DNA of 64,000 nt from Trebouxia sp. TZW2008 (lineage: Eukaryota; Chlorophyta; Trebouxiophyceae; Trebouxiales; Trebouxiaceae). Below, piece after piece: positions 1-64,000 of this stretch (positions are counted from its first letter, which is position 1; each line of letters starts with the position of its first letter). Both the position numbers and the translations under genes were made by a program. The stretch covers positions 124,001 to 188,000 of the forward strand of contig BDIU01000009.1 of assembly GCA_002118135.1 (NCBI GenBank), written 5' to 3'. The notes beneath the pieces were generated by a model that saw nothing but the letters and a program-made list of their open reading frames with translations, made no database searches and was not told the DNA's origin.

Positions 1-5
1 TGCAG

Positions 6-3000
6 GTTAGAACAGCCACAGTGGCAGAACCTGTGGCTCACGCAATCTTGGAGTTAGAATCTCATCTGCGGCCAACTGCCCTCAGCCCCAGCTGGGGCAG
101 CCAGGGCAAGCCCCAGCCCACTGGGGCTATCGCCCGCAAAGGCCCTGCAAGCTCAAGGGCCACTCCCAAGCCTGGCAAGGAGCCAGCTGTGGCCACCGCC
201 AGCAAAAGTGGCAGACTCAGCACAGCTGGCAGCTCAGGCCGTAATGGTATGTGATGTGGCCTACTGCCCTGCTTCTATGTGGATGCGCTGTAACATTGGC
301 AATTTGTGGTGTTTCCTTCATAGCAAAGAGCAAGCTGGATGCTTGTGAAAGAGAGTGTCAAGACAGGCTAGTTAACAGTCTGACCGTGCATGTGTGATGC
401 AGACGGGGCTGCCTCAAAGCCAAGGCGCAACTACAAGGAGGAATCAGACTCAGGCCCCTCTGAGTCGGATGAAGAGGAGCAGGACCCATTTGCAGCAGGC
501 GATGATGATGACACATCCATTGTGGACAACCAAGGGCAGTCTGGTCTGAAAGGCTGGGCATTGAACCAGCGCAGCAAGTGGGGCACAAGCTTCAAGGGCA
601 GTACCAGACTCCCGCAGGATGCTGCCAAACACCTAGCTCGCAGGTACAATGACAGCTCTCAGTAAGATAGAGTCAGCCCTGAGGCAACTGTGTCCTCTTT
701 GTGTGGCGTGTTGATGACATGTGTATGTTTGGGCAGTTGTCAGGCACTCAGGCCAATGGTAAGCCCAGAGATACTTGGCAGTCAACTAGTACAAGGACCT
801 CTCCGCCCTGCATGTCCAACATGGTTGGTTTAGGTTAGCAAATGATCCAACTGGTTGGAGACAGTTGATTGCTTCTGTACGTACCGAGTTGGGCCTGCTG
901 AGCCTGCCTAGCCCACATTTAGAATGAATGAAATGAATGAATGTTGCCATGGTCCCAAGTTTGTGAAATTGCAGCAAGTGGTGTACAAGCTCCAAGGGCA
1001 GCATCAGACTGCCTCTGGATGCTGACAAACGTCTTGCTTGCAGGCATCATTACTATCATGAGCAGGCTTGTCGACAATTGCGTTCATATTGTGCAGCATG
1101 ACAATAATCCTCTTCCTTATTACAACCAATTGCAGACAGCAAGGGCTATACTGACAGATCTCAGTGACGCATGGGCAAACAACCAAGCAGTCCATACATG
1201 TCGGGATTCATTGAGCTATCTGTGTGTCCGTGGCTGCTTTCAGCATTCTGTGCGAGTGTGGTTGCAGGGGTGGGGCTGTACGGGTGGCAGGCGCCAAATA
1301 CAACACCAAACATCTGGCCCTGCAAGCCCGTCTTGCCTGGAGAGGAGCCATGCAGGTGAACCACCACAATATCGTCAGTTGTACACTTTGCTGTCAGCGT
1401 CATGGTGTTGCATTGATACAGCTCACACACACGTTTGCTCAGTTGCCTGCGTGTATATGCTTCTTGCCTGGAGAGGCGCTGTGCAGGTGAGCCATGACGC
1501 AACTTGCAGATGTATGCTACAATAGCATGCATAACCATTTCAGATGTGTGTTGCACTCAAAGGTACTCAATAGTGAGGGTGCACTTTGCAACCAGCATCA
1601 GATGTCCCTAGTGACTTGCAAAAGGCACAAACCTTTCGTGTTGGTGCATACTGGCTCACACATAGGCTTGCTCAGATTCACCAGCGCGCTTAGGTTGCTG
1701 TCAACTCAGGTTTGCATTTTGCCTGCTGGCGTAGCCTACAACCAGCAGCGTGCTTGATCATCATCATCATCATCATCATCATTATATCATCATCATCATC
1801 GTCATCATCATCACCATCATCATCATCATCGTCAAACCATCAGTACCATCATCATCGCGGTGTGTCATATCATCAGTATCATCATGGTGGGTTGTGTTAC
1901 CGTATAGGGAGCACGTACAGCGTCAGAGCTGGCATTACAGCTGCGTAGGCTGGACAGCTTCATACAGTGGGAATCCCTAAAGAGACCCTTGGTGGACATT
2001 GACAACCCATACGCCTCAGCTGAAGTCCTGCAGCGGCGTGCAGCACTGACTGGCACAGGCTGGGACTATCTAGTGCTTATGGGTCCTGCTGAGGGTTTGG
2101 CCAGTGGCTTAGGGTCTGCGTTTGGCCCCAGGCAGCCCCTTCAACCCCTGGTGACTGTTCCTGGACAGGTGGCAGTGACCCAGCAGGCAATGAATCAACA
2201 GCAGAAGCCAGCTCAGCAGCAGCAGCTGTCGGCATGCAAACCTCAAAAGCCTCAGCATGCACAGCAGCAGGATGGCATGTCAAATGCTCCTGTGAACCAG
2301 TCAGGGCAGCTGGCCAATGGCGTCAAGCATGACCACCAGTTTGACACTCAGTCAAATGGTCCAGTGACTTTTGCCGTGCCTGGCAAAATCCCTTCAGTCA
2401 CTTGTGAGGCAGATGACGTTTCTGCTGCAGCTGTGGGCAGCAACCCACAGCTGGGGCTTGTCTCAGCTCAGCTTGGAGCCATTCAAGGTAATCAGCAACC
2501 CGAAGCCACTGCACTTTCAGGTCTACCTAATGGTTTAGGAACAGGCTTGTCTGCCTTTGCTGCCCAGAGCGTTGATCAGACACACGCACCGACACAGCCT
2601 TCTGCAGCACCTGCTGGTGCAGCTGAGGCCGCAGCTGCAAAGCAGCTGTCACAACAACCTCAGCAAATTAGTAATCAGCAGTCAGCAGTGCCTGATCAGG
2701 CAGCTCAGCTTGGCCCCTCCCCAACCCCCCTTGCACGCCCTCAAGGTCTACCCCCACAGGCACAGGGGCTGTCATCTCTGGTGCCCATCCCACGGCAACA
2801 GCCAGGGTCAGGGCCAGCCCTGGCAGAACCCCAGGTGCTGGCTGGCAGAACTGCAGGGGCTGGGCTCAGCAGGGAGGGCACTCCAGCTCCCAAGGGGCAG
2901 GGCACTTGGATGCATGAAAGCACACTGCCGTTATGGCTCATACGGTATACAATATGATAATCAATGTCATAGTGATAATGCTGGTAGCAAAATGCATCCT

Positions 3001-6000
3001 GCTAGTGATGGACAATGCTACTGTGGTGACAATGTCGTAATGATGATGTCTCACAAGCTGGCGTAATCTTAAGTGTATGTGGGATGTCACCTGATGCACA
3101 GCAGTATACAGCTTCTGGCTTTGTCAGTGTCAGTCCAAGCACACAATGCATTGCCCTGGGTTTTCAGCGTTGTGTAACATGATACAAGTCTCCTGTTGCG
3201 GTAAGATTGCTTTCACTGTGTGTCTGCAACCCTGAACCCATGCTGCATTCTTGGCAGGGTGTATGAGGAGAAGCGGCGGCGTGACGTGGCCATGGTTGCA
3301 GCGCGCGCAGCACAGCAGGCACAGCGTGATGCTAATGCTGCCAGCAGAGGGCTTGCCCTGCTGGGCTGCCCCTGGCGTTCTGACTGTAAGTTTGCACTTG
3401 TTTTCCCAAGTGTTTTGGAGCAAAACGTTTGCTTGTGCAGCACAGCAGGCACAGCGTGATGCTAATGCTGCCAGCAGAGGGCTTGCCCTGCTGGGCTGCC
3501 CCTGGCGTTCTGACTGTAAGTCTGCACTTGTTTTCCCAAGTTTCTTGGAGCAATACGTTTGCTTGTGCAGCACAGCAGGCACAACGTGATGCAAATGCTG
3601 CCAGCAGGGGCCTTGCACTGCCTGGCCGCCCCTGGCTTTCTGACTGTAAGCCTGCATTTTGAATTCAGAAATCCGCATTTGCTTTGGATGTGGCTGCAGC
3701 TGCATTTTGCTCTGTCAGTCTGGCATCTCCTTCGCTCATTTGATCGAATGTTCTTCATTGGAAGCTCACCTGATTTCCTGTCAATTAGATGGCAGTGGGT
3801 TGAGCATGCATCTGTGATTTAGTCTGTGGAAGCATCCCTGTTGCAGTTGCATGCCAGGTGGCTCTGCGAAATGAGAATTTGCCTGTCCTTGGTCAGGCCT
3901 GCATGCTGTGCACGCTGTGCTGCAGCTTACTAGTCGATTTGGGCAGCTGCACTCACGCTGTGCATGCTTTGCTGCAGCGTCTTGAAATCCTCTATTTGCT
4001 TTCCCTGATCTCATGTTGTGCATGCTGTGCTACTTTTTGTGGACCTCCCCCATTCTCAAGCTGTCCTCGCTGTGCTGCAGCTTCTCAAGACCTACTATTT
4101 GCCTTCACTGCTCTTACGCTGTGCATGGTGTGCTGCAGCTTCCCAGGGCCTTCCAGCAGGCTCTTCGGCCTTCAAGACCAAACGGCAAGAGGCCAAGGCA
4201 GCTGCCGACGCTGCTGCTGCAGCAGCTGCTGACGCGTGTGCTGTGTGTGACAAGCTGTATGGGGAGGATGCTGACAGGGATGACACATGGATTGCATGTG
4301 ACCGCTGCAACCGGTGGTACCATGGCTTCTGTGTTGATATGACCCAGGTGAGACTTTACCTCATTATTCTGAGATTGCCTTCACATAGCAAATGTGTATT
4401 CTGCTAACTGCTGCTAGTTGCTTTGCCAGTCACATGGCTCAACAAGGCATGCCTGGGTTGAAGTCTCTGCATGCAAGAATGGTCTTTGGCAGCCAACAGC
4501 CCTGATTACATCATTATGAATCTTGTGAGCAAGATTTAGTGCTTGCAGAAGGTAGCAGTTGGCAACAGAAGCTGCAGATATAGGTGCTTGTCATAATGGC
4601 ATGACAGGCATGCTGAGCAGGGTTTGGTGCATGCACAGATTGTTCACTGACAATTCACAGTGCTAGCACAACACATAATGTGTGAGCACATGGAGATGTT
4701 TGTCTGCAAAACTTTGTGCCAGCATGACACAGTATACAGCTGCGAGTGCTTGACCATGCATGCAGGAGATGGTGAATGGTAACACTCGACACAGAAGGGC
4801 TTCATACAGGAGCGATCAAATGGCAGTCAACAATAACTGCAAAAGCCTCCATCCAAATGCATGTACACCACGCATATGATTTGTACTTGACTTGTGTGGC
4901 TTTGTGCGTGCAGGAGATGGTGGATGGTGTTGAGGACAAGAAATGAGAGTGCCCAGGGTGCACAGCCATCAAGACTGAGCAGCATCTGTCAACAGCAGCT
5001 TTGGAAGTTTTCCACGCAGTCACACTGATACAGCGTTATCACAGCTTATTTACTTGTTTGTTTGGGTCTGCAGGAAATGGTTGATGGCATGGAAGACAAG
5101 AAGTGGGAGTGCCCAGAGTGCACAGCCATGAGGACTGAGAGGCGGCGGCTGGCTGGAGAACGGGCCCGCCAGAAGCGTGCCTCACAAAGCAAACTTGCCA
5201 GGTATTAGATGATTACAGATGCACTCACTAGATGATTACAGATGCACTCACTAGATGACTACAGATGCACTTATCCCGCATGTGAGCAGTTGCTGTCACT
5301 GATCTGTGCACAGCTGTGGAAACTGAGCGCCAGCAAATAGCTGGAAGACAGGCCCGCCAGAGATGACCTCTTGAAGCAAACCTGCCTTGCAATCAGTGTA
5401 GATTATGTCTTGTGTGATTCAGCACAACTAAATGTCTGCCGTTTGCTGTGTGACATTTGCTGTCTTGCCCAATGCAGTTGCAGCTGCTGTTACTGACGCC
5501 CGTGGCCCATCCTTCAGTTGTGACAACTCTTCTTCTGCTGCAGTGCTCCCTCCGGCTCAGATGCCGGCCTTGACAATCAGTCATCAGGCCCAGGGCGGGA
5601 AACCAAGAAGTCCCGCCGTCCTAAAGCAGCGCCAAAAAGCAAGAAGAGGAAGGCTGCAGACGAGGCGGCGGGAACTGTCGGCGAAGCAGAAGAGGAAGAG
5701 TCGGAGCCTGTGGAGTTGTACTGCACCTGTCGTCAACCTGACGATGGGTTGCGGCAGTTCATCCAGTGCAATACATGCGATGATTGGTTCCACACAGATT
5801 GTGTTGGAGTTGATCTGCAGGTATGTACGACGGTCGTTCTAACACAAATATTGTTATCAGGAATTGTAGTGCTAGCGCTTGTAATGAAATAGCAAGGATT
5901 GCGGCAGTTCATTCAGTGCAACACATGCGATGATTGGTTCCACACAGATTGTGTTGGAGTTGATCTGCAGGTATGTACGATGGTCGTTCTAATACAAATA

Positions 6001-9000
6001 TTGTCATCAGGAATTGTAGTGCTAGCGCTTGTAATGAAATAGCAAGGATTGCGGCAGTTCATTCAGTGCAACACATGCAATGTTTGGTTCCACACAGATT
6101 ATGTGGGAATTGATCTGCAGGTATGTACGACGGTTGTTCTATCACAAATATTGTCATCAGGAATTGTAGTGCTAGTGCTTGTAATGAAATAGCAAGGATT
6201 GCGGCAGTTCATTCAGTGCAATACATGCGATGATTGGTTCCACACAGATGGTGTTGGAGTTGATCTGTAGGTCATCATCATTCTCGTTGCACAACATGTG
6301 CAGCAAAGGGCATCACACAGCTTGTGTAGGACTTACTTGTGCAAATGCATATGAGAAGTGCAAGGATGCAGAAGTTGATTTCAAGCAACAGATGCGACGA
6401 TTGGTTCCACACCGATTGCATGGGAGTTCACCTTCAGCTACACTTGATTGCTGTTTGGCCCCAGGTATTGTTTGTTTGGATTCATTTAGTTAAAGCTTGC
6501 AATGAAAACAGCAATAGTGGCAGCGCATACAGTGCAACACATGCGATGATTGGTTACACACAGATTGTGTTGGAGTTGATTTACAGGTAAGTATGGTAGC
6601 TGCTTAGCACAAAACAATGTGTCTTGTGGTCCTTGTGCTCATGCTCAAGATGACTATGGCAAGGACATAGATTGCACTGAATGCAACACCTGCAACGACT
6701 GTTTTCACACAGATTGCATTGGATGCTGTTGCTCCTCTGAGACTTGCTATTTGACTCATTCTGATCATGCTTTTTATGATAATAGTAAGGATGCGGCAGG
6801 GTCTATCTTTCAGATAACATAGCTGTTTTGATGTCAGCCTGCTCTTGGTGGTGGCCCTTCGCCAGTGAGCTGTCTATGAGAACCGTGTACAGCCATCATT
6901 TGTGCATCCCAAATCCCCTTTGTCATGCAATGTCATGCTGATCCTCTGGCTGCAGGAAAGTGACAGACGCTGAGGAATGGGCCTGCCGTTGTGTCAGCAG
7001 GCAGCTGCCAAGCAGCTGCGCAAGGCATCTTTGCAATTGGTCTCATGTCCAACTCCTCCTTACCATGTTTTTCCTGCTGCTTTTTGATTCTCATTCAGTC
7101 TCAGCACTTTTTTGGCGTGTTCAGGAAATGACAGAGGATGAGAAATGGGCCTGCCCGCTGTGTCAACGGGCAGCTGCCAAGCAGGTGCGCAAGGAGCAGC
7201 GCAGAGCTGAGGCGGAAGCTGCCGCAGAGGTTGAGCGCCAAGTCAAGGAAGCTCAAGCAGCCAGAAAAGCAAAGCTGGTGAGTCACGACTTGTTTTTTAT
7301 TTTGTTTATGCGTTCCTGCAATATATGAGGTACTGAAGGCAACAAGTGTATGTTTGGGGAGTTACCAGGTACAAAGGCTAGGGGCAACCCCAGAGACACT
7401 TGACAGACGACCGTGTACAAGGATTCCACTTCTCTCCACGCTCAATACAAATTTATTTAGGTCTAGGCTAGCACAGGACCAAACTGGTTGGACACAAATG
7501 CTTGCTGCATGAAATACCCAGCTGGGCCTGCTGAGCCTGTTCAGCACGCATTCAGCAGTAGAAGCAAATGAGGGCAACGGTTCTACGTGCTGTCTGTATC
7601 AACCATCCCATGCAATTAGCCTTTTTCCCTGCTATGACACGGGGTTTGTAAGCTATAAGCGCTTTTGCCCTACATGCTCTGGTCAAGAGTTGCTATAACT
7701 TCAGAACTTGCAATAGAACTCCCATGTGTGATTGGAATTCAGAGCCTTTCCACTTCCCTCTGTTTGATGAGAAAGAATGTAAGACTAGATAGACAAGCCT
7801 TTACTGACTATGCTGCGCTGTTATCCCTTGTCACACCTCACATGCATTTTTCTCCTCTCTTTGGTTGGCTTGGGATACAGTGTTTGGCTCTGTGCGCAAT
7901 CCTGTCACTTTATTGTACTTACTTTAATCACGTTCGTAGGCGGAGTTGGACATGAGCAGTTGGCCAAGAAACTGGCAGGCAGCTATCCAGAGAGTGCTGG
8001 AAGCTGTGCTGAAGCTGCCGGAAGCTGCCTGGTTTACCGAGCCAGTGCCCATGGACATCCCAGGGTATAGGGAGCAAATTAGCAACCCCATGGACCTGGG
8101 TACGATTTTGGGTAGGGCTAGGGCTGATGCCTATGATACACCTCTAGAGGCCCTTGAGGATGTGAGACAGGTAATGTGACAGCATGGCTCATGACATCAC
8201 GACTAATGAGAATATGACAAACACCCATGTGCTTCAACGGCACTGGATGCAAGGTGCATGTGATTGGGACAGACAGCATGGCAAAGAGTCTGACAGTTGC
8301 ATCATTGAACATCTGCTGCATCAGCGACATCTGGAATATTTTCCAACAAGTTCTAAGTTTTTCCAAGTTAGTTCTGCCGATGTTGCAGGTATGGCAGAAC
8401 TGCCACATCTTCAGTACTAAGGGCAGCAACACTTTGGACATTTGCTGATAGGGTCTTAGGGTTTGAAGTCAGTTCTGTTGCTGTTGCAGGTATGGCAGAA
8501 CTGCCGCATCTTCAATGCTGAGGGCAGCGATATTTGGGACACCTGCCAAGAGGCAGAAGACGCCTTTGATGCCAGCTGGAGTTCTGCTAGGCTACCCCTA
8601 CCCTCCCGGCCCCCTGTCCCCCCCTCCCTGCTTGCAAAGAAGAAGAGCAAAGCTGGCAGCAAGCGCCAGCGCGACAATGCAGGTAAAGCAGAAAACAAAT
8701 TGCTTATGCCATGCCTTTTGGCACGTCGATGCAAAGGTCATGGGTCCAAACAAGTTGGCCTGGCAAAACAGGACCTGACATGCTCATCTGACAGCCATTG
8801 TGACGTAGTAGCCGATTCAGTACGATCTATGGGCCTCAAATGATATCACGCTCACTCTGCCACAATGAGGCCAAACTGTTGCAGTTCAGGTTTGTCACAC
8901 CCATGCTAGAGCGTGATATCTTGAATTGCTGCTGTTTGGACACACTGGGCTTTGCTTACCTTGCGTCAATGCCTTGCAAGCAGGCTGCATACTGCACTGA

Positions 9001-12000
9001 CATATTAACTTTCGGTATGATCAGGCTTGTGCAATCAAAGTGTTTACCTGCCTGGATACTTCCCCTGTACGCATTCAGTTGATATGCTTGAGCCTGCTTG
9101 GTGAGCTTGTAGATGTTCAAATCATGTCAAAAGCATGCAATACTCGCATGAAGTCAATAGGGCGCTGACTCAAACTGGATTGATTAAGCTTGGCAAACCA
9201 AAAGTTTGCGTTCTGACCTACGCTGACAGCATGACGCATGACAGTGCATCGTTTGCAGTCAGCATAAATGATACATGTGATTTTGTGTCTACACCCGCCT
9301 GCTATGTGCATCACAGGAGACGTCTCTAGCAGTGGTGCACCAGCCAGCAGCAGTGGGCGGCACAACAAAGTGTCTGGCCACCGCCAGGGTGCAGCTCTTG
9401 AAGCAGATGCCACAGCTGGGGTCAGCGGTGGCGCATCAGCTCAGAAGCGCCGCCTAGTTGTGAAACCACCAAAGCAGCCTCAAGAACACCAACAGGAGGA
9501 CTCTGACACCTCAGATGCTGAAATCTCTGACAGTGATGAGTCACAACCACATGGGCGAGCTCACAGGATCAAGCTCAAAGTCAAAGGGTCAAAATCATCT
9601 CAGCGGCAGCAGCAAGCCAACTCAGCAGCTCAGAGCTCGCCCGCTGAGCTGAGTCAAGCTCGGAAGGTGGTGAAGGGGGTTCTGAAGTTGAAGGCAGCTG
9701 CACCATTCAGCAGGCCAGTGAATGAAGAAGAGGTGCCGGGATATGGGCTAGCAGTCCAACAGCCCATGGACCTGTTGACTGTGTCTACAAAGCTGAAGGA
9801 TGGACAATACCTATCACTGGGTACGAAACTCTGAAGTCCAACCCAACTTACCTTCTTGTGATCCTGTCAACCCCTCATCTAACCTGCTGAACCCCAGTGA
9901 ATGAAGACGAAACGCCTGGATGTCGGCTAGCAGTCCAACAGCCTATGGACCTGTTGACTGTGTCTACAAAGGATGAACAAGTTTCATTCCGTGGTGAGAG
10001 AATCTGGACTTTGACCCCACTAGCCTTCTTGTGATCCTGCTTACTCCTCATCTCTCCTGCCAAACCCCAGGGTGTAAGCTGACTGCAACTGACTGATTGG
10101 TTGGTTGATACCTGTCCCCGCACAAACGCGAGGTAGCAGGTATGCCTCACCCTGTAGGCAATACAGCAGGCTCATCTTGTTACCTTCGGGTGACTGCAAT
10201 GATCCAGCGCCAATCATCTGAAGCCAATGATCTGGTTTGAATGCTCTGATCTTGAGCAGCTGATCGCATCACTGACATCTTCAGGTCAGTTTCGTGAGCA
10301 CGTGGTCTTGACATGAGCTACTTGAAATGATCTGCTCAAACATCTGGGTTTTGATCATAAGATGCACAGGAGCCAGCTGCATTGCCAACATGTGCAACTG
10401 AAGTTCTGGGGGAAGTGGACGTGATTTGGTCTTACTGCTGCAGCTCCAATGAGCCAGCTTCTGAAACCTATGACCTGGCAGATCAGCCAATGATGATCTG
10501 AACGCACAGCTTCTATGCTGATGGCCGGTTTGCAGCCATATGGATCTGATGATACTATTGCAGTCTTGTGACCTGATGGTCTGATCTAAATGATATAATG
10601 TGCAGGTGAAGTTATGGGGGATGTGGATTTGATCTGGTCCAACTGCCGCAGCTTCAATGAGCCAGATTCTGAAATCTGTGATCTGGCAGATCAGGCACAG
10701 CAGGCATTTCGTATGCGGTGGCAGCAGGAGGGGCTACCCACTGTGACCCCCATGGCACCCACTCTGAAGAAGAAGCAGAGCGGCAAGAAGCGGGCTCTGG
10801 AAGCTGGTACCTGGATCTGCAAGATCTTTGCACAATGGGTCTTGTGGCAGACTATTGCATTGCATCAGTGGTGAAAAGCAGTGTGGCAAGCAAAGACCGC
10901 TGAGCAGGCATACAGCTCTTGTGCGTTCTTGTGTCTGTTGGGTGACTTGTCATCAGGAAGGATTGGCAGTTACAATCACTACTGGACTTCCACTGAACCA
11001 GAACCAGGTTGTATTCTGCAACAACAGAGCATTGTGACATGTCACTGTGCCTCAATGTGCCTCTACAAATGACCCGGTAAACCATGACTTGACAGATTGT
11101 TGCATTTTGTTCTAGCATGAAACGTGTAAAAATCAGCACTTAAAAGATGATGACATCTTCATGTATGAACAGGTGCTTCTGATGCATTGCTCGAGGAGCA
11201 ACAGTTGAAGAAGAGCAAGAAGGCTGCAGGAGCTGACTCAGAAGCTACTGCAGCTGACTCAGCAGCTGAGCTGAGCAAGGCGCAGAAGGTCGTGAAGGGC
11301 CTCACAAAGCTCAAAGTGGCGGCTGCATTCGGTACCCCTGTCAGTGAAGAAGATGTACCTGGCTACAGCCTCGTGGTCCAGAATCCAATGGATCTTGGCA
11401 CTGTGCTGGAGAAGCTGAAGACTGGGGACTACTCCTCATCAGGTACTTTCTGATCATGATCATTCATTTGAACATGATGCAGTCGTCCTGGAGGGATTCT
11501 TGAAGGGCTCTGTCTGTTGTTTGTTTGCTTTGCATTAGGAAACACTCAACTGATGCATGTCATGTCACACCTCCAGCAAGCACGCCATGCATGCAAGTAC
11601 GCAGCATGGCCAGTAGCTTTGGAGGCAGTCCTTGCCTTTCCATGTCACGCCATATTGTACAGCAAGAGCACCATGTATACTAGCAGCATTGACAGCGTTT
11701 GTGCTGTGTCGTACCAGCTGGAGATTCATACGTTGTGATCTTGCAGAGCTTGCCTGCAATTGTGAAGATGCCCTAGTTGACTGAAAGCAGGACTGTTAAC
11801 ATAGCAGAGGAAGGCAAACATTCCTGTGTATGATCCACCAATGTAGGCAAATTTGCAGAGCATGCATACTTTGCCGACCTGTGTCAGCGGCAGGGTTCAG
11901 AGATCTATACTGCTATGCTCTTTGCTGAGTGGGCTTGACTAATGTTTTCTTTCCTTCACAGCATGCATCACCTGTAATGAGCATAGCCCATATTGCTGAC

Positions 12001-12888
12001 ATGTATTCTGACCATTGGTTGAACCCTGCAGGCGAGGTGTACTCAGATGTTGAGTTGATCTGGCAGAATTGCCACAGCTTCAATGAGCCAGATTCTGACA
12101 TCTGCACGGCAGCCACTGAAGCTCAGCGGGCATTTCATGACAGGTGGCAGCAGCAGGGCTTGCCACATCAGCAGGCCAAGCCTGGCAAGAAGAAGAGCGG
12201 CAAGGCCAGCAAGCAGGCAGCTGCTGCAGAAGCTGATGACAGCAATTCTGGCAAGAAGAAGAGCGGCAAGTCTGGCAAGCAGGCAGCTGTCGCAGAAGCT
12301 GATCAGGGGACCCCTGGTGGGAAAAAGAAGGGCGGCAAAGTCAGCAAGCAGGGTGCTGGTGATGATCCTAGCTCTTCAGCAAAGGCATATGCTGTCAGAA
12401 GCAAAACAGACACAGCTGCAAACAGGCGGGAAAGTCAGGATGCCGGGAAAAGCTTGGCGGCAAAGCCACAGCAGACAGCTAAGCGAAAACGTGGTGAGCC
12501 AGCTGATGATGATCATGACCCTCAGCCAAGCAAGAAGAGCAAAGGGGAAGCTGATCAGCAAAGCAAGAAGAGCAAGGGGCCATCAGATCAGCATTTGGCG
12601 CCAGAAAAGCTGAGCGCCAGTGCGCGATTGCGGAAGGGCTTGCCTCCCACACCTCCCCTCAGGGTTTCTCCCAGGGCGGGAAATGCTGAAGCAGCCGCTG
12701 ATGAGTCAGCAGCAGCGAGTAATGTGTCAGCAGCAAATGATTTGACCAGCAAGGCTAAAGGGAAGAGTGCAAAAGGAAAAATCAAAGGGGAGGCAAAAGA
12801 AGATGCAAGTGATCAGCATGACCAGCTGAAGGAGGGCGAAGTCATTGAACAGCTTACTGCAAGGCGCACCAGCGGACGGCTAAAGTAG
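6..12888 (+). CDS. DDT-PHD/BPTF-like chromatin reader, 2 PHD fingers and 3 bromodomains (5' partial)
   Basis: The gene enters the window already in an exon (open after CAG at 3-5, with no ATG). It probably encodes a nuclear histone reader of a remodelling or transcription complex. An acidic exon lies near 402-641. The exon around 1920-2944 carries ALQLRRLDSFIQW and a Gln-rich stretch, then LPLWLIR; from memory these resemble plant DDT-PHD (PTM-type) proteins. PHD1 is CAVC..CDRCNRWYH (exon to 4347) completed by CPEC (5074-5201). PHD2 is LYCTCRQPDDG..CNTCDDWFHTDC (about 5544-5820) completed by CPLC (7125-7277). Bromodomain 1: 7940-8170 plus 8490-8682; bromodomain 2: 9317-9820 plus 10606-10806; bromodomain 3: 11173-11442 plus 12032-12888. 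Each has PMDL and an NCxxFN acetyl-lysine site. Phases agree from 7125 to the TAG. The tail is Lys/Ser-rich and ends SGRLK. Metazoan BPTF has one bromodomain, so three is unusual. A split into two genes near 2950-3250 cannot be excluded. Confidence 0.85.
730..940 (+). mobile_element. dispersed repeat family 1, copy 1 (intronic, SINE- or MITE-like)
   Basis: About 200 bp of non-coding sequence ending in a GAATG-type tail (AGAATGAATGAAATGAATG). It shares long blocks such as GTTGGGCCTGCTGAGCCTG with 7347-7572 in the same orientation and 18745-18970 in the opposite orientation. It carries no ORF of its own. The class is not established, because no clear terminal repeats or pol III boxes were seen. 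Confidence 0.6.
955..1045 (+). pseudogene. decayed copy of the exon edge at 560-641
   Basis: The block AGCAAGTGGtGtACAAGCT and the following bases repeat the end of the upstream exon (571-641) with many substitutions. It lies in the following intron, so it is a donor-side duplicate. Confidence 0.45.
1333..1500 (+). repeat. duplicated exon edge coding LAWRGAxQ with donor
   Basis: The segment CTTGCCTGGAGAGG, then G.GC.TGCAG and GTGA, occurs at about 1333-1360 and again at about 1468-1495. The first copy belongs to a plausible exon ending KHLALQARLAWRGAMQ before GTGAAC. The second keeps the GTGAGC donor but has lost the upstream half of the exon. It is another donor-side copy placed downstream of the working one. 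Confidence 0.5.
1757..1856. repeat. (CAT/ATC)n microsatellite
   Basis: An imperfect ATC trinucleotide run with ATT and GTC interruptions, in an intron of the chromatin reader gene. Apparent poly-His and poly-Ile frames through it are artefacts of the repeat. Confidence 0.95.
3311..3645 (+). repeat. three tandem exon+intron units, period 130 bp, frame-neutral exon
   Basis: The CACAGCAGGCAC block starts at 3311, 3441 and 3571. Copies 2 and 3 are complete: CAG acceptor, 75-nt exon (3441-3515 and 3571-3645), then a GTAAG donor. Copy 1 is fused to the upstream exon and ends at 3385. Each 75-nt exon encodes 25 residues beginning AQQAQRDANAAS with no stop, so including zero, one or two extra copies keeps the reading frame. 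This is the one array here that could truly lengthen the protein. Confidence 0.85.
4755..5073 (+). pseudogene. dead acceptor-side copies of the PHD1 second-half exon
   Basis: Copies of CAGGAGATGGT(G/T) plus downstream exon sequence begin near 4763 (short fragment) and 4911. The second reads EMVDGVEDKK and then hits an in-frame TGA before the ECPGC that matches ECPEC of the working exon at 5074-5201. The working copy is the last of the series. Confidence 0.8.
5202..5400 (+). repeat. short tandem repeat and decayed copy of the PHD1 exon end
   Basis: GATGATTACAGATGCACTCACTA-type units of about 22-24 bp repeat at about 5207-5270. Near 5335 GCTGGAAgACaGGCCCGCCAG repeats the 3' part of exon 5074-5201, which reads GCTGGAGAACGGGCCCGCCAG. 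Both are non-coding intron content. Confidence 0.55.
5744..6720 (+). repeat. 150-bp tandem array of the PHD2 exon 3' half with donor
   Basis: The block TTGCGGCAGTTCATxCAGTGC starts near 5746 (inside the working exon), 5896, 6046 and 6196, a strict 150-bp period. Copies 2-4 keep the DWFHTD-type sequence and a GTATGTACGA donor (lost in the fourth) but have no acceptor; AAATAGCAAGGA precedes each. More decayed copies lie near 6385-6450, 6515-6590 (donor kept) and 6675-6725. Substitutions alter zinc ligands and neighbours, for example CGA to CAA and GAT to GTT in copy 3. All are spliced out if the first donor is used. Confidence 0.9.
6949..7040 (+). pseudogene. dead acceptor-side copy of the PHD2 completing exon
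   Basis: GCAGGAAAGTGACAGACGCTGAGGAATGGGCCTGCC matches the working exon start at 7125 but carries an extra base near its 5' end, which puts the W-A-C codons out of phase with the acceptor. It lies upstream of the live exon. Confidence 0.8.
7347..7572 (+). mobile_element. dispersed repeat family 1, copy 2 (intronic)
   Basis: Starts GTATGTTTGGGGAGTTACCAGG and contains AGCTGGGCCTGCTGAGCCTG. It aligns along its length to the copy at 730-940, but is more diverged and lacks the clear GAATG tail. It sits in intron 7278-7939. Confidence 0.55.
8387..8450 (+). pseudogene. dead copy of the bromodomain 1 second exon
   Basis: After CAG at 8386-8388 it reads VWQNCHIFSTKGSNTLDIC and then stops. The working exon at 8490 reads VWQNCRIFNAEGSDIWDTC. 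The dead copy lies about 100 bp upstream with a similar TGTTGCAG acceptor. Confidence 0.85.
9893..10010 (+). pseudogene. donor-side copy of the bromodomain 2 first exon
   Basis: Repeats the exon 3' end (AGTGAATGAAGA..., PMDLLTVSTK) downstream of the working donor at 9821. An internal deletion removes part of KLKDGQY. A GTGAGA donor-like site remains. Confidence 0.8.
10412..10500 (+). pseudogene. dead acceptor-side copy of the bromodomain 2 second exon
   Basis: Reads GEVDVIWSYCCSSNEPASE-like sequence. A small deletion in the DQAQQAF region then brings a TGA into frame. The working exon is at 10606-10806. Confidence 0.8.
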
Positions 12889-13302
12889 ATCTGTGGTAGC
12901 ATGATCATTGTCCTGGTTTGGTAATTCCTTCTTGCGTGTACAGACCAGCTCAGTCATGTGTGATGTGCAATATTGATGTCAAAGTTCCTGCTCCATGCTA
13001 CTTCAGTGCAAGCTCAATTGGTTGTTGCTTCAGTCAGACTGTCTCCACAGATAAATGTACCAAGATGCAAAACAACAGTGCACCCGTCCCCTCTTGGCTG
13101 CATGTGGATTCGGAGCGTAGCAATGACCTTCTGCTTTCATTGGGTGGTTTCAGAGCGTGGCCAACTAGTCTGTAATTTGAGCCTGCGTCGAATCGTCAGG
13201 CCTGTTGCGTGCGCGCAAGCTCGAAGTCAACTTGCAAATTGAAAGTGTACTTAGTTGTTGCAAAGGCAGTTTGTGACTTACAGCATCCAGGAACTGCAGT
13301 GC
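12889..13302. other. intergenic spacer between chromatin reader and first GNAT gene
   Basis: Follows the TAG of the chromatin reader and precedes the proposed ATG at 13303. It should hold the 3' UTR and the promoter of the GNAT gene. The base composition becomes more CpG-rich toward 13300. No specific element was identified. Confidence 0.5.
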
Positions 13303-16300
13303 ATGTCACTAGCAACGATCACCCAACGTCCCCTGCCAACGCGCTTACGAACCCATCCTTGCGGCACCAGGCGCGCGCGATGCCCCACCGCACGATCTTT
13401 CACGCAGCACGCTGAACCTGCGGTGGTGCAGTTCAAGAAGGACGACCAACACTTCGTGACGAAGGGTCTGCAGACTATTGGAACGGTGCGCAACGGACTG
13501 TGATTCGATTGCGCCACTAAAACTCTGCTAACCTAGGCTGAAATCCTGTTAGCTTTTGCTGTAGGCTTTCGTAAGCGACGCCGTCACTAAGTATCTGGCA
13601 CCAGGGGCCGAAGCTGATAGCTGCATCCAGAAAGTGCGGTCTTATGGCGAGTACCAACTGGCGGAATCCAGCTCGGCCGACCTTCTTTTCCAAGCCGAAG
13701 ATTGTGCTGCTGCTGCCTTTTGCTACCGGATACCGGAACAGCTGGTACACAAACTTTTGCTGCGCTTTAGTCCCAAGGCAATGACTAATGTACAAGTTGG
13801 CTCAAGCACAAGCAGCTCATCACATGCATGCAGACATTGTCAACATAAGATGCCATATTTTGATGAACTGCACACCGTGTGAATACATCGCCAAAGCCTT
13901 CAAGAAAATCTGTGAACTTCTGATGTATTTCAACATCATAAACTGACTCTCTTGACGTTGTCTGTATGACCCCCTGTTGGGTCTCTATGGCAATGAAACT
14001 TGATTGATTGATAAAGTGGCGACTACAATTTTACATTGTGCAGGCACTAGCTGCACCTGAGGAACAGCCACAACAGCTACCAGCTAAAAGCAATCCAGCA
14101 GAGCTTCTGGATCTGTGTTTTGCAAAGGGCAGACAAGATTTTCTGCAGGTATGTGGACACTCTTTTCTTAGCACATGCCTGATCATCAGTCAACATGCCT
14201 TAAGTTCTGACAACCCAGTCATCACTTCAAATCCAGTGATTCAAGTTCATGTATCTGTCCTTGTTCAAACTTCTTTATACTCTCGCTCATTAGAGCTTGC
14301 ATACTTTGAATGTTGTGATGACTTACTTGCGCAGCGCAGTATATATGATATGAGTTTGGTCAAAGTATGTGCTTGGCTGCGTATACAAAGCTTGACATGC
14401 CCATGAGCATGTCACAACGGTGCATGGCTTACTGGAGCCATGTAGCAAACCAAACAGCAACTAAAGCAAACAACATGTCTACTGATTGTCCCATGCTCAG
14501 TTCAGTCCCTCAAAGCTCTTGAAAAGAAACGTATACATTAGGCATAGCCCGGGATATGCAGGAACATGGCCCCTTCATTCTGGTGAGCTTGATAGGCGTG
14601 CATCCCGACAAGCAGCGCCGGGGCTTAGGCGGGCGCCTCCTGACCATGGTGAGCATCCCCCTCTTCTTCCCTTTTCTCCTTCTCCCCTTCTTCTCTTTTC
14701 TCCTTCTCCTCTTCTTCTCCTCTTCTTCTTTGTCTTGTCTGCTTACAGAAAGCACTCCTGAGTCACCAGACAAGAAACGCTGTGGCTTAGGCGGCTAACT
14801 CCTGACCATGGTGAGCATCCTTGTCTTCTTCTGTTTTGTCCTCCTCCTCTTCTTCTTATCTTTTCTCGTTCTCTTCTTCTTCTCCTCTTCTGTGTCTTGT
14901 CTGCATACAGAAAGCACCCCTGAGTCACCAGACAAGCAGCGTCGTGGCTTAAGCGGCCGCCTCCTGACCATGGTGAGCATCCTCTTCTTCTTTTTCAGTT
15001 GTCCTTCACCTTTTTTCCTTCTCGTTTCTTCTTCTCCTCTTCTTCTCCTTTTCTTCTGTGTCTTGTCTGCATACAGAAAGCACCCCTGACAATCAGGCTG
15101 GCAGCGCCAGGGCTTACGCAATCGCCTCCTGATTGAGTATTCCTTTCTTCCCTTTTCCTCCTCTTCTTCTCCTCTTTGTCTATGTCTTGTCTGCATAGCA
15201 GCGTAACCATGTTTTCTCCTTTTTATTGCTGTTGGAAAAAGACGTACAACTGCATGGCCATGACAACCAGCCTTGCCTTTTCCTGTCATGCTTTGTCATC
15301 AGGCAAACAGCTCAACGAATGTCAGTAAGTAGTCCCATTCATCTTCGTCCATGTCTTGTATGCACACAGGTGCATTCGCAGCTGAACACTCATAATGACC
15401 AGTCTCAGTATTCCTCTTCTTCTTGTCTTGATGTACAAATCTGCAGCTGCATGACCATGGTGAGCTGCATTGCTCCCCTTATGCCATATTTGATCTGTAT
15501 ACAAATTTGGCTGCATGAATAGTCCTCACAGTTTGACAGGGCGCTCCATTGCAAATGTCCACTGACAGTTCAAATCTCAGGACTGATGGAAGTTCTGGAG
15601 TTTCTTGACTGCTGGAAGTTGTGCAACTCCCAAATGCCCAAGAATTGGAAATCTCCATGCAAGTTTGTGCTGCAGTGCCTTGTGAACGTACAGGTCTTAT
15701 AGGGTGCAACCTACAACTGCATCTGTCCAGCATTGTTGTAATCAGCATTTCCAAGGCACAGTAGAGATGCCTTTGGCAGTTCATAAAATTTACATGCATC
15801 TTTGGCCTTTCATTAACTGTAGTGTACTCTTCACCAAAAACCTAAACCCTACATCCGCGTGCCTAATTCCCAAGGGTGGACCTAATATGAAACTACAACA
15901 CAAATTAGTAAATCCAATTTTCCAAAACCCTAAATCAAACCTGAGCGTCAAGAGTACACTACATTTACGGAAGAATCATTTTTGGGCGCTAGTGCCTACG
16001 CCAAAACTTGCAGCTTGCTGCCAGAATTCTGTATCAGTGACCTGTTGTCATCAGTGTGTTGTCCTTTGCCACATACATGCACGTAATGCTGTTGCAAGAA
16101 CCAGCAGCAACCTGACTCAACTTGACTTAGCATGTAGCACTTGCAGGATAGCAATACATTGCAACTGTATTCAGCTTGTATCTCCTCAAGCATGTGGGGA
16201 ACAAATTTCGCTCACTGCCTGCATGACGTCTTGTGAAGTCTTGCCCTGGTCCCTCATCTGCTCCAAACAGAAGCAAAATATGTTTCAGGGAAACAGAAGC

Positions 16301-16651
16301 GAAATATGTTTCAGGGAGTTGCCAGTACAGCCACCTGCTCAGCCTGCTTCCCCTGATGGCAGATAGGGACCGTTGCAGGCAAAGACAGAAGTGGTTCTAT
16401 GTGGAGGCTAGCTCCGAAGCCAATGCAGCCATGTTCATGAAGCATGGCTCTGTCCCACCTTGCATTCAAGTTGCTTGTTTTAATTGCAGATAGGGACCAT
16501 TGCAGACAGAGAACAGAAGTGGTGCTATCTGGAAGCTAGCTCTGATGCTAATGCAGCTATGTACATGAAGCATGGGTTTGTTCCATTGTCCACAACTCGC
16601 CCAGAACCTGAAGGGCCGCTGATCAAGCTGATGGGGCGGCCGCCACAGTAG
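13303..16651 (+). CDS. GNAT-family N-acetyltransferase, copy 1
   Basis: Transfers an acetyl group from acetyl-CoA to an unknown amine; the family is recognised, the substrate is not. Phase-checked exons: 13303-13485, 13565-13744, 14044-14148, 14562-14648, 16490-16651. The acetyl-CoA loop is GVHPDKQRRGLGGRLL (exon 4), matching the Q/RxxGxG signature. The last exon carries ADREQKWCYLEASS and YMKHGF, the usual strand-5 and C-terminal GNAT motifs. The proposed ATG opens a Ser/Thr/Arg-rich leader (MSLATITQRPLPTRLRT), suggesting plastid or mitochondrial import. Exons 2, 3, 4 and 5 have the same lengths (180, 105, 87, 162 nt) as the paralogue downstream. A further small exon near 14501-14530 (SLKALEKK-like) is possible but could not be placed in phase. 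Confidence 0.78.
13970..14015 (+). repeat. possible retroelement 3' end with TTGA tail
   Basis: TGACCCCCTGTTGGGTCTCT forms a small hairpin (GACCC/GGGTC) and is followed by ATGGCAATGAAAC and a TTGATTGATTGAT run. This looks like the 3' end and tail of a non-LTR element, but only one copy is visible here. Confidence 0.35.
14590..15140 (+). repeat. four tandem copies of the GNAT acetyl-CoA-loop exon edge in pyrimidine-rich intron
   Basis: CGACAAGCAGCGCCGGGGCTTAGGCGG..CTCCTGACCATGGTGAGC begins near 14605 in the working exon. It recurs near 14770, 14930 and 15095 at about 160-bp spacing, each copy separated by TTCTTC-rich tracts. Copies 2 and 3 keep the CCATGGTGAGC donor; copy 2 has a stop (GGCTAAC) and copy 4 has lost the donor. 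These are donor-side duplicates. Confidence 0.88.
15818..15963. mobile_element. MITE-like element with 14-bp terminal inverted repeats
   Basis: TGTAGTGTACTCTT at 15818-15831 is the exact reverse complement of AAGAGTACACTACA at 15950-15963. The 146-bp element is AT-rich inside, has no ORF, and contains two telomere-like CCCTAAA-type words. It lies in the last intron of the first GNAT gene. Target-site duplication is unclear; TTAA/TTTA flank the ends. Confidence 0.65.
16358..16450 (+). pseudogene. dead acceptor-side copy of the GNAT copy 1 last exon
   Basis: Reads ATAGGGACCGTTGCAGGCAA and KWFYVEASSEANAAMFMKHG, closely matching the working exon at 16490-16651. A one-base shift between its acceptor and the KWFY segment breaks the frame. 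The working copy is downstream. Confidence 0.85.
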
Positions 16652-17249
16652 CTCATGTGCCAGACAAGTTCGTTTCTGTGACCTGTTTGTGCAGCTTGAC
16701 AGATCCGATATGATCATGAGCTGGCGAGGCTTTGATATCATTTGCTTGCACAAGTGATGGCCATCTTGTTGGCCTGATGCTGTTGAGTGGTGATGCTCAT
16801 TGAATTCACAGCAGGAATTTTGGAGCTGAATTGCAAAGAAGTTGCCATGCATCTGAGTGGCATGCAATGCATGGTGTGTACTTTCCCAACTGTCTTGTAG
16901 CATGTACCTGTTTCAATTTGTGTCTCAACCTGCTTACCAAGACCACAGATACATTCCATGCTGCACAAAGAAGCATTTGCATGCTTCGTGTGTGACAGCA
17001 GTCTCAAACCTATGTGGTCTCGGAGCGAGTCACCCCTGCCTGGGTTGCTGAGCTTAGCTTCACTCCCGGCAATGATCTGCGGGCCAGTTCGCGTCACCAG
17101 AAGCTACAACATCAATTGTGACCCAAAATCAGTGTAGGGGTGCTGAGCTAGCAGAGTTGAGAAAGCGGCGGAACTGCAGAGTGCTGATTGCACCTTTGCG
17201 AAGAGTCGCGACGGGATCAGCAGTGTCAGAACGTGGCATTCTTCGCTGT
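16652..17249. other. spacer between the two GNAT genes
   Basis: Holds the 3' UTR of copy 1 and the upstream region of copy 2. From 17076 the frame of copy 2 is open, with a basic stretch ELRKRRNCRVLIAPLRR that resembles a leader peptide, but no in-frame ATG was found before 17250. An unseen upstream exon is possible. Confidence 0.4.
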
Positions 17250-19551
17250 ATGAATGCCAATGGAGACGCTCTTGAGCGCTTCAGCAAAGATGACGAGCTG
17301 AGCGTGTCAAGAGCACTGCAGACGGTTGCCACGGTAAGACACCAGGATTGCAAAGCTGATTCAGCAATAGAAATCCACGAAAGACTGTGATCGATGATTG
17401 TCGCACAGGCCTTGCAAGACAATACGCTTGCGGTCTACATGGCAAACGGCCGAGACTCGGCAGGACGTAATCAGGTGGTGCAATCTAAAGGGAGAGAAAC
17501 TCTCCAGAGCGCAGCTTCAACTGACTTGTTGTTCCACATAGACAACTTCAGTGCTGCTGTATTCTGCTACCGTGTCCCTGAGCAACTGGTAATGACAGTG
17601 CATGTCATGCTTTCGCATTACATTGGCCAAAATTTTTCATTACCCCAGACTCTCAGACCCTCCAACATGTCATGCTTTTGCATCACATTGGCCAAATTTT
17701 CACGTTAACCCAATGACCCTAAAATCTCAGGCCGTCCAACCTCCCCCACATGACAAGCTGCAGATGATGCCATTGTTCATGTGAACATTTGTTTACACCT
17801 ATGACTTTGTGACTGCCCTGTCACAAAGCTGACAGCATGGAAGAAGCGATATTGATGCAGTGGTGGTGGTTGTCTGGTCTGGATGTCATTAGTCATGCCT
17901 CAGCAGCCGATGTAGCTGATTGCAGGTGTGGCCAGTCGATAATCACAATGATGACTAAGGGCAGGGCAGCTTGCAGGCAGCCCCACCTGTTGAAGATCAG
18001 CCAAAAGAAGAGATCAGTCCGGATGATCATGCTCAGCTGATGGCACATTGTGTTGACAAGGGAAAGCACCAGTTTCTTCAGGTACACTTTGCTGCTAGCT
18101 TGTTGTGGATAACTGCTGCTGTCAATTCTGTTGCCAAAAGTTGTACACAGGTTGCATCAGCAGGTATGCATTGCTGCTGAATTATTGTATATAACTGCTG
18201 CTGTTAATTCTGTCGCCACAGATTGTACACAGCTTGGATCAGCAGGTATGCATTGCTGCTGGATAACTGCTGCTGTCAATTCTGTTGCCAAAAATTGTAC
18301 ACAGCTTGTGTCAGCAGGTATGCTTGGCTGCTAGCTTGTTGTACATGACTGCTGGAGTTTGCTGTGATGCGACTCACAGTTCACAGCTTGTGCCAGCAAA
18401 ACAGCAACCTTTCAATGATGCACTAGGCCAAACAGTGGCCACTGGTCACATAACCTGGTAACCAATGACCACTGTGTTGTGTGTGTGGCAAAACTGGCAA
18501 GGTGCAGTTTTGCCACACAAACAGCCAGCACATTCTGAACATTTGTGCACTATCTTTACTGCACATCTGTTGCATCAAATGTAACCCACATATAGATACA
18601 GTACAGCTGAACTACTGGCAGGACTGCAGGCACACGGACCGTTCATCTACATCACCCTGATGGGGGTGCTTCCAGACAAGCAGGGGCGGGGTTTGGGGTC
18701 ACGCCTGCTCACTGAGGTAAGCTACCTAACTTTCATTTCAAAACCTCATTCATTCATTCACTATACACGTGGGCTAGGCAGGCTCAGCAGGCCCAACTGG
18801 GTACGTACAGAAGCAATCAACTGTCTCCAACCAGTTCGATTATGTGCTAAGCTAAACCAGGGCACATGAAGGGCAGAGAGGTCCTTATACTTGGTTGACT
18901 GCCAATTATCTCTGGCTTTACCCTTGGCCTGAGTGCCTGATAAGTGCCCAAACATACACTGATAAGGCAGTCTGTCCTGTGACATTTCAAAATCTGCTGC
19001 ATCACTATCTGCTATAAAGATACTGAACCAACTTTGCCTGCATCTGTTTCTACTGCTGACTCTGTGTTGTCAAGGTCTGAAGCACATGTGAATAGTGATT
19101 GACACAGCATTCACATTGAAGGTGCAAAGCATCACCAGCGCGTGTGCAACACTTGCAAGACATTTTCACCAGTAATGTCATTTTGTCATGTTGTCACCTG
19201 CATGCCCTAGTATTGTCATGTTGTCATCTTCACAACAAAGCAATGTGGCAGTTTTTGGTTGGCTTGCAAACAGATTTCAAGTGCTCAATGCCTGCAGTGC
19301 CCTGCAAGGAATGATCGTGTGGTAATCTGTGCCGTACAAGAGCGCGTCTTCACAATTTTGATTTCTTCTGAATTGAGCCTTGGCTGCAGATTTGCGCCAT
19401 TGCTGATAGAGAGAAGAGATGGTGCTGTTTGGAAACCATTCTTGCCAAGAATGTTGCCCTATACAACAAACATGGCTTTGTGACAGAGTTCACCTCCATG
19501 GCGGGCCCTGGAGCACCACTGATGCAACATATGGCCCGCCCTCCACAGTAG
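17250..19551 (+). CDS. GNAT-family N-acetyltransferase, copy 2
   Basis: Tandem paralogue of the gene at 13303. Phase-checked exons: first exon ending 17333, then 17409-17588, 17977-18081, 18630-18716 and 19390-19551; the last four are 180, 105, 87 and 162 nt, identical to copy 1. The acetyl-CoA loop is GVLPDKQGRGLGSRLL, and the C-terminal motif is ADREKRWCCLE..YNKHGF. It ends MARPPQ where copy 1 ends MGRPPQ. The only in-frame ATG is 17250, which would delete the leader seen in copy 1; the true start may be in an upstream exon. Equal exon lengths with clearly diverged sequence argue that both copies are under selection. Confidence 0.72.
18095..18345 (+). repeat. tandem intronic repeat, 3-4 copies of 72-90 bp
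   Basis: ACTGCTGCTGTCAATTCTGTTGCC and TTGTACACAG(C/G)TTG...TCAGCAGGTATGC repeat, with TTGCCA/TCGCCA anchors at about 18130, 18212 and 18284. Each unit ends CAGCAGGTATGC, a donor-like site. The missing internal exon of this gene may derive from here, but no copy was placed in phase. Confidence 0.7.
18483..18518. other. perfect 13-bp-stem hairpin
   Basis: GTGTGGCAAAACT (18483-18495) is followed by a 10-nt loop and AGTTTTGCCACAC (18506-18518). It sits within an intron of GNAT copy 2. It may be a foldback element or the core of a small inverted-repeat transposon; no second copy was found here. Confidence 0.75.
18745..18970 (-). mobile_element. dispersed repeat family 1, copy 3 (reverse orientation)
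   Basis: Reverse complement of the copy at 730-940: it starts with CATTCATTCATTC, then GGGCTAGGCAGGCTCAGCAGG, and ends near AGTGCCCAAACATACACTG, the complement of GTATGTTTGGGCA. It is the least diverged partner of copy 1 and defines a unit of about 220 bp. Confidence 0.65.
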
Positions 19552-19895
19552 CCAAATCTTCAAAGCTTAAAATGAAGTTTATGGTGTCAGGCATCATCGC
19601 AGGAGCTGATGTGAGCATCAGCAGCCCGCTGCAGGCAAGGGCCTGGAGCACCTTGAATGCGACATATGGACCGCCCTCCACACTCGTCAAGTCTTGAAGA
19701 CAAGTTCCTAGCTTTCACCGCGGTTGCATAGCTTTCACCGCGGTTGCAAGCCCTGGAGCGCCTTTGACGCAACACATGGGTCGCCCTGCACAGTAGACAA
19801 GACTTGAAGACGACATTCACAGGTTTCACATTGTTGGCAGGCCCTGGAGCGCCATTAGTGCAGCATATGGGCCGCTCTCTGCAATAGCCAGACCC
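19505..19895 (+). repeat. four tandem copies of the GNAT copy 2 C-terminus running past the stop codon
   Basis: GGCCCTGGAGCACCactgatgcaacatatggcccgcc-type segments lie at about 19505 (coding end), 19640, 19750 and 19841, followed by CCTCCACA and TAG or decayed versions. Copies 2-4 are in the 3' untranslated region. They show the same edge-duplication behaviour at the gene's end instead of at a splice site. Confidence 0.88.
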
Positions 19896-21081
19896 TAAAC
19901 TCAACAAGACAAACGCAAGGAATAGTCCTTGGTGTCAGGCATCACAACAGGAGGCTCAATGAGTAGAAGCAGCCTTGGAAGTGTTGAAGGCAAACACTGA
20001 AAATCTCTGATACACCCTAACGCAAGCATGGGTATCCTGCCTTGCTAACCCCGGCACTGCTGTGACAGCTGAGGCATACAATGGGCTGCTGCTTATGTCA
20101 TCGCCATCATGAACGAGCAGCGTTGAATCAGAATCAGATCAAGTCTTGTGCATCACCTATGATGCAACTGTTTAGTGTGGTATTCAGCGCTAGACCTTCT
20201 GTTTTGATTTTGCTCAATGTGGCACTGCTTTGTGCTGCCACACACCGGCTTGCTATTGTTAGGAAGCTACACCACACCTGGCTACACTGGCATTGCAGTG
20301 ACGTCTCTGCAATGGTCTTCACCATGCTTTTTCATGCAGTTTCTGGTAATCTGTTCAACGGGCCGTTGAGGCAATTGCTGAAACAGCGGCAGCACCATCA
20401 ACTGACCATCGAAGGGGCACCCCGCCCACTGTCAATGCGGCTGCAGCGGGCAACTGTTCAAGTGCAATGAGGGTTTCGAGCAGGCACAAAGTGGTCTGCA
20501 CCTCGAAACATTTGCGCACCTCATTCAAGAAAACAATTTGTACTCTTGAGTTTACGTAATTGTTTTTGTAGATGGCCCCAATGTGCCTTCATACCTTACA
20601 AGATTAGTAACTATGCGCATCAAGCAAGGCAGCTATAGCCCGACCAGTCAAGTCAAAATGCATGCACTGATCAAATTGCTGTCGTTCACGAGTTTGCTTC
20701 TTCACACAGGCACTCAAAATGTCATGTTTGTCAATGATTGCCATTCAACAAATGCACATCATGCTGGCTAATTGATTGGCGCTACAGCAACAGATAAGCC
20801 TCAAATCAACAGCGCTGTGTCTATCTTTTTGCTGTCTGTGGTAATGCCTGTAGAAACATTACAGTGACAAGCTGTTGCTAGGTAGCTACTAGTTGAAGCA
20901 GCATACTGAACCAATGGCCTAGTACACTGCTACAAAACATTTCTGAAATTGTCACACTCTTGACATAGCAAGGTCATCTATATCAAGAGCATGACCAAAT
21001 CTGTGTGTGGTATTCTGCATTGACTCAACAATGCTGTCCATTGCCCTGGAGGCTATGAACAGCGCTTCTGGAAGTGTCAAT
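19896..21081. other. spacer; possible decayed coding segment at 20340-20550
   Basis: No gene could be supported. One plus-strand segment near 20366-20550 is Ala/Thr-rich and open in two frames, but lacks a clear splice context or family resemblance. The rest shows no repeats or RNA genes. Confidence 0.3.
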
Positions 21082-21629
21082 TTACATAATATCGTCCAGG
21101 GCACAGCAGCAGCATATGTCCTCCAGAGCACAGCAGAAGCAGATTCCAGCAAGGCTGCAGCATCCAAGGAGCAGCTTCAGCACACGTGTCTGGTTTGACA
21201 GCGGACCAAAAATCTTGTGTACAGCACCAGAACAGCAAGGAAAAGAATCTGTAAACAACAGGCTGGCTACAACAGTGTATAAAGTATGGATGCATGCGCT
21301 CACATACGTGTTGCACACGAGCTCACCATGCCAAGCAACCATTGCTCCCGCCCTGCTGTCTAGGTGGCGGTCCCTGCTGGTACACCTGCTGCTGAGGGTA
21401 CATCTGCTGCTGAGGGTATCCCTGCTGCTGAAACTGCTGTGGCGGGTAGCCTTGCTGCGGATACTGCTGCTGGAAGCCCTGTGGAGGATAGCCTTGCTGG
21501 GGATAGCCTGCGTACGCACAGAGCAAAATCAGGCACAGTCGAACGATGCCAACAACCACCAAACGGTGGTCAGCTGTGCGTCACGCGATACAGCAGCTGC
21601 AGCTCACCTTGAGGAGGGTAGTTGCTCAT
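21082..21629 (-). CDS. CYSTM-family Cys-rich tail-anchored peptide (91 aa)
   Basis: Three phase-checked exons on the minus strand: 21608-21629 (22 nt, MSNYPPQ), 21327-21507 (181 nt) and 21082-21154 (73 nt), joined by GTGAGC donors and CAG acceptors, total 92 codons with TAA. The N-terminal two-thirds is a Gln/Tyr/Pro repeat ([15 protein letters not shown] type). The C-terminus is Cys-rich and hydrophobic: [15 protein letters not shown], then [10 protein letters not shown]. That order of a QGYPP-rich head and a Cys-rich membrane tail defines plant CYSTM/rhodopsin-like-tail peptides, which sit in membranes and are linked to stress responses. No exon copies were seen in this short gene. Confidence 0.87.
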
Positions 21630-22251
21630 CTTGCAGAGTTTTATTGACCTGCAGCGGTGTTGTGCAATGAGCAGCCGTAGCGATGACAGCTTTGCAAGTG
21701 CAGGCTTCGGTACGCCTTTTCAAAATCGTTCTGCGTCGCTGGCTAGTATCACTGCTTTTAGATTTCGAGAAGCTAAGAGCAGCTAGCTATTTACCCCTCG
21801 ACGCTGATTTTGCACAGGCCAACACACGCACAGCCTGCACCGCAACGACTGCAATGCAGTCAAGCCTCATGCAAAAGAATCTATGATCATTGCAAAGTTC
21901 GCATGGCCGCGATCAGTTGTATTTATTTTTAATTGTATCATTAATCTGACACCATTAATATTGGCTTGATTGCATGAGGAGTTGCTGTTCAGTGATTCTC
22001 GACAGTTCATGAGACAGAGGAGCAGCTTCTGCTGTCGGGAATGTGTTGTATGTTCCAATGTCATCTGCAGCATGGACACAGCAGAGTCTGCAAAGCGTCT
22101 AGCACCGCTATCAAAGGTTTGCATAAAGCAGGGAGACACAAATCTTTTTTGTGTGTTTTGTGTTGAACACTGCTTCTGCAGAGCAGCTAGACAGTGCTCA
22201 AACCTTATCAATGTCATGGTCTTTTTGATCCTATGTTGGTCCCAATGAGAC

Positions 22252-22295
22252 ATCACCCTAGAGACGTAAGCCTCTGTGCATAGAGGCAGCCCAGG
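22252..22295. repeat. short dispersed foldback element, copy 1
   Basis: GCCTCTGTGCATAGAGGCAGCCC has a 5-bp stem (GCCTC/GAGGC). It matches GCCTCTGTCTATAGAGGCAGCCC at 41290-41312. Confidence 0.5.
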
Positions 22296-23574
22296 AGCTG
22301 CCATGATGCTGCTGTAATGTTGCATTTGCTATGATGCTGCATTTTTGCTGCCAGCTCTACCTGCAAATAACACCAAGCACCGAACTCTATTGCCAAGGGA
22401 ACTTTGTCGGTAAGGGTCAAGGAGACCGCAGCTGTCTTGCAATGATTATCAGCAGCTTGTGCAAAGTTGGCATTACAAACGGCACTGGTCAATGCTCCAG
22501 CACTTTTGATAGCATAATAGCAGAATGCGCATGACAGGAAATGACTGTCCACCAGCAACACAGTTTGGCTGATTACTCACATGCTCAACGATGCCTTCGC
22601 AAGTCCCTAGCTCGGATCTGGTTTGAAACAATGCTGAGCCCCCAGGACTAATTAAGGGTAGCAGCATGCCCTGTACACTGATCTGAGCCAAGGACTCAAG
22701 GAGGCCTCAAAAGTTCCTGTACAAACCATCATATACATAGCACTTTCCAATAACGACGTTTAACATATGGAGCAATCAGTTCCAAATTGTCAATTATCAC
22801 AGCGAGGGAAACATGCGCAACGTCAAATTTTGACCAGCCATACACAAGACAGTTGCAACAGTGCACATGAGTTGGATGGCTATGCAAAGGTACATGCAGC
22901 AAGGCTTTACCTAAGACATGATGCTGTTGCGCCAACTCAGACAGCATAGGGCAGTCACAGCTCAGCAACGGGCCAACCCTCTCATAGATTCAGTGGCAGA
23001 ACCCCACGCGGCACAACCCTATCAAAGCGCTGGAGAAATCTCAGGCATTTTTGGGCGATCAAGACTCAATCAGGGGTGGGGTTTTGCTCAGCAATATTCT
23101 ATGGATGCAACCTGTTGGCCAGCTCTCCTGCAGACTGCAGAATAGCAAGGGGCGCTGTTATTGCTGCATACAGTGTTTGGAAGTCAGCAGGTAAGCCACG
23201 CAGGCGCTGAGAGGTCCTGGTACGTGCACAGGCAGCAACAGAAAGCTGTCCTGAAGTAGGCGACGTGGGTAGGACATGCAGTCATACAGCGCGTGTAAAA
23301 CCTGGCAGACGAGAGCAACTCACACAATTCAATAAACTGACTGTGCAGTTTGCCACAACTGAGCGCATCTCGGGTGGGGTGAAATGGCTATGCACAGGGG
23401 GTTTTCATGAAATACAGCTAGCAAAAGCATACCTGAAGGCGCTGCAACCAATGTGTGGTGTTATGGACTTTGCCTACTGCAAGTGAGGGTGCAGCTGATA
23501 CGCTGTGTAGGTGGAGAAGTCAAAGAAGTCTAGACTACGCTCCTGCCTGCATGCCAGAACACAACTTTTGTCAT

Positions 23575-23660
23575 GTCAATATTGTATGACATGGCAAGAC
23601 AGGACTGATGCCATGCGCCTAGCACATGTGCTGCAAGGAGTAAAGATTGTGATTATGATT
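23575..23660 (+). mobile_element. dispersed repeat family 2 (SINE-like 3' end), copy 1
   Basis: GGCAAGACAGGACTGATGCC, then GCACATGTGCTGCAAGGAGTAAA, then an ATT/GAT-rich tail. It matches 48768-48830, where a microsatellite also follows immediately. A conserved 3' end next to simple sequence is typical of short non-LTR elements. Confidence 0.5.
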
Positions 23661-23859
23661 GCTTGTTCACCATCTGAGTCATGATGCGCTGCTGCTGCCA
23701 CCAGCGGATCTGAATTTGGATTTGGGGAAGGTAATGGCTGATGCTCATACCTGGCTAGGATTTAAGGAAATGCCCAGCATGCCTTGCCAGATTTCATTTT
23801 TGTGACACATGCAACACAAATGATGCATGCTTGCACGAATGCCTGACTGAGTGTGAGAG

Positions 23860-23940
23860 TGGATGGTTGGGTGCATGCATGGGTGAGTGAGTGGATGGGT
23901 GAGTGAATGAGCGAGCGAGAGACAGTAAGCAAGCAAGCAG
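23860..23940. repeat. degenerate GAGT/GAAT tetranucleotide tract
   Basis: An imperfect run of GGTGAGTGAGTGGATGGGTGAG, GAATGAGCGAGCGAGAG and AAGCAAGCAAGCAGG. Reading frames through it on the minus strand give low-complexity Ser/His/Pro peptides that are not credible genes. Confidence 0.85.
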
Positions 23941-24060
23941 GCATATGATTGAGCGCTTGAGCGCATTTGCCCTTGCATAGATGACTGATAGAGTTTGTAG
24001 ATCTTGACCGCATGCATACACAATGCAATCCAGCACTGATGAAGAATTGCTGACTGTCTC

Positions 24061-26253
24061 TCACTTGATGGCTTGTAGGAACAGTTTGGTGTCAGGGGCA
24101 GCCTTCTGGCAGCATTCCAGCTTGCGCATCTCAGCTAGCCACTGCTCAATCTTGCCATCACATGCTTGACTGGGATTATAAGGGGTGAACTCTGGCATGG
24201 CAATTGCAAAGCGCTCCATGAATGGCATGTAAATCAAGTCAGACTGTACACAAAAGGAAAAGTCAGCACAAGATTTAAGTTATAAAGTACAGCTGTCCTC
24301 AGGACAACTTTTCTATGCTACAAAGTCAAACTACACAGAATGGTGGTCTTTCACTAGCTGTAAACGGACAATGATGTTGTGGACTGCAACACAGTTTGAA
24401 AGTATGGCAGGACCTTCATTTAAGCTGCAACCACTGTGTTGACATTGTTTGATGTAGGTGTTGATTGTCCTGCAAGGTTCAGCTATTGCAAAAATTGTGC
24501 ACAGAATTCGACAGGAATGTTTGGGGACAGTTTATTGCTTCTGTTTGCACCTACCTGCGTCATGAAAAGTAACTGAAGCGCATATCGATGATGCAGATGA
24601 ACAGTCATCAACAGTGGTGCACCAGAACAGCGTAGTGCACAGAAACGCGCAAGAATAGGGTGGAGATGTCCCACTTAGGAATACAGCAGTGAATCACATG
24701 TGGCAATCTCACTGCACATGTGGGCGTCCAGGTCTGCAATCAAAAATCAAGCGTGGTGCAAAGGCATCTCACTGCAGAACGGCTTTGCACAGAGTGTGTT
24801 TGGAAGCCGTCGACTGCTCCTGAATGCAGCCAGCACAATCATCAAACCTCACTAGTAAAGGTGTCAATGATGATGATCATGATGCGGGACTGACCACTGA
24901 GACTTCAGCACCCATCAAAAAGGGTCCTCCACTTTGGTCAATAGCCTTCTGAAACTTGAGCAGGGTCTTCTCAAATGTCTTCCATTGCCCTTGTGACTGG
25001 CCAGTGCCGACGCCCCAAGACCTGCAAGTGTTAGCAAACACAGTACGTCAATAAACATTTCAACAAAAGCCTTCAGCCTGCTCAAGCTCCAGCAGCATCT
25101 TTTCATATGGTTTCCATTGTTTCTGAGACTGGCCAGTGGCAATGTCCAAAGAGCTGCAAATACAAGCAAACCTGGTGCACCAGCATGCATTGCAAGGAAT
25201 GCCTTCAGCTCTCTGAAACTTGAGCATAGCCTTCTCTGGTTGAAGTGGCTCAGCATGTAAACAGACAAGGCTGCTTAACTACAGTTGCTTGGTGACTATA
25301 CAAACCTAGCAAGGCCTTTGAGCCCAATTGGTATGCGTTCTTATGCATATATGTATGTGTCATAGGCAACGCATATGCAGCAGCTATGCTGCATTACATG
25401 TCATTCTCCACAATTGTTGTTTGTTCATACCTGCCAGTGGAGCCTGCCAGCAAGTCCAAACCAGCACTGGAAAATGCTCCACAGTCTTGTATCACTCGAT
25501 CCGCCTGCTGTCTGTCCTTTTGGTCCTTGTATCTCAGTTCTGGATACTTGGCATCATTGAAGTGTGTGCAAATCCACCTGCGTTCCAGGACAAGCCTCAT
25601 CACAGCTTGATTGCAGAGCGGCTGGCACCACAAGCATGCGAGCAGAAGCGCTTGGGTATTGCTAAACTGGAGCTGAGCCTTACTTGCATATGCCAATGCT
25701 GTCAGTCTGGGCTTCCCCCTGGTGATCAAGAGTGGGGACTGTACTTGGCAAGCCTTCATCCTTGCACAGCTTCGTGAACCACTTTGGCTTTTGAGACAAA
25801 TCAATCTGGATTGCTTGGTGATCTACGCCCTGCAGGAGATCAAGCGAGATTAGAGGGTTCTATTTGCATGCAAAACCGCGACGAGCAGGCTGAGAGACCC
25901 AGCGAAACAAACTGAGGGTTCACCTTGCACAGCAGTGTCAAAAGAGCGCGCTGTGCGTACGGGCACAACACGTGAGTATACAGCAGCGGCTTCTGACTGG
26001 AGTCAGGTCGCTGCTGTATGTCTACACCTTCGAGTATGTGTTCGCCTGTCTGGGTGCCGGCAGCTGCTGCTGACATTGTTTCTGTCGACACGATCTCGAT
26101 CAAGCGGCGTGTCCGCTGGTACCTCCTCTTAGGCAGGCGACGAGGCGCACCAAGTCGAGTGGCAGGGCAAGGAGGTGGATTGGACAAATATCTGCCAGAG
26201 GCGGCAGAGCAGGAAGCACGAGGAGGTGTCGCTGCAAGGCCCTGGGCCATCAT
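24061..26253 (-). CDS. lambda/omega-like glutathione S-transferase with transit peptide (310 aa)
   Basis: Five phase-checked minus-strand exons: 25924-26253, 25684-25829, 25431-25577, 24895-25021 and 24061-24243 (330, 146, 147, 127, 183 nt; 311 codons with TGA). The thioredoxin-fold active site is CPYAQR in exon 1, a Cys-type centre as in lambda and omega GSTs, which favour thiol transfer and dehydroascorbate- or quercetin-type reductions over conjugation. Exon 2 has DLSQKPKWF and VPTLDHQG (the cis-Pro region). Exons 4-5 give the all-helical domain with FLMGAEVSVSDLIYMPFMERF split over two exons. About 90 residues rich in Ala, Pro, Ser and Arg precede the active-site strand, suggesting organelle import. 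It is divergent from the DnaJ gene across about 470 bp. Confidence 0.88.
25050..25235 (-). pseudogene. dead copies of GST exon 4
   Basis: A near-full copy at 25050-25155 (GACTGGCCAGTGGCAATGTCC against GACTGGCCAGTGCCGACGCC in the working exon) and a partial one at about 25195-25230 (CCTTCAGCTCTCTGAAACTTGAG). Both lie upstream of the working exon in transcription order. The larger copy is out of phase or interrupted by stops and lacks the GPFLMG codons. Confidence 0.85.
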
Positions 26254-26719
26254 ACAAGCAAATTTGCCGTCGCAACAGCACACGCAGATCGGCTATGACA
26301 TGGGTTTAGGATGTCGATCTCGTTTGAATGCTTCACGGACTCCGAAAGACTTTCGAGCGAAAGCGCATGCCGCCAAAGCTGGGGCTGATGCAAACAGCCC
26401 TTCGTACAAGGGCGTCTGTAAAAAGCCCTCACCACGCATCACGGAGGCACCGAACCGAACTTAGGTGTTCAATAGAAGCTCTCTTGGAAGCCACGGTGCG
26501 CACATCGCTCAATCGGACTCAAGCTTCGCAATTTGCACCAGCAGATCACCAGTCAACATTCGAATTATCTGCCGCATTGCGCGAACTGCAGCAAGTCTAC
26601 TTTGACATCGACCCTGTTGTCAAGTTGACTATTTGCAGTGCCTACTGTGGCAAGGAAAAGAAAGTTGCGTTGCAGTATACGGACGTCATGCATCAGATCA
26701 GATAGGACAGCAGCTCTTC
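26254..26719. promoter_or_regulatory. divergent promoter region between GST and DnaJ genes
   Basis: Both proposed start codons point away from this 466-bp interval. It is richer in CpG than the surrounding introns, for example around 26325-26380. No TATA or named box was identified, so its promoter role is inferred from gene orientation. Confidence 0.55.
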
Positions 26720-29700
26720 ATGGCAAGCCTGTCGCAGCAGAGTCCGTCAGCTCCAACTGACCCCGAAGAGTATCAACAGCACATCGATAACATATTCTCC
26801 TTGAAACGGCCGCGGGACATCAAAGCTGGTCTCGCTAGCGGTGGCAAATCTGCTCTCAAGGGCATCGCAGCAGGCACCGTAGGCCTGCTTGCAGCGCCAG
26901 TCGTTGGTGCATACACTGATGGCTTGAAGGGCTTTGGTCAAGGGGTCTGTGCAGGTAGCAACCCCACAGCTACATTGCAGCTCATGTCACATGGACTGGC
27001 ACTGTGCCCAACATCAGCTCTTTATCCACCACTGTCCGTTATCTGCTCCACACCTAATGCAAGCAGCAGCATTGTGTCCACCTCCCTCCAGTACACTTGT
27101 TGGATCAGAAGACCAGCACAACACTCCTAATATCAGTGAACAGGCACTCTCGGTGTCATTTGATTGGGCGCAACATAATATGCAGGCGTTGCCGGCGCTG
27201 TTCTTCTTCCAGTTGCTGGCTTGGGAATTGGAGTGACTCAAGTGGTGAGGGGCGCTGTGAACACCCCAGAGGCCATCAGGGAAGTCAACAAGGGCCGCCT
27301 TTGGGACCAGGTCAGTGTGTGTTCACCTCATCAAGTTCTATGTTGCACATGCTGCAAGACCCAGCTGGCTCTTCTGCCTCAATCAGTTGATAGTCACAAA
27401 TGATGCACCCCTAAGTCTCATCGCAAAAACCTTTTGCACTTTCGCAGCAGCCCTGCATTGTATGGCAGGCCCCTTTAGTGCTTCCTTGACATTGACAGCA
27501 CATGGACATGTCACTCAAGTGCTAGCTATAGGCAGCAGCACTGCATGCTTCTTAGAGCGCTTTGCAAAAGGGTACTGCAGACGCTGTAAATGATGCCTGA
27601 AGCAATGAGTGCATGCCAATGGCATCACAGAGTATGGATAGGCCAACTGGCCCTAGCCACAGTCATGGATTCAACAGCCAAGCACCCTACCAGAGAACGT
27701 CGGAAGCAGGACACTTCAGATGGTTTCACGCATTACCTGAGATGCTTTGTGTGCGTGCCAATAGGACCACAGAGAATGAATAGACCAACCGACTCTAGCC
27801 ATGGTCATGGACACCAGCGCCAATGATCCAATCAGAGAGCGGTGGGAGCAGGAACGGCAGGCTGCCAGGGCATGTGGAGACACCGTGGACTGTTATGGGC
27901 TGTTCCACACTGTAGACACTGAGTGAAATAGCATGTGTGCATGCCAACAGGATCACAGAGAATGTAAAGATCGACGGACGCTAGCCATGGTCACGGACAC
28001 CAGCGCCAATGATTCAATTAGAGAGGGGTGAGAGCAGGAACAGCGAGATGCTGTGACTCCAAGTTAGAGTCTATCATACCAAGTTGAAGTAGACCTGATT
28101 GACATCAGCTGAAGTGCTTGAAAGCACAGAGTGTAGCTGAGACATTGTGTGTATGTCAACAGGATCACAGAGAATGGATAGACCGACCGACGCTAGCCAT
28201 GGTCATGGACACCAGCGCCAATGACCCAATCAGAGAACGGTGGGAGCAGGAACGGCGGGATGCCGGTGCATTTGGAGATGTCGTGGACTATTATGGGTTG
28301 TTGGGGGTGCCCAAAACCGCCCCCACAGAGCAGATCAAGAAGCAGTATTACATCCTTGCTAGGAAGCTGCATCCAGACAAGAATCCTGATGACCCCCTTG
28401 CTAAGGACAGGTTTCAAAAGCTTGGCGAAGCATATCAGGCAAGTCATCACAACAACAGCTGCAACAACATCTTGGACGGTTCGTGTCACAGGAGCAGTAA
28501 CAGGTTCTCCTGTCTCAGGTGCCTTGTTTCACACTGATAAGGGTTGTCAATCTAACATCCTTGCTCAAAAAATGTATCCAGACAAGAATCCTGATGGACC
28601 CCATGCTAAGGACAGGTTTCAAAAGCTTGGCGAAGCGTATCAGGCAAGTCATGCTGACAGCAGGGACAGCAACTGTGACAATCACAGTCTCAGGATGCAT
28701 TCCAGGGACAGTTGCAGAGCTAGTAACATTTAAGATCATGCTCTGCTTCTAGCTGCCACTTCTGAGCAATGCAGCCTCATATCCGCTTTTTGAATGTTGC
28801 TGTCTTTGAGCAATGTAGAAGCCCATGTCCATCTTCAGATTGCTGTAGCTTCTGAGCAATGCAGAAGTTGGTGCCCATATGTATCTATTGCCGACTGCTG
28901 CAGCTTTTTAGCAAATCAGCTTTTTGCTGCAGATTCTGAGCAATGCGGATCTGCAAGCCAAATACAATCAGCACGGCATGGAAGGTCTAGACGTCAACTA
29001 CATGGACAGCACAGAGTTTTTCAGCATGCTGTTTGGCATTGACCGCTTTGAGCACCTGCTGGGTACACTCAGCTCCAGTTTCTGGGAAAAACAGATTCTG
29101 ACACCAATTTCTGCACCTCTGCAGATTCTTAGCAATGCTGATGTGCAAGCCAAGTACAATCAGCACGGCGTAGAAGGTCTGGACGTCAACTTCATGGACA
29201 GCGCAGAGTTTTCCAGCATGCTGTTTGGCAGCAACTGCTGGGTGAACTCAGCTGCAGTTTTTGAGGAACACAACTGTTGACACCAGTTCCTGCACCATTG
29301 CAGGTTCTCAGCAACGCTGATTTGCGAGCCAAGTACGATCAGCACGGTGTAGAGGGCCTAGACGTCAACTTCATGGACAGCGCAGAGTTAATCAACATGT
29401 TATTTGGCAGTGACCGCTTTGAACACTTGCTGGGTGAGCTCAGCTGCGTTTTCTCAGCAACACAGTTTTTGACACCAACTTTTGCGAAATTGCAGGTTCT
29501 GAGCAATGCTGACTTGCAAGCGAAGTACGATCAGCACGGCGTAGAAGGCTTAGACGTCAACTTCATGGACAGCGCAGGGTTCTTCAGCATGCTGTTTGGC
29601 AGTGACCGCTTTCAGCAATTGCTGAATGATCTCAGCTGCAGTTCCTCAGGAGCACAGACCGTGACACCAGTGTCTGCACCATTGCAGGTTCTCAGCAACG

Positions 29701-32700
29701 CTGATTTGCGAGCCAAGTACGATCAGCACGATGTAGAGGGCCTAGACGTCAACTTCATGGACAGCGCAGAGTTAATCAACATGTTGTTTGGCAGTGACAG
29801 CTTTGAACACTTGTTGGGTGAGCTCAGCTGCTTTTTTTCAGCAAAACAGATTTTGACACCAACTTTTGCGAAATTGCAGGTTCTGAGCAATGCTGACTTG
29901 CAAGCGAAGTACGATCAGCACGGCGTAGAAGGCTTAGACGTCAACTTCATGGACAGCGCAGAGTTCTTCAGCATGTTGTTTGGCAGTGACCGCTTTCAGC
30001 AATTGCTGAATGATCTCAGCTGCAGTTCCTCAGGAGCACAGACCGTGACACCAGTGTCTGCACCATTGCAGGTTCTCAGCAATGCTGATTTGCGAGCCAA
30101 GTACGACCAGCACGGTGTAGAGGGCTTGGATGTCAACTTCATGGACAGCGCAGAGTTCTTCAGCATGCTGTTTGGCAGTGACCGCTTTGAACACTTGTTG
30201 GGTGAGCTCAGCTGCGTTTTATCAGCAACACAGATTTTGACACCAACTTTTGCGAAATTGCAGGTTCTGAGCAATGCAATCTGACTTGCAAGCGAAGTAT
30301 GATCAGCACGGCGTAGAAGGCTTAGACGTCAACTTCATGGTTAGCGCAGAGTTCTTCAGCATGCTGTTTGGCAGTGACCGCTTTCAGCAATTGCTGAATG
30401 ATCTCAGCTGCAGTTCCTCAGGAGCACAGACCGTGACACCAGTGTCTGCACCATTGCAGGTTCTCAGCAATGCTGATTTGCGAGCCAAGTACGACCAGCA
30501 CGGTGTAGAGGGCTTGGATGTCAACTTCATGGACAGCGCAGAGTTCTTCAGCATGCTGTTTGGCAGTGACCGCTTTGAGCACCTGCTGGGGGAACTCAGC
30601 TTAGCTCAGATGGCTCGGAGTGGTGAGCCTTTGACTAGTGGCAAGCAGGAGCAGATGCAACTGCTCAGAGAGGAACGATTGGCGGCTAACTTGAAGGCTC
30701 TGCTGCGGAGATGGGTGGAAGGAGACCAGACTGGCTTCAGGGTGAGTACATTTTTGTTTTAAGGCAATCCACTATCCATCTTTGGGTGAGGGCATGCATA
30801 AAGCTTTCTGGTTTCAGAGCAGGTATCCTGGTTTGTGAGTCAGGGGAAGCACCATTGTTTTCCTGCGTTCAGGTGAGCAATGCTTGACATTGCGGTTTTG
30901 ACGTTCAGAATTAAAACTGTGGCCTAGCTTTTGTTGATCCTGCCATCATCAATCCTTGGCGTATCAGAGATGACTGTGCATGGTCTCAGCTTCTCAACAA
31001 GCATAGCTGTCCTATATTGACCTCTTTCTCCAGGAATTTATACCATTACAGGCTCAGCTGCTCAAATTTGGGCTTGACTGGCAACTTGATTCAAGAAAAA
31101 TGGACAGTCAAGGCCATTGCTTCATGTCTCCAACTGCTGCTGGAAACTTGGCTTGCAACGAGTCTTGCTGGCTTTGGGGAACGTCATTTGGCCTGACATA
31201 CCATTCTGCTAGCTGACCCAAACTGACTGAACGGTACAGGGAAGCATGGCACAAGAGGGCACTGAGCTGGCAAAGGCGTCCTTTGGGCCTACCAGTCTGC
31301 TAGGCATTGGCAACGCATATGCCAGCAATGCCAATCTGTGCACACTTCCGTCCTGAAGCGTTCAAGGCTTCATGCTGTGACACAGGAAAGCTTGACATAT
31401 CTTTTGTTGAGATCCTGGTCTCCTGGTGCAGGAAAGCATGGCACAGGAGGGTGCTGAGCTAGCAAAGGCGTCCTTTGGGACCACCATTCTGCTGGCTATT
31501 GGTAAGGCATATGAGAGCCAGGCCAACATCTACTTGGGAGGGTTCATTCAGGGCGGTCTGGCTAGCATACGGCAGGAAGGACAGAGCATAAAAGCTAAGG
31601 TGGGCTGTCCTGCCATCTGGGTTGTCCACCCATCAGGACTATGGCAGGATTTGTGACTTTCACAATGTCATCTGTGCTTGCTGCGATGAGTTGTAGACAT
31701 GACGCAATTTTACACAAGGCATTGCCACAATTCTAGCACATCGCTTAGCAAAGTCACTGATCTGCCAAAGGGGCTGACGAGAGAGCAGCAGGAGCTGCAG
31801 AGCAATGTGAATGCCATGGCAAAGTCCATCACATTGCTTGTGATCACATTTGCCATGAAGCTAATGCAGAGGAAAAAGATGGAAAGAAGACTCCATTGTG
31901 TTGATTGTCATTGGAGAAAGCCTTTGTGCCCAGCAGCACTTGGAGACATGCCAAGCTGTTCTGCTGTTGCAGATGCGGTTAGGCATGATTGAGTTGAGGT
32001 CTTCCAGGCTCAGCAGAAGCTGTCCATTCTGGCACCAAGACCTTTGCAGCAGGTCTCATGCATGTCTATCTGTTTTTACTTATTTTAGGCATCTGCGTTT
32101 AGGCATGATGGGTCTGAAGATGTTCAGACGCAGCAGAAGCTGCATCAGATGGACAAAAACACTTGGGCCTGCTGCAAGACTGCTGTACCTAGGCTGTAGA
32201 TGTTCACAGAGGCTCCTGTCAACCTTCCTATCAGCATACACCTGTCTGCTTCTCAGGGACTGTCTGCTGCTGCTGCAGGTGCGGTTAGGCATGATGGGTC
32301 TGAAGATGTTCCAGGCTCAGCAGATGGACAACGACTAATTCACTGCTGATGCAACCTGCTGCAAGCAGCATCAGAGCTCTGATGTATGTACAATCAGACA
32401 TCTGATGCACAGCTATTTGCTTGTGTAGGTGCGATTAGGCATGATGGGTCTGAAGATGTTTCAGGCGCAGCAGAAGCTGGATCAGATGGACAAGGACCAC
32501 AAGCAGCGCACTGAAGCTCAGGCGCGCTTGAATCAGCAGCCTGGCAGCAGCCCTCAGAGCATACCTGCAGGAATGCCCTTCAACCAAGAGCCTGGTATGT
32601 TGCATTGAATGCTGCTGATCTTTGCATTTGTCTTGCTCAGCACGAATTGGAACAATGTAACTTTGGGTTTGGCATTTGTTGAGACATAACAAGCAGCACA

Positions 32701-35422
32701 TTAAAGCCCAGGCGCGCTTGAAACAGCAGCCTGGTAGCAACTCTCACAGCGTCCCTGTAAGAATGCCCTTCAACCAAGAGCCTGGTAGGTTACACTTTAT
32801 GCTGCTGATCATGGTACTCAGCATGGTGATCCAGTCAGCACAAAACACACATGTTTTTATGCGCAATTCGTGTTGAGGCAAGCTTTGAAGAGGATGCATG
32901 GACTAACAGCCTGATAGCAGGCCTCAGGGCATGACTGCAGGAAACCACTTCAACCTGATGAGCCACTGATTCTTGCTGCATTGAAAACTACTAAATTGGA
33001 CTGCCCATCTTGCACAGCCCAGCAGCAGGCAGGCAACCCAGACCACAGCAACCTAAATCACAACAGCCCACATTACTATGCAACATGTTGTTGATTCTGG
33101 TTCGCCATTGCAGGGGCGTCTGGTGTGAGTGGAGAGCCACAAGCAGCGTGCATATGAGTCAGGTCATACCATGCCATGCTCTAAGGCAATGCACACTAAT
33201 CCTAACTCATGTTCACAGGTGCCTCTGGCATGAGTGCAGATTAGCACGCAGCAGCAGAAGCAGCATGCAGACAACTTGGGGCATGCTCAATTGAGAACAC
33301 AGCTGAAAGAGGCCATGCTGCCGCTCATGCTCATAACGTCCTTGTGTAACATGCTCTCAGACTCCTTTGCCATTGCAGGTGCATCTGGGCTGAGTGAAGA
33401 GCAGCTGCAGCTCAGACAGCACAGCAGCAGACACACACTAGATCACACCCCAATTGACAACAGTCCATGTTCTCAAGCACCACAGTCTGACTCTAGCCTT
33501 TTTATACTGGTGCATCTGGCGTGAGTGAAGAGCAGCAAGCAGTAGCAGAAGCTGCAGCTCGCACAGCATAGCAGCTGGCAGACGATCTGCAACACATGCA
33601 GCCATGCTCTCAGGCACTTGATCTTGCTCCCTTGACTAAGTGCTTGCAAGCTTACACCAAACAATGCTTGAGTGGTGCATGCGACATGTGCTGAGTCTGC
33701 TTTGCCAATGTAGGTGCGTGTGGGCTGAGTGAAGAGCAGCAAGCAGCGGCACAGGCTGCAGCCTGCATTGCACAGCAAAAGACGGATGACTTGGAGCATG
33801 CTCAGCTGAGGGCACAGCTGAACGAGGCAACTCTCCCTGGTCTGCCCATGTCCTCGTGCAACACGCTCTAAGGTTCCTTTGTCATTGCAGGTGCGTCTGG
33901 CATGAGTGAAGAGCAGCAAGCAGCAACAGAAGCTGCAGCTCGCACAGCACAGCAGCAGGCAGACAATCTGGAACATGCTCAACTGAGGGCACAGCTAGAA
34001 GAGGCCACGCTGCCTTTGATGCTGGATGCCATGTGGGCGGCCAATGTACTGGATATTGAGAACACGCTACGGCATGTCTGTAAGAAGGTGAGCAAAATCA
34101 CTGTCAACCTTACATGTGACAGTGCATGGTTTCAGAGTAACATGGTGGAGGCCACGTGGGTTTGTCATGACAGTGATGCCAACTACTGGGGTTTCAGGAC
34201 TTGCTACAGCACGTCTGCCAAAAGTTGTGCAAATTTGACAGTCAGCAGCGCTGTTGAAGTGGGTCAAGGTAGCAGTGCTAGTGACTATCAGTCGTCAGTG
34301 TGAAGAGGCCACACTGCCTTGGACGCTGGATGCTGTGGTGGCTGTCACTGTATTGAATAGGAGAAACACGCTCTGGCATGGCTGGGAAAAGGCGGGCAAA
34401 CCTGACAGGGTCATTGTTGAGTGGGGCCCTTAGCAGGGCCAGGATGTGACAGTCATACAAACAGTGTCATTATGCAACGGGTGCAAACAACAGTGTTAAC
34501 AGTTGATGTGCTGCATTAGAGGGCATGGTAGTGGCAGTCATATGAAGTGCTGTTACTTTGCAACTGGTCTGGAGAGCCTTGATCTGCCCTGCATGCCACA
34601 GATTATTGTTCTTGGGTAAACAGTGTACCATCCTCTGTCTGGAAGTCAGTCACCTTGTGAGATTGCTGCGCAAAGCCAATTTGCTATGTTTCAGGTTGGG
34701 TCAACAAGTACACTGACTGATGTTGTGCAGGTGCTGCATGAAGCAATGGCTGACAAGCAGACGCGCAAGTCAACAACTCTAAGCCGTGCAAGTCCTTGAC
34801 TGCTTCTTTTGACATTGCTGTCGAAAGTCAGTTTCCTGCAAGGTTGCACTGTCTTGATTTTGCAGGGCATCGTCAGTAACCGTTGTGACTGATGTTGTGC
34901 GTCTGTGACTGCAGGTGCTGCATGTAGCAGTGGCTGACAAGCAGACGCGCAAGTCAGAAACTCTAAGCCTTGCAAGTCTTTGGCCGCCTCTCTTGGCATT
35001 GCTGTCGAAAGTCACTTTCCTGCCAAGGTTGCACTGTCTTGAGTGTGCAGGGCATCGTCAGTAAGTTTTGTGACTGACATTGTGCGTCTGTGACTGCAGG
35101 TGCTGTATGAGGCAATGTCTGACAAGCAGACGCGCAAGTCAACAACTCTAAGCCGTGCAAGTCCTTGGCTGCCTCTTTTGGCATTGCTTTCGAAAGTCAG
35201 TTTCCTGCCAAGGTTGCACTGTCTTGAGTGTGCAGGGCATCGTCAGTAACTGTGGTGACTGATGTTGTGCATCTGTGACTGCAGGTGCTGTATGAGGCAA
35301 TGGCTGACAAGCAGACGCGCAAGTCAAGAGCTCAAGCTCTTCAAGTCCTTGGTCGCCTCTTTCAGCAAGCCGCCTTGGCAGCAACTGCTGCTGCCTCTGC
35401 TCAGGTCAGTGCCCAGCTGTAA
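26720..35422 (+). CDS. DnaJ / DnaJ-X domain co-chaperone
   Basis: An Hsp40 co-chaperone that would stimulate Hsp70 ATPase. Phase-checked exons: 26720-26954, 27186-27310, 28163-28438, 30460-30741, 31432-31599, then 32429-32594, 33891-34087 and 35285-35422. A linker of 31600-32428 remains unresolved, probably with one exon near 31785-31870. The N-terminus is a Gly/Ala-rich segment ending in GIGVTQVVRGAVNTPEAIR. The J domain has YYGLLGVPKTA and the HPDK tetrad. DnaJ-X follows: LRAKYDQHGVEGLDVNFMD, MLFGSDRFEHLLGEL, LDAMWAANVLDIENTLRHV, ending in Ala-rich helix. The plant and algal DnaJ-X family has the same order. The intron after the J exon begins GC (CAG/GCAAGT). Nearly every exon is preceded by dead copies of its own 5' part. 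Confidence 0.9.
27615..28060 (+). repeat. three dead copies of the J-domain exon 5' part
   Basis: Segments matching CAACAGGATCACAGAGAATGGATAGACCGACCGACGCTAGCCATGG of the working exon (28163 onward) occur near 27620-27710, 27765-27900 and 27945-28055. They carry stops (for example GAATGAATAGACC and GAGGGGTGAGAG) and never reach the HPDK codons, although the second extends to ACTGTTATGGGCTGTT. Confidence 0.9.
28545..28665 (+). pseudogene. donor-side copy of the J-domain exon with HPDK changed to YPDK
   Basis: Repeats the exon 3' end from CATCCTTGCT through GGCGAAGCGTATCAG, with the same GCAAGT donor. The tetrad histidine codon is TAT (Tyr), which would abolish Hsp70 stimulation if used. It lies downstream of the working exon. 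Confidence 0.85.
28930..30600 (+). repeat. nine-copy 192-bp array of the DnaJ-X exon start, with 384-bp A/B higher-order period
   Basis: Using the GACGTCAACTTCATGGA anchor, copies sit at 28991, 29183, 29362, 29554, 29746, 29938, 30130, 30326 and 30518. Spacing is 192 bp except 179 (13-bp loss) and 196 (4-bp gain). From copy 3 on, types alternate: copies 3, 5, 7 and 9 read LRAKYDQH, and 4, 6 and 8 read LQAKYDQHG with QQLLNDLS; copy 9 is the working exon. Each unit is an intron end, a TTGCAG acceptor and about 140 bp of exon. Because 192 is divisible by three, an open frame of over 300 codons runs through copies 3-7. The extra 4 bp in copy 8 closes it with TGA, so only the last acceptor gives the full C-terminus. 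Confidence 0.95.
31236..31335 (+). pseudogene. dead copy of the exon at 31432-31599
   Basis: Reads GAAGCATGGCACAAGAGGGCACTGAGCTGGCAAAGGCGTCCTTTGG, about 90% like the working exon. Its acceptor is weak (ACAGG), and it breaks off after the AYASNANL codons. It lies about 190 bp upstream of the working copy. Confidence 0.85.
31960..33000 (+). repeat. copies flanking the Gln-rich linker exon of the DnaJ gene
   Basis: Acceptor-side copies of RLGMMGLKMFQAQQ start near 31972, 32095 and 32280, before the working exon 32429-32594; the third ends in a stop right after QQMDND. Donor-side copies of QARLKQQPGS..MPFNQEPG follow near 32685-32785 (donor GTAGGT kept) and 32890-32960 (decayed). This one exon has copies of both edges, each on the expected side. 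Confidence 0.88.
33105..33890 (+). repeat. five dead copies of the GASGMSEEQQ exon start
   Basis: GCAGGTGC(G/A)TCTGG(C/G)..GAGTGAAGAGCAGC recurs near 33113, 33220, 33379, 33510 and 33710, before the working exon at 33891-34087. Stops appear in several, such as GCAGATTAGCACG in the second and CATAGCAGC in the fourth. The fifth is nearly intact up to QLNEATLPG. Confidence 0.88.
34731..35284 (+). repeat. 185-bp tandem array of the final DnaJ exon start (three dead copies)
   Basis: GTGCTGxATGxAGCAxTGxCTGACAAGCAGACGCGCAAGTC starts at 34731, 34915, 35100 and, working, 35285; spacing is 184, 185 and 185 bp. Copies 1-3 all read SQQL- or SETL-like codons and then a TAA at the same point, so the stop was present in the unit before it spread. 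Confidence 0.93.
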
Positions 35423-36687
35423 TGCATAGCTGTTTCAACTGTGCTGAGATCCTGAGCACATTGCTGAGGTGCAACATCTTGTTGCCTTGACACCAACTGC
35501 TGCTGCCTCTGCTCAGCTTAGTCTTCAGTTGCTTGTTTGTTTTCAAGTTTTGGATTCAAATCCTTGACATACTTTTCAAGTGGCTGGAAGACGTTGTGTG
35601 CACTTTCGATTTTGCTTGAGATCAAAAGCCAGTTTGCACAGCTTGTTTTTCTCTGTCCGTAACAGATCACCTGCTGAGCAGCAATGCATACCTGCGTATA
35701 TTGTGCTCAAATCACAGGCAACCTGAACGCCAATGGTTGGGCTTTGTGCATCACCAGTCGCATGCTTGCAACAAAGCGACGCAAAGGAAGCATGTATGCC
35801 ATCAGGCATGATAGTGAGTCTGGACCCTTTGGAGATGCCTTCAAATTTGTTATAACGTGAGCTAGCACAGTGCAACTGCACAAATGTGTAGGACAGCCAG
35901 CATCTCCCCACTGAGTCTGCAAGGGTGATTTGCAGGAGCCCAGGGGTGCAAAGCAACAGCTTGAAGATGCTATGCTGGCTGTCATGGAAAAGAGAAACGC
36001 TATGGAGGAAAAATCGTATCAAGGTCAAAGCAGCCAAAGTCATTGATCAGTGCCGTCTATTCCTTACCTTGTAGAGTAGCTAAGTCGTCATATGGATGGT
36101 CATACCGCATTACGTGGGTTGCTAGATCAATCGCGCTGTAAGGCGCAGTGTCAGCCATTCTGCTAATTCAGCTCAATACGTACAAATCGTAGGAAACTTT
36201 TGAAAACACAAGTTTTGCCACATGACTACTCGGCTATCATCTGCATTGTCCAGTGTGCTCATGCGTGTTGCTTCTTATATGTCCCTTTGGAATCCACACA
36301 TATCATCATAGGACTACACAGCGTTTGGCTCACATGCTTGCTGGAGAAATGTATCAGCAACAAATACTGTGACTGATGCTCTTCAGGCTGCTAAGAACAT
36401 AGGTGTAGGTATGCATCATGACACGACTGAACACCACAACTACTACGAACTGAGTGCCAACGTCATTCCTGTGGTGACCTCCTGTCTCATGAACCCGAAA
36501 GAACTGGGCTGATAGTCAGACTTAGACAACTCCTCAACGGCTATGCCAAGGGCAAGACTCCCGCCTGGTCTTTCCGTTCATTGATACATGCCACATGGCA
36601 ATGTGAATGCTGCAAGCAACATTCTGCGTAGATCATGCATGATGCGATCATCATCATGCTCATCATATGATGCACAATGAATTTGGG
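35423..36687. other. convergent spacer between DnaJ gene and MYND paralogue A
   Basis: Both neighbouring genes end here. Near 35485-35525 CTTGACACCAACTGCTGCTGCCTCTGCTCAG repeats the DnaJ C-terminus past its stop, the same edge effect as in GNAT copy 2. No other gene was supported. Confidence 0.5.
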
Positions 36688-39600
36688 CTAAGGTGATGCC
36701 TGGGCTTTCTTGGCATTAACTTTCTTTTTGAGCTGAATCTGTTTGCAGGTGTTTCTGTGGCATTCGGCATCTCGTTTGCAGCATTCTTGCCCGCAGTACC
36801 AAGTCTCATGGCACTTCTGGCATAGGTACATGCGTATCTGTCAAGGAACACACAGGCTGTCAGGAGTGATATTCAAGCAAGCACAAACGCATGGCATCAG
36901 ATGCTGACAGCTGAGGCTGCCAGTGTGTCAGGAGTGACATTCAAACACAAATGCATGGCACCAGACGCTGACACTGAAGCATGTGGGCATATCAATAAAC
37001 GCCAAGAACACTTGCTTAGAACCCATAACTTTACAATGGCAGAACTGACTCGCAAGAACTGCATGCAATTTGTGTTGCTGCACACACCGCCCCACAGGAT
37101 ACAGAATATGCTGCGTACTGATTGCCTCACATGATTGCATATGAGGCAAACAGTACGCCGAGCCTCGACAGTAGATGAAATCAAGTGCGAACATGGCTTT
37201 GGTCAAGCTCACCTCATGTCTTACTCTGTTGCACCTGTGACACTTGCGATAGGTGCGGTCATTGTCATCATCTGATTCGGCGTCGCTGTTCAGGTTGACA
37301 GTGATCGAATCCTTGTTTTGCTTTTGGTTGGCGAGGTCCTGATGCAGCAATTGGTGCTGTTCGTGAATCCAGTCAGCCATCTCATGCCCTTGCAGCGCTT
37401 CGTGTAGAGGGAAGGTCCTTGCAAGTATAATCACGGCGGCCAGTAGTTTGTCCTTTACAATGTCCCACATGGTTGTTTCACCATGAAATTGAGTGCCCCT
37501 GCAACCAAATCATAAAGTCACGTGTCACTTGTTTTGATCATGTGTCAGCAATGTTACTAAGTTGCTGAACACATAACAATGATTTGGATACATATGGGCT
37601 CATGTGGCAAGGCCATATTATGTGCACACTTTTTTGAGCAAAGAAGGATGACAATTGCATGCATCACAGGGTTGCTCTCAGGCAGTTTGCAGTCATGACA
37701 GGCGGTGTCACAGGACATGATTGCTTCCAAGTGCATGCACACGCAAACAGATTGCAATCCAGCCGAGAACACCTTCTCAAGCTTAAGACAAATGACAAAC
37801 AGGCACATCAGTTTTGAAGAGGCGCTGCAGGCGTACATCAGTAGCACCAGCAGTCGCTCAGCATTTGCACAAGCTTTCTGGAGGAAAATTCGGGTTTGCA
37901 ACGTTTTTGGCTTGCCATTGCAAATCTGCAAACATACCAATTTGTCAGAATATTCCATGGTCGGTGTCAGAAAAAGCCATGAACAAAACAAAAGGTGATT
38001 TATGAGGTACAACTGGCATGCAAATTCACAGACTTGCTTGATGATGGCTAGACAACGAACGGAATATTGGACCCTTGTTACTGTCTGTGGATGCACAGCG
38101 CCACATGCAATGGCTTTGCATGATGCTCTGTCAGTTCCGTCATTGTGAATCTGTGCACATAGCATGGAACGTGGTATTCACACACATTCTAAGTATGTGC
38201 TGCACAGACTCAGCAGGCCCAGCTAGGCAGATACTGGAGCAATCAAGCGCCTCCAACCAATTTGGTCCTGTGTTGACCTACACCATTTGTATTGAGCATG
38301 GCTTACACATGGTGTTCACAGCGCATGGCAATGCAGCATGAGCAATAGATGCAACTTTGCATGGACAAAATGCAATGAGCAGCACAATCAATGCGCTGCT
38401 GATGGTGTAGCTTGTTGCAAGGCAGCCATGTGCAATCAATCGCTGGACTCTGAGCACCTCAAATGGCTGCTTGCTGCTTTTTGTTCATGCATCATGCTCA
38501 GCAGGACAGCTAATTGGTTGGCCAGGCAAGCTTGTATCAAAAGTATGAAAGCATAAAATCCATCGCAAACTTCTGTACATCAATGCAAAGCACACTTCTG
38601 ACCATCAGGATTATGACTTGCTTACCATGAGTTCAACATACATACAGTGTAGGATGTGATGCAATGCACAAGCTGGATCTTTCCACACACTAAACGCTAT
38701 CATGAAGCCTCCAATTGCTGGGTGCTCAAACTTCCACATGAATTGCGCCAGTAACTCTCCTGCCTGAAGCGTTGTGGGGTGCCATGGCCGTAAGTGTTGA
38801 AGCTTCTCAACATCAAGCTTGATTGCTCTGACAAGTTGTGGGTTAGCTGGCTTTTTGAGGCAAGGTTTCAGGTCGTGAAGACGCTCAAGCGGTGCCTGCA
38901 AGCCGAGAGCAAATATTTTCAACATACAAGCACATGACTAGCATGACCTTAAGAACATGAGTTTCATATCATGCTGTGACAGACACGATAAGAGCAACTT
39001 TTCAGAGAGCAGCAAAAGACCCTGATTTGTAGCAAAACAGTCCCATGCAGCTTCTTCACAGGAAGACACTCAAGGGTAAGCAATGGAGAGTCTTTCAGCG
39101 TGATCGATGCCAATGGATGTTCGTTGAGGCACGATGGTCGATGCTGATTGAGACAAAATGGACATGTTGGTTGATGCATGATGACTGATGCCGGTTGACG
39201 TAGAATGAATGCATAACTGACAGGGAGTGCTGTAGCCTTCAGCATGTTCTAGTGCGCTTTGAGACAATCAGTCAATCCAAACCACTCTTTAAGAGAACAA
39301 GCTGTTTTGTCAACATTGTCACTTTGTCATTAGCAATATCCTGGAACAGATGCATACCCTGACAGGGGGTCTTGTTTCCTTCAGCATGTTCCAGTGCGCC
39401 TTGAAACGCCCAACCCATCCAACCCACTCCACATCTGAAGTGTCTATGGTGTGGTCAAAAGGTCCTTCTACATTAAGGGATGGGGCCAGCAGGAACTCAT
39501 AGCCTGATGGTGTTTCGAGGACAGCGTGTCCCACTAGAATAGCTTTTGCTGCCCAACTGCATCATCACAGACACTTTATAAAATCATGTGCCCCATTAGA

Positions 39601-40830
39601 ACAGATTTTGCTGCCCAAATGCATCATCATAGATAGTCTGTGAAAACGGTTGTCCCACTAGAACAGCTTTTGCTGCGCAACTGCATCGTCACAGACAGTT
39701 TCTGAAGAGACGTGTCCCACTGGAACAGCTTTTGCTGCAAAACTGCATCATCACAGACAGTTTGTGATGAAGACAAAGGTCCCAGGAGACTAGCTTTTGC
39801 TGCCTGAATGCAATTTCTGAAGACAATTGTTGAAGACATGCAACCCATGAGAACGACTTTTGTTGCCCAGCTTTGTTAGCATAGACAAGCTGGGGAAATG
39901 GGTGAAAAACCACAAAATGAAAACGGTGGTGATAGAGAGCGAGGACAGTTAATGCGCATGCTATAGATATGTCACATGCCTGTTCAAACATTTGGCTGAG
40001 ATCAGCATGGCAGTGCAAAGACTAATGACCAATGAGTAAAGACTGATTAGTTGAAAAGTAAAAGAATTTCGTTGTGGCAATGCCATGCTGACAACTGCCA
40101 TGAAACACAAAGAGCAATTCAGTTCTAAACCCCAACTCAGCTCTGTGATGAAGCAAGGCATCCATTTTGGCAAGTTTTGCGATGGAGCATTGACTTTCAG
40201 TATGCTGCAATGGGTGCAAAGCGCAATGACTTACATCATTGCCCCGCGGTTTCCCTCGTATGAGAATATATGTATTTTGCTTACTGCGAGGAAAACCTCA
40301 TGCCAGTCCACGTTCACCTCCAAAGTTTGCAGAAAATGCAAGCTCATCAGGGACATTGAACAAGCTTTAATCAGGTGTACTAATGCTTCTTCGGGGTTGT
40401 GCCTGTGCAGTTCTGCCTGTAAGCTGGACACAAATTGTCAGCAAGCACTCACTGTGTGCGTCGACGTCAGAAGCAAAGGGCTTGCTTCAAAACACCGCAC
40501 CTTGCATTGAAAGGCGTGGTCGAATGCCTGCTTAAGTCCAGCGCAAGGGTTTGAGTCTTGGAAATTTTGTGATAAGCGAAAGCTGTGACTGCAGGGGCTG
40601 GTAGGCTCCTCGGCATAAGCACTTGCATCTAGATATAGACCATCTGCAGAATCCGAGTCGCTGTTTGCCACAAAACAAGGAATCAGACGTTGTGCCTCTG
40701 ACTGATCACTCATCAAGTCGTTGGTGTCGCCAAGGATATTATTATCGCTCCGGCTTTTAGGCGGCGAGGAGGCCGTAAAAAACCCCGCGACCGCGGTTTC
40801 CGAGGCCGGCCATTGCTGTGCTGTTTGCAT
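36688..40830 (-). CDS. helical-repeat protein with C-terminal MYND finger, paralogue A
   Basis: Function unknown; MYND fingers bind proteins, often in transcription repression or chaperone contexts. Phase-checked exons: 40501-40830, 40235-40416, 39358-39556, then exons near 38625-38900, 37800-37950 and 37213-37490, and the last at 36688-36837. The core has short helical motifs (HNPEEALVHLIKAC; KAILVGHAV; LVRAIKLDVEKLQHLRP) suggesting TPR-like repeats. The zinc finger is split by an intron: CHRCNRVRHE, then LCQKCHETWYCGQEC..HRNTC, giving all eight ligands of C-x2-C, C-x2-C, C-x3-C, H-x3-C. ATG 40830 opens a Ser/Asp-rich N-terminus that the other paralogues lack. Intron phases 0, 2, 0 in the first three junctions match B and C. 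Confidence 0.75.
38170..38290 (-). mobile_element. dispersed repeat family 1, copy 4 (decayed, reverse)
   Basis: ATTCTAAGTATGTGCTG, CTCAGCAGGCCCAGCTAGGC and AGCAATCAAGCGCCTCCAACCAATT match the 5' half of the reverse copy at 18745-18970 with about one change in five. It lies in an intron of paralogue A. Confidence 0.5.
39557..39880 (-). repeat. five copies of the paralogue A exon 3 start, period about 61 bp
   Basis: The block TCCCACTAGAACAGCTTTTGCTGC plus the GCATCATCACAGACA intron end, in plus-strand sense, repeats near 39588, 39650, 39712, 39775 and 39838, after the working exon edge at 39527-39556. Each unit contains the acceptor and the codons for WAAKAILVGH only. Confidence 0.9.
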
Positions 40831-41852
40831 CTGCGTAGCAGATCGCCACAAACAGCAACCAAGGCGCTCATACAACACAGGGCGGTTGTTACATGTTGGC
40901 CGAAATTTCAGGGCGATTTGGATGCTTGCAAAAATTACTCCAGCTTTTCGTACAACAGGGCTACCTAGTTGCATGTGCCACACAGTGGCAACGACTGTGG
41001 GTCCATCAGGTTCAAGCAGGCTTTCACCTAGTCAAACACCCCCAAGTGATCATGCCGTGCAATGAAAGCACGTACATTATGACCATAGCCTAGATCACAG
41101 CAACAAATTAGTCTACTTGGCCTGCAACCCAGCCAATGCATATTCAACACACCCACAAACCAAGTGCCTGTCATCACTTGAAACCCCAGAACCACGCAGT
41201 GTGCAAAGATCCACGGATCAGGGTTTCAATGATGCAAAGACGACTGTAGAGATATGGCAAGTCTATGCCCACTAGGCGTCATACTATGGTCACGGGAGCC
41301 TCTGTCTATAGAGGCAGCCCGAGAATTCGAGTGTGTGCTAGTGCTATTGGCTGTGCCAGAGGCATGACTGTATAGTCTTTGCAGGCACAGCTTCCAAGCC
41401 TTATGCCAAGCATTGTTGCAAACATTATGACTACAATATGTCATGCCATCACACATTCCAGTGTCTTGCTGCTGGTCGTGTAAACAAAATCACGAACGAG
41501 GTACATGGGACACCCACGAGGGTTCCAAACATCTTCCAAAAGCTGCAACGTTGCTGCGTCATTCGTACCAAATGAGTATGTTGTGAACTTGACAGTCATA
41601 TCTAACTCTTGCAATGCAACTCGACAACTTGCAGATTGTGCAAACATGGCACTGCCAAAAGTGAAAGCATTCCTGCGTGTGGTCCAGCTGCTGCCATAAC
41701 ATGTGAGCGTCAATACAATGAGATTGCTTCATCACCATTCACTAGTAGCACAGGGACGGAATAGCCCTGCCAAACAGCAGCACTAAGCCCTGCTGTAGCA
41801 GGACTAAGGCCCGCCTTTGGGTCCTACCGTGATTGCTGGACCCCTGCGTTTA
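40831..41852. other. spacer between MYND paralogues A and B
   Basis: Contains the upstream region of A and the 3' flank of B. A short foldback element at 41290-41312 matches one at 22276-22298. ORFs in 40721-41065 (plus) and 41441-41713 (minus) lack domain or splice support. Confidence 0.45.
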
Positions 41853-44800
41853 CTACTTTGCAGAGCCCTTTGCTGCAATCTTTGACTTCAATCTGGCCCT
41901 TTTGCAGGCAACCTTGTGGCCCTGTGCATCTTTCTTTTGGCAGTATGCGCTGCAGTAGAAAGCTGCATGGCAGTGCTGACACATCACCTTGTCCATTTTC
42001 TGCAGCAAACACACAAAGTGTGACCGTATGCATGCTTGATCTACTGATTTCTGTGGTTTCTGCTTGCACATGCAGCTTGATTGTCAAGGCCATATTGTGA
42101 GAATGATCAAAAGCTGGCAAGTTGGCTGCTTGTCTAAGCAGCAGCTGCTCATATGCTGTGCCAACTCTGTCCATTGCGATCTGATGCATCACCTTGTGCA
42201 AACTGCATGCAGGCAGGCAATCCCTCATGTTACCATTTCTTGACATCAGCCAAGCAAATGCACAAGATGGGTGCCCCCTTGTTCACAAATGAACAAATTC
42301 AGGATAGTATGATGAAACTCAAGCCTGCCTAGCAGACATTTGGGATGTATCAATGAATGATTTTTTGCAAAGGGCATACCTGAGCAATGTACTTATTGCA
42401 CCTGGCACATCGCTCCGCTAGGGCTTCTACATCTCTAGGGCTGCCCTTTAAGTCACCAATCATGTCACTGTCAGAATCCTGTGAGTCGTCCCCGTCCCTA
42501 TGTGCGTCCTTCAGAGCCTTGTCTGTCTCAATCAACAGCTGCTGCTGACGTTTGTGTTCAGCAGTGATGAATCTGGCTAGTGGGTGGTTGTTGAGGGCTT
42601 GCGCTAGCGGGAATGAATACCCCAAATACAACATGCTGGTCAACAGTTTCTCTGCAACTGGCTCCCACACCCGCCACTCGTCCCTGCAAACACAACCACA
42701 CCAGACTTCAAATTTGCCTGTGTGAGAGAATGTACACAGCCTTGACTGTCACGGCTTGAATGATTGAAGTTTGTATTGTGAGCAGAGGCTATGGATGTCC
42801 CCAAATACAGCATGCTAGTCAAGACTTTCTCTTTGACTGGCTCCCGAACACGCCATTTGTCCCTGCAAATGCAATTACACTCTTCAGGTAAGGCTGGTCA
42901 GTATGCATAGACAGCCTTGTCTGTCTCAATCAAGAGCTACTGCCGATGGTTCGGCAGTGGTGAATCTGGCTAGTGGGTGGTGGTTGAGGGCTTGCGCTAG
43001 CGGAAATGTATACCCCAAATACAACATGCTTGTCAACAGTTTCTCTGCAACTGGCTCCCAGACTCGCCACTCATCCCTGCAAACGCGACCACACTCTTCA
43101 GGTCAGGCTAGTGACAGTGCGTACACAGCCTTGTCTGTCTCAATTACAGCTGCTGCTGGTGCTTGTGTTCTGCAATGGTAAATCTGGCTGATGGGTGGTG
43201 GTTGGGGGCTTGCATTAGTAGGAATGAGCACCCCAATTACCACATGCTGGTCAACACTTCCTCTGCAACTGGCTCCCACACCCGCCACTCATCCCTGCAA
43301 ATGGAAATACTCCAGAGCTTAATCTTACCTTACAAAGATTGCCAGGATCTGCATAATCTTGCAGACATTGCCAGATTCTAGAACCATTGAGTTGAAGCCC
43401 TGCAGATGTTAGCGTACTCTGAGTAGACCTTGGTCAGAATGTGTACACAGTCTTGACTGTCACAGCTCAGGTGACTGAAGGCTGTACCACATGCAGAGGC
43501 CATGTGAATGCCATGCAAAGCATGCTGGTTGAGAATCTCTTCTCTAATGGCTCCCAGTGACGTTGCTCATCTCTGCAAATTCAATCAAACCAGCCCTTGC
43601 AAAGAATACCATATGCATCAGAATTTGTCAGGAAATATGTCATCACTCAGGCAAATCCCTGCCAATGCAAGAATGCTGTCAGTCAAGACTGCTGCGGAAC
43701 ATGTACAGACTCAGGACTTTGCCAAGTCTCATGAATCAAGATCATGTGACATGCAGAGGCCATAGGGATTATGTGTCAAGTCTGTGACCACATGCTGACC
43801 CAAAATCATCATTCTGCCAGCATCATTCAATTTTTCATCTTGACAATGAAGACACTGTGTGCCAGATCAATGCCTACCTGAATTGCACAACCATCAGGTA
43901 ATGCAGTTCAAGATATGGCATTGATTGGGAATTGATTAGCGTACCTTGGACAGGGCCTTGCATCTGTGCTGGACCGGCTCCATGATTAATGACCATGTCA
44001 CATGCAGAGGCTGCATGGATGCTACGTAAAGCATGCTATCTAGCTTTGAGTCTGCAAGCAGCCCCCCTACAGCCTAGCACATCCTGTCAACAATTACTCC
44101 GTTTTGTCACAGCGCATAATGATGCCTGGACACTGAATTTCTTTGTTTGTATATCAGGGGTCTATTGTGGGTGGAAACATTGCAAGCCAAAGCAAAGCAT
44201 ACCCAAATTGCAATACCAGATCCAGGCAGCTTGCGTACAGCCCGGCAAATGCTCACAATAAATCCTTGATCTTGCAATGGCATGAGATAATGTCAATTTT
44301 ATCCCTAAACCCTTGAGGTGGAGACATTGTGTGCCAAAACAAAGCTCACCTGAGTTGCACTATCAGTTCCATGACCTTGTCTGCAGCTGCCTGAAGCTCT
44401 TCTTGCTCATTCAAGCTTGGCTGGCCATGGGTCTCCTACAAATGCAAAACAATTGTGACAATTGCTTAAATGCTTATGCAAAATGATTTGAAACCTATCT
44501 TGCTCAGGCAAGCTTGGCCTGCCATTGCTCTCCTTCAGATCCAGAATGCTCAGCGACTTGTGTTCATGACTTTGTCTACGGCAGCCTGAAACTCTTCTTG
44601 CTCACTCAAGCTCGGCCTGCCACTGCTCTCCTATACATACAAGCAACCAGTCAAGCGTGCTAACCATCACCGAACCAGGGCTTTGTCTACAGCAACTTGA
44701 AGCTCTTGGCATTCATTTTCAACTTGGCTTGCTGTTGCTCTCCTCCACATACAAGAATAAGTTTTGCTCCTCTTGCTCATTCAAGCTTGGCCTACGATTG

Positions 44801-47800
44801 CTCTCCTGCAATGCAAATTGATTGATATCAATGTTAATCATGACCTTGTCTGCAGCAGCTTGGAGCTCATCTATATCATTAAGGCTTGGCCTGCCATTGC
44901 TCTCCTGCAGATCCATAACAATTGATGATTCATGTTATCATGACCTTATCTGCAGCGGCCTGAAGCTCATTTAAGCTTGGCCTGCCATTGCTCTCCTGCA
45001 AATGCAGAACGCAAAGCGATCAGATAGCCATGCTAATCACGGTAGTTTTGAGCATGGCCATGAGAGAAAACAGTCCCCATCCAGGTATGCTCATGAACGC
45101 TTTCCAGCAGCTGCTAGTGTATGTAACATAGACCTTATGCTGTCAGGCTGACGCAGCGTGACTATATGCCTATGACTTCACAGCTTGGAGGTCGTATGCA
45201 GTTGTTTGATGGGCTGTGCCTGCATTCAGTGTCACAAGTTTTGTGATACAGCCTGCAACAACTGGTCAGGAAGCCCTGAACAGTGCTATGCACCGTACGT
45301 AGCAAGGCCAATTAATTGAGCGGCCAAATGATATATGCTTGCTGCAGACAAGGTGTTGGAACGGCAAATACTTGTGTCAACCACAGACTACTCAGTATGC
45401 ACACACATGGTAGCAAGGCCAACTCGATCAGCTGCCAATTGATATATGCTTGCAGCTGCCAAAGCGTTAGCACGGTTGAAACCTGTGCCAAACATGGGAT
45501 ATCAAATATGCACGCAAAATGTTATTCCAGACACTCAAGCGCTCTGCTTCTGCATGAGGAAGTGGCAATGTGCATTGTGCATCAGGGTGTTTGATTCAAA
45601 CACGCAGCAAGCAGACACACGACAACCTGAGGAGTGAGCAGTCTGTTTCTGGATGCTTTGTGACAGTGTGTGCAGTACAGCAGAGAGAACAAGAAAGACA
45701 CACCTGCAACATCATATACATGCCTTGTAGGATGTGCAGCACTGCTGATGCTGCGTCACCGCCTTGTAATGCCGTCAGATAGCCTTCCAACATACCCCTG
45801 TGCAACACAAACAAGCTGTTGTTGAGGCCCAGGTGATTGCTGATGCATCAGCATCCTCTTAGCTTTGATGAAGGATAGGATGTGGATCTAAGCTCAGGCG
45901 AATGTTGACGCTGCATCACCGCCTTGTAATGCCGTCAAATAGCCATCCAGCATACCACTGTGCAACACAAACAATCTGTTGTTTAGGCCCAGGTAACTGC
46001 TGACGCATCAGCAAACTCTTGGCTTGAATGAAAGATAGGATATGAATCTAAGCTCAGGCAACTGCTGATGCTGAGTCACCCGCTTGGAGTCCAGCTGGGT
46101 AGCCATGCAACATAACCCTGTAACTCAAAAAGCAAGCTCTGACCTTCATGAAATGTTGTGAAACGTTACGGAATGTTGAGGCTCAGGCAAATGTTGATGC
46201 TGCATCACCGGTTTGCAGTGCCGTCAGACAGCCATCAAACATACCCCTATACACACAAAGCAAGCTCTGACCTTCATGGAATATTGTGAAAAGTTACAAG
46301 ATTTTTAGGCTCAGGCAAATGTTGTTGCTGCGTACCGATTTGCAATGCTGCCAGATAGCCATCCAACATAACCCTGTACATCACCAAGCAAGCTCTCAGC
46401 TTTGTGAACTTGGCTGTTTGGCCCTAATTCAGTGCTGATGCAACAAAATGCAAACTCTGGGCTTGGGTGAGGTGTACAATATGAACTCAGGCTCAGGCGA
46501 CTGCTGGCGCAACATAAAGGAAGCTCTTGGCTTTTGTCAGGTTGAAACCTGCGCCCCAGACGTTGCGACCCAATTACAGGGCTGCTGAAAAGACATACAA
46601 TATACATAAAAAAAGTGCACTTGACATGATCTGAACAGTTGCTGAGGCATCTTATACTCTTTGCTGTTGAGCTGGGGACCAGACCGCGGGGTGCGCTTGG
46701 CGCAGATGCGACTGCGCTTCTGCCTGTAGATTGGCTAAGTACATTTTCAATGAATGGTTCGGCAACAAGACTGCAGCTCATAAAATTGACGCCAAGAAAT
46801 ACAAGATGCAGCTTGCATGATTTCAGATGGTCTCTGAGGCAACTCAAACTCCTCAAGACTCAAGACTCGAGACTCGAGACTCAAACTCCTATCTTAAGCT
46901 TGGGGGCAAGGTGTCTTGCCTAAGTAGATGCAACTGCGTTCATGCCTGTAGAGTGTTGGGTGACTTACCAATGGATAGCAAGGCAACAAAACTGCGTCTC
47001 ACACGTTGATGACACCAGAAATACAAGGTGCAACTCACATGATCTCAGATGGCCTCTGAGACAGCTCAAACTCCTCAAGATTAAGCTTGGGATCAAGATC
47101 GTTTTGCTTGAGCAGATACAACTGCGCTCCCGCCTGTAGAGTGGCTGGGTGGGTGTCCTTGATTGAATGCATGTGTTCATAGCATTGCGTTGCGTAGGCC
47201 GAGTACATTAATTGCTCTCTGTCGCTGTTGAGACGGAGTCGGAAGTCTAACACCTGAGAATGCACAAACAACCATGTCACAAATCAGTGCTTGTTGAGAT
47301 GACGCATGTGTTCATAGGACTGAATTGCATGGGCCTCGTATTGTGCTAGCTCCTTGTCACTTTTGAGAAAATTCTGGCAATTGAGCATGCACAAACAAGC
47401 ATATCACAAACAAGTGCCTGTTGAGCTGACGCATGTGATGATAGGACTGAATTGCATGGGGGCCTTGTATTATGCTAGCTCCTTGTCACTGTTGAGACGG
47501 GACCAAATGTCTGGCAATTGAGCATGCACAAACAAGCATATCACAAACAAGTGCCTGTTGAGCTGACGCATGTGATGATAGGATTGAATTGCATGGGGGC
47601 CTTGCATTATGCTAGCTCCTTGTCACTGTTGAGACGGGACCAAAAGTCTGGCAATTGAGCATGCAAAAGCGACCATGTCACAAACAAGTGCCTGGTGAGC
47701 TGACGCACGTGGTCAGAGGACTGAACTGCATGGGCCTTGTATTGTGCTAGCTCCTTAGTCACTGTTGAGACGGGACCAAAAGTCTGGCAGTTGAGCATGC

Positions 47801-49554
47801 ACAAACGATCATGTCACAAACAAGTGCCTGTTGAGCTGATGCATATGTTCAAAAGACTGCATTGCATAAGCTGAGTACAATGCTAGCTGTCTGTTGCTGC
47901 CAAGACGGAGTCAGAAGTCTAGCACCTGAACATGCACAAAAGACCATGTCACAAACAAGTGCCTGTTGAGCTGATGCACACTGTGAAAAGATTGGACTGA
48001 ATGGGACTTGTACTGTGTCAGCTCTCTTTTTGTAGTCAAAACGCAGTCAGAAGTCTAGCACTTGAGGTATAGGCCACCTGGGGCCAGCCCTGCATGACCA
48101 ACATGGGTACAGGGCAGTTGGAACAGCCCTGTGTGACTCACCAGGGTATAGGCCATCTTGAAGCAGCCCCAATTGATCAGCCACCGCACGTCTGGTTCAC
48201 GTAATGAGAACAGCATGCCCAGTAGGTTGGCTTCAGGCGTGTTAGGGGCAACACTACTGTGCATCATCATATGGACTGTCCGATCCTCCAAGGGCAACAT
48301 TTTGAAGCCCATCAGCACTGCCCTAGCCGCTTTGCTGCATCAACGCAATACAAAGCTGAACATACATATCCATTTCTATGTATTGAGTATACATATGCTT
48401 AATAAAGGCATATGTATCCAATGGCAGCATTTTGAAGCCCATTAGCACTGCGCTTGCTGCTTTGCTGCATCAATGCAAGACAAAGTTGAGAATACATATC
48501 CATTTATATACACTAAAGTAGGTAACAGCACATGTGATGACACATGTTTGTTCTTACGCCCTCGCTGCTTTGCTGCATCAATGTGATACAAAGTTGAACA
48601 TACATGTCCATTTCTTCCTTATATATTGAACATACACATCCATAGTGTAGAGATATGTAGACATAACACTTCTGTATGTTGGACATAAATGCTCATTTTG
48701 ATATGTGAAGTAGGGAATAGCGCATGTGATGACAGGTGCGTATTACAACGCTCAAAACTAACCAGCCTGGCAAGACAGGACTTGGGCCACGCACACTTAA
48801 CACATGTGCTGGAAAGCATAAACAACCATCATTGCTGCTGCTGCTGCTGCTGCTGCTGTTGCTGTTGCTATTGCTGTTGCTGTCATCAATAACATCAATA
48901 TTAACATTACCATTATTGTTGTTATTCGTGTTTTATTTCTGACATTACCGTTGTCACTATCATTGTTGAACAAAAGGAAGACGATGGGCAGCTCACTGTA
49001 TAGGCAGCATGGCTCTGCGCCTCCCTGATGACTGATGTTCATTGGAGTACTTGTTCTCGGCTTTTTCCAACGCTACGGCAATCTGCTCAATGGACTCTGA
49101 GAGAGTATCTAGGCACATGATGGACTCGCAGCACGCCCTCACAAAACATGCCAGAGCTTCAGTTTCTTGTCTCTTTCTGAGATAGTCCTGCAGTGTGACG
49201 CAGGTTGGCAGGGCGTAGCAGGAAGCGTATCTTGGACACGTGTTTGAGTCATGTCAATGAGTGGCGTGCTGGATTGAGTGAATGCCATTTGTTTGGAGTA
49301 ATCTGCAAGGCGGACATTGACGCAGTGCACTTTCCAGATTTGCCAGCCACACAGATCACTTGCAGTCCGGCGTAACTCAATCAAGTGGCGCTGTCGTGTA
49401 CCTTGCACGTCTTGGCAAGTTCGAGGCTCGACACCAGCTTTGCAACCTCAGGCGGGGAATTTACTTTGTCTGCTCGTGGTATCGCAAAGATGTCGGGAAA
49501 GCCACTCAAGCCAGGCAAACCAGGCAGACCACCACCTCTTCTGAAGTACTGCAT
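41853..49554 (-). CDS. helical-repeat protein with C-terminal MYND finger, paralogue B
   Basis: Same family as A and C, with unknown partner. Recognised exons: 49402-49554 (ATG, Gly/Pro-rich GGGLPGLPGLSGFPD), about 49037-49204 (KRQETEALACFVRACCES), 48142-48334 (KAARAVLMGFKMLPLED), about 47035-47250 (DTHPATLQAGAQLYLL), about 45713-45795 (SAVLHILQGMYMMLQ), about 44350-44430 (ELQAAADKVM), 42380-42680 (ending CARCNKYIAQ), and 41853-41999 (MCQHCHAAFYCSAYC..HKVAC, TAG). The finger is complete across the split. Coding content is only about 1.2 kb of 7.7 kb; most of the remainder is arrays of dead exon edges. Upstream of ATG 49554 the frame continues open without another ATG. Confidence 0.73.
42690..43590 (-). 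repeat. copies of the paralogue B zinc-half exon start
   Basis: In plus sense, AACTGGCTCCCACACCCGCCACTCxTCCCTGCAAA marks the working exon edge near 42655-42690. It recurs near 42836, 43047, 43265 and, decayed, 43545. Copies 3 and 4 also include GGTGAATCTGGCTAGTGGGTGG and CTGTCTCAAT, so long units of about 200 bp were duplicated. All lie on the upstream side in transcription order. Confidence 0.88.
44430..45010 (-). repeat. seven-copy array of a short paralogue B exon (ELQAAADKVM)
   Basis: In plus sense, AAGCTTGGCCTGCCATTGCTCTCCTGCA-type blocks occur near 44414, 44510, 44608, 44714, 44784, 44882 and 44970. The associated TGACCTTGTCTGCAGCxGCxTGAAGCTC block repeats with them. The working copy is judged to be the one at lowest coordinates, followed by a GTGAGC donor near 44350; the others lack a good donor or hold stops. 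Confidence 0.85.
45880..46560 (-). repeat. four or five copies of the paralogue B GYLTALQGGDAAS exon start
   Basis: In plus sense, GATGCTGCATCACCGCCTTGTAATGCCGTCA(G/A)ATAGCC recurs near 45908, 46065, 46197 and 46328, about 130-155 bp apart, upstream in transcription of the working exon at 45713-45795. Divergence increases with distance. Confidence 0.85.
46600..47034 (-). repeat. tandem copies of the paralogue B intron/exon edge near 47035
   Basis: GCTCAAACTCCTCAAGA..AAGCTTGGG, ACCAGAAATACAAGxTGCA and TGATxTCAGATGGxCTCTGAG blocks repeat near 46620-46700, 46790-46920 and 46990-47110. They include parts of the exon at 47035-47250 on its donor side. A CTCAAGACTCGAGA microrepeat is embedded at 46853-46885. 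Confidence 0.65.
47285..48060 (-). repeat. six-copy 136-bp array of a paralogue B exon start
   Basis: Anchor GTGCCTGTTGAGCTGACGCA (plus sense) at 47287, 47414, 47551, 47688, 47824 and 47959; spacing 127, 137, 137, 136, 135. Each unit holds part of RLRLNSDREQLMYSAYATQ with its acceptor. The middle units are nearly identical, implying recent expansion. Confidence 0.92.
48345..48660 (-). repeat. dead copies of the paralogue B exon 3 start
   Basis: GCTGCTTTGCTGCATCAATGxxAxACAAAGTTGA (plus sense) is repeated near 48455 and 48568 after the working edge at 48322-48334. It comes with CATACATATCCATTTCT blocks of the neighbouring intron. Confidence 0.85.
48768..48890 (+). mobile_element. dispersed repeat family 2, copy 2, with (CTG)n tail
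   Basis: CTGGCAAGACAGGACTTGGG, then ACACATGTGCTGGAAAGCATAAA, matches 23575-23660. It is followed at once by a CTG-rich run at 48832-48882 and further ATT/AAC simple sequence. Confidence 0.6.
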
Positions 49555-50509
49555 TGCCTCTGCCCTCAAGCTACCGGTTTCAAGCGTTCGGCCCACCGGG
49601 CTTGTTGCGAGTCAGAGCGGAAGAACGACGAACCAAGCCAAAGCTGACTATACCCACTCCTCCGAAGCGCGCGAACTGGCGGCGGCTCGCGCAAACGCCT
49701 CATAGCCGGAGCGCTAGGGCGAGCTCCATCGACGCGACTCGTTGCTGTGTCAGTCTGTGGGATGTGCAGCGTAAGCGCCTTGGCTCTTAAGAAGCTTAAC
49801 CTGTCGAGGCAAAATGGTTTCGGAGCGAGCTTCGTAGCAAGAGTGACAAAGACACCACCCCCCCCCCTCCACCTACACAACCCCTTGTCATCCCCACCAT
49901 CTTCCCTGCCCAGCAAGACCCGCAGCAGTCTCCACAGCAGCTTGATCAGCGACAATTATCACAGCAGCCACAGGCTCCTCAACAGAGAAAAAAAAGGTTG
50001 GTGAAAGAATGCCACATCATCTCCGTCCCACAGCACAGTCTTTTGCTGCAAAGACAAATTTGAACCCTTTCCACTTGTTTACTCACTCTGCCGTGCCATG
50101 AACACATTGCATGTGCAAGCTTAAACATCACCTACGCACAGCTGTAGGCCCCTGTGTGGTCACTTCTGGCAGCTGTCTTGACAAATCAGCATCAGTATTG
50201 CTTCAGGTCAAGAACACCAGGCGTCATGCAAAGCTAGGAGTCGTAAATGTGTTTGAGTCTGCCACTCACGTAATCATGCACGTGGATAGATCTTTGGAAA
50301 CCTGTGTATCAGCTTGTCTGATTGATGACATAATCAAATTCATCAACGCATTGTTCACCCATCATGATGAATGTGATGCATGTGGGCTGCCTCAGCTCCC
50401 CAGCCGTTTCATTTCCTGTTCTTCCTGATGCATGACTTCAGCAGATGCATCCACTGATTCACAATAATAGCATCAGCAACTCTGCTTCATTTTCGCTTGA
50501 AACTGCTGA
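49555..50509. other. spacer between MYND paralogues B and C
   Basis: The part next to the B start codon (49555-49990) is rich in CpG and likely holds its promoter. It includes a C homopolymer near 49857-49866. Overlapping ORFs on both strands here look like by-products of the base composition. Confidence 0.5.
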
Positions 50510-53500
50510 TTATTTGCTGGTATTTTTGGCAGCAAGCTTGCTTCTCAATTTGGCACGCCTGCAAGCTGCCTTGTGGCTCTGTGCGTGTTTGATCAAGCAC
50601 TCGTCACCGCAATACCAGGCTACCTTGCACTCTGGACATTTGACCTTTTCATGACGCTGCATCAGCAAAACGCAGCTGTATGTCAAGATCATCAGCAAAA
50701 AGCAGCTGTATGGCATGCATGCAAGCAACAGCATCTGACCAGTGTTTGTCACCTTCACGCTGATATCCTGAAGGCAATACAAGGTTGCAGGACCTGACAG
50801 CCTGATGACCTGTCTCAGGCATTTGGCAGGTGCAATACAGTTGTGTTGTACATAATGTGGGGCAAGTTTGTGTATGATGATATGTTGTGTACAACGTGAC
50901 ACACTGCATGTTTGGAGCACTGCAAATTGACATCACAGCGCTGTATGCTTTGAATTGCAAGGACAGTGACACAGAGCTGGATGTCAGTCTTGAAGCACAT
51001 AATTCATGGTGTTGCTGACTTGACGCGTTCTAGTCTCACACCATACTCAACCATGGCAAGTGATGTACGTAATCTTGTTTGAGGCCATACAAGCACAGGC
51101 CTTAGAATTTGCGAACCTACACACCCTGACGACCTGGTGTATGCCCAGCAATGTATGCTTGATGATATGCATGTAATTGAGGAACGTGCATGGCAATATT
51201 TGCCTGATTACGCATACACCTGATGTGCATGTGTGTGCACAAATCACTCGGCTGCAACGCACCGCTGAAATTCTGTTCATATGCTCACCTTTGCAATCCA
51301 CTTATCACACCTAGTGCATCGCAGCCCAATCGGCACATTCTCCTCATCCTCCTCCATTTCATTATTCCTCTTGACAGGCGACAGACTAGCAGCTTCGTCT
51401 TTCTTCTGCTGGCTTTCCTGACGCAATTCGCTGGCAGCAGCAGCGGCAGCAGCAGCAGCAACTTCTTGCTGCTGTTTGAGCAGCACATTCCGCAGCTGCT
51501 TGTGTTGTTCGGCAATGAATCGTACCAAGGGATGGTCCCCAAGAGTTTGTGCTAGAGGAAAGCGGTTGGCCAAAAGCAGCATGGAGGCTAGGATCTTGTC
51601 TTTGACAAAATGCCATAGGTGTGGAGGCTTCCTGCAATGAAACACAAGGTTTCATTGGAGCTGAAATTCCTTCTTCTAATAAGTAGATGCGGCTGCACTA
51701 TGCACAAAGATTTCCTGTGGTCTGAGCAGAAGTTTCCATTTTCGCTGGTTTGGGTGATGCTCTTCACACGCCAGATGGCATTGCGGTTTGAGGTTTTGCC
51801 AGTTTATACAGGCTTGTAAGTGAACAGTGTGCAGTGAAGATGCCTTTTGCATGTAAATTCCTTGTGGCTTGTAACACGACATGAGCCTAAAGTGTCAAAT
51901 GTCCAAAACCTGTTTTTGAAGGTGCCAGCATGGTTCCGTGAGTGCGCAGCTGTGTAATTGTGCAAAAGCTTTGACAGGCAGGACAAGGCTTAAGCGGCAT
52001 TTGGACTGTACACTGATGCATCTGAAAAGCTACTATGCACATCAGCAAAGGGAGTGTTGGTTTCACTTACATCAGGTGGTCACGGAGTAGCATGACATGC
52101 GTTGCAGTATGCTTGAGCTGGACCCTTTCGTGATCTGATGGCTCTCCAACCCACTCCTGACAGTCACAAAACAAGTCAGCTGATTGAAGTCGACCAGTAT
52201 TTGTATGCCAAAAACCTCACTGTAACAAGCTCTGCAAGATCTCAGCATGCATGGCAGCAAGCTGTGCATGGTCACACCATAAATCTGTGCTATAAATGTA
52301 TATTGATTACATAGCAAGCATTCATCGAGGCACTGTAGCCTTTAGCAGGGACCACTAGCTGGCACTGTGCACAACAGAATGACACAATGTAGTAAACTAT
52401 TGTGGTCGCAACAAAGCTGCAATTGTTGCTCTATTTTGTGATGGTGGCAGACGTCAAGAGTACTGTTGCAGATGCTTGGCTTTGAGGACATCACATACTT
52501 TGCAAGCGCTTGTGCACGGCATTGCATGTGTTGCAGTGCTAGCTGGCTTGCCCAGTGTGGCTTTGCTATGACTGATGCTGTCCTGAACTCTACATCCTGA
52601 GCTCTACCATCACACTTATACATACAGTCAAGGTGAAGAATGATATTACGACATGTTGATGTACATGCAACAATAGCCTGCATTCAGAATTCCCAACCTA
52701 CAGTAGGGAGATCATGATTACCTGCATGTTGATGTACATGATGTGCAGTAGATACAGCATGGCAGACGCTGGATCACTGTGCACGTACAGGCTGTCATAT
52801 AAGCCATAGCCCATCGCCCTGCACAGCAAACAGCAATCTGAGGGCCACTGTCTACCTATCACACCATGTGCCAATGGGAAATGATCCGCCAGCATAGCAA
52901 TAAGCAGTTCAAGCACATGCAACTACCAAGATGGTCAACAACAGGTAAATAGGCTGAAACACAACACAAGATTATTCCGACTATATTAAAGCTGCAGCTC
53001 TGGTCCCTTGATGTGATCCAGTATAATCAGGAAAGCACTGGAAGGCATGTGCCTACACAGCAGTCACATGTGTGGCCTCTAACTCAGGGCATGACATGCA
53101 AAGGTCCCGACACAAAGCGCTGGCATTTGGCATGAGTCAACAAGCACAGGTCATGAAACCTGCGCTGTGAGCAACTTGAAGAAGCATTCTCTGATTTGAA
53201 TGGGCTGGCACAGAGGATGTTTGGCATGGATATTCAGGCTCAACACAAACACATTTGTATCCAAGGGTGTCAGCCACTTACGGTGGTATTGCATCATTAC
53301 CCTGCAGCATCTGCAGTTGCACACTCGCATGGAGCGCCAAGGGGTGGTGCTTCTTCAGCTGGTCCATGGTGTACCAAGCATCTTCAGCTCTAGCTAGATA
53401 ATCCATGAACTCTGCAGAGCGGGTGCCTGGACGCCTTGGCCTACACCTTTGCGCCTGCACATGTCACGGCTCGGATGCATTCGTATATACTAGCATGCCA

Positions 53501-56423
53501 CATGCATCAGTAGCAATATACAGTAACTAGTGCAAATCAAACGCTGCAAGACATGTATGCTATGAGCAGCAATGTATGGCGACAAGCCTTGATCAAAAGC
53601 TGCAGACCTCATGCCCGCACGCATTGGTCTTTGCCTTCACGCCTGCAGATGTCATTGCTTGGGTGCATTACTTTTGATGCCTACTAACAAGCCTGTGAGC
53701 AGGATCGTATGGCAACGAGTCCTTGTCAGGTGTTGCAGCTCTTGGGTGCTGCCTTGACCTGTGCGTCTGCGCCTGCATCGATTATTGCTTTGATACACAA
53801 CTTCTGGTGCTCACTCGCAGGCCGCATGTATGAGCAGCAATGCATGGCAACAAGCACTCCTCAAATGCTGCGGCAAATAGGTGGTGCTGCCCTGTTTTAC
53901 GATTTGGCGCCTGCATACGTGACAACTTGGGCAAATCACCCCGGTTGTCTACTGACGTGCCTCATGCCAGTCCAATGGCATCGTATGCCAAAGCCTGCAC
54001 ATGTGCTTGCATGAGAGATCGGCGCCGTGTACCTGATGACATGCCTTGACAAAATCAATGATGCCCTATGGCGGGCTGTGCCATAAGGTTTGAGGTCATG
54101 CCTTGCTATGAGGCATCACAGTCTAGTTGTACGATGTGCATGGTAGATGCACATCGCATTTCTGGCTGTTTTTGGGGACGAGAAAATACCAGTATGGCAC
54201 AGACTTTTGAGCTTTCTCATTGTCCCTTTGTTTGTGCTGTCTATTGCACACGTTCTGTGGATGCCTTGCACTAATGCACAACAGTTCCTGGCCATACAAA
54301 TGCAGATTGTATGTCAAGGCAATCTCACTCTGTTTGCGCACTGAACTGAATGCCACTGTAGCAATTTCAATGCTGTGAGACAATGTAGCCCAGACTGTAT
54401 AGTATAAGACAGCATAGTACAAAGATGGCTTGGTACAAGACAGCACAGTACAAGACAGTATAGCATAGGACAGTGTAGTAGAAGACAGTGTATAAGACGT
54501 GAACCTTACCATGCGGTGAGCAGCCTTGTAGGAGCCCAGAGCATACGCCCAGTTCAGGTCTTCTGGGTCAATTTCTGCACACAAAATCAGCATTTAGACG
54601 TGCTTCAACCAAACAAGCACACAGCATCAGCCTCAAACATGCTTCATAATTCAGAAGCGGGGAGTCTGGACGCCACACAGTGGGACAGCCAAAGCAAGTA
54701 TGTTATTGTGAGTTCTTATTGGTGCAAACAGTTTGAGAATGCAAAACCATGCAAAGCGCAAGTGCTGAAGGAGCAATGGATGCTTTGCGTAATGTACAGG
54801 GCAACAGTATGCAACAACACATGCCATTGCAGGCATGAGGTGCATTCATCAGGGGTGACACATGCTGAATCATTGTCAACCTGTTTGCCTTCACTCATGC
54901 TGGTTGCTTACGCGCTCTACAGGCATCATTTGCGCTCAGAATTGAATGTGCATCCAGTTAGGTTCATTCACCTGTCATGTTTTCCCAAAATGACCAGGTC
55001 AGGCTGATGTCAGGCCGTCTGTCATACATCAGGGCTTCAAGCACATCGCTTTCATCCATGGGCATTAAGTCATAGCCAAAGAGTATGAGACGTGCAGCTT
55101 TCCTGCACAAAATGGAAATTGGCTTGTTACAGTGTGATTGATTGATCAATTGATTGATCAATCGACTGATTGTTTGACACCTGTACCCGGGCAAAGGCGA
55201 GCTAGGTCACAGGTGTTACAATGTGATGTCAGCTCAATAATGCATGGCTGGCAGCCAAACTGAGGGGGCTTGGCACGGACACAGCCAACAGCTTTTTCAG
55301 TGTGTTTATTTTCAGCTTGTCAGTCTTTGGCTTGTTACCAAGTACTAGTCAAGACACAGCAAGACAGAGAGCATTGCCGACGTAACGCACGCAAACTTTC
55401 AAAGATGACAATAGGTGTAAGCACAGTGAGACAAGTGGAATGGAATCACAGCAATGTTGGTAAACTCAAATGCGACATGCAGGAGAGCAGGAGGCTAGAG
55501 CACTTTATATCCTGTGCATGCCATATCAAGTATTGACAGCGTTGATGTGCAGCCTGTAATGGAGCAATGGAAACTCAGCGACACGCTGAATTGGCAAATG
55601 CTGCCATTCTGGACTAAGTAAATGTCATATCAAGCATGCAAAGTGCTTATATGCAGCCTATGATGGTGCAAAAAGTACTTGGTAACATGCTGCATTTCAC
55701 ATGTGTTGCAACTCTGGGCTCAGATTATGTCATACCAAGCATGAGACGCCCTGGTATGCCGCCTGTGGTGGTGCAAAAGAAACTCAGAAACAAGCTGGTT
55801 TTGGCATATGTTACAATCCTGGACTCAGTATTGTAACAGCATAGATGCCATATCAAGCATGAAAAAGTCCTGATATCAGCCTGTACATTTGCAATAGAGA
55901 AGCAGGGACGCTTTGGTGGCAGCAGTCTTACTGAGTGTCTGGCAAGGGCTCAAGCATCGCTTTGCTTTCCTCTTTTAGCTCCTCCAAAGTAAGCACGAGG
56001 CTCTTCAGGTTTCCGTTGAGAGCGTCCAAGCAAAATATAGATGCCGCACAAGCCTTGACAAAGGTCACAACTGCCTTGATGCGGTTGTTACGTCTTTCGT
56101 GACCAAGGAGCAGGAGATTCTGCACTTCTATACTTTGTCAGTCTGTGTGCATACAGCACCCCTAGACATATTTTGCAGCGAACGAACAGTCAGAGCGCTT
56201 CTGCAAGACACGGACGGCGTGTCGAGCTCGTGGCGTTGTTTCAGCGATTCACCTGGCAATCGTCTACAAGCTCGAGGGCGATGCACAAGCCTATACCGCT
56301 TTCTGGCTCGCTAGAATCGCTGCTGCTCACTCTTGTGAGCTGGGCTGGTGCAAAATATTGAGCAATAATTTCAGCCCTTGTGGTACTTGTGCTGGTATTT
56401 TGCAAGAACATTGCCGTCCCCAT
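50510..56423 (-). CDS. helical-repeat protein with C-terminal MYND finger, paralogue C
   Basis: Recognised exons: 56253-56423 (ATG, 57 codons), 55932-56119 (RIKAVVTFVKACAAS), 54972-55102 (KAARLILFGYDLMPMDES), then near 54510-54580 (DLNWAYALGSYKAAHRM), 53285-53450 (EDAWYTMDQLKKHHPLALHA), 52722-52820 (SAMLYLLHIMYINMQ), 52078-52160, 51289-51640 and 50510-50656. The finger is CTRCDKWIAK, then KCPECKVAWYCGDEC..HKAAC, again split by an intron; the last exon is 49 codons, as in B. A run of Ala and Gln (EVAAAAAAAA) precedes it. Junction phases 0 and 2 after exons 1 and 2 equal those in A and D, supporting a common ancestor. Confidence 0.75.
54395..54500. repeat. minisatellite of about 10-12 bp, AGTACAAGACAGC-type
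   Basis: AGTATAAGACAGCATAGTACA and TGGTACAAGACAGCACAGTAC, then further AAGACAGTxTA units, give roughly eight imperfect copies in an intron of paralogue C. Confidence 0.8.
55130..55222. repeat. dispersed foldback element after a TTGA/TGAT run
   Basis: TTGATTGATCAATTGATTGA is followed by GACACCTGTACCCGGGCAAAGG and ends ACAGGTGTTAC, so ACACCTGT/ACAGGTGT form a stem. A related segment lies at 10085-10145 (ATACCTGTCCCCGCACAAACGCGAGG...CAGGTAT). Confidence 0.6.
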
Positions 56424-57585
56424 GCTCGACACACCAAATTCAGGCGCTCAAGGCACGCTAGCGAAATATGATCAGCTCAAGCAAGGTGGGAGCTTGATCA
56501 CTGCAACAGCTCCAGACGCGTTCAGCTTCAACCTCGTACGTGCGGCTACTTTGACTTCTGTGTCTGTTCAACCTGCGGACGCGATGTCGCTGTCTCTTCC
56601 ACAAATCTATGCACGGCAGAAGTTTTGCATGAAGTGCCGTTTCAAAAGTTGGTTTCGGCAGGCTCGGTGCAGGAACTCCTACCAGGAAGGAGGGGGAGGA
56701 GCGGTTTTACGTCCTTAGAAGGCTGTGATGGATTTGCCAACAGGGGAGGGGGCTCTGGTCATGTTCAGCACTTCTGAACAATCTAAGATGAAATTGAAGA
56801 CTTGCATACCGTATTTGTGAAAAGAAGAGGTTGCTTTGTTGTGAAGGGAGTTGAAACAGAAAAGCATACTTGATCCTGAGTGCTGAAGCACGGGCCATTT
56901 ATCAAAGTGTGTGATTTGCATCACGTAGTGAACGTTAATGGCCTGCAGGCATGCAGACACAGCCACTGCTCATAGACCATTTCGCTTACTGCTCACTGTG
57001 GGCTGGTTGTGCCGCTGCCTAGCACAGAAAGTCCTGCAGACTTACTATCATTATCAACATGGATGGAATGCTGATTAATCTATGCAAATGGTATTTTGAC
57101 GCAGCTCCACTCTTGCCATGTGATGCCTGGCCCGATGTTGTCCATTCATTTCACAGGCTTTTCTGACGCATAGATGCCGACGTGCTGAAAACGCTTTGTG
57201 TTCTGCAAGCGTGCTGCATATTGCAGACAGAAGCGGTTTGTAATACTAAGCAAGACTTTGGAAACTTCACGCATTGCAAGACCATATACTTCCTTTCTGC
57301 AGATTCTGTCAATAAGGCTTTTGCGACTTTGCCTGTTGGCCATCTTGCTATGACAGCCTTTGTTGTACACAGCCTGCACAACAGTCCCGCCTTGTAAGCA
57401 AAAGTCACAGCAACGCAATCAGATGTTTGCATCTTCTGAGCGCAATACATCAACTGTGTCATGTACTTGCATCAGCATGGCGCAAGCTAACAAAATGGCT
57501 AAATACTTCCATGTTTCATGTGGCTACTGCTGATGCAAAGCTGCTGAAGCTCACCTGCTGATGGGTGAATAGACTCTGCAGAAAG
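56424..57585. other. spacer between paralogues C and D, CpG-rich near 56430-56720
   Basis: Contains the likely promoter of C. A plus-strand ORF at 56422-56718 begins at an ATG that overlaps the C start codon region on the other strand; it has no recognisable domain. The rest (56720-57585) shows no supported gene. Confidence 0.45.
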
Positions 57586-60500
57586 TCAGGCCCTCCTAGG
57601 TCTTGGCTTGGGTTTTGGCGCTGTTGTAAGGCGCATATTGCTCTGCTCAGGGTGCTGCACACCCACAGTGCCACAGTCAAGGCAGGTAGTGCTGCTGCTT
57701 GACACTATGTTGCTGTTTGACACTATGGTGCTGTCTGATGCTGAAGCAGCTTGCTTTTTGATGCGTTTGCCTGGTCTAGGTTTGGGGCGAGAGGCCACAC
57801 TAGCTGAAGTCTGCTGTGCCTGCTCACTGGTCGATGTTGCTATTGCAGAAGTGCGATCGGCTTGCGCTTGCTCTGCGGCCTGAGGGGATGCTGTCTGCAA
57901 TCTAATAGCTGCTGCTGTTGCTGCTTCAGCTCCAGCCACAGCTGCTGCAATCCTAGCTGCAGCTGTTGCCGCTCTTACCACATCGTTATTTGCCAGGTCA
58001 TTTGACACTGCGGTTCTGTTTGCCAAATGCTCAGTCACAGCTGACATCTGTGCTGTGTTGACTCTGGCTGCCGCCGACTGTCCCTGAAGCTTGCTGCCTT
58101 GTGACATTTTTCTGGTCTCTGCATCTGCATAGAGTGCAGCTGGTGGCTCATTTTCAGTTGCCTGTTCTAAGTTGCTCTTACTCTTACTCTTCCTTTGCTT
58201 GGCTTTGTATGCTGCAGTGGCTTCTGCAATCGGAGCCAATGCTGAACCCCTGTGCACTGGCAAACCAATTGTGCTGATCTCATATGTGGCATGTGCTGCT
58301 TGTCTGTTTAGCTGTTCCACTGCGTCTGCAGTTTGGGGTGCTGATGCTGTTAGAGCAGGCAGTCTAGAGACTGATGGCTCAGCTGTTGCATCCTGAATGA
58401 GTGATGCAGGTGGTGAGCTGTCAGCCTTGCTGCCTGAGGGGTCCTCGTCACTGTTGCTGCCTGAGAAGTGTTCTTCATTGTTGCTGCCTGTTGAGGGCTG
58501 CTCTCCACTGCAACTGCCTTGGTGCTCAGATTCAGCCATGGGGTGTTTGAAAAACACCTTACAACACCTTAGCACCTCGGGCTGCTGTGGGGAGTTGAGC
58601 CCAAGCTGAGGCAGCTGCTGCACTAAGAATTGAAGCTGCTGTGCATGGCCTGTCAGCCACTCAAGGCATTCTGGGTCTTTGAGCCACTCACGGACTTCTT
58701 GGTTGTCCAGATTCAAAAGACTGTGTAGTACTTCGTCATTTGCTGTCTGGCTGCCACTGTAGTACTCAACAGCCGCATCAGCAGCTTCCATAATTTGGTT
58801 GCAGTGATCAATGCTGTGTGCTTTTGGTCTAGGTTTGCCTTGTTTTCTGCTGTGTGCATCCGCAAGCTTTTGCCTGTTGATGGCTTCCAGACCAGGTGGG
58901 AATTTGGGGTCTAAGTAGTCAAGCAGATCCTGAGGAACTGCTGAAGCATCACCAGAGACTAAGCGCTTCAGGGTCAGTTTGGCGCGTATGATGCCTTGTT
59001 CGATTGCAGCAGAAGACTTGAATGTGCGCCTGCAGTGCTTTGCATCTGCGACGCTGATGTGCAACCTGCTTTCACATGTACAGTGTGTTCAGTTGCGTAC
59101 AGTCTGATGAGCACATTCACCTGGCTTGTGCATATATGCAAAAGTCTGATGACCATACACGTGGGATATGTCAAGCTTGCAGTATGCTGTGCGAGTGAAC
59201 AGCAGGTGTATCACTTGTGGCGCTTTCCTTAAGCATGAGCATACCCTAAGAGCCCTTGCAAGGGCTCTGAAGGTCTCTCAAACATTTGATATGAGCAAAA
59301 TTAGTATTGCAGGATCAAGCTTGGCAGAGACATGTGAACATGATGGGTTTGGTACCTCTCCCTTTGCATCAGCTTTTGGTGTAACAGCTGTGGCAGATGA
59401 TGCTTAACAATATGCAGTCATGACAGCTTATGGCAGGCTTTGCAGCAAGCTGCAATCACTTAGCTTCTGAAAAGCAATCAGCACGTGTCAAAGCTCAAAG
59501 ATGCATGCAGTCTTTGTGATGACAAACTTACCCTATCTGATCCTCTGCTCGTTTCACCGCTGACAACAGAGGCTGAATGACATGCTGGAGCTTGAGTGTG
59601 TCTGCAACCCTGACAGCACGCTCATAGTGCAGCTGCAGTACAAGCAAAGCATGTGATGTCTGTATGGCATTGTACATTCCACTTCATGCAAAGATAGGCA
59701 GTGCATACAGGGACTGTGACTACAGAGAGTGACACTGCAGGTAATGCAACTGAAAGGAATGCGACTGCAACAAATGTAAGCGCAGTCAGTGCAACTGAGG
59801 CTACATGATAGTCGACTTGGGCTGTCCAAGAAAGAAGTCTGCTCTGAAAGACAGCTACTTGCTTCAGCATAGCATGCTTGATGCCTTTGCTTGGCAATGC
59901 TGCAATGTAAACAAGTCCAAGCTGTGCTTGTGTGCTGCTTCTGCAGCGGGTGAAAGTCCACTGACTTAGATATCTGCAAAGAGCTGGTTCCAGCACATGC
60001 AGTCTAACAGAAAGGGCCACGCACCAGCAGCATGATGTACATGCTCTGCAGAGCGTACTGGATCACATCTACATCATGACCACCATCCATTGCAGTCACT
60101 GTGGCTTGACACATGTACCTGCAGCACATCAAGCTTTGCTCTGTGTGGCAAGTTGTGAAGTGTCTATGACAGCAACCTGAGAGCATTTGTGTGAGTGCCC
60201 ACTTGCAAGCTTGTAGCAAAATTGATTAATACTGCTATGGCATGCAAGTAACCTTTTATTGGGTATGATGCAAGCCCGTCAGATACAAGTATATGCAGTT
60301 AGCACAGAGCCTGTGAACCACATCCCGTAGCTCAAAAATGCACCTGGTTCATTCTCACTTCAGCTGCCCTGCATTGCTTCAAAATTCAGCTCTGCATGCA
60401 AGCTTGTTGTGGACACCTCAGGCAGCCTTGATTGGGCCGTGCTATGTCATGATGCCAACTGCAGCTTGGCTATCTGTCAGGGTGTGCGGCGACATTTCAA

Positions 60501-62190
60501 CAGGCTGCAAGACTGATTTCTGCTTACCTTGCAGCTTCAGTAACATCTGCCGTTTTCAAGCCTGTCATCTCCACATGCGCTACAATCTCAAAGCTGGCTG
60601 GATTGTCAGGGGCTAGCTCAACCAATCTCTTGGCATGTCGCAATAGCTGATTTCTCAAAGCTTTATTCATTTCTGCACCATGCTGCTTTTGGCCCTGCAA
60701 AGACGCAACTGCCTCGGTCAGACAGTATGGATGCAGGCACTAATCAGCGCAATGCTGGTGATTGTACAGGCTCTGAGCAGGGTGCTGGTCAGTGTAAGTG
60801 TTGTGCACAGACCAGGCTGAGAAAAGCTCAGACTGCATTGTACACAAGCATTGATGGGAAGATGGGACACAAGCTCTGAGCAGATGTGAACAAAGGGTGA
60901 CATAGAGACCTGCATGTAGTCACAGGGCTATTTCAGGCACACAGGTTTGGCCTCGGCAGCTTTCGCAGGCGCAGGCACATGCACATGACTTGTCTAGATG
61001 TGGGATATCAGCAAAGCCATCTGAGGCTTAGAAAGACAAGCAGAACTGGACAGCAAGGGGTGCATGGTGCAGACAGAGACTCAGATTTCTCTGGCTATGA
61101 CTGTGCATACTGCAGGGGCAAAACGCACCTTGAGGATTCCCCTCACCATTGCTGCACGTGTAAACCATTCTACATCCTCACATCGAAGGCCATACGACAG
61201 GAACTTTGCTGACATGCCAGTGATTTGCCTGTTGTTGAAGACGATCCTCAGAGGGTTTTGCCTTTGTCGTAAGCATGTGTCTTGAAATAAAGCGGGACAC
61301 AGGCGCAGGTGATGTTGCATCCAGCAGTGTAGGTCACTTTCTTCCTTTACACTACCCTTGGTTGTGTCATCTTGACAGGTCAGTGTCAGCAGCATGGCAC
61401 AACACCTGCATCATTCAGCAAATATATAAATAGCAGCAATATATATATTATATAATTATATTATACTTATATAAGTATATATAATATACTCGGTGCAAGG
61501 ATCAGAAAACAGGCATGCTATTGACACATCTCATGCGGTCAACAGAACTTGGTTCCAAGGACTGATGAACAAAGGCAATCAGGAACGTTTGCGGTGGTGA
61601 GGGGGTTTGACAGAAGTCTGACACCTCATAACATCACAAAAGCAAATGCTGTCGAAGGATGCAGACTGCATCAGCACCCATGACGTGCACCCAAGTCATC
61701 GCTTGATGACTGTGTGGGTAACAAGATAAAATGCAGTGAAACTGAGGTGTGTGCAGATGTGATCAGGTCTTTGCTGCCACTAACCACTCACATCATGTCC
61801 CCGTCATCCTGAAATTTTGGGTGACGCAGAGTGCGCAGCGCATTCTTTGCCAGGTCTGGTGTTCTGTCGCCTATGCTAGGAGAGGCACTGAAGGCTTGCA
61901 CTAGCTTTGCTACAGCCAATCCGGGATCCCTCTGCAGGAGCACAACCCCTTGCCATTGACTTAGGGCACGCCAGATGCCAGCGCGTGGAAGGCGTGATGC
62001 TTGCCTTGTTACAGAATGCTTCTCTGTGTTCCACAAAGTGCTGCAACCCGGCAGTTGACCCAAGCTCAAATAGGCGTGGCAGCGACTCAAGGAGTTTTGA
62101 AGAGCCTGCAAGCTGTTCGAAGAATGACTCTGAGCTCCAATCACCCAGGTCTCGTCGGTCTTGCGCGTACTGCTGTTGCGTCCCGTCCAT
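57586..62190 (-). CDS. MYND-family paralogue D lacking the finger, with long low-complexity tail
   Basis: Exons 62005-62190 (ATG, 62 codons) and 61792-61931 (RDPGLAVAKLVQAFSAS) are phase-checked. They are joined only if the intron uses a GC donor (AAG/GCAAGC) and CAG acceptor, giving a 73-nt intron. Further exons: about 61130-61290 (RCEDVEWFTRAAMVRGILK), 60532-60690 (LVELAPDNPASFEIV), 60012-60120 (VIQYALQSMYIMLL), 59535-59640, and a large last exon 57586 to about 59035. The first five segments align by motif and position to A, B and C. The last exon encodes about 480 residues rich in Ala, Ser and Gln with basic KPRPGKRIKK and PKPKPRPRRA blocks. No MYND ligands are present; a lone CLDC is insufficient. 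Role unknown. Confidence 0.7.
61438..61495. repeat. AT-rich palindromic tract
   Basis: ATATATATATTATATAATTA followed by TATACTTATATAAGTATATA forms nested self-complementary stems (TATACTTATA/TATAAGTATA). It lies in an intron of paralogue D. It could be a fragile or cruciform-prone site; no gene function is implied. Confidence 0.85.
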
Positions 62191-63801
62191 ATCTAGAATC
62201 AGCGATGGCCGTGATCAGCATCAGCGATCGCTGCAGCCTGGCTTCATCGGATCTTGTTGCAGATCAATATCGTGCTGCATTCACGGCTTGCAACACAATC
62301 AGCCGAAGCGATCTGTTACATTAGCTTGGTTGCGCTTCGCAACGCTTTTGAACGCTGATTGCCGAAGCTAAGGGCCAAAACCCAGTCCCTCGTGTTTCTA
62401 TACAACATATTGCCCTTTTGCAGCGCGCCATAGCATTTCCGAGTCTCTGCAGGCTCAGACTCTCTGCAAGGCCGAGCAGGTATACATTGCGTCTAATCCC
62501 TCTTTTAGCCTGTCTGGAAGGGCAAATTAATCCCAGCGCGAGTGGTTGCAAATTTTGCCGGCGATATGGACTTGAAACAGCAGGCAAGGGCAGCCTTGCT
62601 TTGTCTGTCGCTTGCATATAGGTTTATATACAGTCGACCGCGCGGGCGTTTGACGCGTACGCATGTATGCATCTGCCCGGCGCTGTATTGCTCGCGAAGC
62701 ACTTTTTGTCTCAACAGCAGTTCATATCAATTATGACGGCCTCGATGTCTGCAGGTCAAGAACAGCTACGCCACTGATGAGTACATGAAGCCTACCAAGG
62801 CGCGTTGCCATTCTTTTGCTCTAAGCATGTTACTGCATCATCTTTATGAGTCGCGAGCGTGGCAGCATTGCATTTGGCTCAAATCTTAAGTACATAGAGC
62901 ACAGCAAAACAGCCTGCACAAAGGTTGTGCAATCCTGAATGTGTCAGTGTGAGCTGCAGCCAGTCGCAGGAGACCAAAGCTGCACATTGTCACAGCACCA
63001 TCAAGCTCTGCAGAGGCTGAGCAATGGCCAGAGGACTACATATCATGACACACTCAGAATCATCAACCACCATTGCACCAAGTTTCCTAGGCAAGACTTC
63101 ACGCCAAGACACAAAGCTCCTGGGTACATTCGCAATCAGCTAGGAGGGTTCTTCACATCATGATAGCTTTCCCAAGGACTGGGGAGCATGAGAGTCTCCG
63201 AGGCTTGACACATGCATTGTTGATGTCAATGCAAAACCACCCCCGCGCGACCCAGCTCAACAGCAACATGTTATAGCTAGTGCTGTTTTTGCTTTTCAGA
63301 GCCAATGGTGTATGTGTTTTCAGGCTCTGCATTCTTCGCAAATGGACTTTGAGTGTTTGCAGCAAACATCGCCTGATTGCCAGTCTCAACTTGAGTTCTG
63401 CTGGTGTTCTCCCATTTATGGCTTCAAGTGACAAGTCAGCCAGAAACTGTAAAAGACTGCTTGAAAAGGTGCCCAGTCCTTGGGTTGTCTCGAGGGTCTC
63501 TATATACGACTCAGCGTGATCAAGTGTTGCCTTTCAAGGCGCGCCATGCTGCACCTCTGTCATTTGTTTTAGTTGGGGTGTGTGCATGTATGCATACAAC
63601 TCAGGCTGTGACAGTTTGTGTGCTTTGCCAATGATTCTGGTATATAGCATATCCTGCATGTATAGAGCATTTCATGCTGACGGTATTATGCTATTACCTC
63701 TGTGCTCCAGCTGCAAAAGTTGGCAGCAATCACACTGCTTGCTCTGGTCAGCTGCTGCCCGCTCAGCTTTGACTGTGACTGACAGCACTTGCTCCTAACA
63801 G
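62191..63801. other. upstream region of paralogue D and 5' part of an unresolved plus-strand gene
   Basis: The interval next to 62190 is CpG-rich and probably a divergent promoter. Candidate plus-strand starts are 62568 (MDLKQQARAALLCLSLAYR) and 62733 (MTASMSAGQEQ), but neither could be joined by splice phase to the open segment at 63802. No domain was recognised. Confidence 0.35.
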
Positions 63802-64000
63802 CGCATTGTACAAATGATCAAGGGCAGTGAAGTATCTACCATTCAGCGATTTGTTTGTGGCAATTCATACACCAGAGACACACCACACAAGAAGCTCAGC
63901 TCAAAGAAGAAGGTCCTTGCTAAAGGGGATTGGCAAGAGCTGGCAGATCTAAGATTGGATGGGACTGACCGATTGCCATGCTATTGCAGATCTGATGAAA
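63802..64000 (+). CDS. unrecognised internal exon running off the window (3' partial)
   Basis: After AACAG at 63797-63801 a frame stays open to the window end (66 codons): RIVQMIKGSEVSTIQRFVC, then a Lys/Ser-rich KKLSSKKKVLAKG and LRLDGTDRLPCYC. Mixed composition and an AG acceptor support an exon, but no family was recognised. It could instead be chance. Confidence 0.35.

What the first reader, a model, noticed from the sequence alone, without database searches (positions are those of the whole stretch)
3311..59064. Introns grow by tandem duplications that span exon edges
In the DnaJ, GST, GNAT, chromatin-reader and MYND genes, introns hold tandem copies of the neighbouring exon edge. Acceptor-side copies (intron end + AG + exon start) always lie upstream of the working exon, as at 4911, 8387, 10412, 16358, 25050, 27615, 28930, 31236, 33105, 34731, 39557 and 47285. 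Donor-side copies (exon end + GT + intron start) lie downstream, as at 5896, 9893, 14770, 28545 and 32685. This polarity is what a duplication crossing a splice site must produce. The gene survives by splicing to one copy, the rest decays, and the intron lengthens. Families with no relation to each other share the pattern, so it is a genome-level process. I know of no named mechanism described this way.
Basis: partly seen in the sequence, partly recalled or inferred. Interest (0 to 1): 0.9.

Follow-up and report, generated by a model that had tools for sequence, protein, structure and literature searches.

The report
Introns lengthened by exon-edge duplications
In a green alga whose proteins match Trebouxia, stretches of about 150 bases lie in side-by-side copies across the borders of coding exons, copies of an exon's start before it and copies of its end after it, and these leftovers have likely made the introns grow one duplication at a time.

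Summary
All 17 cited sites lie in local direct repeats; 16 fit an exon edge on the stated side (12 in protein-mapped genes), 39557 does not. A protein identical to the nine DnaJ exons, on a 4.7-kb contig shorter than the 9.3-kb gene, contains none of the copies. Of 83 exon-derived copies, 46 upstream ones reach the exon start, 29 downstream ones the exon end (3 uninformative), 8 touch neither edge, none is wrong-sided. Ab initio genes and arbitrary loci agree, with one formal exception. Direct pairs outnumber inverted 306 to 2. Spacing has a median of 147.5 bp, near one nucleosome. Copies decay near-neutrally with mild coding constraint. Implied insertions equal about 44% of intron bases in the two mapped genes, which were not chosen at random. 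The polarity is largely a filter: only this arrangement leaves the protein intact. Edge preference is suggested, not proven. Growth over time and the source of the duplications are inferred. Density is patchy: 18-28% of bases in five samples, 1-2% in two. Internal tandem duplication is known; lengthening introns this way and at this scale appears undescribed in the papers searched.

The parts
26720..36043 (+). DnaJ / DnaJ-X gene, 9 coding exons: 26720-26954, 27186-27310, 28163-28438, 30460-30741, 31432-31599, 32429-32594, 33891-34087, 35285-35404, 35936-36043
   Evidence: P0001 (559 aa) matches these exons exactly; PF00226 and PF14308
27597..28051 (+). Three acceptor-side copies of exon 3, upstream of it
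28548..28673 (+). Donor-side copy of exon 3 (GC donor), downstream of it
   Evidence: 83% over 126 bp
28928..30459 (+). Eight acceptor-side copies of exon 4 (spacings 179-197 bp, 4 of 8 being 192); absent from P0001
31233..31334 (+). Acceptor-side copy of exon 5
   Evidence: 82%
31948..32324 (+). Three acceptor-side copies of exon 6
32689..32955 (+). Two donor-side copies of exon 6
33006..33838 (+). Decayed, overlapping copies of exon 7, upstream of it
   Evidence: 8 hits, 5 reaching the exon start
34302..34400 (+). Donor-side copy of exon 7
   Evidence: 75%
34726..35284 (+). Three acceptor-side copies of exon 8 (184-185-bp units), with the intron part repeated
35484..35531 (+). Donor-side copy of exon 8
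1..12885 (+). Chromatin-reader gene; starts 8958 bp upstream of the window
   Evidence: 27 exons mapped with P0121, Trebouxia sp. C0004; P0121 bears PF00628 and PF00439 (domain names PHD and bromodomain recalled)
971..1053 (+). Donor-side copy of exon 403-643
   Evidence: 80%
3437..3659 (+). Two donor-side copies of exon 3258-3385 (130-bp units)
4887..4979 (+). Acceptor-side copy of exon 5074-5201
   Evidence: 81%
5896..6723 (+). Six downstream copies of the end of exon 5544-5820, 74-96% identical, first units 150 bp; 5 reach the exon end
6953..7025 (+). Acceptor-side copy of exon 7125-7277
   Evidence: 88%
8322..8452 (+). Acceptor-side copy of exon 8490-8682
   Evidence: 74%
9894..10070 (+). 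Donor-side copy of exon 9317-9820; the gapped alignment crosses the edge, the exon-only alignment stops 28 bases short of it
10390..10489 (+). Acceptor-side copy of exon 10606-10806
   Evidence: 84%
14766..15197 (+). Downstream copies of the GNAT exon piece ending near 14648
   Evidence: exon set by hand and by gene model
16345..16457 (+). Acceptor-side copy of GNAT exon 16490-16651 (gene-model exon)
25075..25226 (-). Upstream copy or copies of a GST-like exon at about 24943-25039
   Evidence: frame read by eye
42799..43294 (-). Acceptor-side copies of gene-model exon 42380-42683 (MYND region)
44489..44968 (-). Upstream copies of gene-model exon 44350-44435, 5 of 6 reaching its start
47304..47925 (-). 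Upstream copies of gene-model exon 47039-47253, 3 of 5 reaching its start
39526..39904 (.).

Best explanation
Tandem copies of roughly 150-bp segments straddle exon edges in most sampled parts of this Trebouxia-like genome, copies of exon starts lying upstream and of exon ends downstream, and they are likely the debris of repeated tandem duplications by which introns would lengthen step by step. Shown: the copies, their polarity, their direct orientation, the unit size, the absence of the DnaJ copies from the encoded protein, and near-neutral decay. Inferred: a duplication that crosses an acceptor leaves [intron end + exon start] twice; only the downstream copy still runs into the rest of the exon, so splicing there keeps the protein and the upstream copy becomes intron. 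A duplication across a donor is the mirror image. Each event would add one unit, and later events would put fresh copies next to the working edge. The likely source is a high rate of nucleosome-sized direct duplication, most plausibly from lagging-strand flap errors or fill-in of staggered breaks; this last step is untested.
For: Polarity: 0 wrong-sided of 83 (80 informative), 0 of 43, 1 formal exception of 22. DnaJ protein without the copies, on a contig shorter than the gene. Spacing of successive exon-derived copies, n=82: median 161, 10-90% 120-192; local direct repeats regardless of annotation, n=140: median 147.5, 65% within 100-220 against 12% if uniform over 15-1000. Direct 306, inverted 2. 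Nearest copy more similar than farthest in 13 of 17 families. 13 of 75 copies carry in-frame stops, 15 of 75 frame-shifting gaps. Splice dinucleotides kept at 34 of 46 acceptor and 20 of 29 donor copies (17 of 26 without the three unreliable GNAT entries), about 71% expected if neutral. Introns with copies, n=19: median 753 bp; without, n=15: 467; implied inserted length 9,820 of 22,552 bp. Same pattern in kinase, DnaJ, AAA and kinesin loci on other contigs, picked because they showed copies.
Against: No sister genome was read, so growth is not shown directly. Third-position changes are 0.489 of mismatches (family bootstrap 0.445-0.531) against 0.41-0.43 for simulated neutral copies, and stops are fewer than simulated (13 against 19-21), so some copies were or are probably translated. 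Two of seven sampled stretches have almost no such duplications. Of 94 repeat families, 56 touch an exon edge, 22 lie in gene spans without exon contact, 5 inside exons, 11 outside gene models (exon calls incomplete). Four of 17 families show no near-to-far decline. 8 of 83 copies touch neither edge. XPG-family (flap-nuclease type) domains are present, so nothing points to a lost FEN1.
Confidence: 0.85

Rival explanations
1. The copies are alternative exons or in-frame protein repeats that the cell uses.
For: In the exon-4 array 4 of 8 spacings are 192 bp (64 codons), no stop occurs in 8 copies, mismatches are 33, 17, 74 at codon positions 1, 2, 3, and a 339-codon open frame covers about two thirds of it. 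Many copies keep AG or GT.
Against: P0001 lacks all of them; 13 of 75 copies have stops and 15 have frame-shifting gaps, one of these in the exon-4 array; only 2 of 52 upstream copies span a whole exon; spacings divisible by three are 33 of 82, near one third.
Confidence: 0.1
2. Exon edges are in no way special: tandem duplication is random, selection removes exon-breaking events, and edge copies stay visible longer because one side is a conserved exon. This would leave the best explanation standing but remove any edge targeting.
For: Polarity follows from survival alone; intron parts decay on both copies and are often no longer alignable; 22 families in gene spans touch no exon. Counting all three intron-only families gives 3 of 11, P = 0.12 with residual intron lengths.
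Against: With exon-derived parts masked, 8 families adjoin exon copies and 3 do not, and those 3 are a 52-58-bp repeat, an ATC microsatellite and an array that abuts an acceptor. Random placement predicts 50-68% intron-only; P runs from 0.00004 to 0.12 with intron length and the treatment of the three. 56 of 78 families in gene spans touch an edge, P about 0.0001 against 50%, with longer visibility of edge copies not corrected for.
Confidence: 0.5
3. Assembly artefact.
For: None found; reads could not be checked.
Against: Copies differ from the exon by up to about 29%, with a gradient in most families, and recur on many contigs.
Confidence: 0.02
4. Mobile introns (introners) or another dispersed element fill the introns.
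For: A dispersed repeat of about 220 bp exists in the window.
Against: Exons match their own neighbouring introns (60 hits) and hardly other introns of the gene (2.0 scaled).
Confidence: 0.02

Closest known systems
[quoted passage not shown] potato RdRp case, PMC4974935, passages read; Drosophila cases, PMC2891723, passages read)
   Same: Tandem duplication of an exon-containing segment; splicing rescues the product; [quoted passage not shown]
   Different: There a new intron arises. Here existing introns lengthen: the segment crosses one existing splice site and no new intron is needed.
Tandem exon duplication / mutually exclusive exons (PMC9013439, passages and Results section read)
   Same: Exon-derived copies in introns. 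Its survey finds homologs at 80% identity or more for about 2% of human, 0.08% of fly and 0.06% of worm exonic nucleotides.
   Different: The focus there is on duplicated exons offered to splicing. Here most copies are one-edge fragments; a comparable ratio (other program, two genes not chosen at random) is 2.40 and 1.22, where human is about 1.02.
Internal gene duplication (Gao and Lynch 2009; seen only as cited in PMC4974935, paper not held)
   Same: Internal tandem duplication in genes as a common process.
   Different: Not read, so whether it treats edge-crossing fragments or intron length is unknown to me.
Small tandem duplications by Pol alpha-primase fill-in at breaks (PMC8355091, passages read)
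   Same: Direct tandem duplications arising by break repair.
   Different: Framed there as short (<100 bp) insertions; here 28 of 140 spacings are under 100 bp and the median is 147.5.
FEN1-linked small inverted triplications, 148/160/148 bp, breakpoints near nucleosome midpoints (PMC13334657, passages read)
   Same: Nucleosome and Okazaki-scale unit length; it also reports more tandem duplications on loss of Rad27.
   Different: Inverted there; here direct, 306 to 2.

Membership tests
[quoted passage not shown]
   No sister genome DNA could be read
[quoted passage not shown]
Tandem exon duplication / mutually exclusive exons | Copies comprise whole exons with both splice sites | tested here: not met
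   2 of 52 upstream copies span a whole exon; the 3 downstream START+END cases are the short GNAT piece that I cut
Tandem exon duplication / mutually exclusive exons | Copies are included in alternative mRNAs | not testable with these tools
   No RNA reads; P0001 includes none
Introners | Related sequence dispersed among many introns | tested here: not met
   60 adjacent against 2.0 (scaled) non-adjacent exon-intron hits in two genes; intron-to-intron similarity genome-wide was not tested
Break-repair small tandem duplication | Direct, head-to-tail orientation | tested here: met
   306 direct, 2 inverted pairs
Break-repair small tandem duplication | Short unit (under 100 bp in the paper's framing) | tested here: inconclusive
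   28 of 140 spacings under 100 bp, median 147.5
FEN1/Okazaki-type duplication | Unit length of nucleosome or Okazaki scale | tested here: met
FEN1/Okazaki-type duplication | Breakpoints at nucleosome midpoints or fragment ends; impaired flap processing | not testable with these tools
   No MNase or replication data; XPG-family domains are present

The most novel reading that the evidence does not exclude
An intron ratchet: in Trebouxia a nucleosome-sized duplication process acts on exon-bound nucleosomes, exon edges are its preferred survivors, and this alone, without transposons, has supplied a large share of present intron length across the genome.
Probability: 0.3. Interest if true: 0.88.

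Novelty: new variant of a known kind. Interest (0 to 1): 0.75.

Why it matters
How introns lengthen without transposons is hard to document, because the source sequence usually decays beyond recognition (general knowledge). Here the source is the neighbouring exon, which stays conserved, so each event keeps a readable birth mark: which edge, which unit, how old. That would make intron growth measurable in a genus with several sequenced genomes. The narrow, nucleosome-like unit size is a clue to the mutational process, and rows of intact splice sites raise a testable question: how splicing picks the right copy.

Tried and rejected
A first gene-finder setting gave 20-bp exons and was dropped; the second is used. 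A script with a wrong anchor failed and was corrected. Selective loss of splice sites in copies: not seen, AG/GT decay at about the neutral rate (an indel beside an edge counts as lost, so the kept counts are low estimates). Frame-length selection on units: 33 of 82 divisible by three. Inverted or fold-back mechanisms: 2 inverted pairs. A lost flap nuclease: no support. A MYND-region protein search gave nothing. The rRNA search failed.

Protein-level tally over six Pfam families, read by eye from capped lists: start-sharing upstream pairs on C73, C130, C4, C328, C79 and C33. DNA fetched for these six confirmed five; at C33 no acceptor copy was found, so that overlap was an alignment artefact, though the locus has a donor-side copy. 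End-sharing downstream pair in the window; C157 possible, unverified. Overlapping but unclassifiable pairs on C273, C32, C441, C193, C182, C144, C275 and C119. I saw no clear wrong-sided pair.

Papers: ten searches (listings seen) showed no work on edge-crossing duplication as a way of lengthening introns, nor on this pattern in Trebouxia; the library holds open-licence papers only. PMC12712428 (passages) has 'intron' once, in a reference. PMC6564038 (passages) describes an intron length cycle in Tetrahymena LRR genes driven by retrotransposition, a different cause. Gao and Lynch 2009 is not held.
Full report
Setting. The window is contig C9:124001-188000 of an unnamed 68.5-Mb, 527-contig genome. 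The DnaJ protein's best named matches are Trebouxia sp. C0004 (84% identity) and C0009 (76%), so I treat the organism as Trebouxia or close kin; no species name was established.

Are the copies real? A self-comparison and Tandem Repeats Finder show many local direct repeats. All 17 cited sites have a local direct match, the first-listed one 73-94% identical. Sixteen fit an exon edge on the stated side: 12 in protein-mapped genes, 3 by gene model or hand-set exon, 1 by eye. The site at 39557 is a 62-bp array without an exon that I could recognise.

Which copy is the working one? For DnaJ, P0001 (559 aa, source label 'lgn', contig of 4,709 bases) matches nine window exons exactly; these span 26720-36043, or 9.3 kb. 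A contig shorter than the gene that carries the uninterrupted protein is, I infer, a spliced transcript; I take the label to mean an assembly of public reads, from recall. The protein has one copy of each exon and none of the extra ones. For the chromatin reader, P0121 of Trebouxia sp. C0004 (64% identity, 95% of the scored region) maps collinearly; the aligner gave 29 pieces, and I merged two pairs split at gaps, giving 27 exons (used from then on). P0121 is a predicted protein, so this gene has homology support, not RNA support.

Polarity. In these two genes 68 exon-intron tests gave 60 hits: 34 upstream copies reach the exon start (2 of them span the exon), 19 downstream copies reach the exon end, 7 touch neither edge, none is wrong-sided; reversed introns gave 1 hit and non-adjacent introns 2.0 scaled. 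Copies occur at 13 of 34 acceptor edges and 10 of 34 donor edges. With GNAT and six loci on other contigs (kinases, DnaJ, AAA, kinesins) there are 83 copies: 46 upstream reaching the start, 29 downstream reaching the end, of which 3 from a short GNAT piece are uninformative, 8 internal, none wrong-sided. With ab initio exons of other genes on both strands there are 43 copies at 19 of 73 exons, 8 internal, none wrong-sided; one comes from the C1 stretch, and one GNAT copy is in both sets. Four 8-kb stretches at arbitrary positions gave 22 copies at 10 of 26 exons: 8 upstream start, 11 downstream end, 2 internal, 1 wrong-sided, the last inside another predicted exon at 66% identity. Much of this polarity is a filter: only this arrangement leaves the message intact.

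Decay. Over 75 copies of 40 bp or more, mismatches are 285, 231 and 494 at codon positions 1, 2 and 3. The third-position share is 0.489 (bootstrap by family 0.445-0.531). Simulation (equal rates on both lineages, transition bias 2) gives 0.41-0.43 for a neutral copy and 0.51-0.67 for copies that accept 60-20% of amino-acid changes. Stops occur in 13 copies (19-21 expected if neutral), frame-shifting gaps in 15. So decay lies near neutral with some coding constraint, marked in the exon-4 array, which may be translated in some messages. Splice dinucleotides: 34 of 46 acceptors and 20 of 29 donors kept, 17 of 26 donors without three unreliable GNAT entries, about 71% expected. The nearest copy is more similar than the farthest in 13 of 17 families (sign test 0.049, Wilcoxon 0.017), as expected if new copies arise at the working edge.

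Size and orientation. Spacing between successive exon-derived copies has median 161 bp (10-90%: 120-192, n=82, two of them, 16 and 22 bp, being fragments of one decayed array). Without annotation, 140 local direct spacings in 175 kb have median 147.5, 65% within 100-220, with a small second mode at 50-80. Direct pairs number 306, inverted 2. The share of bases in such pairs (offset 60-500) is 28% and 26% in the two C9 stretches, 23%, 20% and 18% in three arbitrary loci, 2% in L018 and 1% in C1.

Intron length. In the two genes 19 introns with copies have median 753 bp and 15 without have 467 (P 0.0009); subtracting implied units leaves 312. Implied units sum to 9,820 of 22,552 intron bases, 44%; directly alignable exon-derived sequence is 4,961 bases, 22%. 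The window was picked for this feature, so these shares are not genome averages.

Are edges preferred? With exon-derived parts masked, 8 families adjoin exon copies and 3 do not: a 52-58-bp repeat, an ATC microsatellite and an array abutting an acceptor. A ninth edge family, around chromatin-reader exon 3, is seen only. Random placement predicts 50% intron-only with residual and 68% with present intron lengths; P runs from 0.00004 (0 of 9) to 0.12 (3 of 11). With ab initio exons, 56 families touch an edge and 22 in gene spans do not, P about 0.0001 against 50%, uncorrected for the longer visibility of edge copies. This suggests, but does not prove, a preference.

Mechanism. Shown: direct, unit near 150 bp, repeated at the same edges. 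Inferred: a replication or repair process with nucleosome-scale units. A 2026 paper links FEN1 to inverted triplications of 148/160/148 bp with breakpoints at nucleosome midpoints, and Rad27 loss to more tandem duplications (PMC13334657, passages); another derives small tandem duplications from fill-in at breaks (PMC8355091, passages). Neither fits fully. XPG-family domains are present; one matching exon appears in three tandem copies at the profile level, not checked in DNA.

Comparison with known kinds. The Rogers model duplicates exonic AGGT to make a new intron (PMC4974935, passages); here existing introns grow. In a survey of tandem exon duplication, homologs at 80% identity cover about 2% (human), 0.08% (fly) and 0.06% (worm) of exonic nucleotides (PMC9013439, Results section); here, with another program, the ratio is 2.40 and 1.22 for the two genes. 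I call it a new variant of internal tandem duplication.

Noticed in passing
717-940, 7342-7555, 18746-18959 (reverse), 38185-38301 (reverse): A dispersed repeat of up to about 220 bp, 68-86% identical between copies, both orientations; not part of the tandem pattern.
   Followed up: no
28438/28439: DnaJ exon 3 ends at a GC donor (CAG|GCAAGT), and its downstream copy keeps the same GC donor.
   Followed up: partly
   Followed up: partly
G000:C57:178778-179254: An XPG_I-domain exon (flap-nuclease family) matches three times in tandem.
   Followed up: no
G000:C1:100001-128643 and L018: Nearly free of these tandem duplications although GC content is alike; the patchiness is unexplained.
   Followed up: partly
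10601-10732 and 12027-12158: Two exon starts of the chromatin-reader gene are paralogous (72%), probably an older domain duplication of a different kind.
   Followed up: no
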